Source: Antedon mediterranea (Eukaryota; Echinodermata; Crinoidea; Comatulida; Antedonidae). Taken from it: DNA of 64,000 bases. A model generated the notes under the pieces. It searched no databases. It was not told the origin of the DNA and saw only the letters and a list, made by a program, of their open reading frames with translations. Of this stretch, positions 1 to 64,000 are shown piece after piece. Numbering within the stretch: the stretch's first letter is position 1; the number at the start of each line of letters is the position of its first letter. The stretch spans positions 18,138,922-18,202,921 of the forward strand of contig NC_092678.1 of the NCBI RefSeq assembly GCF_964355755.1. Direction: 5' to 3'. A program made the position numbers and the translations under genes.

Positions 1-860
1 TAAAGGCTTTAACCTATTACGCTGAAGCCCTCGGTTCAAGGTCTTTCATGAACATGTTTTTTTTAATAGTTGAGAGAGATTATTTAGAGGGTTAGGTTTA
101 GTATATTTAGGAAGTAGATCAGCTATCTTTCAATTCTTTATAATAGAAAATAATTAAGGTAATGAATTATTCATGACTTCTGCCCACGTTCGTCCTGGAA
201 AAAAAAAACACGCTGACTGGTCTGTTACGGAGAGAACATGCATCAAATCAACATTTCAATCAATGTTTCTGAGATATTGTATTGTTTGTGTTTATAACCG
301 TGTTGTAATGTTGTAACATAAAAAGTAGATAAATATAAAATTAACGATTACGATTACTTACATTGACTATAAAAGGTATAATTAGAATATGCAGAACTAT
401 CCTTACTTCTCCACTAAATATATATTTATGACTTACTAGTATACTTTGCATCTGAAAGAAATAATGTTCAAACACATTATAATAAGTCTAATTTAAATAT
501 TTATTGTTGTAGCTCACTAAGGGGGGGGGGGCAAACCTGTTGTAGTGAGTCCTACTAATGGAAGAAAATAATACAGCCATTTGAAATATTGGACTATACC
601 GTTATAGTTCGGACATTCATAACCCCTCCCGATATTTCAGGTTTCCAAGTTGGGGGGCAGTGGCGTAACGCAGAGGGAAAAGGCTGGCTTAGCACTCCTA
701 AGGGGCCTTCCAATGCTGGGCCCCTGGGTTTAGCCAGTGAGAGCTTATAACCGCGCCACTGTTGAGAGGTCTACCAAAGGTAGTCAAGGTTTTGTATATT
801 TATAGTAATTTAAAGTTATGAAAAATGAAAAAAAAGATAATTTGTAATCAAATTTGTCAC
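1..860. other. STIMATE intron; no further exon seen
   Basis: AT-rich sequence downstream (minus strand) of the last visible STIMATE exon. It holds a homopolymer G run near 522-531 and one MITE (658-761). I see no in-frame homology to the remaining STIMATE C-terminus on the minus strand. Confidence 0.6.
658..761. mobile_element. hAT-type MITE, 104 bp
   Basis: Begins CAGTGGCG and ends CGCGCCACTG, the inverted CAGTGGCG ends typical of hAT non-autonomous elements. The flanking octamers TTGGGGGG and TTGAGAGG agree at 6 of 8 positions, as expected for an old 8-bp target duplication. Confidence 0.6.
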
Positions 861-1095
861 CTTATTCCCAATTTCGAGAAGAATCAGCAAGATAATTACA
901 GCCTTTGAAATTAGCAATATCAGCAAATATAGGGCACATTGACCAATCCACGCCTCTAATTTAGGAGGATCTCCATATTCTCCTGATAATAGTGATATAT
1001 AACCTCTCCACTTGACTATACATTGCGATATTTTGACCAGAATATATATAAGAATTAGTCCAAGACTGGAGTCTAACAGGAAGTTAACTAAATAT
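861..1095 (-). CDS. STIMATE: STIMATE exon 4
   Basis: Starts after a TTTTTCAG acceptor and encodes YLVNFLLDSSLGLILIYILV, then GEYGDPP and WIGQCALYLLILLISKAVII. These are two further membrane segments with the signature glycine-rich loop. It ends in phase 0 at GGG AAT AAG before GTGACA. No later exon is visible in 1-860. Confidence 0.9.
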
Positions 1096-4000
1096 CTGAA
1101 AAATAATACATAACAAATTATTAATTAATGTGCACTGAATTTAGAATGTTTGCCACTTGGAAGTAAATAAGTGCTATAGTGAAATAAGTGCTATATATAG
1201 TGAAATAAGTGCTATAGTCAAATAAGTGCTGCAGTTTAATAAGTGATGCAGTCATACAGTTGTCAAATAAGTAGTAGTTCTAGTAAACTAAGCACAACAA
1301 TCGAATAAGTGCTTCATTTGAATATCAGATTTGAATAAGTACCGCAGTCGCATAAGTACCATAGTCAAATACTGCAAGCAACGCAGTAATAACGAATAAG
1401 TAGCGGAGTCAAAATAAGTAGCGGAGTCGAAATAAGTACTACAGTCGAATAGTGCAGCAGTCAAATAAGTATGTACCATGTCAAATAAAGTACAGTCAGT
1501 TGAAATAAGTACTACAGTCAAATAAGTGAAACTGCAGTATTGAATAAGTACTGCAGTCTACTTTATAATACCGCTGTCAAATAAGTACCACAGTTCAAAG
1601 TAAAGTAAAATAAGTATGCTTGTAGAATAAGTACAGCAGTCAAACATTGTCCAGCAGTTTATCAAAAAAAAAATAGAAAACATTTACTCATGGAACCATA
1701 AGTTAGATCAATGATTTAATTAGTCAGTCAATGATTTAATTAGTCAGTCAATGATTTAATTAGTCAGTCAATGGTTTAGATAGTCAGTAAATGGTTTAAT
1801 TAGTCAGTCAACAGTTTAATTAGTCAGTCAATGATTTAATTAGTCAGTCAATGGTTTAGATAGTCAGTCAATGGTTTAATTAGTCAGTCAATGGTTTAAG
1901 AGTGCTTGTCACCAAAAATCAGACATATTCGTAATTTAGTGGCAAGGGTCAAAATTTCGAATTGGCTCATATTTTGCACATTGGTAGACCTTGATGTAAG
2001 TAAACCTGATGTGTAGTTTGTTTGGTAAAATATCGCTTAGTTTTCGAGAAAATCGAAAAATAACGATTTTCGGCCAATTTTGTTAATTTTTGGTGTATAA
2101 TTTACAATAAGTTTAACAGCCTCTGGAAGCCAAATTTTGCAACCTAGCGTTTTAATATTTTACACTTACGTTAACTAGCATCTTGACAATAATTTAGTAA
2201 AGTTTCAAAAAATTTAATGAAATTCTAATATTTTTACTAATTAATTACTAATTAGCATATATAAAACTCTTAAAAAGTAGGGTAAAAACAAACGCGTTTT
2301 TTTTCATGTGCGACGAATTTTTTTTAAATAAAAAAATCGTCAATCTACTGTTTAGATACTAATATTTATGAATCAAGTAAAAACAATTTGGGGAAACTAT
2401 TTTCCGCTCCGCACCAGAGCCACAAAGTTGTAAGAAATTCAAAGATTTTATCTGTCGGCAAGATCAATCAGATGTACCTATTGTTCTCTATTTACAGATT
2501 TAAGGTAAATTTTACTACGAGAAACAAACTTTAAAGGTAAACTGAAAGGTCCTGAATAATTTGGAATTACGTTTTAATATAAAAACATCTAAAAATAAAT
2601 TTCTAGTCAAATTTAAACGACTGACCCATGAAATTAAGCAATTACTATCTGAGCTCAATATTATAACTCGCTTAGCTTCATCACCTGTTATATTCTCCAC
2701 TAGGTGAATTTATTCTTATTATTATTATAATATAATAATAATAATAATATTATTTTTTGCACTATACGCGCGCATGCGCAGTTTATTTTTATCAACAAAG
2801 TGTTCCCCTTGAAGTGCGCGTATACGCGAAAATGTTTGATTTGCGCGAATAATTTCGCCTAGTGGAAAACAGGCTATATAACATAATGTTCTTATCTTCT
2901 CATATAGGGAGTATTCGTACAAGCATGTTAACGCTATTTTCCAAGCTCCGCCCACTTTGTAAACAACTTGCTGTGCGTGCGCAAGCATTACGAAAAACTT
3001 TAGTTACGTGCGTCGAGAACCTTATTTTTTTTAAATAGCGTAAATGAAAACGTTAACCAAAACATGATTAAACATGCCTGGCTAGGCTTAGTCTCTATAA
3101 ACCCATGATTTGTTTTAATACGTGTGGCGTATGTTGCGTGCGCTACACATGCGTTGCGTTCTACACTTCCCGTCGAAGAGCGAAATGAAAACGAGCAAGT
3201 ACGTTAACGCAAATGTTCACTGAACTCTGTTGTTATGCAAATGAGTAGAATGGTGACATCCGATAACGTTCATGTGCTCGTGCGAAATTTCCTAATAATT
3301 CGTAGCCTAAACAATAAATTGTTTGTAAACTTGTAAACCATTGTTTCATCCCTTCGCTTTATTAAAAATTTACAGAATCGTCCCACATATTAAATTGTTA
3401 TTTTAAAGAATTCTTACAGACATAGTTTTACCTTATTTTTTACCTTATGAGTGAGTGAGTGGCCGAGCGGTTAAGACAGTGCAACCGTAATTAAGTAGCC
3501 ATAACATCGGCAAGGGTTTGAGGCTCACTCGCTCCATGGTTCTGGTGGTAGAACGAATCTTCTCGGATAAGGACTATAAACCGTAGGTCCCGTGTAGACA
3601 TAGCTCATGCGCACTTTAAAGAACCTAGTACATCTTTCGAGACGAGTAGGGGGTTACCCCAGTGTACTAGTCCACACAAACACAGCCACTGTCACACACA
3701 GCCACTGTGCAAATTGGGACTGGGCCGTTTTAGAGGTGTTTACCACCTGTTGGTCCAGATCCTTCACTAACTGAGTTAGTGAGAAGTCGAATAAATAAAT
3801 AAAAAACCTTCATTGCTACCTTAATCACTCAAGCAACTGCACATGGAAACCATCTTTCCCAGCAAATCAATATATGGCTTCTTGCGCTTTATGGTTATAT
3901 CTGTGGTATCAAGTTCAAGAGAAGTACACATTTCTTGCAACATTGGCAAAGAGAATCTGGAGAGTTTTTCTTGAGCTTTCAGTACACAAATATTATGCTT

Positions 4001-7000
4001 TCAAACATTATTGGATGCTGCAAGCCTATTGTGTCCAGTACGGTTTGCGACAAAAGTTGAATTTCTCTTTCCTTTTCCGTTTTTGAATCGTCTCAATTTT
4101 CTTCGACTTCGTCACCATCTTCATTACTATCGTAATCATCATCTTCGTCATCATCATCATCATGAACGGCTGCATCTGTCCTCCTTTTTTTAGCCAAGTG
4201 TGAGAAAAAACTTGCAATCTGCTGTTAAAAATTCAGTCTTGCTACTAAATAGATGTGAACCATCGCTGTGCCTGGCCGATCTCATCTCTCGTGAGACATC
4301 ACATGGATCAGCTTTCTGTCCCGTCTGCTCTCCAGCGTCAAAAACATCAATAAGGTAGGTTTTCTATGGTACAGAAAATCGGGTTTTTTTTGCAGAGGAC
4401 TTTAACGCCCAGCCCATTTGCAGTTTGGGGCCAATGTCAAACCGTGGCAAATCGTTGGTTCTTGTTGGTTCTGGATTTTTAGAAGTACCCTCTTCTAGTT
4501 GTGTTGATTAATTTCATTGCCCTGTCATAAAGTGTTTCATGTTCTAGTGCGTTCTTGTGATTTTCATAATCTAAGTGTTTCTCTAGGGAAGAGTACCTCT
4601 GATATGACCTAATGCAACCTTGTTCGCGACAAAAGAACAGTTTGCTGAGGGTGCCAGGACTTTCTTCTCTTTCTATTTGTTCGTCGTCATTTATATCAGC
4701 TTGTTCTTCATGAGATGTCTTGGCTTGTATTCTTGCTTTTACTGCAATAGATGATACTTGATTTATTTTAATCAGACGTTGTATCTTGGTTATGAATTAA
4801 ATTGGGTAGCTTCGAAGGCACACAGAATTTACTCAAAAGTAGATTTTGTCCTGCACCAACACCATTACGCCATCCACACCTTCATGGACCTGCTTCCATA
4901 CTCTATGTTGTTGATGTGACTCACGCCTTTTATTTCCATTTCCCTGCTGCACAAATAGTACCACTCACTATCGATGCCCGTAAACCTAAACATGTATCTG
5001 TGTGCAGCGATTTCCTTCTGGCATGCTTGTAAAGGTAGGACTTCAGTGCTCTGTTTGCGGTCTTTTCTATCGAATCCACAAGCTCCGCCGACAACCGATT
5101 TAAAAGAACATGAAATCTCCATTTTGTTTGAACTTAAAGCCATCAGACAATAATTATATATATGAATTATTTTCAACACGTCTTTACATTGTAAGACATA
5201 AAATAAAATGGATAACAAATCAGTTCCGTTGTCAACGTCAATGAAGATCGTTATCTATCGAATATACGCAGTAAAGTGTTTTGTCTACTGTGGTTACTGT
5301 TTTGAAACATTCTCGTTGAGTAAGTTCGACCAGGTTCGACAAACAGGAAAACGATAACAAGTTAAAACAAATTTGTTTTTCAGTTTTATCCTATAAACTA
5401 TGAGAGGATGGAATAATTTATAATAATGTGGTTTGACAAAGAATAAGCGAGTGATTTTTAGTTAATTGCTTAATTTCGTATATTGGTTAGTAATTGAAAT
5501 TTTACCAGAAACGTATTTTTAGTTTGTGTTTAAATTACAACTTAATTCAAAATTTATCTTTCAAGTTTGTTTCTCGTAATAAAAGTTTGGCTTAATTCGA
5601 CTTAGATTGCTAAATAGAGAACAATAGGTACATCTGATTGATCTTGCCGACAGATAAAATCTTTGAATTTCTTACAACTTTGTGGCTCTGGCGCGGAGCG
5701 CAAAATAGTTTCCCCAAATTTTTTTTACTTGATTCATAAATATTAGTATCTAAACTTTAGATTGATGACTTTTTTATTTTACAAAAATTCGTCGCACATG
5801 AAAAAAAACCTACTTTTTAAGAGTTTTATATATGCTAATTAGTAATTAATTAGTCAAAATCTTAAAATGTCATCAAATTTTTTGAAACTTTACTAAATTA
5901 TTGTCAAGATGCTAGTTAACGTAAGTGTAAAATATTAAAACGCTAGGTTGCTACGTTTGGCTTCCAGAGGCTGTTAAACTTAATGTAAATTATACACCAA
6001 AAATTAACAAAATTGCCCGAAAATCGTTATTTTTCGATTTTCTCGAAAACTAAGCGATATTTTACCAAACAATCTACACATCAGGTTTACTTACATCAAG
6101 GTCTACCAATGTGCAAAATATGAGCCAATTCGAAATTTTGACCCTTGCCACCTAATGTTTGATTTTTAGTGACTGGCTCTCTTAATTAGTCAGTCAATGG
6201 TTTAATTAGTCAGTCAATGGTTTAGATAGTCAGTCAATGGTTTAATTAGTCAGTCAATGGTTTAATTAGTCAGTCAACAGTTTAATTAGTCAGTCAACGC
6301 TTTAATTAGTCAGTCAACGGTTTAAATTAGGTGTGTTTGTGTGAATATCAAACTTTTTTCTTTGGATTTTATATTATGGTATATTTTAATGATGTTCTTT
6401 TTGGAATGTGTCAGTCCACTGTAAGACACATCCCTCCTCTATGCTCTCAATTTCCTTTTTTTATTTATTTTTATTTCATTTAAACCATATTTAATGATGG
6501 CGATCCATCCAGCATTTGCTGATCATTTGGGGCCCTCAGAACAGATACAATATACAAAATACAGCAAAAAGAGAAAAGTAAAAGAAAAACGAAAAGGATA
6601 TTCATAAAAGAAACATTTTGTTTTTCTAATGTACTTGTTGGCCTTAGTAATTACAGCAAGTTTTCTCAGTATTCAGTTTAAGACTGCTTCTGGTCTCTTA
6701 TGGTAAATAAATCAATTATAAATTATAATTCCAGGAATGTATGAAGTATTTGTCAGGCTCAAAGGTCAAATGCTCACTTGAATGTTTTTTAAATCTGCAA
6801 CATATTAGATTACTACAGAATTTGTTTTTTTTGGTGGACAATTTTTAAAATACATTCATCTAAAAGTTTGGAGGATGCATATGCCTAATTATCAAAAATT
6901 ATTTGTCACAATTATTAAAGATGTTTGTTTATCGAGGCAGCCGCACATTGACAACATTAAGACTCGTGTGGGCCAAATGAATAAATAAATAAAAATCATT

Positions 7001-10000
7001 AAACATAATAATACAGTATAATTGTCATTAAAACATGCGAAACATTGTCAAAAATGAAAGTTACAGTATACGCACAATGTACATGGATCTACGCCCATGT
7101 TGAAGAACTTATAATCGGCAAGAAATATGTTGGCAAAATGGACCATTCCAGCACCAAATGCTTGCTTTGAAGTGTCATAAAACCTGAAAATAAAAGAAAA
7201 ACATTATATTACTCTTACTTTTTTTCTGTATGCGGACATACCTTTCTGTTTTTAAACATTTGCAAAATATACAGTATTTGTCGAGTCGAGTGGTCGAGCA
7301 GCACCATACAGTAGCAATACAATCGGCACAGGTTCAAGGCACTCTGCGACCATTGTTCTGGTGGTTGCCCCGGTGTACCAGTCCATTCAGCCCCTACAGT
7401 ATCGTTGTGGACAGACAACGGGCGCCGTTTAAAGGCAGCACTCGAAACTAAAGGACCTTTGGGCAGAAGAAAGTTACTGTATGTGCCGTCAACACCTGTG
7501 CGCAATTCAGCCCAGTTAGGCTGCAAGTCGCAGCTTATTCTCTTATTTACATTTACTGTCAATTCTAGTTTTTATTAACTAAATTCAAAGACTAGGTAGG
7601 AGAAAAAAAACTGATGACTGTTTTGAACTTCCATTATCTTAACCAATCAAATTTAAGTGGATATTAACAACATAGATTAATATTTGAATATTCAACCACC
7701 TGTATTTCAAATTATTCAGTATAATTACCATATTTTCCATGGTCGCCTTTCAGCTGCTGGTTCACGTAGTCGTTTTACTATAATGAAAAAAAATTTGTAT
7801 ACATAATACAGTATATTGTATTTTACAGTATGTTTTGTATTTAAAGCGTGGTTCCCACTAGCGACGCAACACCAAGGACGTAACGCAACGCAAGTGAATT
7901 GACCAATCACAAGCGATGGCTTATTCGCTTGTGATTGCTAACTGTCTATAACTTCGCTTGTCATTGGTTAAAACGCTTGCGTTGCGTTTACGTCCTTGCA
8001 TTACGTTCTAGTGGGAACCAAGCTTAATATGTATTTTATAGGTCTACAGTTATCAATAATGTTTTGTAATTTAAATGTACATACGGCCCAAGGGAAAAAA
8101 ACCCTGTATTTGATCTTGGCCTTCCTGGATTTAAATAAACTTGGGGGTGACACAAAATTTCTGGCCCTATATTGACACTTTACATGTGTCTGTTTCTATT
8201 ATTTTTCTTAAGATTTTAGTTTACACATTGCCTGAAGAACTTGGACCCAAAATAAAACCGATTTATCAATTGTGATTGGTTGCGTATGTTCGATTAGATC
8301 ATCTGATGTGTTGTCAAATTGCGACCACGATTAATTTAATTGGTTATTAGGGGGGGGGGGAGGTGGTACCCTCTTCAAACTATCAGATGTGATGATAAAC
8401 ACTGTAGACCAAACTACCCTTGCTTATGGCAATTTTTTCCCCTTTTGTGGAAAAAAAAACAAACCTGGTAAAATTACTGGCTTGCATTGCTTACATGATA
8501 TTTCAGTGAAATACAATTTTTTTTTCTAAATTAAAGAAAATGGGTCTAGATAGAAGTAAGTGTAAATTTTAGTTACAAAACAAACAAAAAACGCATTTTT
8601 TAACTAAACAATTCACTATTATACAGTAAAATATAAATTAGAGGTTAAATCCAGATGTTGTATTCACTTTGATCATCATTATATAATTTGCATTATAATA
8701 AATTTCTATAGAATTATTCATTTTCAAAGCATTCATTCTTACAGCGGATATGCTTAATACGTCTCCTTGTGTTATCAGTTTAAAGCAGGGGATGTCCCTC
8801 ATTAAACCAATGGCTGTCCAGGGAATATGCACAAATAACTACATAAAAGGAGCTTAAGAATGTGTCTGAAAAATGTGTTTTTTACTCTATTGTTTTTGTT
8901 ATATTATCACACATTATAAAGATAATTGTCAATATCTTTTTTTAGTTAATTTCATTGTCATTGATTGTTGGATTACATTACAAATACTCTGAGAAAATAA
9001 ATCATAAATGACTATACATTATACTGTACGCAATCAATTCCAATACCAGACACCTTGCTATAGAATAATTGGAAACTATCTAAAAACACAAATTGTATGC
9101 CTCTGCAACATTTTCGCCAAATTGGGTTTACCAGGCATCGTCTGAAACAGCCGCCAACATTTTCTGTGGGACCAACGCCTTGAGGGGACGGGTTTAAGTA
9201 CTTTCTTTGAGCAGCAGCTCAACTGAAATTATGTAAGATAAAACACTGATCTGATTCTATCAAATTAAAAGCATAGCTAACCATAACATCATGTAAATAC
9301 CAGAAGTTGATTTTTTTATCTGACACGATAAAATTAGGCCTATGTGATGACGACAAGATTGATATTGTAAACCGACTCTAGGCCTAACCGGTTCGGCGCT
9401 AGTTCCGTTTCGCACCTGTCGTTTATTTCGACTCAAAATTGGTTAAGTAACTTTATCGTGAGTACCACACCTTAGAATTAGGCCTCAAAAATACTATTAC
9501 GAAGGAGATCACACAAAAAGTAAAAAATAAATCCTTTAAATTGATGAATTTACAGACGTGTTTCTCGCACATCGGTTCGTGAATTTCGCATACTCCATGT
9601 TCAATGTTGTTGTTTCTATGGAGCGCCAAAAGAGCAATCATAATAGAGGGCTAAATACTCAGTAAATTACGTATATTTAATGCATTTATTGATGAAAATT
9701 ACGTTCAATTTTATATTTTGTCAATGTCAATGCAACAAAAATATTACTGTTGATACTGTACATGGTTTTTGCAGGAACTTTTAGGAATGAAAATCGACAA
9801 ATTCATCATCATACATGTACTGTAGTGTATTAATAATATTCCTCTTAGTCTTTCTCTTAGGAAGGCGTAGGCCTAGGGTTGGTTGCTATTTGAAAACAGC
9901 AAATTATTAGCAGTAAAATGTTACAGCATTTTTATTGACAAAATATATTAAAATTAAACGTGTATTTCAATAATAAATGCAATAAAAGAAGACGCATTCC

Positions 10001-10607
10001 ACTGAGTTTTTAACCATCTATTGTTGTTGCTCTTTTGGCGCGCCATAGAAACGAAAATATTGAACTTCGAGTATGCTAAATTCGCGAACGGTATGCGAGA
10101 AACATGTCTGTAAAATCGTCAATTTAAGGATTTATTTGTTACTTTTTATGTGATTATTCTTAATAAAAGTACTTATGTGGCCCAATTTTAAGGTGTGGTA
10201 TTCACAATAAGTTGCTTAACAATTTGGAGTCAAAAGGAAGTCGAAATAAAAACAGGTGCGAAACGGAACTAGCGCCACCGGTTCAAGCTACTGTATGCTG
10301 TACATCATGACATAGCCTACCTTACCTAATGTAGGCTAAGTCTAGTATTGTAACTACTGTAGACCATCTAGGCCTAGAGTAGTAGGAGGCTATACTGTTG
10401 TAGGCCTAGGTAAAATGGATACTTACACATTAAAGTACAGAAAGCTACAAAAGCCAAAACAAACTGGACAAACCAACTGAAACGGCCCGTCAAAGCACAT
10501 CCTTCTTCCATATCATCACCGCCATCCATGCCTAAGTTTGGGTTAGATACTTCTTGTAGTCTAGTCGAGTAGCCAACGCTTGTGACAGAGTGTTCAACGC
10601 TAATCAT
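861..10607 (-). CDS. STIMATE: STIMATE (TMEM110) gene, 5' four exons; C-terminus off the left edge
   Basis: STIMATE is a multi-pass ER membrane protein that supports STIM1-Orai store-operated calcium entry at ER-plasma membrane junctions (family knowledge). Four minus-strand exons join in phase: 10607-10427, 7777-7729, 7183-7076 and 1095-861, 573 nt or 191 residues. Recognisable blocks are a first membrane segment (FSWFVQFVLAFVAFCTLM), KRLREPAAERRPWKIW, FYDTSKQAFGAGMVHFANIF, NFLLD, GEYGDPP and WIGQCALYLLILL, in the order of the vertebrate protein. The last in-window exon ends with a GTGACA donor after the residue equivalent to the start of human WKKVALLNP, so the last membrane segment and charged tail lie to the left. 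The ~6 kb intron 7075-1096 holds a 4.28 kb transposon. Confidence 0.93.
1165..1660. repeat. Degenerate minisatellite, AATAAGTRCTGCAGTC-like units
   Basis: Irregular tandem units of about 16-22 bp around AAATAAGTACTGCAGTC with many substitutions and indels. No coding support; the short open frame on the minus strand is a by-product. Confidence 0.75.
1690..1899. repeat. 20-bp minisatellite TTTAATTAGTCAGTCAATGG, left part
   Basis: About ten tandem 20-bp units. The array stops exactly at the left end of the transposon (TTAA at 1896-1899) and resumes on its right side in the same orientation, so it is one array split by an insertion. Confidence 0.93.
1900..2545. repeat. Left inverted arm of the TTAA element
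   Basis: Reverse-complement match to 5545-6181 over nearly its whole length, with scattered substitutions and short indels. It includes a block CTATTGTTCTCTATTTA near the inner edge and GGCAAGGGTC near the outer edge. Confidence 0.88.
3449..3811 (+). mobile_element. tRNA-Ser-like SINE
   Basis: The head GTGGCCGAGCGGTTAAGAC is a good RNA polymerase III box A of tRNA-Ser/Leu type, followed by a degenerate box B (GGGTTTGAGGCTC). The body carries CCATGGTTCTGGTGGTAGAA and ends in (AATAAATA)n. It lies inside the TTAA element, just past the 3' end of the decayed C2H2 region. Related copies lie at 57470-57776 and 58257-58325. Confidence 0.82.
3821..5200 (-). pseudogene. Decayed C2H2 zinc-finger protein gene carried by the TTAA element
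   Basis: On the minus strand, blocks in different frames line up in one order. At 5200-4865 there is an N-terminal segment with FDRKDRKQSTEVLPLQACQK and FRFTGIDSEWYYLC. At about 4660-4490 there is a finger C-x4-C-x12-H-x5-H (CREQGCIRSYQRYSSLEKH) followed by ALEHETLYDRAMKLI. At about 4435-4190 there is MGWALKSSAKKTRF with GEQTGQKADP, REMRSAR and EFLTA. An acidic run DEDDDYDSNEDGDEVEE follows, then a C-terminus LPMLQEMCTSLELDTTDITI / KRKKPYIDLL ending at a stop at 3821. As I recall it, the layout matches an uncharacterised multicopy C2H2 family of cnidarian, mollusc and echinoderm genomes. Several frameshifts and stops show it is dead. Whether it is the element's own gene or captured is unknown. 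Confidence 0.72.
5545..6181. repeat. Right inverted arm of the TTAA element
   Basis: Reverse complement of 1900-2545. The divergence between arms (roughly 1 in 15 by eye) suggests the insertion is not recent. Confidence 0.88.
6186..6325. repeat. 20-bp minisatellite, right part
   Basis: About seven units of the TTTAATTAGTCAGTCAATGG array that continues from 1690-1899 across the transposon. Confidence 0.93.
6330..7070. other. STIMATE intron with repeat debris
   Basis: No exon seen. An AT-rich tail with (AATA)n at 6978-6995 follows ATTGACAACATTAAGACTCG and looks like the 3' end of an unidentified retroposon. 6480-6560 also looks like dispersed repeat. Confidence 0.45.
7076..7183 (-). CDS. STIMATE: STIMATE exon 3
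   Basis: Encodes FYDTSKQAFGAGMVHFANIF followed by LADYKFFNMGVDPCT. The donor is GTGCGT, not GTAAGT. It is supported because the two carried bases TT join the next exon to give TTA TAT TTA (L-Y-L), matching SLYLINFLLD in human STIMATE. Confidence 0.92.
7264..7560 (+). repeat. Probable old tRNA-derived SINE relative
   Basis: Shares GAGTGGTCGAGCAGC, a box B-like GGTTCAAGGC and ATTGTTCTGGTGGT with the SINE at 3449-3811, but is diverged elsewhere. It lies just upstream of STIMATE exon 3 in the intron. Confidence 0.45.
7729..7777 (-). CDS. STIMATE: STIMATE exon 2 (49 nt)
   Basis: A 49-nt exon flanked by a T-rich acceptor ending ATTATAG and a GTAATT donor. With the carried base it encodes LKRLREPAAERRPWKIW, the conserved cytoplasmic loop of the family (human LKRFREPKHERRPWRIW). 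Too short to be found as an ORF by itself; phase 1 in, phase 2 out. Confidence 0.93.
7841..8027. mobile_element. MITE with GCTTGGTTCCCACTAG ends and TTAA flanks
   Basis: Left end TTAA-AGCGTGGTTCCCACTAG and right end CTAGTGGGAACCAAGC-TTAA are inverted. Subterminal GACGTAACGCAACGCAAG and CTTGCGTTGCGTTTACGTCC are also inverted, and AATCACAAGCGATGG pairs with the middle. Degraded relatives lie at 13616-13770, 36137-36215 and 38145-38283. Confidence 0.85.
8028..9386. other. STIMATE intron 1, no recognised gene
   Basis: Only a poly-G run (8350-8361) and AT-rich unique-looking sequence. No in-frame homology or convincing splice-bounded exon seen. Confidence 0.5.
9395..10276. mobile_element. 882-bp long-TIR DNA transposon with perfect 8-bp target duplication
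   Basis: Begins GGCGCTAGTTCCGTTTCGCA and ends with its inverse CGGAACTAGCGCC. It is flanked by ACCGGTTC at 9387-9394 and again at 10277-10284. Inverted arms of about 260 bp (9395-9655 and 10020-10276) surround ~365 bp of unique sequence with no coding potential. An 8-bp duplication fits hAT, P or Merlin elements; the TIR is not one I recognise. It lies in STIMATE intron 1, about 150 bp from exon 1. Confidence 0.87.
10427..10607 (-). CDS. STIMATE: STIMATE exon 1
   Basis: Starts MISVEHSVTS and ends ...AFCTLM plus one base before a GTAAGT donor. It contains an acidic lumenal or N-terminal stretch followed by the first membrane segment. A second in-frame Met at residue 27 (MDGGDDMEE) could be the real start. 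The first ATG was chosen because it is the longest; transcript data would decide. Confidence 0.85.
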
Positions 10608-12422
10608 GTTAGGCCAGAGGAAGGCTATTCCAGTACCGGTAATCAGGAACCGCTACCGGCGTCGAGTATCGACTATCCGCTATCGTCACCTAATATTAAT
10701 AATGTAAACTTGGGCCTAGCTAAACAGCAGCAGAAGAATTTATGATCTTCCGAACTCAACGAGATTACACAAAGTGTATTTCATAAATATTATACCACAT
10801 GTTTCATACCAGTACTAGGCCTAAAGTCACATAAAATCGTATTCCCATTCATTCGTACTTCCTGATTAAAATAAAGGTATTTTAGGCCTAGCAATCATCG
10901 TCCGTGTAGTACTCTTTTTGTGTTTTCATGCGTGTCCATTTCGTCATTCCTAAATATTTCGTACACAAAAGAAATATGATGTAGCGCCCTCTATAGTTTT
11001 TAGATTCATCATTATTCAAAGGGAGCCATATTATTATAATTATTTTTAGAATAATAGGCCTATATCTGTCATAATATTCTTTTATAAATTAATAATAATT
11101 TGAATAACATGTAATCATGTATTGCAGGACACATGAATAGGAAAGGCTCGATTTTCCTACCACATTAAACAAATTAATAATTAAATATAGGGTAATCCCA
11201 ATGACCGGCCCATTATATAATATCCGGAGAACTGCAGACATGTTTGCATATTAATAATTTATAGTGATTGAAAAATTGAATAATACAAATAGGGCTATTA
11301 TAGAGGTTTGATTAAATGCGACAGAACAGCAACACAACAACAGTCTAATCAACACTTTCAACGCCCAAAAGTTTTTTTATGATTTAAAAAATCCTACAAA
11401 AATTCGAAAACGAATTGTGTGTGACAACAAAAAATATCGGTTTGCTGCCCTATCTAGACATTAAAAGTCTAAAAAATAAATATAAAAATATGCTCTCGTT
11501 TCGTTTTAAAAAAAAAAACACTAAATTGTATAGATTCTCACCAAATACATAATTCCTACCTGTATGTGTTATACTGTTAATGATTTAAACAAATGTATGC
11601 GTATTTTTCGCATATTTAGCCATTAGTTTAATCTTATTTTTGATAATATTATTAGTTTTTTCCCCTAATAAAATACAGTTCTTTCTTTTTCTTCTATTTA
11701 ATTGTTCACACTAATAATAGCAGTAAGCAGGTATCAGAGAAATAGTAAATGTAGTAATAGATGTACTTGGTAATCGGAGACGTGTGAATGGAGGTCAAAT
11801 AGGTGTAAACAAAGTTTAAGCTTTACCCCCTGTAAAACTTCAGGATACGGTACATAATTACACTACCTGTACAGTTAGGAGTTGATTTTAAATTGAGTGA
11901 CACGCACCGGGAATATAAAGACAAGTAAGTAAAATAAGTTTCCGTTGATTTAATTTCATGGATCATATACGACGTAAGCCTAATAAATGTTACGCTAATA
12001 TATAACAATCATACTAGAAATTGCAAAGTGCAACTAAGTAGATCTAGTTTTGATGACATGCCTTCATAAAGACACAAACCCAATGCCGACCTCAGTGGAC
12101 AGTCGTCGCCTGATCAAATTATTTCACTCGCAGAGAGAGCGAAAGCCATAAACTTGCCTATGTCGTCTTATTAGGCCAATGTTTTGTAGACAAACAATGA
12201 ACTTTCGGCGGATCCATGAAGCGTGATGGGGAAAGCTCAAATTGCTGTCCAGGCTATGAATAGCTGCTACGCAGAAGTTTGTAGAGAAAAATCTAATCTA
12301 CCATGGTAAAAGTAGGCCTATAATAAATTCACACAATATTTTGCGTTTGAAAATTATAAGTACTGTATGCGCTACCTCAAACAAGGTCATATGGCCTACA
12401 TGGCTGCAGTCGCGTGCTCAAG
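10608..12422. other. Region upstream of STIMATE; likely contains its promoter
   Basis: Lies just 5' of the first STIMATE coding exon. No TATA box or other defined promoter element stands out. 10650-10690 (ACCGGCGTCGAGTATCGAC) is GC-richer than its surroundings. No further gene recognised to 12422. Confidence 0.35.
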
Positions 12423-12831
12423 TAAAGGCCCATTTACACTAGGACGATAACGATCGACGATAAATAGACAAACTATGCATTTTTTATACATAAAAAAAAG
12501 AAATACAAACACTTTTCATTCTAGAACTATAAAATAACTATCTGTGCTTCCTTTGATGAAAATTATATTTTCACACGTCCAATCAAATGACGTCATGATT
12601 TGTAAGAGCAAAAATATCGTGACAAATACAACGATTTTATTGTTTTTATTTATCATGACGTCATTTGATTGGAATTTTAAAAATATTATTATTTTTATCA
12701 AAGACAGCATAAATGATTATCCTATAGTTCTAGAACGAAAACATTTCTAATTTCTTTTGTTTTATGTAAAAAAAATGCATGCTTATATATTTATCGTCGA
12801 TCGTTATCCTCCTAGTATAAATGGGCCTTTA
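12423..12831. mobile_element. 409-bp palindromic (foldback) element
   Basis: Almost the whole element is an inverted repeat. The left arm starts TAAAGGCCCATTTACACTAG-GACGATAACGATCGACG and the right arm ends with the inverse, CGTCGATCGTTATCCTCC-TAGTATAAATGGGCCTTTA. Because of the palindrome, both strands encode nearly the same spurious peptide (TSFDWN/TSFDWT). The TIR resembles the AAGGCCAATTTACAC MITE family at 51107 and 61742. Confidence 0.87.
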
Positions 12832-13360
12832 GTGTTTACCGCCCGACCGACCGACCGACATAGTGAGCTGTAGAGTCTAGTCGCGTATAAGCTTTTTTTC
12901 GCGAAAAGTTTGAAAAAGCACATTGTGATCAACTCTTTTCGATCATTGTTAATGAGAAACCTATTCAATAAATAACAAAAATCGTTCCACGTAAAGAGCC
13001 ATTCCAATGACGGTCATTGCTTCTCATAGCGCACGCTGTCAAAAAGAAAATTAAGTTTTCAGAATTGAATTTTAAAAAACTGTCTAAAGAAGATTACGAG
13101 TTTCAGTAAAGGCATATTTTGGCAGCACTGGAAGTCCCATCTCCCCAGCAATGTTTTATCCTTTTGGAAGGAATGGTCCCATATGAATTATAGTCTGTGC
13201 CTATCTTTTTGGTATCCTTCATCCCAGTTATTTTATCGTTAAACGGTTATTTATCATCACGTGACTAATAATGGTTGCTTACATAAAAAACACGATTGTA
13301 TAAATAGTGGAATGCATTTTAATCTTCAATCATTTTAAACAGATTGGCGTTTGGGGTTAC
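12832..13360. other. Remainder of the host repeat and unannotated sequence
   Basis: GTGTTTACCGCCCGACCGACC at 12832 continues the repeat interrupted by the palindromic element; (GACC)n follows. Beyond that I recognise nothing. Confidence 0.4.
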
Positions 13361-13404
13361 ATCATGGAGGAAATATACATATATGTATATTTCTTCCATG
13401 CATA
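13361..13404. repeat. Short near-perfect palindrome CATGGAGGAAATATA...
   Basis: CATGGAGGAAATATACATAT is followed by its inverse ATGTATATTTCTTCCATG. A second copy of the same hairpin type lies at 55552-55586, so it is a dispersed element or element end. Confidence 0.6.
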
Positions 13405-13615
13405 CCTGTAGTCGATTGTTGAACACCCTTTATGGGGCAGAGCTTCGGACACGAACTGGGACTGGATGGCGTGGAACGTGGAATAATCTTATACAGTGTA
13501 GGCTTTATACATTTGTTTGCATGGTAACTTACATAAGGTTTGTCCTATTTGTTTTTGTTTTGTTTCGTTTTTGTTGTTTTTTTTTTATTGGTTTTAGTTG
13601 ACGTAAACAAAACTA

Positions 13616-13770
13616 TTAAAGCTTGGTCCCCAGAATACAGCGCAATTACGTTAGTCATGTAACTGATTTGACCAATTTACAAAATAATGGATATTCGCAC
13701 TGTCGCTTTTTGATTTGTCAATTCTTATGCGTTGCCGCCTTGTTACACCCTTGCGTTTCTTTTCAATAAT
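13616..13770. repeat. Degraded copy of the GCTTGGTTCCCA MITE
   Basis: Starts TTAAAGCTTGGTCCCCAG, shares GATTTGACCAATTTAC with the family and fades out to the right. Confidence 0.5.
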
Positions 13771-14239
13771 TTCTCGTTTCGCTCAGTTTAAATGTTTAGT
13801 AGAGGTGGGTATATAGTAGGTCTACTAAACTAAATGGTTCTGCATTAAACATGATAATCAACAGTCCAGAAAATTCATTTTCTCGTTCAGCAGCGTATAA
13901 CGAAAATGAAGTAAGCAACTACCGTTCCGATCAACAAGCAGTTAAACTTAATTAACTTACTATAATTTAAACTCTTTTTGTGCCACCATTTTGATGAAAA
14001 GTACATATAGTTACATTCAGAATGTCAACGGGGCCCCCCTGCGCTATCCCGACTGGACCCTATGGCATATTGTAGCCTGTTTGCGATGATCAAAACTTAA
14101 TTTTAGGCCTTATACTTTGTAAAATAAATTACTTGCTTCTGTTTAAATCAAAATGAGCCTCGCGACGTCCGGGAGCTACTGTGTGTCCAGGTTATTTGTT
14201 TATCAAAACTTAACGTACAATACCCCAGCTAGCAATTTG

Positions 14240-14800
14240 ACATTGGCCCGACGTCGGCAAGCGTCGGCAGACGTTGACAAAGTCGCGGGCAAATTGCCGA
14301 CGTTATTACAACGTTATTACAACGTGTACTATAAGTCGTGAATTTAATGGTTGTTAACCTAACGTCCTGCCGACGTCGTATTTACGTTGAAAAATTGACA
14401 AAAAAATGTGCCTTGCGATTACATAAATCCAACGTCAGTTTGACGTCGTTATCATTGGTTGGCACAACGTCTGCAAACGTCAACATATTAAAGTAATTTT
14501 GACACGTCGCATCAACGTTGGCAAAACGTTGTAAAGAGTTGTCAACAATCAAACGTCGTCACAACGTTGACAATTTGCCAATATATGACAACTTATCAAG
14601 TCGGCAAATTATTGTTGGTTTAACGTCGCCATTAGTCGTTGGTTCACCGTTAGCGAATGTCGACACACTAAAGTCATTTTCCTCACGTTGCACCGACATC
14701 GGCTAATGGTTGTAAAATTTATGTAGGCATTTTAACGTCTACCCAACGTTTGAAATTGGATACAAGACTTTAAGCATTTGGGTTGTTCATTTATGTCGAT
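14240..14800. repeat. Irregular CAACGT/ACGTCG-rich left subterminal array
   Basis: Dense CCGACGTCG, CAACGTTG and ACGTCGTA motifs at irregular spacing, grading into the regular satellite. Short open frames here are repeat by-products. Confidence 0.75.
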
Positions 14801-17262
14801 TCAACGTCAAATAAAAGTTGTTAAGCCAACGTCAGCAATTGTCAACAACATTACATTGACTTGTTCCACGTCATACAGACGTTGGCTTATAGTTGTATAC
14901 GTTAAGTCGGATATCAAACGTCGTGCCAACGCTTGAAATTGACGCAAAATACTATCATTTATGGTCACTATTCTAGCGTCAGTTTAACGTCAAATAAAAG
15001 TTGTTAAGCCAACGTCAGCAATTGTCAAAAATATTACATTGACTTGTTCCACGTCATGCAGACGTTGGCTAATAGTTGTATACGTTAAGTCTGATATCAA
15101 ACGTCGTGCCAACGCTTGAAATTGACGCAAAATACTATCATTTATGGTCACTATTCTAGCGTCAGTTTAACGTCAAATAAAAGTTGTTAAGCCAACGTCA
15201 GCAATTGTCAAAAATATTACATTGACTTGTTCCACGTCATACAGACGTTGGCTTATAGTTGTATACGTTAAGTCTGATATCAAACGTCATACCAACGCTT
15301 GAAATTGACGCAAAATACAATCATTTATGGTCACTATTCTAGCGTCAGTTTAACGTCAAATAAAAGTTGTTAAGCCAACGTCAGCAATTGTCAACAACAT
15401 TACATTGACTTGTTCCACGTCATGCAGACGTTGGCTAAACGTTGTATACGTTAAGTCTGATATCAAACGTCGTGCCAACGCTTGAAATTGACGCAAAATA
15501 CTAGCATTTATGGTCACTATTCTAGCGTCAGTTTAACGTCAAATAAAAGTTGTTAAGCCAACGTCAGCAATTGTCAACAACATTACATTGACTTGTTCCA
15601 CGTCATACAGACGTTGGCTAATAGTTGTATACGTTAAGTCTGATATCAAACGTCGTGCCAACGCTTGAAATTGACGCAAAATACAATCATTTATGGTCAC
15701 TATTCTAGCGTCAGTTTAACGTCAAATAAAAGTTGTTAAGCCAACGTCAGCAATTGTCAACAACATTACATTGACTTGTTCCACGTCATGCAGACGTTGG
15801 CTAAAAGTTGTATACGTTAAGTCTGATATCAAACGTCGTGCCAACGCTTGAAATTGACGCAAAATACTAGCATTTATGGTCACTATTCTAGCGTCAGTTT
15901 AACGTCAAATAAAAGTTGTTAAGCCAACGTCAGCAATTGTCAACAACATTACATTGACTTGTTCCACGTCATACAGACGTTGGCTAATAGTTGTATACGT
16001 TAAGTCTGATATCAAACGTCTTGCCAACGCTTGAAATTGACGCAAAATACAATCATTTATGGTCACTATTCTAGCGTCAGTTTAACGTCAAATAAAAGTT
16101 GTTAAGCCAACGTCAGCAATTGTCAACAACATTACATTGACTTGTTCCACGTCATGCAGACGTTGGCTAATAGTTGTATACGTTAAGTCTGATATCAAAC
16201 GTCGTGCCAACGCTTGAAATTGACGCAAAATACTAGCATTTATGGTCACTATTCTAGCGTCAGTTTAACGTCAAATAAAAGTTGTTAAGCCAACGTCAGC
16301 AATTGTCAAAAATATTACATTGACTTGTTCCACGTCATGCAGACGTTGGCTAATAGTTGTATACGTTAAGTCTGATATCAAACGTCATACCAACGCTTGA
16401 AATTGACGCAAAATACAATCATTTATGGTCACTATTCTAGCGTCAGTTTAACGTCAAATAAAAGTTGTTAAGCCAACGTCAGCAATTGTCAACAACATTA
16501 CATTGACTTGTTCCACGTCATACAGACGTTGGCTAATAGTTGTATACGTTAAGTCTGATATCAAACGTCGTGCCAACGCTTGAAATTGACGCAAAATACA
16601 ATCATTTATGGTCACTATTCTAGCGTCAGTTTAACGTCAAATAAAAGTTGTTAAGCCAACGTCAGCAATTGTCAACAACATTACATTGACTTGTTCCACG
16701 TCATGCAGACGTTGGCTAATAGTTGTATACGTTAAGTCTGATATCAAACGTCGTGCCAACGCTTGAAATTGACGCAAAATACTAGCATTTATGGTCACTA
16801 TTCTAGCGTCAGTTTAACGTCAAATGAAAGTTGTTAAGCCAACGTCAGCAATTGTCAAAAATATTACATTGACTTGTTCCACGTCATGCAGACGTTGGCT
16901 AATAGTTGTATACGTTAAGTCTGATATCAAACGTCATACCAACGCTTGAAATTGACGCAAAATACAATCATTTATGGTCACTATTCTAGCGTCAGTTTAA
17001 CGTCAAATAAAAGTTGTTAAGCCAACGTCAGCAATTGTCAACAACATTACATTGACTTGTTCCACGTCATGCAGACGTTGGCTTATAGTTGTATACGTTA
17101 AGTCTGATATCAAACGTCGTGCCAACGCTTGAAATTGATGCAAAATACAATCATTTATGGTCACTATTCTAGCGTCAGTTTAACGTCAAATAAAAGTTTG
17201 TTAAGCCAACGTCAGCAATTGTCAACGACATTACATTGACTTGTTTCACATTGACTTTATAG
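14800..17262. repeat. 183-bp satellite, about 13 tandem copies
   Basis: The anchor AAACGTCGTGCCAACGC recurs at a constant 183 bp (acg at 14918, 15101, 15284, 15467 and on to 17114). Units differ at a few linked sites: ACTATCA, ACAATCA or ACTAGCA; CATGCAG or CATACAG; CAACAACATT or CAAAAATATT. The variants alternate as dimers in the middle and as 3-unit blocks further right. The last unit (17180-17262) degrades. Confidence 0.95.
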
Positions 17263-17339
17263 TAACAATTGTATTACTGGTTAAGTCGGATTTTAAACGT
17301 CGTACCAACGCTTAAATATTACAAACATATCGTGTTTAT

Positions 17340-18640
17340 TCCAAACTTGATAGAGTAACTGATTGACAACTTACTAAATAATACAATACCCCACATAGAA
17401 AAGTTGATTCAAACAAAATGCAATATTATGTTTTGATATGGATATTAAAGAAAAGTAGGCCTATATTCTTCTTTAGATTGTTTCTAAATATTTTTGAACA
17501 TTAATTAGGACATCTAACTTTATATATTAAGAGAATGTCTGTACACTTATCGTTTGAATGCAGCTATTGAAATGGAATGATTGATTTAATGATGGTCATC
17601 CTAATTATGGTTCCATTTAAAATAAATGGCGCCCCCATTCAAGAAACTGAATGTAATCAAAGATCTTATAAAATTAATGAAAATACAAAATCTACAATTT
17701 ACAAGGAACCAATTATTGGTATTAAAAGATAAATATTGAAATATGTACTTGGCTATTTTTCTAAACGGAAAAATGCAACCATACCACCATACATCATAAA
17801 TGCAAAATAAAGAAAAACGATTAAGTTCATTCCACTGATAATACGTTTAATTGCATTTTCATTTCAACAGCCTAACATTAAATTTATTTAAAAACATTTG
17901 TCAAGATAGATATTGGGAATACACCTCCATTTTTTCGCAATATAAGAGAAGCTAATAACGAATTGACAAATGGTCAAACAATAAACGGTCTCAGAAAACG
18001 ATGTTATAACGTTCATGATCTGTAATGTTCGCTGATATTATAAAAACTAAAAAGTAGGCATAGGTTAAGTTTAATTCGTAGTAAGATATATGTGTGTATT
18101 ATATTATATACTCCAAAGTAACTAAATTCTACAGAGGCTTCAAATTTAATTTATGTAAAAATAAAAATTGTACATGAATGTTAATGAACTATTTGGGCTT
18201 ATAAACTTATGTTATGTTATGTTCTAAATTACCGAACGTAAAACAAAAAATGATGAGATACAAAAATGTGGATAAAGAAAGAAATAATGCGCAAGACATA
18301 AAATTAAAATAATACATTATTATGTAAGCAGTGTATAAATTGTTGAACAAAGTATTAATATAGTTCATATGTTATATATTATTTGTCTTGTTAAATAAAT
18401 TTGTAAGGCCCTATACTGTTATTCTTTAAGGAAAGTTGATATACCCTATTATTTTATGCCTATTAATAGTATTAATATTGTTTAAGTAAATATTTTGTCT
18501 AATTGCCTTGATTTTGTGTATAGGCCAATGGCATCAAATTTGTCTCAAAGCAAATTAAAGACACTTTTAGACACATGATTCATTGATTTCTGATATAATA
18601 TTCTGTACTTGTGTATGCATTACTAAAATAGTTATATTAT
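17340..18640. other. AT-rich interior, no gene seen
   Basis: No recognisable coding exon on either strand. Some internal AT-rich direct and inverted words, but nothing I can name. Confidence 0.5.
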
Positions 18641-18644
18641 GTTT

Positions 18645-20092
18645 CATTTATAATGTATGTAAACATTTATTCATTTTTTTAAAACAAATCGGTGCACTTT
18701 TTCTGTTGTTTTTGTTTAATTAATTTTAATTAAAATTATGACAACAATTCCTATCTAACCTAGATTCACACAAAAACAATTACTTCCTAATAAAATTGTA
18801 TAATGGTATACATTACAGAGCATTGAATAAACTCGAGCGGAATATTAACGCACATAAAAAAACATTCATTTTCTTGTCGAAAAGTGCCCTCTCTAGTTTT
18901 CTATTGATTTAATAATTATTAATAATTAATTAATGGGTAATATTAAAATATTTTTAACTTTTAATGTTAGAAGTTGGTTCTACTCCTAACAAAGTTTCAT
19001 ATCTCCAAATTTCAACAAGGTAGACAAAGCACTTCAATAAATATCACATTTAACATCACAAATTAGGATTATGGATTGAATTTTTGCTAATAATTTTCGA
19101 TAAAAAATACTTTTCGTATTTAAAAACATTTGATACTTGGTATGAATATTCAATATAAGTTGCTCTATCCATATTGCTAAAGAAAAATAAATATCAAACC
19201 ATAATTCACTGATTGTTGTGATTTACGTTTTTACAAAATTTACACTTATGAACGACCATACAATTCCAACTCATTTTTTCAACCTAATAACGATTTAAAA
19301 AAAAAAAACCAACAGAAAAGGGTTATGAAAGCAATTTTGTTTCTGTGAATAGAGCAACCTATATTGAACATATAAAACGAGTTTCAACTGTTTTTAAATA
19401 CGAAAAGTATTTTTTATCGACGTTTTTTATATATGTTTTTAGGCAAAAATTCCTTCAATAACCCTAATTTGTGATGTTAAATATGATATTTATTGAAGTA
19501 ATTAGACAACGTTGTTGAAATTTGGAGATATGAAATTTTGTTAGGAGTAGATCCAACTTCCTACATTAAATGTTAAAAACATGTTAACCTTACCCATTAA
19601 TTAATTATAAATAATTAATAAATCAATAGAAAACTAGAGAGGGCACTTTTCGATAAGAAAATGATTATGTTTTTTATGTACGTTATTATTCCGCTCGAGT
19701 TTATTCAACATACTGTATTGTATACTACAGTAATATACTATTTTATTGGAAAGTAAATATTTTTGTGTGAATCTTCTTGGAGTTCTTTGAAAGAGTATCC
19801 GCTTATACTTCTTTTCTTCAGATTCAACATCTGATTTAGGTCTTAAATGTGCACACACACTTCCTGAACCAACATAGTACATTGAAAGTCAAATGAATTG
19901 TTTTAACTTTTTTTATTGAAAACAATCTGACTCAAAACATATTATCAGTGACAATAATAGAAAGGTTAGATAGGTTTGTTGTAATAATTTTTAATTAAAA
20001 TTAATTAAACAAAAAACAACAGAAAAGTGCACTTTTTTGTTTTAAAAAATGTAAAAAAATGAATAAATATTTACTTACATTATAAATGTAAA
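18645..20092. mobile_element. Large inverted repeat, arms about 600-750 bp
   Basis: 18645-19240 is the reverse complement of 19320-20092; the centre is near 19280. Shared landmarks are GAATAAACTCGAGCGGAATA versus the inverse at 19690-19708, AAAGTGCCCTCTCTAGTTTT versus AAAACTAGAGAGGGCACTTT, and TTTCATATCTCCAAATTTCA. The right arm has an extra ~190 bp (about 19773-19965) missing from the left arm. Probably a foldback-type transposon; no coding content. Confidence 0.85.
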
Positions 20093-20097
20093 CATTT

Positions 20098-20192
20098 CGA
20101 TAAGAAAATGATTATGTTTTTTATGTACGGTATTATTCCGCCCGAGTTTATTCAACATACTGTATTATTATACTATTTTATTGGGAATACAT
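20098..20192. repeat. Third, partial copy of the inverted-repeat arm
   Basis: TTTCGATAAGAAAATGATTA onward repeats 19648-19752 in the same orientation, directly next to the right arm. Confidence 0.8.
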
Positions 20193-21434
20193 TAATTTAC
20201 ACATTCATAGAAATATATGGTTCATACTTTTTTAACATAAATATTTAGCCATTTACTTTGATCGATACATTTATAATTTGTACCGATAATAGTACACCTA
20301 TTATTGTATAGCATTACCATGTTTTCACCCATATTAATAATTCTGCATTTTCAATTCAATAATCAATTTCATTTATTTATTTCAACACACATTTAAATCG
20401 GTGATTGACAGCAAAATAAATAAACAACAGGCGCGTATCTTAATACATGTAGGCCTATACTATTTGTAAATATTATAAACAAAAAACATATATATAGAAA
20501 ATGAAATGAAGTACATTTAGACCATTTTGAGCATATTTTCACTTATTATTAGGCCTATGTCAAAAACCGAAATTGAAAATGATAAAAAAAAAAGCTGAAT
20601 GAAAAAATATTTAGGCCTACACATGTTGCGGGGATATATTAAAAAATGATTTCGTAATTGGTACTTCTCTTTAAAATGTACTAATTTCATTATTTTTTTT
20701 GTTTGGATTTTGAAATTATTAAATACGAATTATACTACTTTTATCCATATGTACTGTACGATATTTGTACTAAATCATTTCTCCAAATAAACATTGTGTT
20801 TAAAAACTTAAATTGCTCTCTGTTTGCGCTGTATGCAACATTACATATACGCATTGGCTCCGGTTGGGGGAGGAGGGGGAATTACCAACCTGACGTTTAT
20901 TACAATATCGGAGCAACAGATACTGTAATGCGTAAGTTCAACAAAAGATGCGCGTAGGCCTACACAGTGTTTGTGCGAAATGTGTGTTTCATTAAAAATG
21001 CGAGACCCGTGACGTGTTAAAACTCTGTGAGCTGATATTATAGTTTGACAATAGGGAATGGTGTGTGGGGTGCTACAGTCCGCAGTAAATCGGAGGGATA
21101 CGTGGGACTGTGGGCAGTAGCGAATTAAAAGTTCACACCATATTAATTCTAAAAAATAATTGATGAGATGCTCTTTAGTTTTCGTTTTAGCTATTAATGT
21201 ATTTCATTCAGCAGAACATTTTATTTAAATTACATTCGTATACCCCTTCAGTTAAGATACATAAAAAGTGTGTGCGGGTGGCCGTTTCGAAAACGCGGAT
21301 GTTAAGTTTTGATGGATGTAACTGAACATATTTGGAGGTGCGAAAAAGTCTCCACGACATTGGCCCATCATGTTTTTTACTTCATTTCCAAATAAACATA
21401 TAGTGTTTTAAGGATGAATGATAAAATAATTTGA

Positions 21435-21705
21435 TTTTTTTTTTATTTGATTTGAGTATTTAAAAACTTTAATTACTCTCTGTTTTTGCATACGCTGTTT
21501 TTGATACTTTATTCACATGCCGATGTAAATGTCCTTCAATCCTGTCGGTTGTTTACGAAAACCGAATGCCAATGCTTATATCGTAAACAACCGACAGGAT
21601 TGAAGGACATTCGCATCGGCATGTGAATAAAGTATCAAAAACAGCGTATGCAAAAACAGAGAGTAATTAAAGTTTTTAAATACTCAAATCAAATAAAAAA
21701 AAAAC
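21435..21705. mobile_element. Near-perfect hairpin, 124-bp arms with 22-nt spacer
   Basis: Left arm 21435-21558 and right arm 21581-21704 are inverses with about two mismatches (GATGTAAATGTCC versus GATGCGAATGTCC). Central words are CCTGTCGGTTGTTTACGA and its inverse. Diverged single-arm relatives lie near 20790-20850 and 22800-22915 (CTCTCTGTTTTTTACTTTAT, CATGCCGATATGAATGTCC). Confidence 0.9.
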
Positions 21706-21867
21706 TCCTACCAGCGTGCAAAAATGCATTACTGTAGGTATTCTTGGGAATGGGATATGTAACTAATTCCACGTGTAAATCGAGTCGACTTGACACGGAT
21801 GCCCGGATGTACTCTCCTAAATGTTTTTAAAAAAGCCAGAGACGATATATATATATAAATCACTTGC

Positions 21868-21925
21868 ACTGATGAAGGGCTAGTGTTGGCCGAAAGCTCT
21901 GCTAACTTTTCTGACTGTTTTACTT
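21868..21925 (+). repeat. Retroelement tail-like motif CACTGATGAAGGGC...GGCCGAAAGC
   Basis: GCACTGATGAAGGGCTAGTG followed by TTGGCCGAAAGCTCTGCTAA resembles a conserved end motif I associate with Penelope-like and related retroelements. No reverse transcriptase sequence was seen beside it. The family assignment is a guess. Confidence 0.35.
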
Positions 21926-22254
21926 ATCGTTTTGATTTAGCTTTCTCTTTTTTTTGTATCTCCATTGAGATCCAGCCACAGCATTGTCATTTTTTCAGTA
22001 ATTTGCCTTTGGATTTATAAATCAATACATACTTTAATGTCCAATCATACTCAATTCATTCTATTGAATGTTTTAAGTAGAATTGGGCAATTGTAATAAT
22101 TCATAATTATATTATTAGACCTATGTACAGAAAAATGAAAGAAATGTATCGGTTCAAATATATACAGCCCAAACAACACATTTGAAATGTAACACAAACA
22201 CACACACCCCAGACCCACTGTAGGTACAGAACATTCATTCTTAGCCACCCGGTG

Positions 22255-24540
22255 ATATAATTTAATTAACTAATTATTTTAAAACGATCATGTAATGAGG
22301 AAATCTGTGAGAATAAGAAAAATTTAGGAACCCTCGCTTGATATGCTGGTGCTTTCATAGTGTTTTTCAAATTCGACTGGGCATAATCAACAAACAAAAG
22401 CCCTAATGAGGTTTCGTAAAATAATACAGTGATATTTTATTTTACAAATACAATCAATTTTAGGATTTTCTTATACATAATAGTTTGGTTCTTTATCAGT
22501 ATTGGATAGTGTAATAAATGGTCATTAATATTATACATAGAAATTATTTATTTAATTATAAATAGAAAATTAGGCCATATCAAATACCAGTGAACATCCG
22601 TTTAGCCCGTTTGAAATTCAATCAAACCTATTTGGTTAATAATAATTTAATGAGTTCAGAATGTATACCTTTTTATCCGCATACGATATTTGACTATGTA
22701 TTTATGTAAATTATTTGATATGTTTTCCAATAAACAATGTACTGATTTTTGTTTTAACACTTTGCAATGATGAATGATAAAAGGGTCTATTTTTTGTAAT
22801 TGATTTGGGTATTTGTAACTTTCCATAGCTCTCTGTTTTTTACTTTATTCACATGCCGATATGAATGTCCTGGAGTCCAATCGGTCATTTACGAAAACAG
22901 AATACACTGTAATAAGCATGATTTGCATAGAATTCTCATAAAATCCTGTGTTTATATCTCAAAGGTCACTAAACAGTCCCAGAAGACAGATCATTCAAGG
23001 TTATGATATGAATGGTGAACTAGCAAATAGCTCAACATTTTGATTACAAAATGCTTAATTTAAACACAAAGGAGAATGTACATAGGTATACAACTCCCTG
23101 GGTAGACATTCTGTGAACACCACTACTCGTAGATTTGAATGTATAGATAGATAAACAATATATAATGTGATGATCAATGAAGAATGATAATCTCATGTAA
23201 AATCGAAACCTTGCATTGAATTGACAATGATTTTTAATACAACAAATTCAATCAAGGTGCTTGATATAAATATTCTTTTACATTTCACATTAACATTATA
23301 CCGACGATAATGATGGTGTATAATTATATGTGACTTGGTGGAGACTCTTACCCCAACCCGGTTTATAAATTACAATTCCGTCTGCTGTATTGCTTATTGT
23401 TATTGGATATACTCTTGTTTTTAAACCGTAAATATTAAAAAAACGACGAACTCTTTCATGGTAAAGAAATAACCATCATCCATACAAAAAGATAGATCTC
23501 GCAGATTTTTCTTTGTTTAAAGGTTCATGTACAAAAATAAGGAAAAACTGGCATTTAGGGGTAATGTTGTATCAAAATAATCTGATTTAAAGTGTACATT
23601 TGAACCATCTCAAGGATGTATGGTATGTGGATGTTGGTTGAGAATGAGAGGATGAGCTGAGGTGGGGTTGGTGGTTAGATGGGGATTCAGAGATAATGAA
23701 TCAAAATGAATTCTTCTGTGAAGGATTTAACCTGTGATTTCAATCATTGCAATCATGCATGGTCTCCATGAAGCAAATAACTCCCACCCTGGGGCAGGTA
23801 TTTGTGTCTGCTACCTTCTAATAAATATAAGAAGTCTGACAGTTTAGCATACCAGATGATTTTAATGCATTTTTATTTTATACTTTACTTTTAACTTTAT
23901 TAAATTGTACAATCATTTTCATAAATCATAATAAATAAATAAGTCTATATGCAGACTTTTGTACTAGGTTCTCCCAACCAAAGGGCCAATAAATTTACCT
24001 GTCATGGACACTTGTTGTGTGCTATACCAATTAAGGGATTGTGACTTAAAGTAAGATGTCATCTTTTTTGTGGCACGCCTAATTGGCGACAGAAGCTGTG
24101 TTAGCCTCTTTTGTTGCTCCATGGCGCAAAATCTAGCTATTTTTTGTATTGTTATGTTTGTATAATTGTTTTTGCCGAAATTAATAAAATAAAATATAAT
24201 AATCTAAATTTCTTCTTAAAGATGATGAGTTATTTCAGTTTGATCAAAAACTAACTCATATATATCAAAGTTATGCGATGAGGTCATAATTGCTACACCC
24301 ATTTTACAATCTTAGTTTGTGTACATTTTATCATCGAGTTGAACAACAACTAAAATACAACTGTATCACACATTCATCAAACAATACTGTATAAGTAATA
24401 ATAATCCCTTCTACATTGTAGTTGTGGGCCCTGTACTCTGCTAAAGTTACTTTAAATACACGTAATACATTTGACATATGCCTACAATCATGTACTGTAC
24501 GTGTACTTGAACAAAGCATGTATTTGTGTTTATTCTGCAT
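22255..24540. other. Region without recognised gene
   Basis: Apart from the single-arm repeat at about 22800-22915, I see no exon. ATTAATAAAATAAAATATAATAA at 24180 looks like a retroposon tail, with GGCGACAGAAGCTGTGTTAG upstream. Confidence 0.4.
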
Positions 24541-24561
24541 GTTGTCAACCCCGATATCTAC

Positions 24562-24755
24562 TCGCAGTTTCCGACTCGCAACTCGCACTTTCCGACTCGC
24601 AACTCGCACTTTCCGACTAGCAACTCGCAGTTTCTGACCCGCAACTCGCACTTTCTGACTCACAATTCGCACTTTCCGACCCGCAACTCGCACTTTCTGA
24701 CTCGCAATTCGCACTTTCCGACTCGCAACTCACACTTTCCGACCCGCAACTCCTA
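24562..24755. repeat. 21-bp minisatellite CGCAACTCGCACTTTCCGACT
   Basis: About nine units of 21 bp. A multiple of three keeps several frames open on both strands, giving heptapeptide-like repeats (TRNSHFP), but there is no other sign of coding. Confidence 0.9.
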
Positions 24756-26052
24756 ATAGGAGTTATCGCGGGAAAAACGAATACTGTAAGCCTATACTAC
24801 AATGAATCATAATTTATCTGGACTCAAGAAAATAATTGAGAAGAATTGGGACAAGGTGGTGGTGATGGAACTGCAGTAATTTAATTTGATTCTATTTTTG
24901 TATCTATACATACTGCTCTTATTCCGTTCTCTCATTCGGCTAGGATTTTTGTCAAACAGTTCGTTTAATCTTTAATCATCAGGGTCTATGTGTACTTGAT
25001 GTAATACTTTTTTGTATGGAATCTCTGCCTCGACCAAATGATGCTTTTTGTTTTTGTTTTTATTTTTATTACTATATTTTTGTTTATTAAATATACATAT
25101 GTTGATGTTTGATTTTGGTAGAAATAAATGTTGAATTGAATGTTTGCGATATACTATGATATGACCTGATGCATATCTGATGCATATACAGTATATACAC
25201 TTTTAGTACTGAGTGCCTATATTATTTGTACGTGTCATCTAGTTGATGAGCCTAGTACAGTATAATAATATATAGAATACAAATCTAACATTCTTCAAAA
25301 TTCTATGATGTGGGTAACATGGGTACCTTACTGTCAAACTACTTTACATTGCATTCGTTTATCATGAACGGATTGTGATTGACTTTCCAGTCCGCGAATG
25401 TCCTTGCCTGTTGGAATTTGATTTACAAGCGTGATTGATTTTGACGGTAGCTTACCATTGAAAAGACCAAAAAACATTCTAGCACACGCTGTCGTCCCTG
25501 TATCACGCTCAGAACTTGCTGCTCAAAAACTTTTTGTCATCGAAACTGTAGGCCTACTGAAATATTATTTAAAAGTTCCTGAGTGACCTTTTCTGTTTCA
25601 TCAATTGTTCGACTTCTTCAAATACAGTGAGTAATAATAGAACATTTGTATTATATTAATTTGAACAACATTTTACAATTATTAAAACAGTACTGTATTA
25701 CTGTAACTATGAATGTAAATAGTAATACTCTAATAAACAGCACCCGCCATTCCAAGATATACACTGGTCCCAACATTGCTTCGGTGATTTGACGAGAACT
25801 GGTGTTTCAAAGTGTGTATATGAATTACCGTCTGACTGATTTTGGACGGAGATGCACACATAAAATTGGATGTCTCTTCCTCGTTTTCAAAATAATATTT
25901 TAAAAATCTTATTTAGTATTATTAAAATAATTATTTCAAATGCATAATTGCTTGTTTTATCTTGCTAATAGGGAAGCAAGAGGCTTTTGATTATATATTT
26001 TTCACATGAGATAAAGTATTCTGTTGATGCACAATGTTTGTACACTTTGCAG

Positions 26053-26919
26053 TTTCAGCTAGAAGATCATGGACCGGAATGACGGAGGCCACATGTGAAA
26101 ATAAAATAAAATCTTGGCTGAAATACAGCAAGGACAGAGCTGGGGGAAGAAAACTTAGGGAACAAAAGAAGAAAGGTCAGTTCAATAGTTAAATTTAGTA
26201 TTTAAAGATGTTTGTACTTTACTTGTAAATCAGGTATCAAGTCATTTTAAACCACCATCATGACGGCAACAACAATAATCCATGCTGGTGGTTATTTATT
26301 ACGACTACTAATTTTCAAACTAGAATTTAATTCGTCTCTTTAACGAATTATAAGTGATGTCATTTTATAATTTTACTGACATTTATTTTAAAACAAATCA
26401 TGCACTTACGTTAAAATACCATCGCAAAATGTTGATACTGTATAATTATGGCATCTTTTGACCTGATGCATTTACGCTTATAGTGCTGAGTTATAATTAT
26501 CTACAGCATATGTACATCTATATACAATGTAGCATAGGTGAAATTACGGGACCCACATTATGTTCTATTTTTTTTGGTATGATGGCGTTATCAAAGTAAA
26601 CATGAAGATGATGAATTGAGCAAAAAGATAAAAGATTTGGAATAAAATTAATTGGGCACGTAAAAGGGCGGCGGTGCGCGCTTTTTGAAATTTGTACAAC
26701 TTTTACTAAAAACTAACATTGTGTTAAATAAATTGCAATGCGATAAGCTTTCTACTATAGCTTATGGTTTGTAATCACTATGTGTGTATTTAGTAAACGT
26801 ATATAATTTACAGTTAATTGACAATAACTTGCTTTTCTTTTCTCTTTGTAGCAGCTGCAGCAGCAGCAAACACCGACGAAGCCGAAGATACCATAGATGA
26901 TGATGAACTTTTTATTTGA
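26053..26919 (+). CDS. Two-exon C-terminal coding fragment, unrecognised basic/acidic protein
   Basis: Exon 26053-26175 follows a TTTGCAG acceptor and ends at AAG AAA G before GTCAGT. Exon 26852-26919 follows TCTCTTTGTAG. Joined (2 + 120 + 1, then 2 + 66) they read SARRSWTGMTEATCENKIKS, then WLKYSKDRAGGRKLREQKKK, an alanine run, and an acidic end NTDEAEDTIDDDELFI with stop TGA. AATAAA follows near 27082. Splice phase, codon use and the polyA signal support a real last two exons. The WTGMTEATCENKIKSWLKYSK pattern vaguely recalls a Myb/SANT-like helix, but no family is assigned. No upstream exon found. It lies inside the candidate 14.3-kb element. Confidence 0.5.
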
Positions 26920-27539
26920 ATTGTTGGTTATCCGTATACTGGATGCTTTTACGGCATCATATTGCCAGTAGATTTTGTAAAATAGGATTTGTTTTTTCTT
27001 TGGTACTATTATTCATATTTAAAAGAGCGCATCTCGCTTATCGATACCCCATTTCTCCCAGCTTTAAATATTTTCTTATTCAATAAATCATTCCTCGCAT
27101 GAGTAGTAAACTTTTTAATTTTGATGACCTCATTATGTCTCAACATTTGAACAACATGGGTTAATTAATTTAATCTATATAGTAAATTGTAATCTATAGC
27201 CCCTCAGGATGAAAAGTGGCCCTCATGATTAAATGTGTGCTCAAATTAACTTCCGAATTGATGAAATGTTAAAAACTTGATTAAAATGTAATCAAACGTT
27301 GCAATTAATTATACATTTTTACATTCTTAAGAGACGAGTTCAAATCTATATAGTTTATTTGATTTTTAATTGTCTAGTTTTTAAATGTTTTACTTAAATT
27401 GTTTATCATTAAATAATTATACCTTTAATAAAAACAATTTCCAATCCAATATTTGCAGAGTAACCGGCATTATTTAATTGTTAAGTTTCATTCATATTCA
27501 TTCGATGGTACAATCTATTTACTACGGTGAATCGATGTA

Positions 27540-28505
27540 AATTAACACAGCTACTCCAACACGTTGTGCTCACGCATAACCGACGAATACAAAATACGAT
27601 GACCGACGTAATCTATGACTTTAAGCCGACGTTGACCCAACACATTGGGCGAACTAATGCCCAACGAAGAACAATTACGTTAAACCAACGTCATCAAAAG
27701 TTGTTAGACCAATGTAATATAAATGACGTTAAGCCGACATCAACCCAACACGTTGAGCCAACCTAGACACGACAAATAAAAAAATACGTTGAACCAACGT
27801 CATCAAAAGTTATTAGACCAACGTAATGTATATGACGTTAAGCCGACGTCAACCAAACACATGTCGGGCCAACATCGTTAAAAGATGTTAAGCCAACCAT
27901 AAATGACGACGTTTGTCCGACGTTGCCCGAACACGTTGTTGCAATGTCTGTCCAACGCGTTGGGCCCACTAAGGGCCGATGTAAAAAATAACGTTGGGCC
28001 TACGTTGGTAAAAGTAACGTCGGGCCTACGTCGGTAAAAGTTGTTAAGCCAACCATAAATAACGACGTTTGTCCGACGTCGCCCCAACACGTTGTTCCGA
28101 TGTCTGTCCAACGCGTTGGGCCCACTAAGGGCCGACGGAAAATATTACGTCGGGCCTATGTCGCGGTATAAGATGTCGAGCCAACCATAAACGACGACGT
28201 TTGGCCGACGTCGCCCCAACACGTTGTTCCAATGTCTGTTCAACGCGTTGGGCCCACTAAGGGCCGATGGAAAAAATTACGTCGGGCCTACGTTGGTAAC
28301 AGTAACGTCGGGCCTACGTCGGTAAAAGATGTCAAGCCAACCATAAACGACGACGTTTGGCCGACGTCGCCCCAACACGTTGTTCCGATGTCTGTACAAC
28401 GCGTTGGGCCCACTAAGGGCCGATGGAAAAAATTACGTCGGGCCTACGTCGCCTAAAGTTGTTGGCCCAACGTAACTGTTGACCTTACGCCAACGTCGGT
28501 ACAAC
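27540..28505. repeat. Right subterminal array, 132/156-bp units rich in CCGACGTCG
   Basis: AGCCAACCATAAAYGACGAC recurs at about 27891, 28047, 28179 and 28335 (spacing 156, 132, 156). Units share CCCAACACGTTGTTCCGATG, GCGTTGGGCCCACTAAGGGC and TTACGTCGGGCCTACGTCG. The left part (27540-27880) is less regular. The short units lack one GTAACGTCGGGCCTACGTCGGTAA-type block. Confidence 0.9.
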
Positions 28506-28523
28506 GTGTGATTGCTAGCTGGG

Positions 28524-31040
28524 ACGGGATCAGAAGAGATTTGAATGTGAGTGAAGTTAAATTAGAATGAAAACTATCTTGGAGAAATCTCAATTTAATT
28601 GCTTCCTGAATGTATCAAATTACTAAAGTCGACCACCTATAGAATTTATTTATAAAAGAATGCAGTTAAAAGAGTTGTATTCATATCATGCCTATTTCAA
28701 CATATTAATTAATAAGCAAAATAAAAGAAAATTGTTAGTCGTATTATGAGTTAAGACCATTCGAAATACGTAGTTTTATTTTATACTTATGACATATGTG
28801 GCCATGACGGCGGCTAATGAGAAAGACATTATCTTTAAAAATGTTTTTATTTTTAATTCACGATTAATCGATCAAAGGTCATTATATTAATATTATAATT
28901 GGAATATTATTTTGGCGTAAAACATTGGTCTTTAGGAATGTCAGCACTGATCAACGTTACGTTGACATACTTCTCAGACGCCTCATTGTACTTTTTTAAA
29001 TTTTACGTCACAATGTCTACAGTGACCACATCAATGTAAACAAATGCAGTGGTTTTTGTTTCGTTGTTATTATAATTTGCCTCACACACTTCAATATAAC
29101 GATCATAACTGACCAGATTCGAAATAAAATAATATTAATAACCTTTAATTACTATTTGTCATCTTTTTTAGTTAGGCTATAGACTAGTCGATAATCTATG
29201 TTATACCTCCATGAGTCAATAATGTTGGAGGCATAGCCTGTATATATGTACAATACGTGTGTATTATGTACATGCAGTTCATTACCATGTAAATCATATA
29301 TCAGGCAAACGATCGAAAACAACGCCACAACTGAGCGATATTAACATACAACAACCGCACGGATAACTACACTACTGTATAATTATATCACTCATCTTTT
29401 TTCTCTAAATCCCAGTTCTGTTCCGGTTGTCTAGTTAATTTAGAATAGTCTCGGCGAATCAGAAGTCGATACGAGGCAGAATTTCTACTTGGGTTAATTA
29501 TCTCATCCCGCCTACTTATATGTAAATAAGCATGTTTCATTATATCATGGGTAAACTTAAATTAATTAAACATACATTTAACTAAATGGCTACGGTGAGC
29601 ATAAATTGCAGTTTGTTTATTTTAGATTCAGAATTATATAGTAATTCACAATATTTTTTGTAAATCTATTAAGAATATGAAAATCACAGAAGAACACATT
29701 TTAGTTTTTATAAATTAGTCATCCCTAACAACAAATGTAGTCGTCCACACATGCGTACTGCTTTATTTAGGTGCCATTTTGAGGAAAACATTTTGCTCGT
29801 CGAATCGTGTGCGAAGATTTACACAAAATTATAACGTTTAAAAGTAAGATTTTCCTCATTTCCTTTTTTGCAGAAGTAATTAGGTTGGTCAAGTGTGTAC
29901 TGGTGATATTTTTCTAGGGATGTATGATTTTATTTTGTCGTTTTTCAAAGTTTTTTCCTCACATTAGTTTGTATCTGACGACTGGCGGAAGGATATGTAA
30001 TCTTCGAAGGGTTGTTATTTGGCGTTAACGTGAACTTAGTAAACTTGAATAATTTAAGCATAATTCGTGTTTAGACTCTTAATCTTTTGATTATTTCATC
30101 TACCTTGACCTTCATTTATCAGTCAAAGTACTAATTTTATTTTATAAAATCACTGTATATTATACAGTACGCAGTGTACATAATGATATATGGTTAGCGA
30201 TGCTACTTTTTAGCGTAAGGATGTTTTGGGCGTAATGCGGCCATAATAGCTAGCGTGCTACCTGGGAATTTTGATAAGGCTATTATTGTATGGGAGAGGT
30301 GGTTGTTATTGCATGTATCAAGTGTGCTTTTCCAACCAAAATTAGTCATCTATAACTATAGGCAATTTTCTAGATAGTGTCTAAAAATAGTAGTAGTATA
30401 TTTGTGTTTACCTTTGTCTGATTTTGTATGTTATAATTTTGTGCAATCCTCTAAGAAAAGATCAAATAATTACAATGAGTTAGGCTATGTTTTATGGAAA
30501 TGGGCCTATTTATTCTAAGTATACTTGATTTTGGAATAATCCCATTTTTTTTTAATGAAGAGTAGACTGATTTTGTTCATTCACAAGTGTTTATTAAGGA
30601 TATTATAAGCAACACTAAAGTAAAAATATGTTGAATTGAGTTAGTTCAATGACTGTAATAATAATCTGTAGGTCCTCCTACTTTTAATTCAATTTATGCC
30701 TAAACAATCATTATAAATATCACTTAATCAGATCGTGTATTTAGAATTAAAATAAAACTGTTCGTGCTACTGTACCGATGTATAATATGAATTAATATTT
30801 TTAACTGATCCAACATTGGTAAAATTTGACATCACTGAAATTAATGGTACACAAATGTTTACAGGCCTAGCTATTATAAATTCAGACCCCGACCTTATAT
30901 ATAACCTGTAGACAATTATTTGTAGTATATTATAGTACAGTATATTAATACATATCAACGTTATAAATTAAAATTGATCTAAACATTTATTGACCATACA
31001 TTGGAAATTACTAAATTTAAGTAAAAGAAACAGATTGTTA
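28524..31040. other. Upstream region of SFMBT
   Basis: Between the candidate element and the first SFMBT coding exon. I see no coding exon. A possible non-coding first exon lies at about 29768-29843. Confidence 0.4.
29768..29843 (+). promoter_or_regulatory. Possible SFMBT promoter / non-coding first exon
   Basis: GTGCCATTTTGAGG is followed by GC-richer sequence (GCTCGTCGAATCGTGTGCG) and a plausible donor AAA|GTAAGA at 29844. SFMBT needs an upstream non-coding exon, because its first coding exon is preceded by a 3' splice site (32383). GCCATTTT resembles a YY1-type initiator-region site. Speculative without transcript data. Confidence 0.25.
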
Positions 31041-31049
31041 ACTAGAAAG

Positions 31050-31735
31050 CCACTCTGAGAGTGCGTACCTCCGCCTACTGTAAAATTCTCCTACATAAGA
31101 TTTCTCCGGTAAAAAAAAATATATAGGCCTATATATATTTGTGTGTGTCTTAATGCTGTTTGTGATTTAGGCTAATTTCACTACAAGCATGTGTATGCGA
31201 GTTTGGTGTAATGATAACCATTACACCAAACTCGCATACACATGTAACAAGCCTTTCAATTAACAATAGCTTCAGTTGACTAACAGTAGGACAGCAACGC
31301 GAAAATCAAACGAGTGAATTTGAAAAGATTTGAAAAAATTTTGCCGAAAAAAAATTTGGCATCAAAAAACGTGCACATTAAATCAAATTATGTTTTAAAA
31401 TTACAAATCACAAATTATAACTCTTGCCTCTTGTACAAAAATGAAGTTTTTTGGACAAGTAGTTCTCGAGAAAATGCAATTTCAGTATACTTGTTACTTT
31501 AAGACTGCTCGCCGGCTTTTGAAAAATTCTGTCCTATCTTTTAACACTAGCAGGTCTGAAAAGTGATCCAGAATTGGGACAATGGTCCCAACATTTAATG
31601 GAATGGTCCTTGACCACATATCTATCTGTATATTCATTTTGGTAAAGATCTTGTAATTACTTTTTGAGTAATCCTGCTAACAAACAAACAAACAAACACA
31701 CGCTACCGATTACATATACCTCCTTGGCGGAGGTA
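31050..31735. repeat. Interspersed repeat with TACCTCCGCC...GGCGGAGGTA ends
   Basis: GCGTACCTCCGCC (about 31063) and CTTGGCGGAGGTAAATT (about 31720-31736) are inverted. The right part has AGTAATCCTGCTAACAAACA-AACAAACAAACACACGCTACC, the inverse of a very common repeat signature in animal genomes. It also contains the 57-nt hairpin at 31188. Confidence 0.65.
31188..31244. repeat. Perfect 26-bp hairpin with 5-nt loop
   Basis: CATGTGTATGCGAGTTTGGT-GTAATG, loop ATAAC, then the exact inverse CATTACACCAAACTCGCATA-CACATG. It occurs inside the repeat at 31050-31735. Confidence 0.95.
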
Positions 31736-31959
31736 AATTATAAATTAATATATAAACAGCTAGCTATAATATAAATAAATAATTTAAAATCCAGAAAAGT
31801 ATTTTAAAAATTTACATTAACCTGCACTGATATTCAAATAGTGTTTTTTATTAAAGATGTTGTCCCCCAAAAACATGAAATATGAAGATTAATAAAAAAA
31901 ACAAAAACTGAATATAGGTTATTTTGCAGTTTTATATTATAAGTTGATCATTTCATAGA

Positions 31960-32125
31960 AAAAAAAACTTAAAATATAATGCTTTTAAAAAAATAAATAA
32001 ATAAATGATAGATTCAAATTCAACCCACATTAACTTTCATTAAATTTGACTATTTTTGTTTGCTTTTAATTACAGTTTTTTTCAGGTAAATAATTTTCTT
32101 TCGATCCATTTTTGGTGAAAGTGAA
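31960..32125. repeat. Dispersed repeat, inverse copy at about 51835-52000
   Basis: TTTTAATTACAGTTTTTTTC-AGGTAAAT and CTTTCGATCCATTTTTGG recur in inverse orientation downstream of SFMBT (ACCTGAAAAAACTGTAATTTA, CCAAAAATTGGATCG). The two copies flank the SFMBT coding region as an inverted pair. Confidence 0.7.
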
Positions 32126-32470
32126 TAGCTAATTTAAAATGGCGTTCAACAAAATCATTGAAAACAATTTTTGCAGGGGGGGAGGGACGTTTATTCACTC
32201 TTTAACCTGTTTCAATGACATTTTTTGTAATATAACCCTTTTTGGGTAAATCATATCACTCTTTTCAACACTCTAAAACAAATTATATCCATAGGCCCAC
32301 GTTTTACAATAAAAAATCTATTTAAAGTTAAAACTGCAGTTATGCAGTAAACTTTAATCTCTGATTTTTTTTTTTCATCTTAGAAAGACAATCAAATCGA
32401 TTGTTGAAGTTGATGGTCAAAGATGTTAGTGAATCTTAAAGAAGCTTTTTAGAAGATAACAATAGTTAAG

Positions 32471-32580
32471 ATGCAGAACCAAGGGAAGATGCAGAACCAG
32501 GGGAAGATGCAGAACCAGGGGAAGATGCAGAACCAGGGGAAGATGCAGAACCAGGGGAAGATGCAGAACCAGGGGAAGAC
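32471..32580 (+). repeat. 18-bp coding repeat (MQNQGK)x6
   Basis: Six nearly identical units ATGCAGAACCAGGGGAAG at the start of the SFMBT reading frame. Every unit contains an in-frame ATG, so the true start could be any of the first six. Only the first unit has AAGGG. Confidence 0.97.
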
Positions 32581-35401
32581 TTCCACAGTGAAGACTGAGC
32601 CAACAAACATTGTGACATTGAAGAGCACTGGCCAATCTGCAGTAGTACGAGATGGAAAGCAAGTTATGATCACAACTTCACAAGGAATTTCTCAAGGGCA
32701 ACTGGTCAACCAACCTCAACAGCTCCAGTTCCAGAGTCAACAGGTTATACGTCCAAAGCAACCAGTGATTATTGTTGGCCAAAAACCTCGACTCATTCAA
32801 CCTAATATTTCCATAACGCCCAAGCAGCAGCCATTGCAACCCAGAATAACAACACAAACTGCAGCTACAAGAGCTCAGATAATTACATCTTCGCCAAGAT
32901 TTGTTCAGCGGTTTCAGGTTCCACAGAATATGGCCATTCGGAATACGTCCATAGCAGCTATTCCAGTGACACAGTCGATGCAGATCGGTCCTCAAGGGTT
33001 AACCCGATTACCAACTTCAACAGTGAGGTTAGCCAACCCACAGAAGCCTCTGATGCAGCACATCCACACTGTCAAAAGAAGTGTGAAACCTCTGCAAGCT
33101 GGTATTAAACAAACCTCAGGAAAACTCAATGTTCCTGTTGTGCAGCCTGCAGCTCAGACTGCTCCACAGATTATTGTGAAGCCATCTCAACAGACCACAC
33201 TCAGCCAGCAAAATGTAGCTATTCAGCCTGCTCAGTTACCATCAAACCAGCCTTTCAAAACAGTAGTGGGAAACCCAGCAATAGTTCCTCCCATTAAAAA
33301 CAATAACAAATCATCAAAATTAGTCCAACATGTTACAGTAGCCCCACAACAGTCTGGGATAAATATTTTGAAGCCACAACTATCCAAAGTCAGTGTTCCA
33401 CAATGCACGTTCACACACGCTTCTAGCAAACAGCAAATGACTTTGGCTACACAGGTTTTACAGCCTGTAGGCACTCCAACGTTCATTACTACTGGTACTC
33501 CAATACCAGCAGGATCAAGATTTGTAATATCTCAACAACCAGGTACTGGAACACCCCTCAACATCATACAGACAGGGGTTACCTCTCCACATGTAATATC
33601 TACACCAAAGCAAGTAGTGCCTGTAACTTCAACATCTCAGAAGCAAGTCAGCATTGTAAACACACAGGTATCGAACAGTAGACCTATTGTAGCAAAACAA
33701 GGAACAACTCCGCAAATATTGACACAGAATATAAGACTTACTACAGGGAATATAATTTCCCAAGGTGCTTCTGATATCAGACCACAAACAGCAACAATCT
33801 TGCAACAACCATGTAGCATTCAGCAACTGACTACCATTCAAGGGGTTACAGCAGCAACGTCAGCAGCTGGCAATAAGAACCAACAACCTGTTCCAGCGCA
33901 AATCACTCTCCCTCCTGAACTTGCACAAACACTGCAAGCAAAGATAGTTGAGCAACTGCAATTGCAGCAGGCTTTAAGGGTTAGCAGTGGCCAGCCAATC
34001 CAGCAACTGACAACTGTATCACCAGGCATCCACAAGAACCCACCGATCATTCTTACACCTCAAATGCAAAATGCATTGATAGCGAAAGGACCGCCACCAC
34101 TTCAGGTCACACAAACGGCAACAAATATGACCCAGAAATTTATTATTCAGCAACCAGTACAGACATCGATGGCAAGTACTAGCAAAATTTGCAACACCTC
34201 TTCTGTGCAGCCGCAAATAATATCACAGCCACAGGTGTTCTCACATCCCAATGTGATTTCCCAACCACAAGTAATCTCACAGTCTCAAGTTATCTCTAAT
34301 CCACAAATATTTTCCCAGGCCCAACTCATATCACAGCCACAAGTTATCTCACAGCAACAGTTAAACTCACAGTCCCAAGTAATCTCACAGCCGCAAGTCA
34401 TCTCGCAGCAACAGTTAAACTCACAGCCCCAAGTCATCTCACATCCTCAAGTCATCTCACATCCTCAAGTCATCTCACAGCAACAATTAAACTCGAAGTC
34501 CCAAGTAATCTCACATCCTCAAGTAATCTCACAGCAACAGTTTAACTCACAGTCCCAAGTACTCTCACAGCCTCAAGTCATCTCACAGTCTCAAGTCATC
34601 TCGCAGCCTCAAGTCATCTCGCATCAACAGTTAAACTCAAAGTCCCAAGTACTCTCGCAGCCTCAAGTCATCTCACAGCCTCATGTCATCTCACAGTCTC
34701 AAGTCATCACGCAACCTCAAGTCATCTCGCAGCAACAGTTAAACTCAAAGTCCCAAATACTCTCGCAGCCTCAAGTCATCTCACAGCCTCAAGTCATCTC
34801 GCAGCAACAGTTAAACTCACAGTCCCAAGTAATCTCACAGCCTCAAGTACTTTCTCAATCCCAGTTGATTTCCCAGCCACAAGTCATCTCTCAGCCTCAA
34901 ATTCTGACAAAGCAACAGATACTCTCACAGCCACAAGTCATCTCGCAGCAGCAAGTGCTAACCCAACCACAAGTTATCTCCCAACCTACCAACACGCTAC
35001 AAACTACACAACAGCCGACTAGCATCTCAATTCAACCAGTAACAACTACTCTAGCCAACATCCAGCAGAAGCCCTCTTCATCAAGTCAGATGACCACAAC
35101 TATTGTACGGCCACAGCTGATACAAACCAGTGGCAACCAAGCAACAATTGGTTTAATCCGAATGAGTATTGCGCAGCCTATACTTCCAAATATGACTGTG
35201 ACGAGTACCAACTCATCGGTGGTAGGTGTGCGTGCGGCCTTGCAGAACGTGGTGCAAGCCAGAGTTGCCAACTGTGCTGAAACGGTCCAAGCCGTTAGTC
35301 GTGCGCCCATCATATCACCGATGCTCTCGCCACAGATCATTCAGTCGCAGCAGATAAGCCAGCAAGTGGCTAAAATTGTCAGACCAGGAAGTTCATATCA
35401 G
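32471..35401 (+). CDS. SFMBT1: SFMBT exon 1: 977-residue Q/S/T-rich N-terminus
   Basis: First in-frame ATG after an in-frame TAG at 32450-32452. It begins with six MQNQGK repeats, then low-complexity [20 protein letters not shown]-type sequence, then 43 hexapeptides at residues 580-837. It ends in phase 0 (SSYQ) at a CAG|GTTAGT donor. The open frame runs on into the intron to 35515, which is not coding. No FCS-type zinc finger like that of insect Sfmbt is visible. Splicing to the MBT exons is inferred from phase and neighbourhood. Confidence 0.85.
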
Positions 35402-38400
35402 GTTAGTGATAACATACTATTAAAACCTGCCAGTTTTTCTATTTTTTTAAATGAATTTTTTTTCGCTGTGTCATTTACAACTATATCATTATCACCAGTG
35501 CTATACTTTTATTAACTAACTTAACAAAAGTGTAAACAATATATTTAAAAATAAAGGTTTTTGTTACTCCATTTAGTTGCCTGCATCCACAAAGATCTCA
35601 AGTCTGTTTACTCCGATGCCTGAAGACTTTCAGATGGAAGACGAGGCAAAGAAAGATCCCGTGTCCACAATAGACTATGCCATCACGTAAGCTTTCTAAA
35701 GATAATTTATATTATAATCACAAAACGTCTTGTACGGTTTGTTGTATCAGGCGTTGTCTTTTGAGGAATGGCAGTGCGATCACTCGCCTATCACACACCC
35801 AAGATGCACTTGAAGAGTGAGATTTACAGTACATTTAAATTTGGTACAATTAAAATCATAAACAGCAAACCTAAATCACACCTGAATGTGTTTGAAGACT
35901 ACCTGCAATTTTCAACAGAGTGCACTTTGATTGTTTTCCTGTCCACATTTTTTAAACCCATCTTGTCCAAGTTTACTGTGATCAGCACTATGTGACTAGA
36001 CAATTTAATCTTTCTACACTGTTCTGAATATAATCATATAGGGGTTTGATGGCTTTTTAAGTGACTGCGCGAATGCCAATGACTTTGTTCTAATTTCACC
36101 TTCCATAATACTGATAATGTTTAGTTTCATTACTGTAGGATGCAAGGCAAACACAACGTAAATTGACCAATCACAAGCGATGGATTATCCAAACTGTCAC
36201 AAATTGCTTGCTTGTGTGTATTTTTACCTAATTTTATCTGTTTGAAATGATTACTTTACTTCCATGATTGTATTTTTAGATTTAAATTTTTTTTTAGACA
36301 TAACATGTTGTGTGCACAAGTGAATATCAAAAGGAAGCGAAAACTTGCAGAATCTGCTGAGAAGGTCAGTGAACCTCCTGCAAAGGTAGAGAAACCTAAT
36401 GAACCGGAACCAGTCATTCAAGAACAGGTCAAAGGTAACTAGTATCAATATATTGTCAAATAGATACAGAAACTGGAAACTCTCTTTTAATCAAATACAA
36501 ATAGTAATATCCTGGATTTATTAAACTTTACTTTATCTGTTTTACATATTATTATTTACCCTGATCATTTTTTGATCAAACATGTATAAAAACATACTCC
36601 CATAATCAGCACAAAGTTGTGTCATGACCTTACCAGGTACCCATTTTTACACCTGGGTGGAGAAAGGCAAATGTAAGTGTCTTGGCTGAAGGATACAAGA
36701 AATGCAATGAGTGCTGAATTCAAATTCACGATCATTAGTCATTAAATTTAATAATATCCTCAATAATAGCCTAATAAAATTTCTTTAAACAATAAGATAT
36801 TAATAATGTTGATAATAATAATAATAAATAAATATACTTATTATAGGCCTATAACTCCATCGAAAGTTGAGTGTTGTACTTTTTCACTATTGTATAATTC
36901 ATTTCTTTTTCTTTAAACTTATGAACGCACCGTCATAAAACGTGTGCCGCTGTTCTAAAAGCGTCTGTTCAATAAAGTTATTATTATTATTAGTTCAAAG
37001 TCAAACACACTACACTACACTCCCTTACGAATATAACACATTGTAAAATGATTTATAAAATAATCTTCATAAATAATTTTTAAGCTGAAGCTGAACCTGA
37101 ACCAACACAGACCACAGAACAACCTGTGCAGACGACACCACTACTACCTCCACCGGCACCACCACCGCCGCCACCACAATCCGAATTTTCATGGGATGAC
37201 TATTTAGAAGCAACCGGCTCACAACCTGTACCTCAGAAAAATTTCAGACATGTAGGTTTCAAAGCTTTGTATTTGATTGTTTTCGTGCCATCTGATTGGT
37301 TAATTGTCTAGCATGTGTGATGTATGTGTTATTGTTTGTTTTGTAAAATGCGGAATAAATTGAATTGATTTTTAGAACAGTAGGTGTGTTATAAAACATT
37401 ACTAAATGTTTTGAATAAATGGGAATAATATTTCATGTAATGTAACTCATGTAATAAACTCCTCTGCACCTTTCGATTCTACCCCATTGCAACATGGTAA
37501 ACAGAAACAAAAGAGGAATCATGGCCTGGAATTTAAGAACTCACTGAGCATTGTTTCTTTCACAGGTTGAGGATTCACTCCAGAATGGCCTGACTGCTGG
37601 CATGATGGTAGAAGTACCCAACCAAGTGCATCCATTTGTCTCTCAGAAGACTTACTGGGTTGCCAAGATCATTGCGACCTGTGGCCAGCTTTTGCTGCTG
37701 CGTTATGAAGGCTACATGGATGATCGATCTGGTGACTTTTGGTGCAATATCGCATCTGGTGAAGTACATCCGATTGGCTGGTGTGCACGCATGGGAAAGA
37801 AGCTACAGCCACCATTTTGTAAGTAGGAAGTTTACATCGAATTAGGGTGCAGACATTGCTATCATCAAACTCCTTAACAGAGAGCCATTTGAGAATTATA
37901 TAAAACTAACTAAATTATGGTGAATAGATAAAATAGCATAATAGTATACAGAAATTAATGATTGTAAATTTATTTTCACAGCAATTATAGAAAAACAGTC
38001 AAATTGGAGTGAATTCCTTGTAAAGGCATTGACTGGATCAAAGAGCATTCCTAACTACCTACCAGACATGGTGAGTACATCAAAGAGTTCATTTCTTTTA
38101 TTCATCCACTACCTGCTTCTATCATCAGTCACAGAGCATTTTACACATAAAGTTTTTTTCCTATGGGACGCAACCCAATGCAAGCAAATTGACCAATGGC
38201 AAGCGACAGTTTAAAAAATCTATCGCTTGTGATTGGTCTAATCACTTGTTTGGTGCTTACGTCGTTTGGAACCAAGCTCAATTGCTCAAACTGGTGACTA
38301 TGAAATGTGTTTTTTTCTTTCACTTATGCTGTGTTTTTTTGTCTGGACTGCAACACTAACAGTCAAAGATTATCCCAACTTGCCCTAGAGTCTTGGTAAG

Positions 38401-41400
38401 TATTTTTCTCCTACTTTTCTTTTGTCTCCACAATTATTTTACCTTTTAACCTTTCTTTGTTTTCCATTTTCATTTTGTCATTTATGTTTTTCTGTTGCTC
38501 TCCTAACTTTTGTTCTGCATCCCATTCTGATAGCGACCTTTTCTTGTCTTCTCAAAGGTCAAATAAGTTTCTGATAATGCGGAAAATGACTTTTTTACTC
38601 GAGGTGCGATGTGAAAATTTGTTTTTCGCACTACCAACTAGATGTAATGAATATAGTACTGTAGTGTGTTTTTTGTCCAAAGTTTGCATGACTAGAATAT
38701 TTCTAATAATTTCGTTTTAAATTTGATTCTCAAAGAGATGTTTAATGGATTGTCCTAGTCACAAGATGTTTACAGTTTATATAAATGTGGTTTTGTTTAT
38801 TACAATAGACATCCTTAATGCACCTTTTAGGCCAAAAAAGTGTCCCCTTAATAGGGTGTCCCTTAACTATACCCCTTCACACCAAAAGCAAAACTCCGGA
38901 GACACTCCGGAGACACCCCGGAGTTGACGCCCCGCTGTTTGGTGTGAAAGGTAAAATCAAGCAACTCCGGAGTTTAAAACTGCGGGGTTGAACAGCTGAA
39001 CATTCTCCGGAGAGCAAACTGCGGGTACACCCCGGTGTTTTGGTGTGAAAGGTACCAACATCAAACTCCGGAGTGTTTCGGGTCAAAAGGTCATCCTCAC
39101 ACGATCACTCATTGCTTTAGTTTTATTTCAAAATACTTTAAATATTTGTACAAAATATATAGCGGGTTCAAAAAATAATAAGTAGTATCAATAAAACATT
39201 ATATTACTTCTGAGACTTTTGAAAGTAATTATTAAATTAAACATATTATTAATTAAAATGATTCTAATGATCGTCGCTATGTAAACAAACAAAATAGAGG
39301 GCGACATTTACAATTTTATTTTATAAACCCCGGAGTTGCTAGGTTGGTGTGAAAGGGGTATCTCCGGAGTTTCTCGACGTTTTGAATGGTCATAAACCCC
39401 GGGGTGTCTTCGGAGACACTCCGGAGTTTTGGTGTGAAAGGGGTACTAGAGTGTTCTAAAGGAGGGGTTTTATTGTAGTGGTCATACATTCGAAAAAAGT
39501 GTCCCTTGAAAGGAGTGTCTCCTGAATAGGGTTGGCCAAAGTGTTTAAACATAATTATATTGTCCCTCGTTCTTTTTACGGAAAACTTTCCCCTTAATAA
39601 GATTGTCATCTGAATTAGAATGTCTCCTGAATTAGAATGTCCCCTGAATTAGAATGTCCCCTGAATTAGAATGTCGCCTGAATTAGAATGTCTCCTGAAT
39701 TAGAATGTCCCCTGAAATAGAATGTCCCCTGAAATAGAATGTCGCCTGAATTAGAATGTCCCCTGACTTAGAATGTCCCCTGAATTAGAATGTCCCCTGA
39801 AATAGAATGTCGCCTGACTTAGAATGTCCCCTGACTTAGAATGTCCCCTGAATTAGAATGTCCCCTGACTTAGAATGTCCCCTGAATTAGAATGTCCTCT
39901 GAATTAGAATGTCGCCTGAATTAGAATGTCCTCTGAATTAGAATGTCCCCTGAATTAGAATGTCGCCTGAATTAGAATGTCCCCTGAATTAGAATGTCGC
40001 CTGAATTAGAATGTCCCCTGAATTAAAATGTCCCCTGAATTAGAATGTCCCCTGAATTAAAATGTCCCCTGAATTAGAATGTCCCCTGACTTAAAATGTC
40101 CCCTGAATTAGAATGTCCCCTGAATTAGAATGTCCCCTGAATTAGAATGTCCCCTGAATTAGAATGTCCCCTGACTTAAAATGTCCCCTGACTTAAAATG
40201 TCCCCTAACTTAAAATGTCCCCTGACTTAAAATGTCCCCTGACTTAAAATGTCCCCTGACTTAGAATGTCCCCTGACTTAAAATGTCCCCTGAATTAAAA
40301 TGTCCCCTGAATTAGAATGTCCCCTGAATTAGAATGTCCCCTGAATTAGAATGTCCCCTGAATTAGAATGTCCCCTGACTTAAAATGTCCCCTGACTTAA
40401 AATGTCCCCTGACTTAAAATGTCCCCTGACTTAAAATGTCCCCTGACTTAAAATGTCCCCTGAATTAGAATGTCCCCTGAATTAGAATGTCCCCTGAATT
40501 AGAATGTCCCCTTAATTAGAATGTCCCCTGAATTAGAATGTCCCCTGAATTAGAATGTCTCCTGAATTAGAATGTCTCCTGAATTAGAATGTCTCCTGAA
40601 TTAGAATGTCTCCTGAATTAGAATGTCCCCTGAATTAGAATGTCCCCTGAATTAGAATGTCCCCTGAATTAGAATGTCCCCTGAATTAGAATGTCCCCTG
40701 AATTAGAATGTCCCCTGAATTAGAATGTCTCCTGAATTAGAATGTCTCCTGAATTAGAATGTCTCCTGAATTAGAATGTCTCCTGAATTAGAATGTCTCC
40801 TGAATTAGAATGTCCCCTGAATTAGAATGTCCCCTGAATTAGAATGTCCCCTGAATTAGAATGTCCCCTGAATTAGAATGTCCCCTGAATTAGAATGTCG
40901 CCTGAATTAGAATGTCTCCTGAATTAGAATGTCGCCTGAAATAGAATGTCGCCTGAAATAGAATGTCGCCTGAATTAGAATGTCGCCTGAATTAGAATGT
41001 CGCCTGAATTAGAATGTCCCCTGAATTAGAATGTCCCCTGAATTAGAATGTCCCCTGAATTAAAATGTCCCCTGAATTAGAATGTCCCCTGAAATAGAAT
41101 GTCTCCTGAATTAGAATGTCCCCTGAATTAGAATGTCTCCTGAATTAGAATGTCCCCTGAATTAGAATGTCTCCTGAATTAGAATGTCTCCTGAATTAGA
41201 ATGTCTCCTGAATTAGAATGTCCCCTGAATTAGAATGTCCCCTGACTTAAAATGTCCCCTGAATTAGAATGTCCCCTGAATTAGAATGTCCCCTGAATTA
41301 GAATGTCCCCTGTTCTACTGTTGTAGTTGTCATAAAATATAAAAAGTGTCCCTTGATAGGAGTGTCCTCTGAATAGTTTGGCAATAGTGTTAAAACATAT

Positions 41401-44400
41401 TGTCACTCATTCGTTTCATGGATGAGTGGTCCCTTATTAGGAGAGTTCTATAAACCGCCGTAGTGTTCTACTATGTGTCACTTTCACATTCTAAATATCA
41501 TAATTTTCAATAATTGTCAATATTGTCTTATCCACTAGATCACTAGCTGCCTGTTGATTGATCGTATCCAGCCCGGTATGTTCCTTGAAGTACTAAATGA
41601 ACATGACCCAACGAAAGCCTGGCCTGCTATGATCAGAGAGAACCGTGGAGGCTACCTAAAGCTAGCGTATGTCGGCACCTCAAAGGAGTCTAAAGAGTAC
41701 TTCTACCTCTGGTACACACACTGGAGACTACATCCTTTGGGCTGGGCATTGTCAAAGAAATTATCATTGAAGCCTCCTGAAGGTACAATTCATTTGTAAT
41801 GACTAATACTTATTAATAGTTTCTTTCTATTAAGCTCTGTCTACACTATCAAATTGGTTTGACAAAAACAGTTGTGATGTGCCCAAATTTGGTAGTGATA
41901 TTCCCAAATATGGTAGTGATATGACATCATCATGTCCATCATGGGTATGTCACATAATGCTTGATAATGCAGACAAGGCTTTACACAAATGACATTTTGA
42001 AACTAATTTAGTTTAGTACTTTGCATAACAGAAATATGTAACAACTGTAATTGATACAGCAAATATATTCTTTGAGTAAGACCTCTATTTGAGGGACATC
42101 CTATTAATATATTCTTTGAGAAAGACCTCTATTTAAGGGACATCCCTATTAAGGAGAAACTATGTTGTGAATCGCACAAATGGCATTGTTTCAACATGAC
42201 CAAGGTGATACTCTAAGAAGAAACTTTGTTAGTTGCATTTATCAGTTTAGTGAACTACCCTTTGCAAAAAAGCCGTATACGATCCGTATACGGCTTTTTT
42301 GCAGAGGGGATAAACAACACGGAACAGCCTGGGTTTTTATGCTTGATACAAAAATAACGTCTCGTAAAATACAGCACCAATTTTTTTCATTCGCGAAAAT
42401 TATGAACTATATAGGGAATTTAATGTACATATAATGACTGAAAAAAAACAAACAAATTGTACACTAATAATATTGAAGTCAAGATGCTCCTGGCTAGCTG
42501 CCAACGTAAACGTACGCTATCGTCGTCTTGCAAAAAGAGGGACAGTCCCTTTTCGCTTGGTAATATGATGCAGTTTGTATACACGCGTCGTATACGGAAC
42601 GTATACGGATCGTATAATTAGGAAATTGTTCATAAATGATCGTATACGGTTCGTATAAGTTTATTATGCGGGCAGGAACTTCCGAATTAACGTATACGTT
42701 TCGTATACGAAGTGGACTTCCTATACGAAACATAAACGTACAGTATGTAAATCGTATATGTTCGTATACGGCTTTTTTGCAAAGGGTAACACAGGCTTCA
42801 AATGTGTTTGGTCCTAAATGTGTCCCCTTAATAGAGGTTCGATTGATCAGTTAATTGATTTGATTGTTTTTAAAGCATTGGTGTCTGAAAACAGCCAGAA
42901 GACGATATCACAGTGGAATGGTTACCAGCAAGAAGCTTTCAAATCATCAGCTGAGAAGCCATTACCTGTTGATTTTTTTAAGGTCAGTTTAATTTGACAT
43001 GTCCCATTATCACTAACATGATCAAGGCAGTGGGGCTCGACGGTTCGAACAAACACTCCTTTTTGCTGCCCTTTTCAAACCATGTAAATTAGGACTGTGT
43101 ACCTCTTTCACCTTTTGTAGCATAACTTAGGAGTGTTCACACAATACAAAATGACCATGTTGATGTCACAGTGTGAGTAAACTAGGCTAGGTGATGTGAA
43201 AGAGGTACTAGATACTAGCTGCGAAAGTGATGGTAAATTGTTCTAACTAGCCTAGCTTATAACAATTGTTTAATACAAGTTTGGTTTTGCATTTTCCTAA
43301 TTTTAATCCAATCATTTTTTGACAAACACTAAACAAGAGTAGTACAAACAGAAGTTTGAGAAAAACATTAGGCACCAAAAGTCACCACGACTTCAACACA
43401 GACCCATGATTGCAAAAATTGGTTGAGATGGTGCAGTGAAGAACCCACTTCCTCTCCTCCCCTTCCTTCCTCCTCCTCTTCCTTCCGCCTCCCCAAACAA
43501 TTGTCTAAGAGATTCGTAATTGTAACGTCTTGCTTTCTCAAACCTAATACTTCAAATGAGACAATTCAATGAAACATGTAAACACTGATAAATTTGTTTT
43601 CAACTATACCCTAAAAACACCAATTTTGCTTGTATTTTGAACGATGTATTTTATGTAATTTAATCTCATTTTTGTATTTTTATGTGAATTTTTTCCTTTT
43701 TTAACAACCAAAAATAATGTTTAAGCCATGTATTTTACTGTGTTTGAATAAACAAAATGTCAATAAATTGTTTTTAAATTATTGATATTATTTCAGGACC
43801 AAAAAGATATTAAAGAACACTATTTCCTCATTGGTATGAAGATGGAAGCTGTCAACCCAAAGCGCCAGTGGGAGATTGGCCCGGCAACTGTGTCAAAGGT
43901 CTTCAACAAGTATTTCTTCTTGGTACGCATGGATGATCACAAAGGCGGAAATCTTCCGGTACAGTTTATTTGCTATCAGGATTGCCCTGGAATTTTTCCA
44001 GTCAACTGGTGTAGAAGAAATGGAATCAACATCGCTAAACCGCCAGGTAGGTTGAAGATGTGTTTAATTATTTCAACCATCCCATTGCACCCAACTCTTT
44101 CTGTGCACTCTTCTGCTCCCATGAGTGCACGATATCTCAGTCTCGAGGCATAAGTCAGCACGTTTAAGAATCTGTTGTTATACTAGACAAACACCAATAC
44201 TCCATCCAGGTGTATGAATGGGTAAAGCACCAACTGCGAGGAGGGCCAATCCGAATTTCCTCAGTTTTCAGTTAAACTTAAAGAACCAGAATAAGTTAAC
44301 ATTTAACATTCAATGATCATTGAGGCATAACCTGTTGGTATTGCAGTTGGCAAATTGAGATTATTTTTTTTCACGTGGTTGTAGACTATAAATTGTTGTT

Positions 44401-47400
44401 ATATTTTAATCTTTATGTGACTTTTTTTACATAGGTTACGATGTCCAAGTGTATCGTTGGCAAGATTACCTAAAGTACTGCAAGTCTCTAAGTGCTCCAG
44501 AAAGATTCTTCCGAACTGTAAGTTTTAGAAATTCATTTTCCGTTTGATATGGTTTTAAAATGTCTTCATAAAATTGACATTTTTTCTTCTACCGTGACTA
44601 TCTATAAAAAAGAGAAACACCCTTTTTTTGGTGAACAAGTTTCCTGTATAATGTACTCTTATTTTCTATTTAGTAATACGTTATGAGTACAGTAGAGAAC
44701 CCTCCTTTGAGACATCGCTGTTAAGGGAACACTGTTGAGTGTCAAAAGCGTTCCTTATTAGGCGTTCTACTGGATATTTATTTGTTAATAAAAATGGTGT
44801 GGACATTATGAAATAAGTGGAGTGAAGTTGTGGCTTGGTGGTTATGTTGCTTGGCTACCAATCTAAGGGTCCTGTGTTCAAGTCCTGTCATGTCAGAAAT
44901 TTTTCTCATGACAACTCCACTCTCAAAGACTTTTAAGTCTTTGTTTGTAGAGCATCTTGTGTATAATGTTTGTTGTGTGTGAATAGGAGAGCCACATTTG
45001 AGAAAAGGACAGTGATTGAGTTCACTTGTGGTTATCCTTGGCAATTTGCCTAAAATTGAATAAAAAAATAAAAATAATAACTGATTGACAAAATAACTAA
45101 AACCTCTAAATCATCCTGCAGCACACAGAACATGATCACAAAATACAACGAGGGATGAAGCTGGAAGCTGCAAATCCGTTGATGAGGAATGGCAAGATGT
45201 ACGTAGCGACCATAACAAAGATCATTGATCGATATGCATGGGTGCACTTTGATGGTTTTCGTTATCCTAACGTGATCGTTGATATCGAGTCCGATACGCT
45301 GTTTCCTGTAGGCTGGTGCGAGGCTAACAACAACCCTCTACGAGTGTCCTCAAAACTTCTACCAAGTAAGTTGTTTTAGTTACAGTAGAATCTTTAGTAC
45401 AACTTCATTAAGGGGACTCACCAGGGCCCCACATTTTTCAGGGAAGTTCCTATTTAAGGGACACTTTGCTTAATCACTCCCTGGCTCTATCTCCTCTGTC
45501 TATTTATAGAGGGCACAATATGATTTTTTTTATGGTAAAAATAGTGGTTCCATGTCCCCAAACACTAGAGGGTGCTATATAAATGTTTATGATACTGCCT
45601 AGTACTTGTGTAAATGTTTACATTTTTTTTTTCAGTCAAAAAGCCGAAGGTGTCCGTAGTATGGAATGACAAAACGTAAGTTTTTAACTTCAAAACAACC
45701 TCATGAGTTTATATGCTAAGTAAATCTATTAAATATTTATTTAGGGTTAACTTTTACGTCACAACAGTCATTACTTCCATCACAGATGAATTAATAGTAA
45801 TAATTAGTTATTTACTTTTGTAGAAAGAGGTCTTTGCACGGAACACCCATGAGCCCAGGTCGTGACCTCTATCAGCGATTGCAAAGCCACAAAGGGGATG
45901 AAGGAGAAAGTGGTAAGTAGTAATCATATGCTAGGACAGGTCATATAATAAGAATGCCCATGAACCCAGGTCATAACCTTTATTAACGATTGCAAAGTGA
46001 TAAGGGGGATGAAGGAGAAACTGGTTTGTAATCATCATGCTAGGTCAGGTCATGGAATAAGAATGCCCATGAACCCAGGTCATGACCTCTGTCAATGATT
46101 ACAAAGAGGATGAATAACAATTTGATATAAATACGGATTATATTTTTTCATTAAATGTATGGTGAAATGTTAAACTTCAATTTGTATATGAATTGCAATG
46201 AAGATAATTGATTATTTATTGATTGATTGATTGATACTGTTTTTTTTTTCAGCATCGGGTAAAGGATCAATCTTGATTCCAAAGGTTTTCTTCAACCACA
46301 AATGCTTTTCGGGGCCTTACTTGAATAAAGGCCGAATAGCAGAATTACCGAAGGCTATAGGACCTGGAATGGTGACGCTAGTACTTAAAGAGATTATGTC
46401 GCTTCTGATTAACGCAGCTTACAAGCCACCACGTGTACTACGCGAGTTACAGGTGGAAAACGACGAAACGGCCGGTATGAATGGACATCTACAAGTTATG
46501 AAAGCAAAGTAAGTTTGTCAATTTCGCAGGAATGTTTTGCCAAAAAGATTCTTAGTACTGTAGCTTCAGTTTTGTCACATGTAACCCTGTATCATGGAAC
46601 TTGCCTATAATACTAAACAAATAATGCCTTATTTGTAGAAACCTGGTGCTCTAAATTCAGTACTGTACCTACTTTATGATATTATGGTCTACTAACTAAT
46701 TTTCAGTCACGTGCCAGTCGGTTGGTCGGTAAACATTAACTTGAGCATGTGACTGCAGCCATGTATGGCCTTGTTTAACAGAATGTTCCCCAAAAACCAT
46801 AATTATTATCTTTGCAATTGTATTAAGGCAAAATCTACAAAGGTGCAACGCGTCTAAGACACTGAAACAGAGTAGGTTTAGTTTTACGATTGTCTAAAAT
46901 TTTCAATAATGGTAACCGACAGAAAACGTACAAGGAGAACGTCCTTTTTACCCCAGTCATTATCATTCCGAGAACCATCGTCTACACTTCCTGTAAAATT
47001 GTTATTGTTTCTTTAATTAATGTAAAATCATTTAGCAGTTATTAAAAAATGTACAATTTTTTTCCTATATTTTTTTAAGGTATAAAGGCAAAAGTTATCG
47101 TGCATTGGTAGAAATATGCAAGGTAGCCGACAACGTTGAGCAGTATTTACGCGAGATGTGTATCAAGTTGGAATGCTGTCCGAATCTCGTATCGTTCAAG
47201 TGTGTACAAGAGACATGCTCAGAAGACTGTTGGCAACTCACAAAGACAAAATACAGTAAGTTGAGTGCTGAATCTATAATATATCTCCAGTAGGAAAATG
47301 CCTAATACAGTGTCACATATGTATGGTATGTAAGGCATATGTGACACTGTATTATAGAACTTGTCTACAAAATATGTAATGGTATTGTAGCTTGGTGGTT

Positions 47401-50400
47401 AGCTTTCATGCCTAATGTATTGTGTATAGTTTAATTCTGTGTCTAGTCATTTTTTAAATAGCCGTGATCTTTCGTTCACAAAGTACATTTTAAGATATCA
47501 CCAACCGTTCGTTTTCACTAGTTTCTACACAACTACGCAGCTGTTGAGTCTAATACTCATTCTGCTCATATTTTGTGTGGACAGAATGACTTCTCAACTC
47601 AACAGCTGTCTAGTTGCATGGTGCATCGCGAAGATAAAGATTGCTAATATTGTAAAATGTATTTCGTGCCCAGCTTACACGGTTAAGCCGAAAATGGCCC
47701 TCTCTCAAAAAGAAGATACAGTTTTTAAAAACAGAAATTTAGTTGGATCACCCCTATTGCATAATGGAACCGTCTGTGAACAACTCTAATTAATAACTCA
47801 TTAATAACTTCATTAATGGAAGAATCACTTCTATTTTCAGCATATTATTATGGCAAAAAGAAAAAAGCAGTGAAGCTTGGTAGACCACCAGGACGACAAA
47901 GCAACTTAGAATTTGGACCAAAGAAACCTGGAAAACGACGGAAAAAAAGAAAGCCATTCGTTCACAGGAAGAAGCATTACTCGCCTAACGGTAGTGATGA
48001 AACTAAAGACGGCAACGAAAATATGGAAACCGAGAATTCAAACGAAACAGATAATGTACACCATGGAAAGCTAGAGTCTGGTGTTGTGCTACCAAGACTT
48101 GAGTTTAAGGCTGGTAAGACGCCACTCATGACACGTGCAAGGGCGCTTGTGATGTCGGCTAAACGAACTAAGGTAGGTGGTTGACATTGGTAAACAATAA
48201 TGCTCACACTGTATAATAATACACAATGCAAAGCTTTGTCTACACTATCATTAACTACTGTAGTTTGACAAAAAAAGTGTGATGTGCCCAAATATGGTAG
48301 TGATATGACATCGTCATGTCCATATATGGGCACATCACATTTTTTTGTTACATAAAATTTGATAGTGCAGCCAGAGCTTAAAGAAGATTATCAGACAAAC
48401 TTTCTTTAATAGATTAAATTCCATCAAAGCTCATAGACATCATGTTCCACCCAGCCGCCTTAAGACCTATGGTGATCGAGCCTTTGCAGTTGCAGCTCCT
48501 AAACTGTGGAACAATCTTCCTGATCCTATTAAAAAAGCATACTCTATCATAGTTTTCAAAACACTCTTAAAAACCCATCTTTGTAATTACTTTCTGTTTT
48601 TCTCTTAGCGCTTTGGGACAATCTTTTTAGATTGTATAAGCGCTTTATAAATTGAACAACATTACATCCAAGAAAGTTGGACATACGATACAGGGTGGGC
48701 TTCAAAACCTTTTTAGTAAAATTCCAGTACAGTCATGTTGATACCTCATGTGTGTAGATGCGTAGAGTAAAAAAATGTGAACAGTATAACCAAAAAAAAT
48801 AAACACACTCACATAATAAATACTTTTCTTCCTTATATCTTATTCTTTTTAACTCAAAATTATTTATACTAACAAGCATTACCATTTATAAGCCTAGTGT
48901 GTTATCATTATTGACATAATTTCATTTAACATCCACATACAGTACAACTCTTCTTAACAAAATTTTTTCAATCTTCTATCAACTAAAAATCGTAGTTAGT
49001 CATGTCTCGGGTCACATTCTATGGTCACCGTACAGATAGGCTACTACATCAGTACTTCTATGAATGGATGACTAATTGGTGACAAGAATGCTAGTTGGTC
49101 ATACCCAGTACCGTTTTGATTTTTACGATCTTTCGGGAAACCACCTCACGATGTTATACTTTATCTTGCAGCATATACCAACAAAGATGATGTTACCACC
49201 ACGTGAACGAGGCACCAAAATGAAGACATTTGCTGCTATTCTAAACGCAGGACGTGGGAAAAGCAAAGAGAAGAAACATAAGAAAGACAAGGTAACGAAT
49301 ACCGATTTCAATAGATAACATTTTCATGTATATTCTGACTTTTATGATCAATAAGAGATCTGTCCATTCAATTTCCATTGTTTTTAAGATTCAAGGCTCT
49401 GTATACAGGACTGATTTTTCCGTTAGCAATATACAAATCCAGTACATTAAGCTCTGTCTACACTATCAACAACAAAATGTGATGTACTCATATGGACACA
49501 TCAAACTTGTTAGTGTTATATATATTACAATTAGTAGCTATAAAGTTTGATAGTGTAGACAGTGCTTTAAAAATGAAAAAAAAAATAACATTAAAAAACA
49601 AGAATATTTAATAATAATATAGAGGAAACCCAGAGCTCTAGCTAATGAGCTATTTTGCCCTACATACTTGATACTCGGCTGGGGAAACCAAGCCTCTTCA
49701 AGAGGTACCCACTTCTGTTTTGAGCCATTGGCCCTTGGTTTCCTTTTTATTTGGGATATTTGCTATTTTTTTTATTAAATGAAGAGTTATGTTGAAAATG
49801 CTTCTTAAATCTAAGCATCAATTTTTTCTTTTTTTCAATATAAACTAATAATTATTCTACTACTAACAGGAGAAGCATAGGACAAAACGAAATGATGTTC
49901 TGGAGTTGGATTCGAACCCACTCCACTGGGATGTGGACCGTGTCACAGAATTTATCAAAGGGACCGACTGTGCACCACTTTCAAGACTATTCAAAGAACA
50001 AGTAAAGCATAAGAAATTTTTATATTTCATGTTTATTTATGTTTTATGAAAATTACTACCGAAAATCTTCTAATAGTAACCCCCTTCCAATCTACGATAA
50101 TTGAATTAATTGATATAACAAATTTATTAAATACATAACATCATTTGAATAAAAAGAACAAATCACATATCTACACATAATCATAACATCGTGTACTCTA
50201 TCTCTAACAATTTATTCAATCTTCTATCAACTAAAGCCGAAGTATAGTCGTTATCTCGGGAGCCAGGTAGGTGGCTTACTTCATCAAAGCTTCTATGAAT
50301 GGATGTACTGGTTGGGAGCAGAAAAACTAGTACACCATACCCAGTACCGTTTTGATTACGATCAATCGGGAAATTACCTCACAACGTTCTTATTCATTAT

Positions 50401-50667
50401 TCTTGTTCGTGTACCTTATTCCCTCTTTTTATTTCAAAAGACAACATATATTATTTGAGATCATGATACAGCCCCTATTTTATTTCATTTATCTGATTTC
50501 GTTTATAATTCTTATTTGTGTTTTTTCAGGAAATTGATGGCCAGGCTCTACTATTGCTGACATTACCCACAGTGCAAGAGTGTATGGAATTGAAGCTAGG
50601 CCCAGCCATCAAACTCTGTCACCACATAGAAAGAGTGAAAATTGCCTTTTATGAGAACTTTGCATGA
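32471..50667 (+). CDS. SFMBT1: SFMBT (Scm-like with four MBT domains), complete coding region, 19 exons
   Basis: Polycomb-group chromatin repressor. In known family members the MBT repeats read lower methyl-lysine states and bind YY1/Pho, and SAM mediates assembly. Coding exons: 32471-35401, 35577-35686, 36298-36434, 37085-37251, 37566-37818, 37982-38070, 41539-41782, 42876-42982, 43797-44046, 44435-44517, 45122-45365, 45636-45675, 45824-45912, 46253-46508, 47080-47255, 47841-48172, 49172-49291, 49870-50001, 50530-50667. They total 5898 nt, 1965 residues, all GT-AG and in phase. Layout: Q-rich 1-977, MBT repeats about 1116-1540, SLED about 1585-1726, basic linker 1727-1876, SAM about 1890-1965. 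Vertebrate SFMBT1/2 are under 900 residues; the excess is the first exon. A single SFMBT probably predates the vertebrate SFMBT1/SFMBT2 split; the symbol given is the syntenic one. Confidence 0.95.
34208..34981 (+). repeat. 18-bp coding minisatellite, 43 hexapeptides [12 protein letters not shown]
   Basis: 774 bp read as 43 six-residue units ([30 protein letters not shown] and variants) with no frame break. A loose longer period (QQQLNS about every 3-6 units) indicates expansion of multi-unit blocks. Confidence 0.97.
35577..35686 (+). CDS. SFMBT1: SFMBT exon 2
   Basis: Bounded by ATTTAG and GTAAGC. Reads [20 protein letters not shown] followed by an acidic stretch and STIDYAIT. Linker between the Q-rich region and the MBT module. 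Phase 0 in, two bases carried out. Confidence 0.85.
36298..36434 (+). CDS. SFMBT1: SFMBT exon 3
   Basis: Bounded by a poly-T TTTTAG and GTAACT. Contains the basic cluster [11 protein letters not shown], a candidate nuclear localisation signal, then a proline/glutamate-rich linker. Confidence 0.85.
37085..37251 (+). CDS. SFMBT1: SFMBT exon 4: proline run and [10 protein letters not shown]
   Basis: [10 protein letters not shown] is followed by [16 protein letters not shown], the pre-MBT1 signature (human SFMBT1 WDEYLEETGS). Ends at AGA CAT before GTAGGT. Confidence 0.93.
37566..37818 (+). CDS. SFMBT1: SFMBT exon 5: MBT repeat 1
   Basis: [20 protein letters not shown], then [24 protein letters not shown] and [16 protein letters not shown]. 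Complete MBT beta-core. Confidence 0.97.
37982..38070 (+). CDS. SFMBT1: SFMBT exon 6: MBT1-MBT2 arm
   Basis: [20 protein letters not shown]: the alpha-helical arm W-x-E-F-L typical of the start of an MBT unit. GTGAGT donor; 3.5-kb intron follows. Confidence 0.93.
38145..38283. mobile_element. MITE of the GGTTCCCACTAG family (intronic)
   Basis: GGGACGCAACCCAATGCAAG, CAAATTGACCAATGGCAAGC and TTGTGATTGGTC match the element at 7841-8027; the right end is GTTTGGAACCAAGCTCAA. Confidence 0.65.
38868..39447. mobile_element. ~575-bp MITE with CTCCGGAG-rich inverted ends
   Basis: Left end ACCCCTTCACACCAAAAGCA-AAACTCCGGAGACACTCCGG, right end CTTCGGAGACACTCCGGAGT-TTTGGTGTGAAAGGGGTACT. CTCCGGAG recurs in subterminal positions, and CCCCGG words are scattered. 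TA is a possible target duplication. No coding content. Confidence 0.85.
39448..41475. repeat. Interspersed GTGTCCCTTAATAGGAGTG-type repeat hosting a minisatellite
   Basis: Flanks of the 17-bp array (GTGTTCTAAAGGAGGGGTTT, AAAAGTGTCCCTTGAAAGGA on the left; AAAAAGTGTCCCTTGATAGG, TCATTCGTTTCATGGATGAG on the right) match other copies at 44690-44775, 45385-45480, 56390-56935 and 62995-63350. Confidence 0.75.
39605..41309. repeat. 17-bp minisatellite AATGTCCCCTGAATTAG, about 100 copies
   Basis: 1.7 kb of uninterrupted 17-bp units in the SFMBT intron between exons 6 and 7. Variants (CTCC, CGCC, GACTTAA, GAAATAG) occur in local runs of adjacent units. Confidence 0.97.
41539..41782 (+). CDS. SFMBT1: SFMBT exon 7: MBT repeat 2
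   Basis: [20 protein letters not shown], then [30 protein letters not shown]. The start at 41539 is fixed because the alternative AG eight bases later gives an immediate stop. Confidence 0.95.
41832..41985. mobile_element. MITE, AAGCTCTGTCTACACTATCAA family
   Basis: Starts TTAAGCTCTGTCTACACTAT, contains TGTGATGTGCCCAAAT and GGTAGTGATATGACATCATC, and ends degraded at AATGCAGACAAGGCTTTA. Family copies lie at 48231, 49447, 55930 and 57782. Confidence 0.8.
42062..42850. repeat. Interspersed GGGACATCC/CCTATTAA repeat, interrupted by a MITE
   Basis: GACCTCTATTTAAGGGACAT on the left and GTGTCCCCTTAATAGAGGTT on the right belong to the same repeat family as 39448-41475; the MITE at 42257-42787 sits between them. 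Confidence 0.6.
42257..42787. mobile_element. MITE with ACCCTTTGCAAAAAAGCCGT ends and CGTATACG clusters
   Basis: Inverted ends ACCCTTTGCAAAAAAGCCGT and ACGGCTTTTTTGCAAAGGGT with TA on both sides. The left end is itself a hairpin (GCCGTATACGATCCGTATACGGC). The right third repeats the palindrome CGTATACG at least seven more times. Confidence 0.85.
42876..42982 (+). CDS. SFMBT1: SFMBT exon 8
   Basis: Reads [20 protein letters not shown] and [10 protein letters not shown], the arm preceding MBT3 (human SEWKCTLEKSL...PLPMEVFK). TTTTAAAG acceptor, GTCAGT donor. Confidence 0.92.
43797..44046 (+). CDS. SFMBT1: SFMBT exon 9: MBT repeat 3
   Basis: [20 protein letters not shown], then [20 protein letters not shown] and [20 protein letters not shown]. 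The open frame continues into the intron but the GTAGGT donor keeps phase. Confidence 0.96.
44435..44517 (+). CDS. SFMBT1: SFMBT exon 10
   Basis: [20 protein letters not shown] followed by APERFFRT: the W-x-D-Y-L arm leading into MBT4. Confidence 0.93.
44819..45075 (+). mobile_element. tRNA-derived SINE, second family
   Basis: Box A-like GTGGCTTGGTGGTTATG and box B GTTCAAGTCCTG are separated by about 35 nt. The tail is AAAATTGAATAAAAAAATAA. It inserted just before exon 11. Degraded relatives lie at about 47390-47455 and 62850-62935. Confidence 0.7.
45122..45365 (+). CDS. SFMBT1: SFMBT exon 11: MBT repeat 4
   Basis: [20 protein letters not shown], then [20 protein letters not shown]. The FPVGWCEAN motif and acidic residues match the best-conserved methyl-lysine pocket repeat of the family. 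Confidence 0.97.
45636..45675 (+). CDS. SFMBT1: SFMBT exon 12 (40 nt)
   Basis: [14 protein letters not shown]; short linker exon accepted because acceptor (TTTTTTCAG), donor (GTAAGT) and both phases agree. Confidence 0.85.
45824..45912 (+). CDS. SFMBT1: SFMBT exon 13
   Basis: [20 protein letters not shown], linker before SLED. Followed in the intron by a tandem partial duplication of the exon (45945-46025 and 46055-46110 repeat GAATGCCCATGAACCCAGGT). Confidence 0.88.
45945..46112 (+). repeat. Tandem partial duplicates of SFMBT exon 13 in the following intron
   Basis: GAACACCCATGAGCCCAGGT in the exon reappears as GAATGCCCATGAACCCAGGT at about 45950 and again at about 46061, with diverged downstream sequence (AAGGGGGATGAAGGAGAAAC). 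The copies lack intact splice context and are probably dead. Confidence 0.8.
46253..46508 (+). CDS. SFMBT1: SFMBT exon 14: SLED domain, first half
   Basis: [20 protein letters not shown], then [11 protein letters not shown] and [15 protein letters not shown]. Diagnostic of the Scm-like embedded (SLED) domain, reported to bind DNA. Confidence 0.97.
46690..46795 (-). repeat. Host repeat without the palindromic insertion (empty site)
   Basis: On the minus strand: ACATGGCTGCAGTCACATGC-TCAAG, then TTAA, then TGTTTACCGACCAACCGAC. The same two flanks surround the 409-bp element at 12423-12831, so this copy shows the unoccupied state. Confidence 0.8.
47080..47255 (+). CDS. SFMBT1: SFMBT exon 15: SLED domain, second half
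   Basis: [20 protein letters not shown], then [20 protein letters not shown] and TKTKY. GTAAGT donor splits the codon completed by the next exon. Confidence 0.96.
47841..48172 (+). CDS. SFMBT1: SFMBT exon 16: YYYGKKKK and basic linker
   Basis: Joins as [17 protein letters not shown] (human KTKYTYYYGKRKK). Then [16 protein letters not shown], a strong basic nuclear signal, an acidic patch, and [14 protein letters not shown]. Confidence 0.95.
48231..48381. mobile_element. MITE, AAGCTCTGTCTACACTATCAA family
   Basis: AAGCTTTGTCTACACTATCA to TTGATAGTGCAGCCAGAGCTTAA, with GATGTGCCCAAATATGG and its inverse CCATATATGGGCACATC in the centre. Confidence 0.85.
48382..48665 (+). mobile_element. CR1/L2-type LINE 3' end (dead fragment)
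   Basis: Reads [20 protein letters not shown] followed by [20 protein letters not shown] and [13 protein letters not shown], the C-terminus of reverse transcriptases of CR1/L2-like LINEs. The typical 3' UTR end AGCGCTTTGGGACA...TATAAGCGCTTTATAAATTG follows. 5' truncated; it abuts the preceding MITE. Confidence 0.85.
48966..49165 (+). pseudogene. Intronic coding-like fragment, copy A
   Basis: Contains [18 protein letters not shown], then after a stop [20 protein letters not shown]. Matches copy B at 50203-50455 at the peptide level with different stops and small indels. It ends immediately at the acceptor of SFMBT exon 17. Origin not recognised. Confidence 0.5.
49172..49291 (+). CDS. SFMBT1: SFMBT exon 17
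   Basis: [20 protein letters not shown] and a lysine-rich stretch KEKKHKKDK. Basic linker; phase 0 at both ends. Confidence 0.85.
49447..49570. mobile_element. MITE, AAGCTCTGTCTACACTATCAA family, short copy
   Basis: TTAAGCTCTGTCTACACTAT and ATAGTGTAGACAGTGCTTTAA ends with TTAA at both sides; centre TGATGTACTCATATGGACAC. Confidence 0.85.
49870..50001 (+). CDS. SFMBT1: SFMBT exon 18: start of SAM domain
   Basis: [20 protein letters not shown] followed by PLSRLFKEQ (human [29 protein letters not shown]). GTAAAG donor, phase 0. Confidence 0.97.
50203..50455 (+). pseudogene. Intronic coding-like fragment, copy B
   Basis: Open for about 80 codons: [56 protein letters not shown]. Lies in the intron before the last SFMBT exon. 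No start codon or convincing splice sites, so treated as a fragment, not an exon. Confidence 0.5.
50530..50667 (+). CDS. SFMBT1: SFMBT exon 19: end of SAM domain and stop
   Basis: [40 protein letters not shown], then YENFA and TGA. Nearly identical to the human C-terminus. Confidence 0.98.
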
Positions 50668-51785
50668 AACCTTGAGTGTATTGGATTATAGTGTATAACA
50701 CTTTCACACAGTCTATTCAGATATCGTAAAAATATGCGAAGTTAAGATCCTGAAGTAAGAAAGGACATACAGCTAGTTGTTACACCACCAAAATACAGTG
50801 TAACATGGAGACAATGTTAGGCCTAGGCTGGTTACGATTGCCCAATATAACAGCTATTTTATCTATATATGTCTAATGTGTAAAATAGCATGGTGGCAAC
50901 GTTTAGGCCTAGATAATCATTGTATTGTATAGAGACTGAATATATAATATGTTACTGTTAAATCATGCATTGTAACAATGATATTGTCAATGTTGCAGGC
51001 TAGTGTAGTAGTCTGTCCATCTACCTGAAGCATTGGGAAACGCATACACAACTATCACAATTTCAGTCTGGGATATCGATAAACGAAAAAACAGCCTAGA
51101 TTTTCCTAGGCCTAATTTACACATACGAGCGGTAACGGTAAGCGGAAATCCATGTAGGTTGTCCCACGTAGAATCTATATTTATCGTGAGCGGAAACTGC
51201 TCGTCCTCTCCGCGTTGTGTGTAACAGATTCTATATTTGTTATTACCGTTACCACTTGTCTGCGTAAATTGGCCTTTAACATAAGATAGTCATGTTTTAT
51301 GAGGATGAAAATATCATTTTTTTTTCACATTAATTTTTGTATTTATTTCTTGAAAAACCCAAAAATGGAATGTGAAATGTAGGGCTGAACTTCAAAGAAG
51401 GCAGACAAAAAGCATATAATCTATTTCTCTGTGCATTATGAAGAACCAATAAGACATTCAAAGAGTTTTAACCTCTTTTTCTTTAAAAAAAATTATATTT
51501 TGTTTGGTGCTAATAGATTGCAAAATAAACCAGAATTTCAAATTATTAATATACAGACCAGTGACTATTACTGTATTTTAGTGTCAATGTGATTGTGAAA
51601 AGAGGCTGGAATTGACCCAAAAAAATAGGTGGGGAGGGAGAAAGATTGAGTAGGGGTAAGGATACAAAACACAATGGTGCTTTCGTTTTTATTGTTTTTA
51701 CTATTTGCTTTAATATGTTCTGTTCAACCCCTGTGATACAGTATCAATTTCAATAGACATAATAAAGATGTATTGTCTCCCTGAT
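50668..51785 (+). other. SFMBT1: SFMBT 3' untranslated region (inferred)
   Basis: Non-coding sequence between the stop and an AATAAA at 51761-51766 followed by GATGTATTGTCT. Contains the AAGGCCAATTTACAC MITE at 51107-51276. The extent is inferred from the polyA signal only. Confidence 0.5.
51107..51276. mobile_element. MITE, AAGGCCAATTTACACAGACGAGCGG family
   Basis: AGGCCTAATTTACACATACGAGCGGTAACGG at one end and CCGTTACCACTTGTCTGCGTAAATTGGCCTT at the other (each quoted as contiguous 16-20 nt blocks: CTAATTTACACATACGAGCG and TTGTCTGCGTAAATTGGCC). Larger relative at 61742-62336. Confidence 0.85.
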
Positions 51786-52830
51786 AAACGTTTTTGTTGA
51801 ATATGCCATTTTAATATAACATAATAGTTATCCACTTTGACCAAAAATTGGATCGAAAAAAAATACATTTACCTGAAAAAACTGTAATTTAAAGCAAAAA
51901 ATGGCCAAATTGACTGCCTGCCAGCCAGTGGGTTTTGATTGAATTTAACCATTTATTTTGTCAATTTATAGGTGAAAACAATAAAAAAGGGAATGATGGA
52001 AATGATTAACTTTATTATAACTACAAAATAACGTATTCAAAGTCTGATTTAATTAATCTTCATTTTTCTTTTTTTGGGGGGACAATACATATTTAAATAA
52101 ACGCTAATTATTACATACAGTATATAAACAATCTCATTTATGTTGTTCGTTCGTTTAAAATTATGCAAGTATTCAACGAACTTTAACCTTTTGAAAGTAG
52201 AGACGTTATTTTTTGCTAAATGCAACGCAAACATTGATACAGTTGCAAATGTTAAATATATGTTAATTTTTTTATTTTCGTTTTTAAAAGACACAAAGAT
52301 TATTGTTGCTAAAAAAATAAACTATTTTGAAATAGCATTTGAGTTGTTGTTAAGAATCTTTATTTATAAGTTTATAATCGAGATGATGAATCATACTGTT
52401 TTCCTGCAATATAAATTACGTAACTGTTTTTATGTGTGGAAGATTTTAATAATGTGAGCCTGTATATTTCAAGGCTCTTTTTATATTATGTGCCGTATTT
52501 ATTTAAATAAACACCCTGCAGTGTTTATTGTTCAGGAGGGTTTTTAGAGGGGTCAGTGGTCAATTGTAGATCATAGAAGTCAATTCATTTTTATGTGTTG
52601 TAATACAATATTGTGTGTATATGCATGTGGCGGGGTCGTTTATTTGAGGGAAAAAATAAGGCCTTGGGCTTTATTTAAGGGTCGTGTGGGGGTAGGGGGC
52701 GTTATTTTAATAAATATTATTGTTTTAATTTATATTTGATAGCTTATGTTACAGTAAATTAGTTTGTGATGAAGTCTACAAAAACTACTCAAACCAGTAT
52801 CTCACAAAACAAGGCACACTTCCGTGAATG
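51786..52830. other. SFMBT-RFT1 convergent intergenic region
   Basis: Holds the inverse copy of the 31960 repeat (51835-52000), and a GGGCGTTTATT-type repeat at 52495-52715 (AATAAACACCCTGCAGTGTT and CGTTTATTTGAGGG). No gene recognised; open frames at 52050-52457 are AT-rich and lack support. Confidence 0.5.
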
Positions 52831-52890
52831 GTAAATATTTAATTTATTTTCTTTATTTTTTTCATCTTATATTTTTATCTTTACATAGTT

Positions 52891-53061
52891 TTATTTCTTT
52901 TTATCTTCATCTGTTCGCCTTTCTTTCCATTGATCTATTACAAACGATATTAATTTTTTTTCTGATAAGAAAATTGTGATCAAAGTGATTAGTAGGCACA
53001 CAGCTCCTATGACGACATGGAGAAAACGATAAAAAATGCCTTGATTACAGCAAAACGTAAT
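52891..53061 (-). CDS. RFT1: RFT1 last exon and stop
   Basis: [40 protein letters not shown], ending [12 protein letters not shown] and TAA. The open frame upstream of the CTGCAG acceptor is intron. Confidence 0.95.
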   Translation of the reverse strand: MTFCCNQGIFYRFLHVVIGAVCLLITLITIFLSEKKLISFVIDQWKERRTDEDKKK

Positions 53062-56000
53062 CTGCAGAAAAAAGAATGAAACAAATTGTATGTCACCAAA
53101 TTGTTGAATATTTAAAGATAATTTAACTACTACTACTACTATTTGACCGTTGGTCGCCATGAAGGTGACATATGGTTTGGAATTGTCAAGCTAGCTGCAT
53201 CAAGAAAACATGTTTCGTGGATTTTGAAAAATTGTAACATAATTATAATAGCCTAGACACTTCGAGGGTGCCTAGCTTATTATATACTAGATTATTGGCT
53301 CCATGGTTTAGATAGAGTATAAAGGGTTTGGCAGTGGAATAACATAACATAGAACCATGGACCTATAAATTAGATTTATAAGTAGGTTCATGATAGAACA
53401 ATTAAAGTAATAGTGGTTTTGCATGAGGCTAAATATAACACAAAATTAACAATAGTTATTCTTCATTCAAGATTTGCATTCTTTAAAAAAAAAATTGTGC
53501 TCAATAGCCTAATTTTGTTATTATTTTGACATATATTTATTTAAGTTTGCTTCATATGAGTATTTATTGTATCTGCTTTCTGTCTCATACCTTTAAGTGA
53601 CAACTTTCGTTGCTGTAGGTTTTGATGAAATAAAATTAAATTAAAAAATAAAATAAAACATGGCCAATATTAAATATTAATAGATAGATAGATTTTTTTT
53701 TTTTTTTTTTGATTTTTTTTTTATGATATGGACTTTGTTCTGAAATAAAAGTGAATTGAATTGAATTTTTTTATAAAACACTACTTGGTCCTAAGGGGTT
53801 AATGGTGTTCTATTGTTTCGTCTAATTTTTAGGATTGGTATTGAAGGTAAACAAAATTGATAGAAATAAAACAATTTAACTTACCTCTGAAAATATGGTA
53901 ATTAGGCCAGACACGGTAAAAACTACAAGCACAGGAGGTGTAGGTACAAGTCCTGATAGGGGACTGTATCTGCTTCCTTTGTAGAAATTACTGATGAAAT
54001 AAATACTGTTGGATAAAAAAAAAATATTTAAATAAATGTTAAATTATTATTTTTTAGCTTCAATTTGTCTTTGCAGACTTTTAATGCTTAATTTATACAA
54101 TATCCTTTTATATAATTTACCTTTAAATATTTAGTTTTCAAGAAATTGTCGTCACATTTTATATAGTGCATTAGTGGTGGATTCATGATTTTAAAATGGG
54201 TGGGGGATGCGCAGGGAATAGGAAGTGGGTTGTCGAGAAAGGAGCTTATACATATTGTAACATAGAGTGTTGCACTAAATCTATTTCATATTGTTTGCAT
54301 TTGAAATTTTAGGTAGGTGGCCCACACTATATTTAGTCTGTGTTGCATAGAGCACCAATAAAAGTAAAGCTAGCCTATTTCATTGGAACTGCTGAATGTT
54401 AATCCAATTATAAGATATGACGGATGACATGCAAATCAAGCAGAAAACCAATATGATTTATTTTCAATCGCATTTTTAATATCTTACCTGTGAATTATTC
54501 TAGCTAGCATGTTGAGGCAATTGGCTAGGATAAAGCCAACACTGCCTACACTCTTTGTAAGAAAATAAGATGATGTTAAAAACACTACTGAGAAGCCTAA
54601 CATCTTATGATTGTACCTATAAAAAATATTAGTAATCAACTTATTTGAATAAAATATTACTAAATTATGCACAAAACATAGTTAGTCTTTCACACACATT
54701 GTAAAAACAATATATATATATATATATATGCACATTGACCAATTTACAGGTGGTACTACCTCCATGTTTAAACACTGCATTCACATCATGAAACAAACTA
54801 AATTTTCCAAGAATTGGAATACCAATTTTATGGTAAGTTAAGATTTGTAATTGTTCTATTTCTCTTCATTTTGTACAGCTGCATTAGTTAAGTAATTAAA
54901 GCACAGTATTAGAAACAGAATACATGATTGTCTAGGCCTAGCCCTTGTTTATTCTATGGATGTTAGCATTTGCTGGTCAGGCATGTATAATGAGCATCTG
55001 TCAGGGCTGGGACAATTTGCCAGGGCTGGGACATTTAGCCAGGACTGGGACATTTTTCCAGGGCTTGGCAATTTTTTCAGCCAGGGTTGGACAATTTGCC
55101 AGGGCTTGGCCAATTTTCCAGTACTTGGACATTTTGCCAGGGTTGGACATTTTTCCAGGGCTTGGCAATTTTTTCAGTCAGGGTTGGACAATTTGCCAGG
55201 GCTTGGACAATTTGCCAGGGCTTGGACAATTTTCCAGTACTTGGACATTTTGCCAGGGTTAGACAATTTTCCAGGGCTTGGACAATTTTCCAGTACTTGG
55301 ACATTTTTTCCAGGGCTTGGACAATTTTCTAGGGCCTGGACATTTTGCCAATGCTTGGACATTTTATATATTTTCCAGGCATTGGAGTTGCTCATATACA
55401 GTATGTAAGGAGGCCAAGTTATATTATAATAGCTTTTTTTCTTAAATTGTCCATGTTTTTAGAGTTCTATTGTAAGCAAGTATTGCCCTAAACTTAAATT
55501 GATATGTGCCAGGTTTTTTAATTTATGTTTTCGTACTAGGCATGTGTATGCATGGAGGAAATATATAGATATTTCCTCCATAGTGTATGATAGTTATAAC
55601 AATAATAATAATATGAATTTGTAATGCGCCAATTCCAGCAGTAAGTGATCATGAGAGAGCTCAATTTGAAAGAAAAAGATGAGTTTTCAAGGCAGATTTA
55701 AAGGTGATAGTAGAAGAACATGATCTTAATAGCGGCGGGTAGGTCATTCTATAAGCGAGAGGCAGCAGTTATGATTGTTTTGCCATTTGTTTCAAAAGAC
55801 ATCCATTTTGATTTGCTATGCATTAACTTAGCTTTTGTTACTCTAGGCCTTATGCTTGTTATCATAGCTACATGTCTCGAAGGTGCAGTCACTGTGTCCT
55901 TATTCATGTTATTTACATATTGTTGTTTTAAAGCTCTGTCTACACTTAAAACTATTTTTGACAAAAAAAACGTGTGATGTGCCCAAATATGGTATTGGTA

Positions 56001-59000
56001 TGACATCATCATGTCCATATATGGGCTCATCACATTTTGTGGTCACAAAAAGTTTGATAGCGTAGACATAGCTTAACATATTTAGTAGTTTCAACAGACA
56101 CACGTACACGTGGCTAGATTATTTTTGCTAGGCCCGTTCTAAAAATTACACCAACCTGTCCACTTCCCCTTGGCTCATAGCAGCAAAAACAAAACATTCT
56201 GTTGTCCCATTAACAGCAATCATCAGTACATACATACAGTAAAACCGTAGTAAAGTCGGGCCTGAAACATTAAAAATGTTATAAATTATAATCCATGACA
56301 CAACAAAAATGAATTATTGGCTTACCGGCATATTTCTGTACAATGTTTGAAATCGTCAACATAATGGAAATCTCATTGCGAGGAAGCATTTTTTCATGTT
56401 AAAGTATCCCCTCCTTTAATAGGGGTGTCCCCCTCGATAGGAATGTGCCCTTAATAGGAGTATCCCTTGAATAGAGGTGTCCTAAAGAAGAGGTTCTACT
56501 ATTGGCCTTCATTCGTTTCATGTTAAAGTGTTCCCCTTAATAGGAGTGTCCCCCTCAATAGGAGTGTCCCCCTCAATAGGAGTCTCCCCTCAATAGGAGT
56601 GTCCCCCCCCTCAATAGGAGTGTCCCCCCCTCAATAGGAGTGTCCCCCCCTCAATAGGAGTGTCCCCCCTCAATAGGAGTGTCCCCCTCAATAGGAGTCT
56701 CCCCCTCAATAGGAGTCTCCTCCTCAATAGGAGTGTCCCCCCTCAAAGGAGTGTTCCACTCAATAGGAGTGTCACCCTCAATAGGAGTGTCACCCTTAAT
56801 AGGAGTGTCCCCCTCAACAGGAGTGTCCCCCTCAATAGGAATGTCCCCCTTAATAGGAATGTCCACATTAATAGCAGTGTCCACATTAATAGGAGTGTCC
56901 CTTGAATAGAGTATCCCAAAGGAGCGGTTCTACTGTTTACCTGTTCCTGAGCTTAGTAAGGTTCCACCATACATATCTAAGAGGAGATATGAATATGCAT
57001 ATCCAAACACTAGAATCGTCGCGCCAACCAGGACGACAAACTTCAGCAATGCCTCCAATGCCTTAGATGCTAGATCAATTGATTCCTGCAAAGATTATAG
57101 TAAATGTATAGGCCTTATTGTAGTATAGAGTATTTTCTCTTATTTCTGTCTCTGTATGTGACAAAAAAAATGTGATGTGCCCCAATATGGACACGATATC
57201 ATATCACCACCATAGTTGGGTATATCACTTCCAAATTTGTACATACACTGATAGGACTGGAAATGATCAAATAAGCACTGAAGTAGTTTAATTTATGAGC
57301 TGTTCAGATATTCTACAATTTTAAAATTCATACGACAAATTATAATATACAAAATGTCAGTCTAACTGAACTGTTGAATATATTCTTATATTCTATGTGA
57401 CTTTGTATTATCTGTGTCTTTAAATAATTTTTTTAGGTTAACCATGCTTACTTTTAGCTTTGATTGATTGAAATATATATTTATACTGGGTAACCTCTTC
57501 AGTCAAAGACTGGTCTCCCAGAGGGCCCAGTTGGTGTACAGTGGCTGTGATGTACTAATATACCGGGGTAACCCCCTACTCGTCTCGAAAGATGTACTAG
57601 GTTCTTTAAAGTGCACACGAGGTATATGTGTACACTGGACCTACGGTTTATAGTCCTTATCCGAGAAGACTCGTTCTACCACCAGAACCATGGAGTGAGT
57701 GAGCCTCGAACCCCTGCCGATGTTATGGCTACGTAATTACGGTTCCACTGTCTTAACCGCTCGGCCACTCACTCACCTATATCTCTGTCTACACTATCAA
57801 ACTAGTTTGATAAGAAAAGTGTGATATGACATCATTGTGTCCATATATGAGCACATCACATTTTTTTGTCACATAAAGTTTAGTGTAGACAGAGGTTTAT
57901 TATATAAAAGCTTTTGAAGACGGACCTTTGGCTGTTTTTTTGCTATCTTTCCTCTTTGAACCGTCTGTGCAAAGAACAGGTAGCCACTTTCTTCTATCGG
58001 TAAGAAGATAAACCTAGCTGCCAACGAACCCAAATTGTTGATGATGTCATAGATTCCCTGATCGCCAAAGTTCAGGACATCGAAAATTGTCATCATGTAC
58101 CTTTCTCCTAAATTAAAATACATTGGTTTTTTTTAATTATTAACCCTTTGAAGACGTGGCCTATACCCCATACGGGGTAATTTACTGTCTCAGGACGCGA
58201 GGCCTGCATACGTACGAGTTGATGTTTTGGTCATTGAATTGCACTTTTTTTTTTTGCACCCCTGCCGATGTTATGGCTACGTAATTACGGTTCCACTGTC
58301 TTAACCGCTCGGCCACTCACTCACTCTAAAGAAATTACAAGGCAAAAGATGGGGCATTTGGTCAAGATCAGGTTCATTTTTTTTTTGCCATACTGTATGT
58401 ACCCCGAGGTGGGGGGGTTGGGGAGTAGCCTCAGTGTCCCCTCCTTGTCACTACTATACATACCTTCTGTAAGTATCTGTTTCAGAAAACCTTGCTTAAA
58501 AAAACTCCACACTAATATAACTGTTGAGAAATCTGCCCAGTACTAAAAACATAATAAAAGAAAGCTATTAAAATGTAATCAATAGAAAGACTACAATATT
58601 AATACTGTAGTCTATTTCGTGCCTAGCGTATCTGGATAAACCGACAATAGCCCATTCTCACTACTACTACAAACATTACATTTCATTCAACATAAGCATT
58701 ACACAGTGGGACAGCCAGTCGACAAATCGTGTCAAATTTCGACTCGGAGAGGGCGCCCTACTTTTCTAATTTAGTTCAAAATTGCTAAATTTTAGGGTGT
58801 TGGAAAAACACAATATTTGTAAATTTAGCTGATTATCGGAAAAATATTGTTAGTGAAATAAATTCATAAATGGTTTTAATATATTGTCATGTAAAATTAA
58901 ATGTATTTGAACAAAACGATAATCTGTAATTTAACGGCAAAATCAACCAATGTCTTTTTTCCGAAATTGTACCCTAGAAAATCGTTAAAATAAAATATTT

Positions 59001-62000
59001 AGAAAAATTGAACAGTCCTGAATTTAAAATCCCTGTTAGAAAAATTAATAATCTACAGAATACGATATTAAGATACAAAATTCGGTGGTTGGGATGCAGC
59101 TCCGACTATGAAAACTAAAGGTACCACTATTTGTTCCATCGAAAACTAGCGAAACCGCCATTTTGTAAACACATCGTCATCGTGTTTATGAATTTATTTA
59201 TAGCGAACGATATACGCGATGTTCATAATTGTCCGCGTATAAGAATTCATATAAATAAATACATTCCAATACAACGTATATTATTACTTGTTTATTTATC
59301 ACAGTATACATTTTAGTTGAGGAATATTTATCATTAGCGAGCGATTGTTCCAGGGGCGGAAAGTCACTTAGTGACGTTGTGATCGGGCGCGTCGGGCCTA
59401 GCTAATATTAATAATATGACCTGAAATAAGCGGCTAACAAGAACTGTTATATACTTGCTTACAATTGTTTTGTTATTGATGAACAAACAAGCAATTAGAT
59501 TGAATAACAAATTATTTATTCATTTTTTGGGGGTAAAAACATGTACAAACTATAGTACTGTATAATATAAATTAATAGTAATATTAAACTAATACAGTAG
59601 GCCTATTAATAAAATATAAAATAGGCCTAACATACAATAAATATTCAATTTTTAAGGTCTACCACATGACAATAACATAATTTACAGAGTATAGTGTAGT
59701 AGGTTTGCATTCAACATAAATATTTGTATTGTAATTCATCTAAATCCTCTGCAACATACATATATTTGTAATTCAACATTTTGTTTTAAATAATTAAATT
59801 ATAGTGTGGGTATGACAATGTCGGTAGGTACCGGTGTCATCTTTTTATCCACTTCACTCTCAGTTTGAAGTCACAAAGACAAAGAACTCTGCATCATCAA
59901 CGATTCCTGAAAGTGTCAGAAAAAATAATAAATATTATTTACAAAAAATTTTAATGTCTGGTTGTATATATAATTATAATATTATATGATGACATAAAAG
60001 TAAGGCAAATGGAAGCTGTATTTTATTAATTAATATTACAGTATTTGCTATTATTATTTATATAATCTAGGCCTACTAGTAGCCTAGTAAGGCATCTATT
60101 GAGCCTAATAAATCAAATAATAAATGAAAAATAAAATAATAATATTAATACTGATTGAAAAAAAGTATTTTTTGTGGGGGATCAGATCACCAGGCTAGGC
60201 CGGCCAGGACCAGATACTCGTAATCAGTACAACTTAACGACTATCGGATCAGCATCAACACAGTACAACACACGTCTCGCTATCGCCTATACTGACACAC
60301 GTGTCTCGCGTTGCCGAAACCACGCTCACAGCTAGAAAATGTACCTACCTTTCGAGGCCTGAGAATACACCAACAAATTTTGAACAGGATAGAAATATAT
60401 CATACTCGATTAAACTAATATTATTCTTGATAAAACAATTGATTATAATTTTTTTAATTTGTTGGGATGCACCTCCGACTATTCAGAAAATGGACAACAA
60501 AACAGTAGTAAAATCGTACCACATTTATAAATTTCACGAGTCCCGACTTCAGTCGCCAAATGTATTTTATTAGCTTCGGTTTCTTTGAAGGAAACCGATT
60601 GGTTATTCAATTATACTTATTAGGAAATGCTTTTACCATAATAGGTAATGTTGGGCGGTTCTTAAATATTCTTGAGAGCTTAAAATAAAACAGTACTTAT
60701 TTGCTAGGCGACGAAAAATCGTGGTTTCAGTTTTCAACGATAGGTGGCGCTTCAAAATCGTCAATGCGGAAGTAAGTCGATTTTACACGATTTAACGGTC
60801 AAAACGCGAAGTGGCTTTCCCACTGTACAGGACTTAACACATATAGCAACTATATACATACACTGTAGTGTAATATTATACACATAGACTTCTCTAGCTA
60901 TTTGTTCTTATGTTGTTAGTGTTGGAGCACCAACGTTTTGATTTTTGTTCAAAGTATGAAACACACCCAGTAACAACCAATAAAATACTATTTTGTGATC
61001 TTACCGCGCCAGGAATAATGCGTGGAAAAATATCTCGTACACTTTTAAGTGGGAAATTGTCATCTTTATTCTTGATAATGTAATATGTGAAAAACGCATA
61101 GTACAAACTGACGTAGATGAAAGTAAAACAAAGCTGAAAATAAATGAATATTATTTTAATAACTTGCATGTTTTGATAAACACTTACTTCCGTACTGAAC
61201 TATTAGAAATAGGTATGTTTACAGTAATTAATTTGACTGTTTCTGTTTCAGATAAGACTTTATTTCGGTTTTAGAACCCTTTTATTTTTTGCCGTACTCT
61301 TATAGTATTATGACTATGGTAATATTGTTTGTTGGTTTGTCATAGACTTGAAACACATCTCTCGTTACTAATTGTATGTTATTGGTATTATTTGACGTAG
61401 GAGTTTTCATTTTTGTTTGCAGCTCAATTCCAGCTCAATTATAGTGTAGGTACAGTATGACATACCAAGTGTGCCAAAATATTTTCTTTTAACAATTATT
61501 TGCATTTGCCTAAATTGCCATCTACAACCTAGACTACATTAGTTGATTGATTGTATTCTTGAACTTACCTGTGCTATACAGAATATAACGATGCCTAGAT
61601 CAGGATATTTTTGAACCAGTATCACAGTCATGATGCATCTCCCAGCTATTGCAAAACCCTCAATAATCACCTGTTCAAAACAATTGTAATTTATCATTAG
61701 TGTAATGATTTGAATTATGACTCTGCGATTGATGAAGCATGAAGGCCAATTTACACAAACGAGTGGTAACGGTAAGAGGTAATTGTAAGCGGAAACATGC
61801 GTGGCTTGTCTCACTTACACAGTGCGCAGAATTCGCGAGCGGAGTGGTGGAAAGTAGGTACTTGTAGGCCTTGAGGCTAATGCATGTTACAGTCACTGCG
61901 GGCCTGGATGTGACAGACTGTAGGCCTAGCACACACAAGTTTTTAGAAGGACTTGTTGCCTAGTAACGTCCTAAATGTAAATTTTTTTTCCACTATTCTT

Positions 62001-62802
62001 ATACAATCAGTCAGTCACGTCGTAGTTATTTGTATTTCTGAATAATAAGAAGTTCCAAAACTAGGCTAGGCCTACAACGGCACTCGTATTTATTGTTGTC
62101 TTTGACTCTGTGGACTTCAATAATGTCGTTGGTTGGCAAGAATCCATAATTACTGCGCGGTATTTTCACAAAATTCGAATAAGTTTCTATCCTGAGCAAA
62201 TTTCAGCTCAACCGCGTCTTCTCCGCGTTCTGTGTAAATGGTCATAAGAAATAACACACTCATGTAGATTCTATTTTTGTGTTTTCCGCTTACCTTTACC
62301 GCTTACAGTTACCGCTCGTCTGTGTAAATTGGCCTTGAGAGTGGCCAAAGAAGGAATATGGAGCTCAAGAAATCATAGAAATTGTTGGCTTGAGATGGAC
62401 AGGTATGTAACATAATGGTAAAGAAAGAGAGCCTCGGTTTCTACTGTAGGAACATGATGGGCAAGACAGGATGAAGTGGAGATATGGCAGTATAGAACCC
62501 CTTGGAAGAGAAAGAAAATTGACATCAATTAAAAAAAAGAGATGATGGAAGTAAATTTGAGACTCCTGTTGACATTTTGGGACAATATGTTGTCACAACA
62601 AATTTACTGTACCTTTAATCTAACAAATAGTAATGCTTGTCCAAGTACCCAAAGAGGTTCCACTAACAGCTCAAGGAGTGCGGACAATCCAAAAATCAGA
62701 ACACCGATATCATAGTTTGGTAGAACTGCATCATCTGGGCGCTCAAGCAGAAACATCCAGACGAAACTGAGAATTGTTGCAAAGAAAAATCCAACAGGAA
62801 TT
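52891..62802 (-). CDS. RFT1: RFT1 gene, last ten exons; N-terminus off the right edge
   Basis: RFT1 is an ER multi-pass membrane protein required for lumenal Man5GlcNAc2-PP-dolichol use in N-glycosylation; whether it is itself the flippase is disputed. Exons on the minus strand: 62802-62613, 61670-61569, 61133-61005, 58542-58464, 58107-57926, 57085-56941, 56261-56156, 54616-54488, 54005-53885, 53061-52891. All phases agree and they give about 450 residues; human RFT1 has 541, so roughly the first 90 are missing. Signatures: [83 protein letters not shown]. The first coding exon was not found up to 64000. Confidence 0.95.
53460..53765. other. RFT1 intron with low-complexity sequence
   Basis: (AAAATAAA)n and a long T run (53690-53712) followed by TGATATGGACTTTGTTCTGA-AATAAA; probably retroposon tail debris in the last RFT1 intron. 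Confidence 0.5.
53885..54005 (-). CDS. RFT1: RFT1 exon
   Basis: [20 protein letters not shown] then [20 protein letters not shown]. Loop plus membrane segment; found from phase and family match, no long open frame. Confidence 0.92.
54488..54616 (-). CDS. RFT1: RFT1 exon
   Basis: [40 protein letters not shown]. Human equivalent ends [17 protein letters not shown]. Confidence 0.96.
54990..55385. repeat. 19-bp minisatellite CAGGGCTTGGACAATTTKC
   Basis: About 20 units, period mostly 19 bp, with CCAGTACTTGGACATTTTGC variants interleaved. Open frames on both strands here are repeat artefacts. Confidence 0.93.
55552..55586. repeat. Short palindrome ATGGAGGAAATATA...TATTTCCTCCAT
   Basis: Same hairpin type as 13361-13404. 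Confidence 0.6.
55600..55905. repeat. Dispersed retroposon-like repeat
   Basis: AATTTGTAATGCGCCAATTCC, AAAGATGAGTTTTCAAGGC and CGGGTAGGTCATTCTATAAG resemble a common 3'-end class of invertebrate LINE/SINE tails. Not assigned to a family. Confidence 0.4.
55930..56076. mobile_element. MITE, AAGCTCTGTCTACACTATCAA family
   Basis: TTAAAGCTCTGTCTACACTT to AGCGTAGACATAGCTTAA with TTAA on both sides and CCCAAATATGG/CCATATATGGGC in the centre. Immediately downstream of an RFT1 exon in its intron. Confidence 0.88.
56156..56261 (-). CDS. RFT1: RFT1 exon
   Basis: [20 protein letters not shown] then [16 protein letters not shown] (human TECFTFAAMSKEEVDR). GTTGGT donor. Confidence 0.96.
56395..56936. repeat. 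Minisatellite CAATAGGAGTGTCCCCCT within an interspersed repeat
   Basis: About 20 units of 18-19 bp (AATAGGAGTGTCCCCCTC). The outer parts, TTCATTCGTTTCATGTTAAAG and AAAGGAGCGGTTCTACTGTT, match the flanks of the 17-bp array at 39605-41309. Confidence 0.92.
56941..57085 (-). CDS. RFT1: RFT1 exon
   Basis: [20 protein letters not shown], then [22 protein letters not shown] donor; its 3' side directly abuts a minisatellite-bearing repeat. Confidence 0.95.
57150..57240. repeat. Fragment of the GTGATGTGCCC MITE family
   Basis: TGACAAAAAAAATGTGATGTGCC and ATATCATATCACCACC match the interior; both ends are missing. Confidence 0.55.
57470..57776 (-). mobile_element. tRNA-Ser-like SINE, minus strand
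   Basis: Read on the minus strand it starts GTGAGTGAGTGGCCGAGCGG-TTAAGAC and has a good box B GGGTTCGAGGC, then CCATGGTTCTGGTGGTAGAA. Same family as 3449-3811 but with a better preserved head. Confidence 0.87.
57782..57898. mobile_element. MITE, CTCTGTCTACACTATCAAAC family
   Basis: CTCTGTCTACACTATCAAAC and AAAGTTTAGTGTAGACAGAG ends; directly next to the SINE and 28 bp from an RFT1 exon. Confidence 0.87.
57926..58107 (-). CDS. RFT1: RFT1 exon with ERYMMT and [15 protein letters not shown]
   Basis: [60 protein letters not shown]. The donor is AAAG|GTCCGT, weak but phase-correct with the next exon. Confidence 0.94.
58257..58326 (-). repeat. SINE head fragment (minus strand)
   Basis: 70 bp identical to the 5' tRNA-like head of the SINE at 57470-57776, including GGCCGAGCGGTTAAGACAGT on the minus strand. 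It stops abruptly at the box B region. Confidence 0.85.
58464..58542 (-). CDS. RFT1: RFT1 exon with [16 protein letters not shown]
   Basis: [20 protein letters not shown] then KQILTE plus one base. The most conserved RFT1 motif. Separated from the previous exon by a 2.1-kb transposon in the intron. Confidence 0.96.
58704..60825. mobile_element. 2.1-kb DNA element, CAGTGGGA ends, TACA flanks
   Basis: Left CAGTGGGACAGCCAGTCG and right (inverse) CAGTGGGAAAGCCACTTCG, with TACA immediately outside both ends. Subterminal AAATCGTGT words are shared. CAGTGGGATGCAGC-type direct words (GTTGGGATGCAGCTCCGACT near 59088 and GTTGGGATGCACCTCCGACT near 60462) recur inside. No transposase seen. Sits in an RFT1 intron. 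Confidence 0.6.
61005..61133 (-). CDS. RFT1: RFT1 exon
   Basis: [40 protein letters not shown] then PGA. Membrane segment plus the lumenal/cytosolic loop before WSFFKQ. GTAAGA donor. Confidence 0.93.
61569..61670 (-). CDS. RFT1: RFT1 exon
   Basis: [20 protein letters not shown] followed by [14 protein letters not shown], matching human VIAESLSVILKSVLTAFLV...SLAQ. 102 nt, phase 0 at both ends. Confidence 0.93.
61742..62336. mobile_element. 595-bp MITE, AAGGCCAATTTACACAGACGAGCGG family
   Basis: AAGGCCAATTTACACAAACG-AGTGGTAACGGTAAGAGG and inverse CCGCTTACAGTTACCGCTCG-TCTGTGTAAATTGGCCTT. About 3.5 times longer than the copy at 51107-51276, with extra internal sequence. RFT1 intron. Confidence 0.88.
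62613..62802 (-). CDS. RFT1: RFT1 exon (human residues ~90-152)
   Basis: [60 protein letters not shown]. Membrane segments plus the ExxxPxWVL motif. One base completes a codon from an upstream exon outside the window. Confidence 0.95.
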
Positions 62803-62994
62803 CTAAGAAAAAAATTGGAAATAACATAGACATCAATTACCAGGAAACCTAATGCAGTGGAGCTGCAACTTGGCTTGCCTTCCAATCTGAAGATCCTGAG
62901 TTCAAGTTAGTGCCGAATTCGTCTCATCTGCTCTACTCTTCAAATTAGACTTTTTATATGATTTGCTTTGAAAAGACATAACGGACACAATTCG

Positions 62995-63350
62995 TATTTG
63001 GGGACAGTCGGGTTAAGCCACTCCTATTCAGGGACTTCCTATTAAGGGGACACTCATATTAAGGGACACTCATATTAAGGGACACTTTCTCATGTAAAAG
63101 GGAACAATGAGGGAAATGATGGGAGGCAATATATTTGTTAACACTACACCTAACCGATATTCAGGGGACGTATTTAATAAGGGAAACCTTGTTGAGTCCT
63201 GAAAGTGTCACCTTAATAGGTGTTCTACTGTACAATTACAACGGTAGAGTAGAACTGATCCCTATTAAGGGAACACTTTCCCTGTGAAATGAACAAAGGA
63301 AAATATAAGTGGCCAACCCCTATTTAAATGACAACCCTATAAAACACTTC
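62995..63350. repeat. Interspersed GGGGACACTCATATTAAGGG repeat, two partial copies
   Basis: CTATTCAGGGACTTCCTATT, AAGGGACACTTTCTCATGTA and AATAGGTGTTCTACTGTAC, followed by a second partial copy (TTAAGGGAACACTTTCCCTG). Same family as 39448-41475. Confidence 0.7.
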
Positions 63351-63370
63351 TTGGGGTCCTGAAGATATAA

Positions 63371-63602
63371 CCAAGGCAATCTAACAACAGTACGCTGAGC
63401 TCTGGAGAGCAAAGGGTTTATCTGTGGCTGCGACACAGTCAGTTACATGACCCTTAGCAGACACCTCATGCCATGCAGAATATGTACATACAGTAGTACA
63501 GTACTGTTGGTATTTGTCGCAGCCAGACATAAGATCAAAGGACTGTTTACAGTTCCTATCTTGGAAAGGCGAGCTCAGTGTCCTGTTGTTAGATTGCCTT
63601 GG
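63371..63602. mobile_element. 232-bp MITE with CCAAGGCAATCTAACAACAG ends
   Basis: CCAAGGCAATCTAACAACAG and its inverse CTGTTGTTAGATTGCCTTGG. TATAA precedes the element and follows it, a possible 5-bp duplication. GAGCTC and CTGCGACACAG/TGTCGCAGCC words are also inverted inside. Confidence 0.85.
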
Positions 63603-63715
63603 TATAACCAAAGAACTTATAACACAAGAATCTCCTGTTCGTCCGAAGCGCGTAACAATTTCGAAAGGCATTGTGGGATAGAATAGAGCTATGGGTGGCG
63701 CCATTGTGAGCCATG

Positions 63716-63888
63716 GAGTAGGGCGCCCGCATCAAATTAGAAAGTCAAAATCATAGAGGGGATCTGCTAATGCTCTAGGGGGGATAGAGTAATTGACTGA
63801 GGAGTAGGGCGCCCGAATCAAATTAGAAAGTCAAAATCATAGAGGGGATCTGCTAATACTCTAGGGGGGTAGAGTAATTGACTTCCTA
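63716..63888. repeat. 86-bp tandem duplication, two copies
   Basis: GAGTAGGGCGCCCGCATCAA and GAGTAGGGCGCCCGAATCAA start at 63716 and 63802. Copies share ATCATAGAGGGGATCTGCTA and differ at only a few positions. Confidence 0.93.
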
Positions 63889-64000
63889 GTTTGGAGGGGG
63901 CGCTGCTCCATGCTGTGAAATGGCGTCGCCCAGTTTGACCTTTTAACCCTGTACTTCCGATACTGTGTTTTGAATGCAAATTGAAGAACAGGAGATTCTT

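Follow-up and report, generated by a model that had tools for sequence, protein, structure and literature searches.

Gene content and organization of the locus

The window analysed in this work is the whole stretch of 64,000 nucleotides from Antedon mediterranea (G000:C9:18138922-18202921), which lies in a 26.05-Mb contig (C9) of an assembly of 354 Mb in 18 contigs. Our analyses, which combined genome-wide searches for protein families with spliced gene models, have identified three neighbouring genes in this window, in the order STIMATE (minus strand), SFMBT (plus strand) and RFT1 (minus strand), and their adjacency is real. An earlier note on this DNA had recognised the same three genes from their exons, and this recognition is borne out by the family searches, by the spliced models and by the Pfam domains of the products; the models also agree with its statement that SFMBT is opposite in strand to STIMATE and RFT1. 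Both limits of the span that had been given for the trio (861-62802) are exact exon ends in our models, but the genes themselves extend past both ends of the window: STIMATE runs from -562 to 10529 and RFT1 from 52891 to 67191 (window coordinates), so that the trio spans 67.8 kb. The features of the locus are as follows.

1-10529 in the window, minus strand: STIMATE (TMEM110), from a PF12400 match and a six-exon model
10427-10529, 7729-7777, 7076-7183, 861-1095 and 362-451, minus strand: coding exons of STIMATE, from the six-exon model
-562 to -347, outside the window, minus strand: last exon of STIMATE, from the six-exon model
10530-32452, no strand: interval from STIMATE to the glutamine-rich frame/SFMBT, with no gene recognised, holding a 183-bp tandem array
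32453-35512, plus strand: glutamine-rich open frame of 1020 codons with in-frame repeats
37084-50667, plus strand: SFMBT, modelled with 13 exons, any additional upstream ones being uncertain
50668-52890, no strand: gap of 2.2 kb between the SFMBT and RFT1 stop codons, its ORFs judged by eye
52891-64000 in the window, minus strand: RFT1, from PF04506 matches, a spliced model and Pfam
62613-62802 down to 52891-53061, minus strand: nine coding exons of RFT1 in the window, from the spliced model
64083-67191, outside the window, minus strand: three exons of RFT1, the first of the gene, from the spliced model

STIMATE and SFMBT are arranged head to head and separated by 22-27 kb (the lower value applies if the glutamine-rich frame is part of SFMBT), and SFMBT and RFT1 are arranged tail to tail. 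When 10 of the 44 ORFs of at least 60 amino acids (aa) in the STIMATE-SFMBT gap were run against Pfam at an E value of 0.1, none of them had a match; the other 34, together with shorter exons and the gap between SFMBT and RFT1, were judged by eye only. A small unrecognised gene in these gaps is therefore possible. The 183-bp array between STIMATE and SFMBT occupies positions 14803-17249 and consists of 13.4 copies with 96% matches.

Identification of the three genes

The identities of STIMATE and RFT1 follow from the family searches. The STIMATE family (PF12400) has a single match in the whole assembly, which lies inside the window, and the product scores 67.8 bits for the Pfam STIMATE domain (cut-off 22; scored on a four-exon model). 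The four-exon model, in which two exons are missing and the splice score is poor, was replaced by the six-exon model listed above. For the RFT1 family (PF04506), all six exon matches are found at one locus, five inside the window and the sixth a short way to its right. The RFT1 model comprises 12 exons encoding 497 aa, and its product scores 455.8 bits for Pfam Rft-1 in two stretches, the better of which covers positions 232-510 of the 512 in the profile; a comparison of the product with PDB gave no match. Within an intron of STIMATE, a C2H2-like open frame (4482-4796, minus strand) was noted by eye, which has no Pfam match and is possibly derived from a mobile element.

A search of the assembly for the MBT domain gave 12 matches, of which four are in the window. 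The product of the SFMBT model contains four MBT repeats (233.3 bits), followed by a SLED domain (121 bits, residues 464-578) and a C-terminal SAM domain (27.6 bits, cut-off 23; residues 728-790). In a comparison with PDB, which covers solved structures and yielded no full-length vertebrate SFMBT among its matches, MBTD1 (239 bits) ranks above L3MBTL2 (223 bits) and Drosophila Sfmbt (203 bits). Taken alone, this ranking would not give the identity of the gene. It is the SLED and SAM domains in its predicted product that mark it as SFMBT, since it combines them with four MBT repeats and MBTD1 and L3MBTL2 are not known to have either.

The same ranking, with both MBTD1 and L3MBTL2 outscoring Drosophila Sfmbt, is what could be expected if the trio were an artefact, either of a misjoin in the assembly or of an MBT paralogue mistaken for SFMBT. 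Such an artefact is extremely improbable in view of the domain set of the gene, of the location of the other eight MBT matches elsewhere (on C5, C7 and C11) and of the assembled sequence itself, which is part of a 26-Mb contig and contains zero Ns in the 244 kb around the window. An assembly join within the window, which the earlier note had named as a finding that would speak against it, is accordingly not visible as a gap in these 244 kb.

The glutamine-rich open frame upstream of SFMBT has no Pfam match, and may be either an exon for the N-terminus of SFMBT or a gene of its own. A 17-bp tandem array of ~101 copies (39589-41312) is present inside an intron of SFMBT.

Comparison with human 3p21.1

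A published table of hg19 intervals lists, in one interval, NEK4; ITIH1; ITIH3; ITIH4; RP5-966M1.6; MUSTN1; TMEM110-MUSTN1; TMEM110; SFMBT1 and, in the next intervals, SFMBT1; RP11-894J14.5; RFT1, and then the same three with PRKCD; TKT (PMC8139961). These intervals of the table agree with the previous claim that human STIMATE, SFMBT1 and RFT1 are consecutive, except that RP11-894J14.5 stands between SFMBT1 and RFT1 (PMC8139961). The comparison of Antedon with the human table thus reveals a microsyntenic block, in which three orthologous genes are separated by few others in two species that are far apart. A linkage kept since at least the early deuterostomes, as had been proposed, is well supported, and it would go back to the ancestor that ambulacrarians share with vertebrates, an age that rests on two end points, viz. 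Antedon and human. The three human genes all lie on one strand, and on this basis SFMBT would have been flipped in one of the two lineages, most simply through one small inversion.

The ambulacrarian side of this comparison is seen also in the Hox genes of the assembly, in which a search for COX1 gave no match. The homeobox search gave at least 104 matches (150 of the 163 candidates were scored), all of them on C1-C11, with a run of 12 on C2 at 7.83-8.21 Mb. This run forms a nearly collinear Hox cluster of 12 genes (G000:C2:7827677-8206258), whose members we assign to Hox1 through Hox9/10, with three genes of the Hox11/13 type after them, the middle one reversed; a Hox4-like and a Hox6-like gene are present. 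Three Hox11/13 genes mark ambulacrarians. In an account of the sea urchin Hox set, 11/13a, b and c are included, and a Hox4-like gene is attributed to crinoids and starfish but not to the sea urchin; in its Hox4-like gene, Antedon is like the former and unlike the latter (PMC3308324).

The wider linkage group on C9

Six further gene families of human 3p21.1 were searched for in the assembly, and five of them (viz. ITIH, PKC delta/theta, TKT, DCP1 and the L-type calcium channel) have a member on C9. All four ITIH matches are on this contig (at 13.05, 13.08, 15.31 and 20.86 Mb), as are both exon matches of DCP1 (25.83 Mb) and the only match of TKT, a single weak exon at 23.46 Mb (E 1.6e-4, above the curated cut-off). 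The GPHH domain of calcium channels has two matches, one on C9 (25.90 Mb), which is of the L-type (46.7 bits, versus 24.5 for P/Q-type), and one on C4, which is best matched by N-, P/Q- and R-type channels, with a smaller margin (29.3 bits, versus 23.6 for L-type), and whose gene would, to judge from its sequence, be a Cav2-type relative. For PRKCD, the C1 domain was used, which has 19 matches in the genome, three of them on C9. For the C1 match at 11.76 Mb on C9, PKC delta (92.6 bits) ranks above theta (87.6) and alpha (83.2) among chains matched in a single stretch, and the PKC beta chains, matched in two stretches, rank first by summed score (105.9 bits). We assign this exon, which is 6.4 Mb from the trio, to the PKC delta/theta type with moderate confidence, leaning partly on known sequences of these proteins. 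For MUSTN1, the neighbour of STIMATE in human, there was no match anywhere in the assembly, which does not prove its absence.

A seventh search, for GATA factors, was prompted by the description of a vertebrate paralogon (PMC2857956). It gave seven matches: a pair of finger exons on C9 (20.53 Mb), another pair on C1, and a single match on each of C6, C2 and C11. The second-finger exon on C9 is closer to GATA-3 than to GATA-4 (118.6 versus 104.6 bits; 81.8 versus 74.3 with single-finger chains), and the one on C1 scores almost equally with both (105.2 and 102.7 bits; 75.1 and 75.4 with single-finger chains). The motifs of the C9 exons, as we take them, agree with GATA123 and those of the C1 exons with GATA456.

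The linked genes on C9, GATA included, lie 2.4 to 7.7 Mb from the trio. The neighbours on the PRKCD/TKT and ITIH sides, for which a search outside the window had been suggested, are therefore represented on C9 by relatives, but these are 2.7-6.4 Mb off and not adjacent. In the left flank of 100 kb, no gene apart from the last exon of STIMATE was recognised by coding score and by eye, and inspection of 80 kb of the right flank by eye revealed no PRKCD. The right flank contains exons that encode LDL-receptor class B repeats and a C-type lectin domain, and then an RRM exon that resembles NOL8 (window positions ~84000-95000 and from ~100000). Open frames of a Ty3/gypsy-like retrotransposon were recognised by eye at 117702-121780.

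The DCP1 and L-type channel matches on C9 are 71 to 78 kb apart (G000:C9:25826363-25904317). The human order in this part of 3p21.1 is TKT-DCP1A-CACNA1D. Among the seven junctions of the human order ITIH-STIMATE-SFMBT-RFT1-PRKCD-TKT-DCP1-CACNA1D, three are kept in Antedon (both junctions of the trio and that of DCP1 with the L-type channel) and four are broken (ITIH/MUSTN1-STIMATE, RFT1-PRKCD, PRKCD-TKT and TKT-DCP1).

Heavy shuffling of this kind, in which genes come to lie megabases apart, would also be compatible with independent convergence, i.e. with STIMATE, SFMBT and RFT1 having shared a chromosome in the ancestor as non-adjacent genes and having become neighbours separately in the human and the Antedon lineages. 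This is very unlikely, for both adjacencies, in an identical order, would need to have arisen twice, and the probability that three points placed at random on C9 lie within a span of 67.8 kb is ~2e-5, a post hoc value uncorrected for the many trios possible.

C9 makes up 7.35% of the assembly, and the probability that five independent units (with DCP1 and the channel taken as a single unit and GATA123 included) would be found there by chance is ~2e-6, a value that presumes independence and an even gene density, while the density is uneven, the PKC exon was chosen by sequence and TKT is represented by one exon. Eight of the contigs C1-C11 measure 41.4, 40.9, 39.0, 36.2, 28.6, 26.0, 25.0 and 22.3 Mb, lengths that agree with a set of about 11 chromosomes, and the crinoid chromosome number is 11. 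Set against the 24 bilaterian linkage groups cited in PMC11310086, this number means that C9 probably arose by fusion of more ancient groups, and the sharing of a chromosome therefore carries less weight.

Relationship to the GATA123 paralogon

In the vertebrate GATA123 paralogon, PRKCQ/D, SFMBT1/2, ITIH and CACNA1F/D/S are linked with GATA1/2/3 (Gillis et al., 2009; PMC2857956), and in a mouse study Prkcq is reported to adjoin Sfmbt2, with Gata3 500 kb off (PMC3110154). Relatives of all five of these groups of genes are found on Antedon C9. Because the linkage on C9 matches this paralogon, the region of the window can be read as its invertebrate counterpart, to which STIMATE and RFT1 would also have belonged from early on. 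In this respect the two differ: neither RFT1 nor TMEM110 occurs in the main text describing the paralogon, which also reports that few genes are syntenic between vertebrates and amphioxus (PMC2857956). STIMATE and RFT1 would thereby join the set of genes that can be traced to the chromosome that existed before the duplications. The orthology of the single SFMBT to the vertebrate SFMBT1/SFMBT2 pair, which the earlier note had favoured, fits the published paralogon, in view of the company that the gene keeps on C9 (ITIH, a PKC of the delta/theta type, an L-type channel and a GATA123-like gene; PMC2857956), and this company lends support, from outside the vertebrates, to the view that SFMBT1 and SFMBT2 arose through the vertebrate genome duplications.

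Origin and persistence of the gene trio

It is highly probable that the trio is a local gene order inherited from an ancestral deuterostome chromosome. We infer this inheritance because RFT1 and STIMATE are each found at a single locus, SFMBT has its full domain set, the Hox cluster is ambulacrarian-like and five of the six families searched for have members on C9. On the ancestral chromosome, STIMATE, SFMBT and RFT1 would have been adjacent, in the company of ITIH, a PKC of the delta/theta type, TKT, DCP1, an L-type channel and GATA123. This chromosome would have been duplicated in the line leading to vertebrates, leaving SFMBT1 (3p21.1) and SFMBT2 (10p14) on two of the products. In the line leading to Antedon, the genes would have remained on C9 and been spread megabases apart by internal rearrangements, with the exception of the trio and of the pair formed by DCP1 and the L-type channel. 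The trio would then be a small remnant that stayed intact within an old linkage group whose internal order has been shuffled. Against its inheritance it may be held that two genomes only are compared, the human one through a paper, that MUSTN1 is without a match, and that the relatives of ITIH, PRKCD and TKT do not adjoin the trio, which has LDL-receptor-repeat, C-type lectin and RRM exons in its right flank.

Passive survival is the likeliest reason why an inherited trio has stayed together: few breaks would by luck have fallen within its 68 kb, and regulatory constraint may have helped. That the inherited trio was in addition actively kept, as a regulatory domain in which a break would sever the enhancers of one gene, is possible but rather unlikely. 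SFMBT would be the likeliest target of such regulation, with enhancers lying in the head-to-head gap or in the introns of STIMATE and RFT1. The confinement of the trio to 68 kb while four of the seven human junctions are broken is consistent with active keeping, as are the documented occurrence of such blocks across metazoans (PMC8851819) and a report that, in sea star and sea urchin, old blocks already known are contained within chromatin domains (PMC13317027). However, a single block cannot tell constraint from luck, and a shared promoter is unlikely because SFMBT is on the opposite strand and a tandem array occupies the gap between it and STIMATE. A more specific proposal, which is doubtful and which we put forward only tentatively, is that the trio represents an undescribed regulatory block of deuterostome or greater age, in which putative control elements of SFMBT would be distributed across its neighbours while its GATA123 surroundings were shuffled. 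The trio is a candidate for regulatory constraint, as a short stretch that has been held together while its surroundings were rearranged.

Comparison with known conserved gene blocks

Ancient metazoan microsyntenic blocks are said to have been described by Irimia et al. in 2012. Inherited as proposed above, the trio would constitute a fresh case of a well-known type, viz. an intact remnant of an ancient animal chromosome. Among the matches listed from the open-licence literature, STIMATE-SFMBT-RFT1 does not appear as a named conserved block. The deuterostome pharyngeal gene cluster resembles the trio in that a local gene order is common across deuterostomes; the genes of that cluster are reported to have similar temporal expression (PMC11175523), whereas the Antedon trio brings one chromatin protein together with two proteins of the ER membrane. 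A closer likeness is offered by the blocks inferred for the bilaterian ancestor, which are small groups of neighbours kept from early animal ancestors and of which 256 are new, the corresponding numbers in shuffled genomes being 45, 48 or 56 (Robert et al., 2022; PMC8851819). SFMBT, RFT1, TMEM110 and STIMATE have no occurrence in the main text of that work, a difference from the present case that is confined to the main text, for the supplementary block lists may include the trio; it may well be present in a published list. The Wnt5-7 block presented there includes DCP1 and CACNA1D (PMC8851819).
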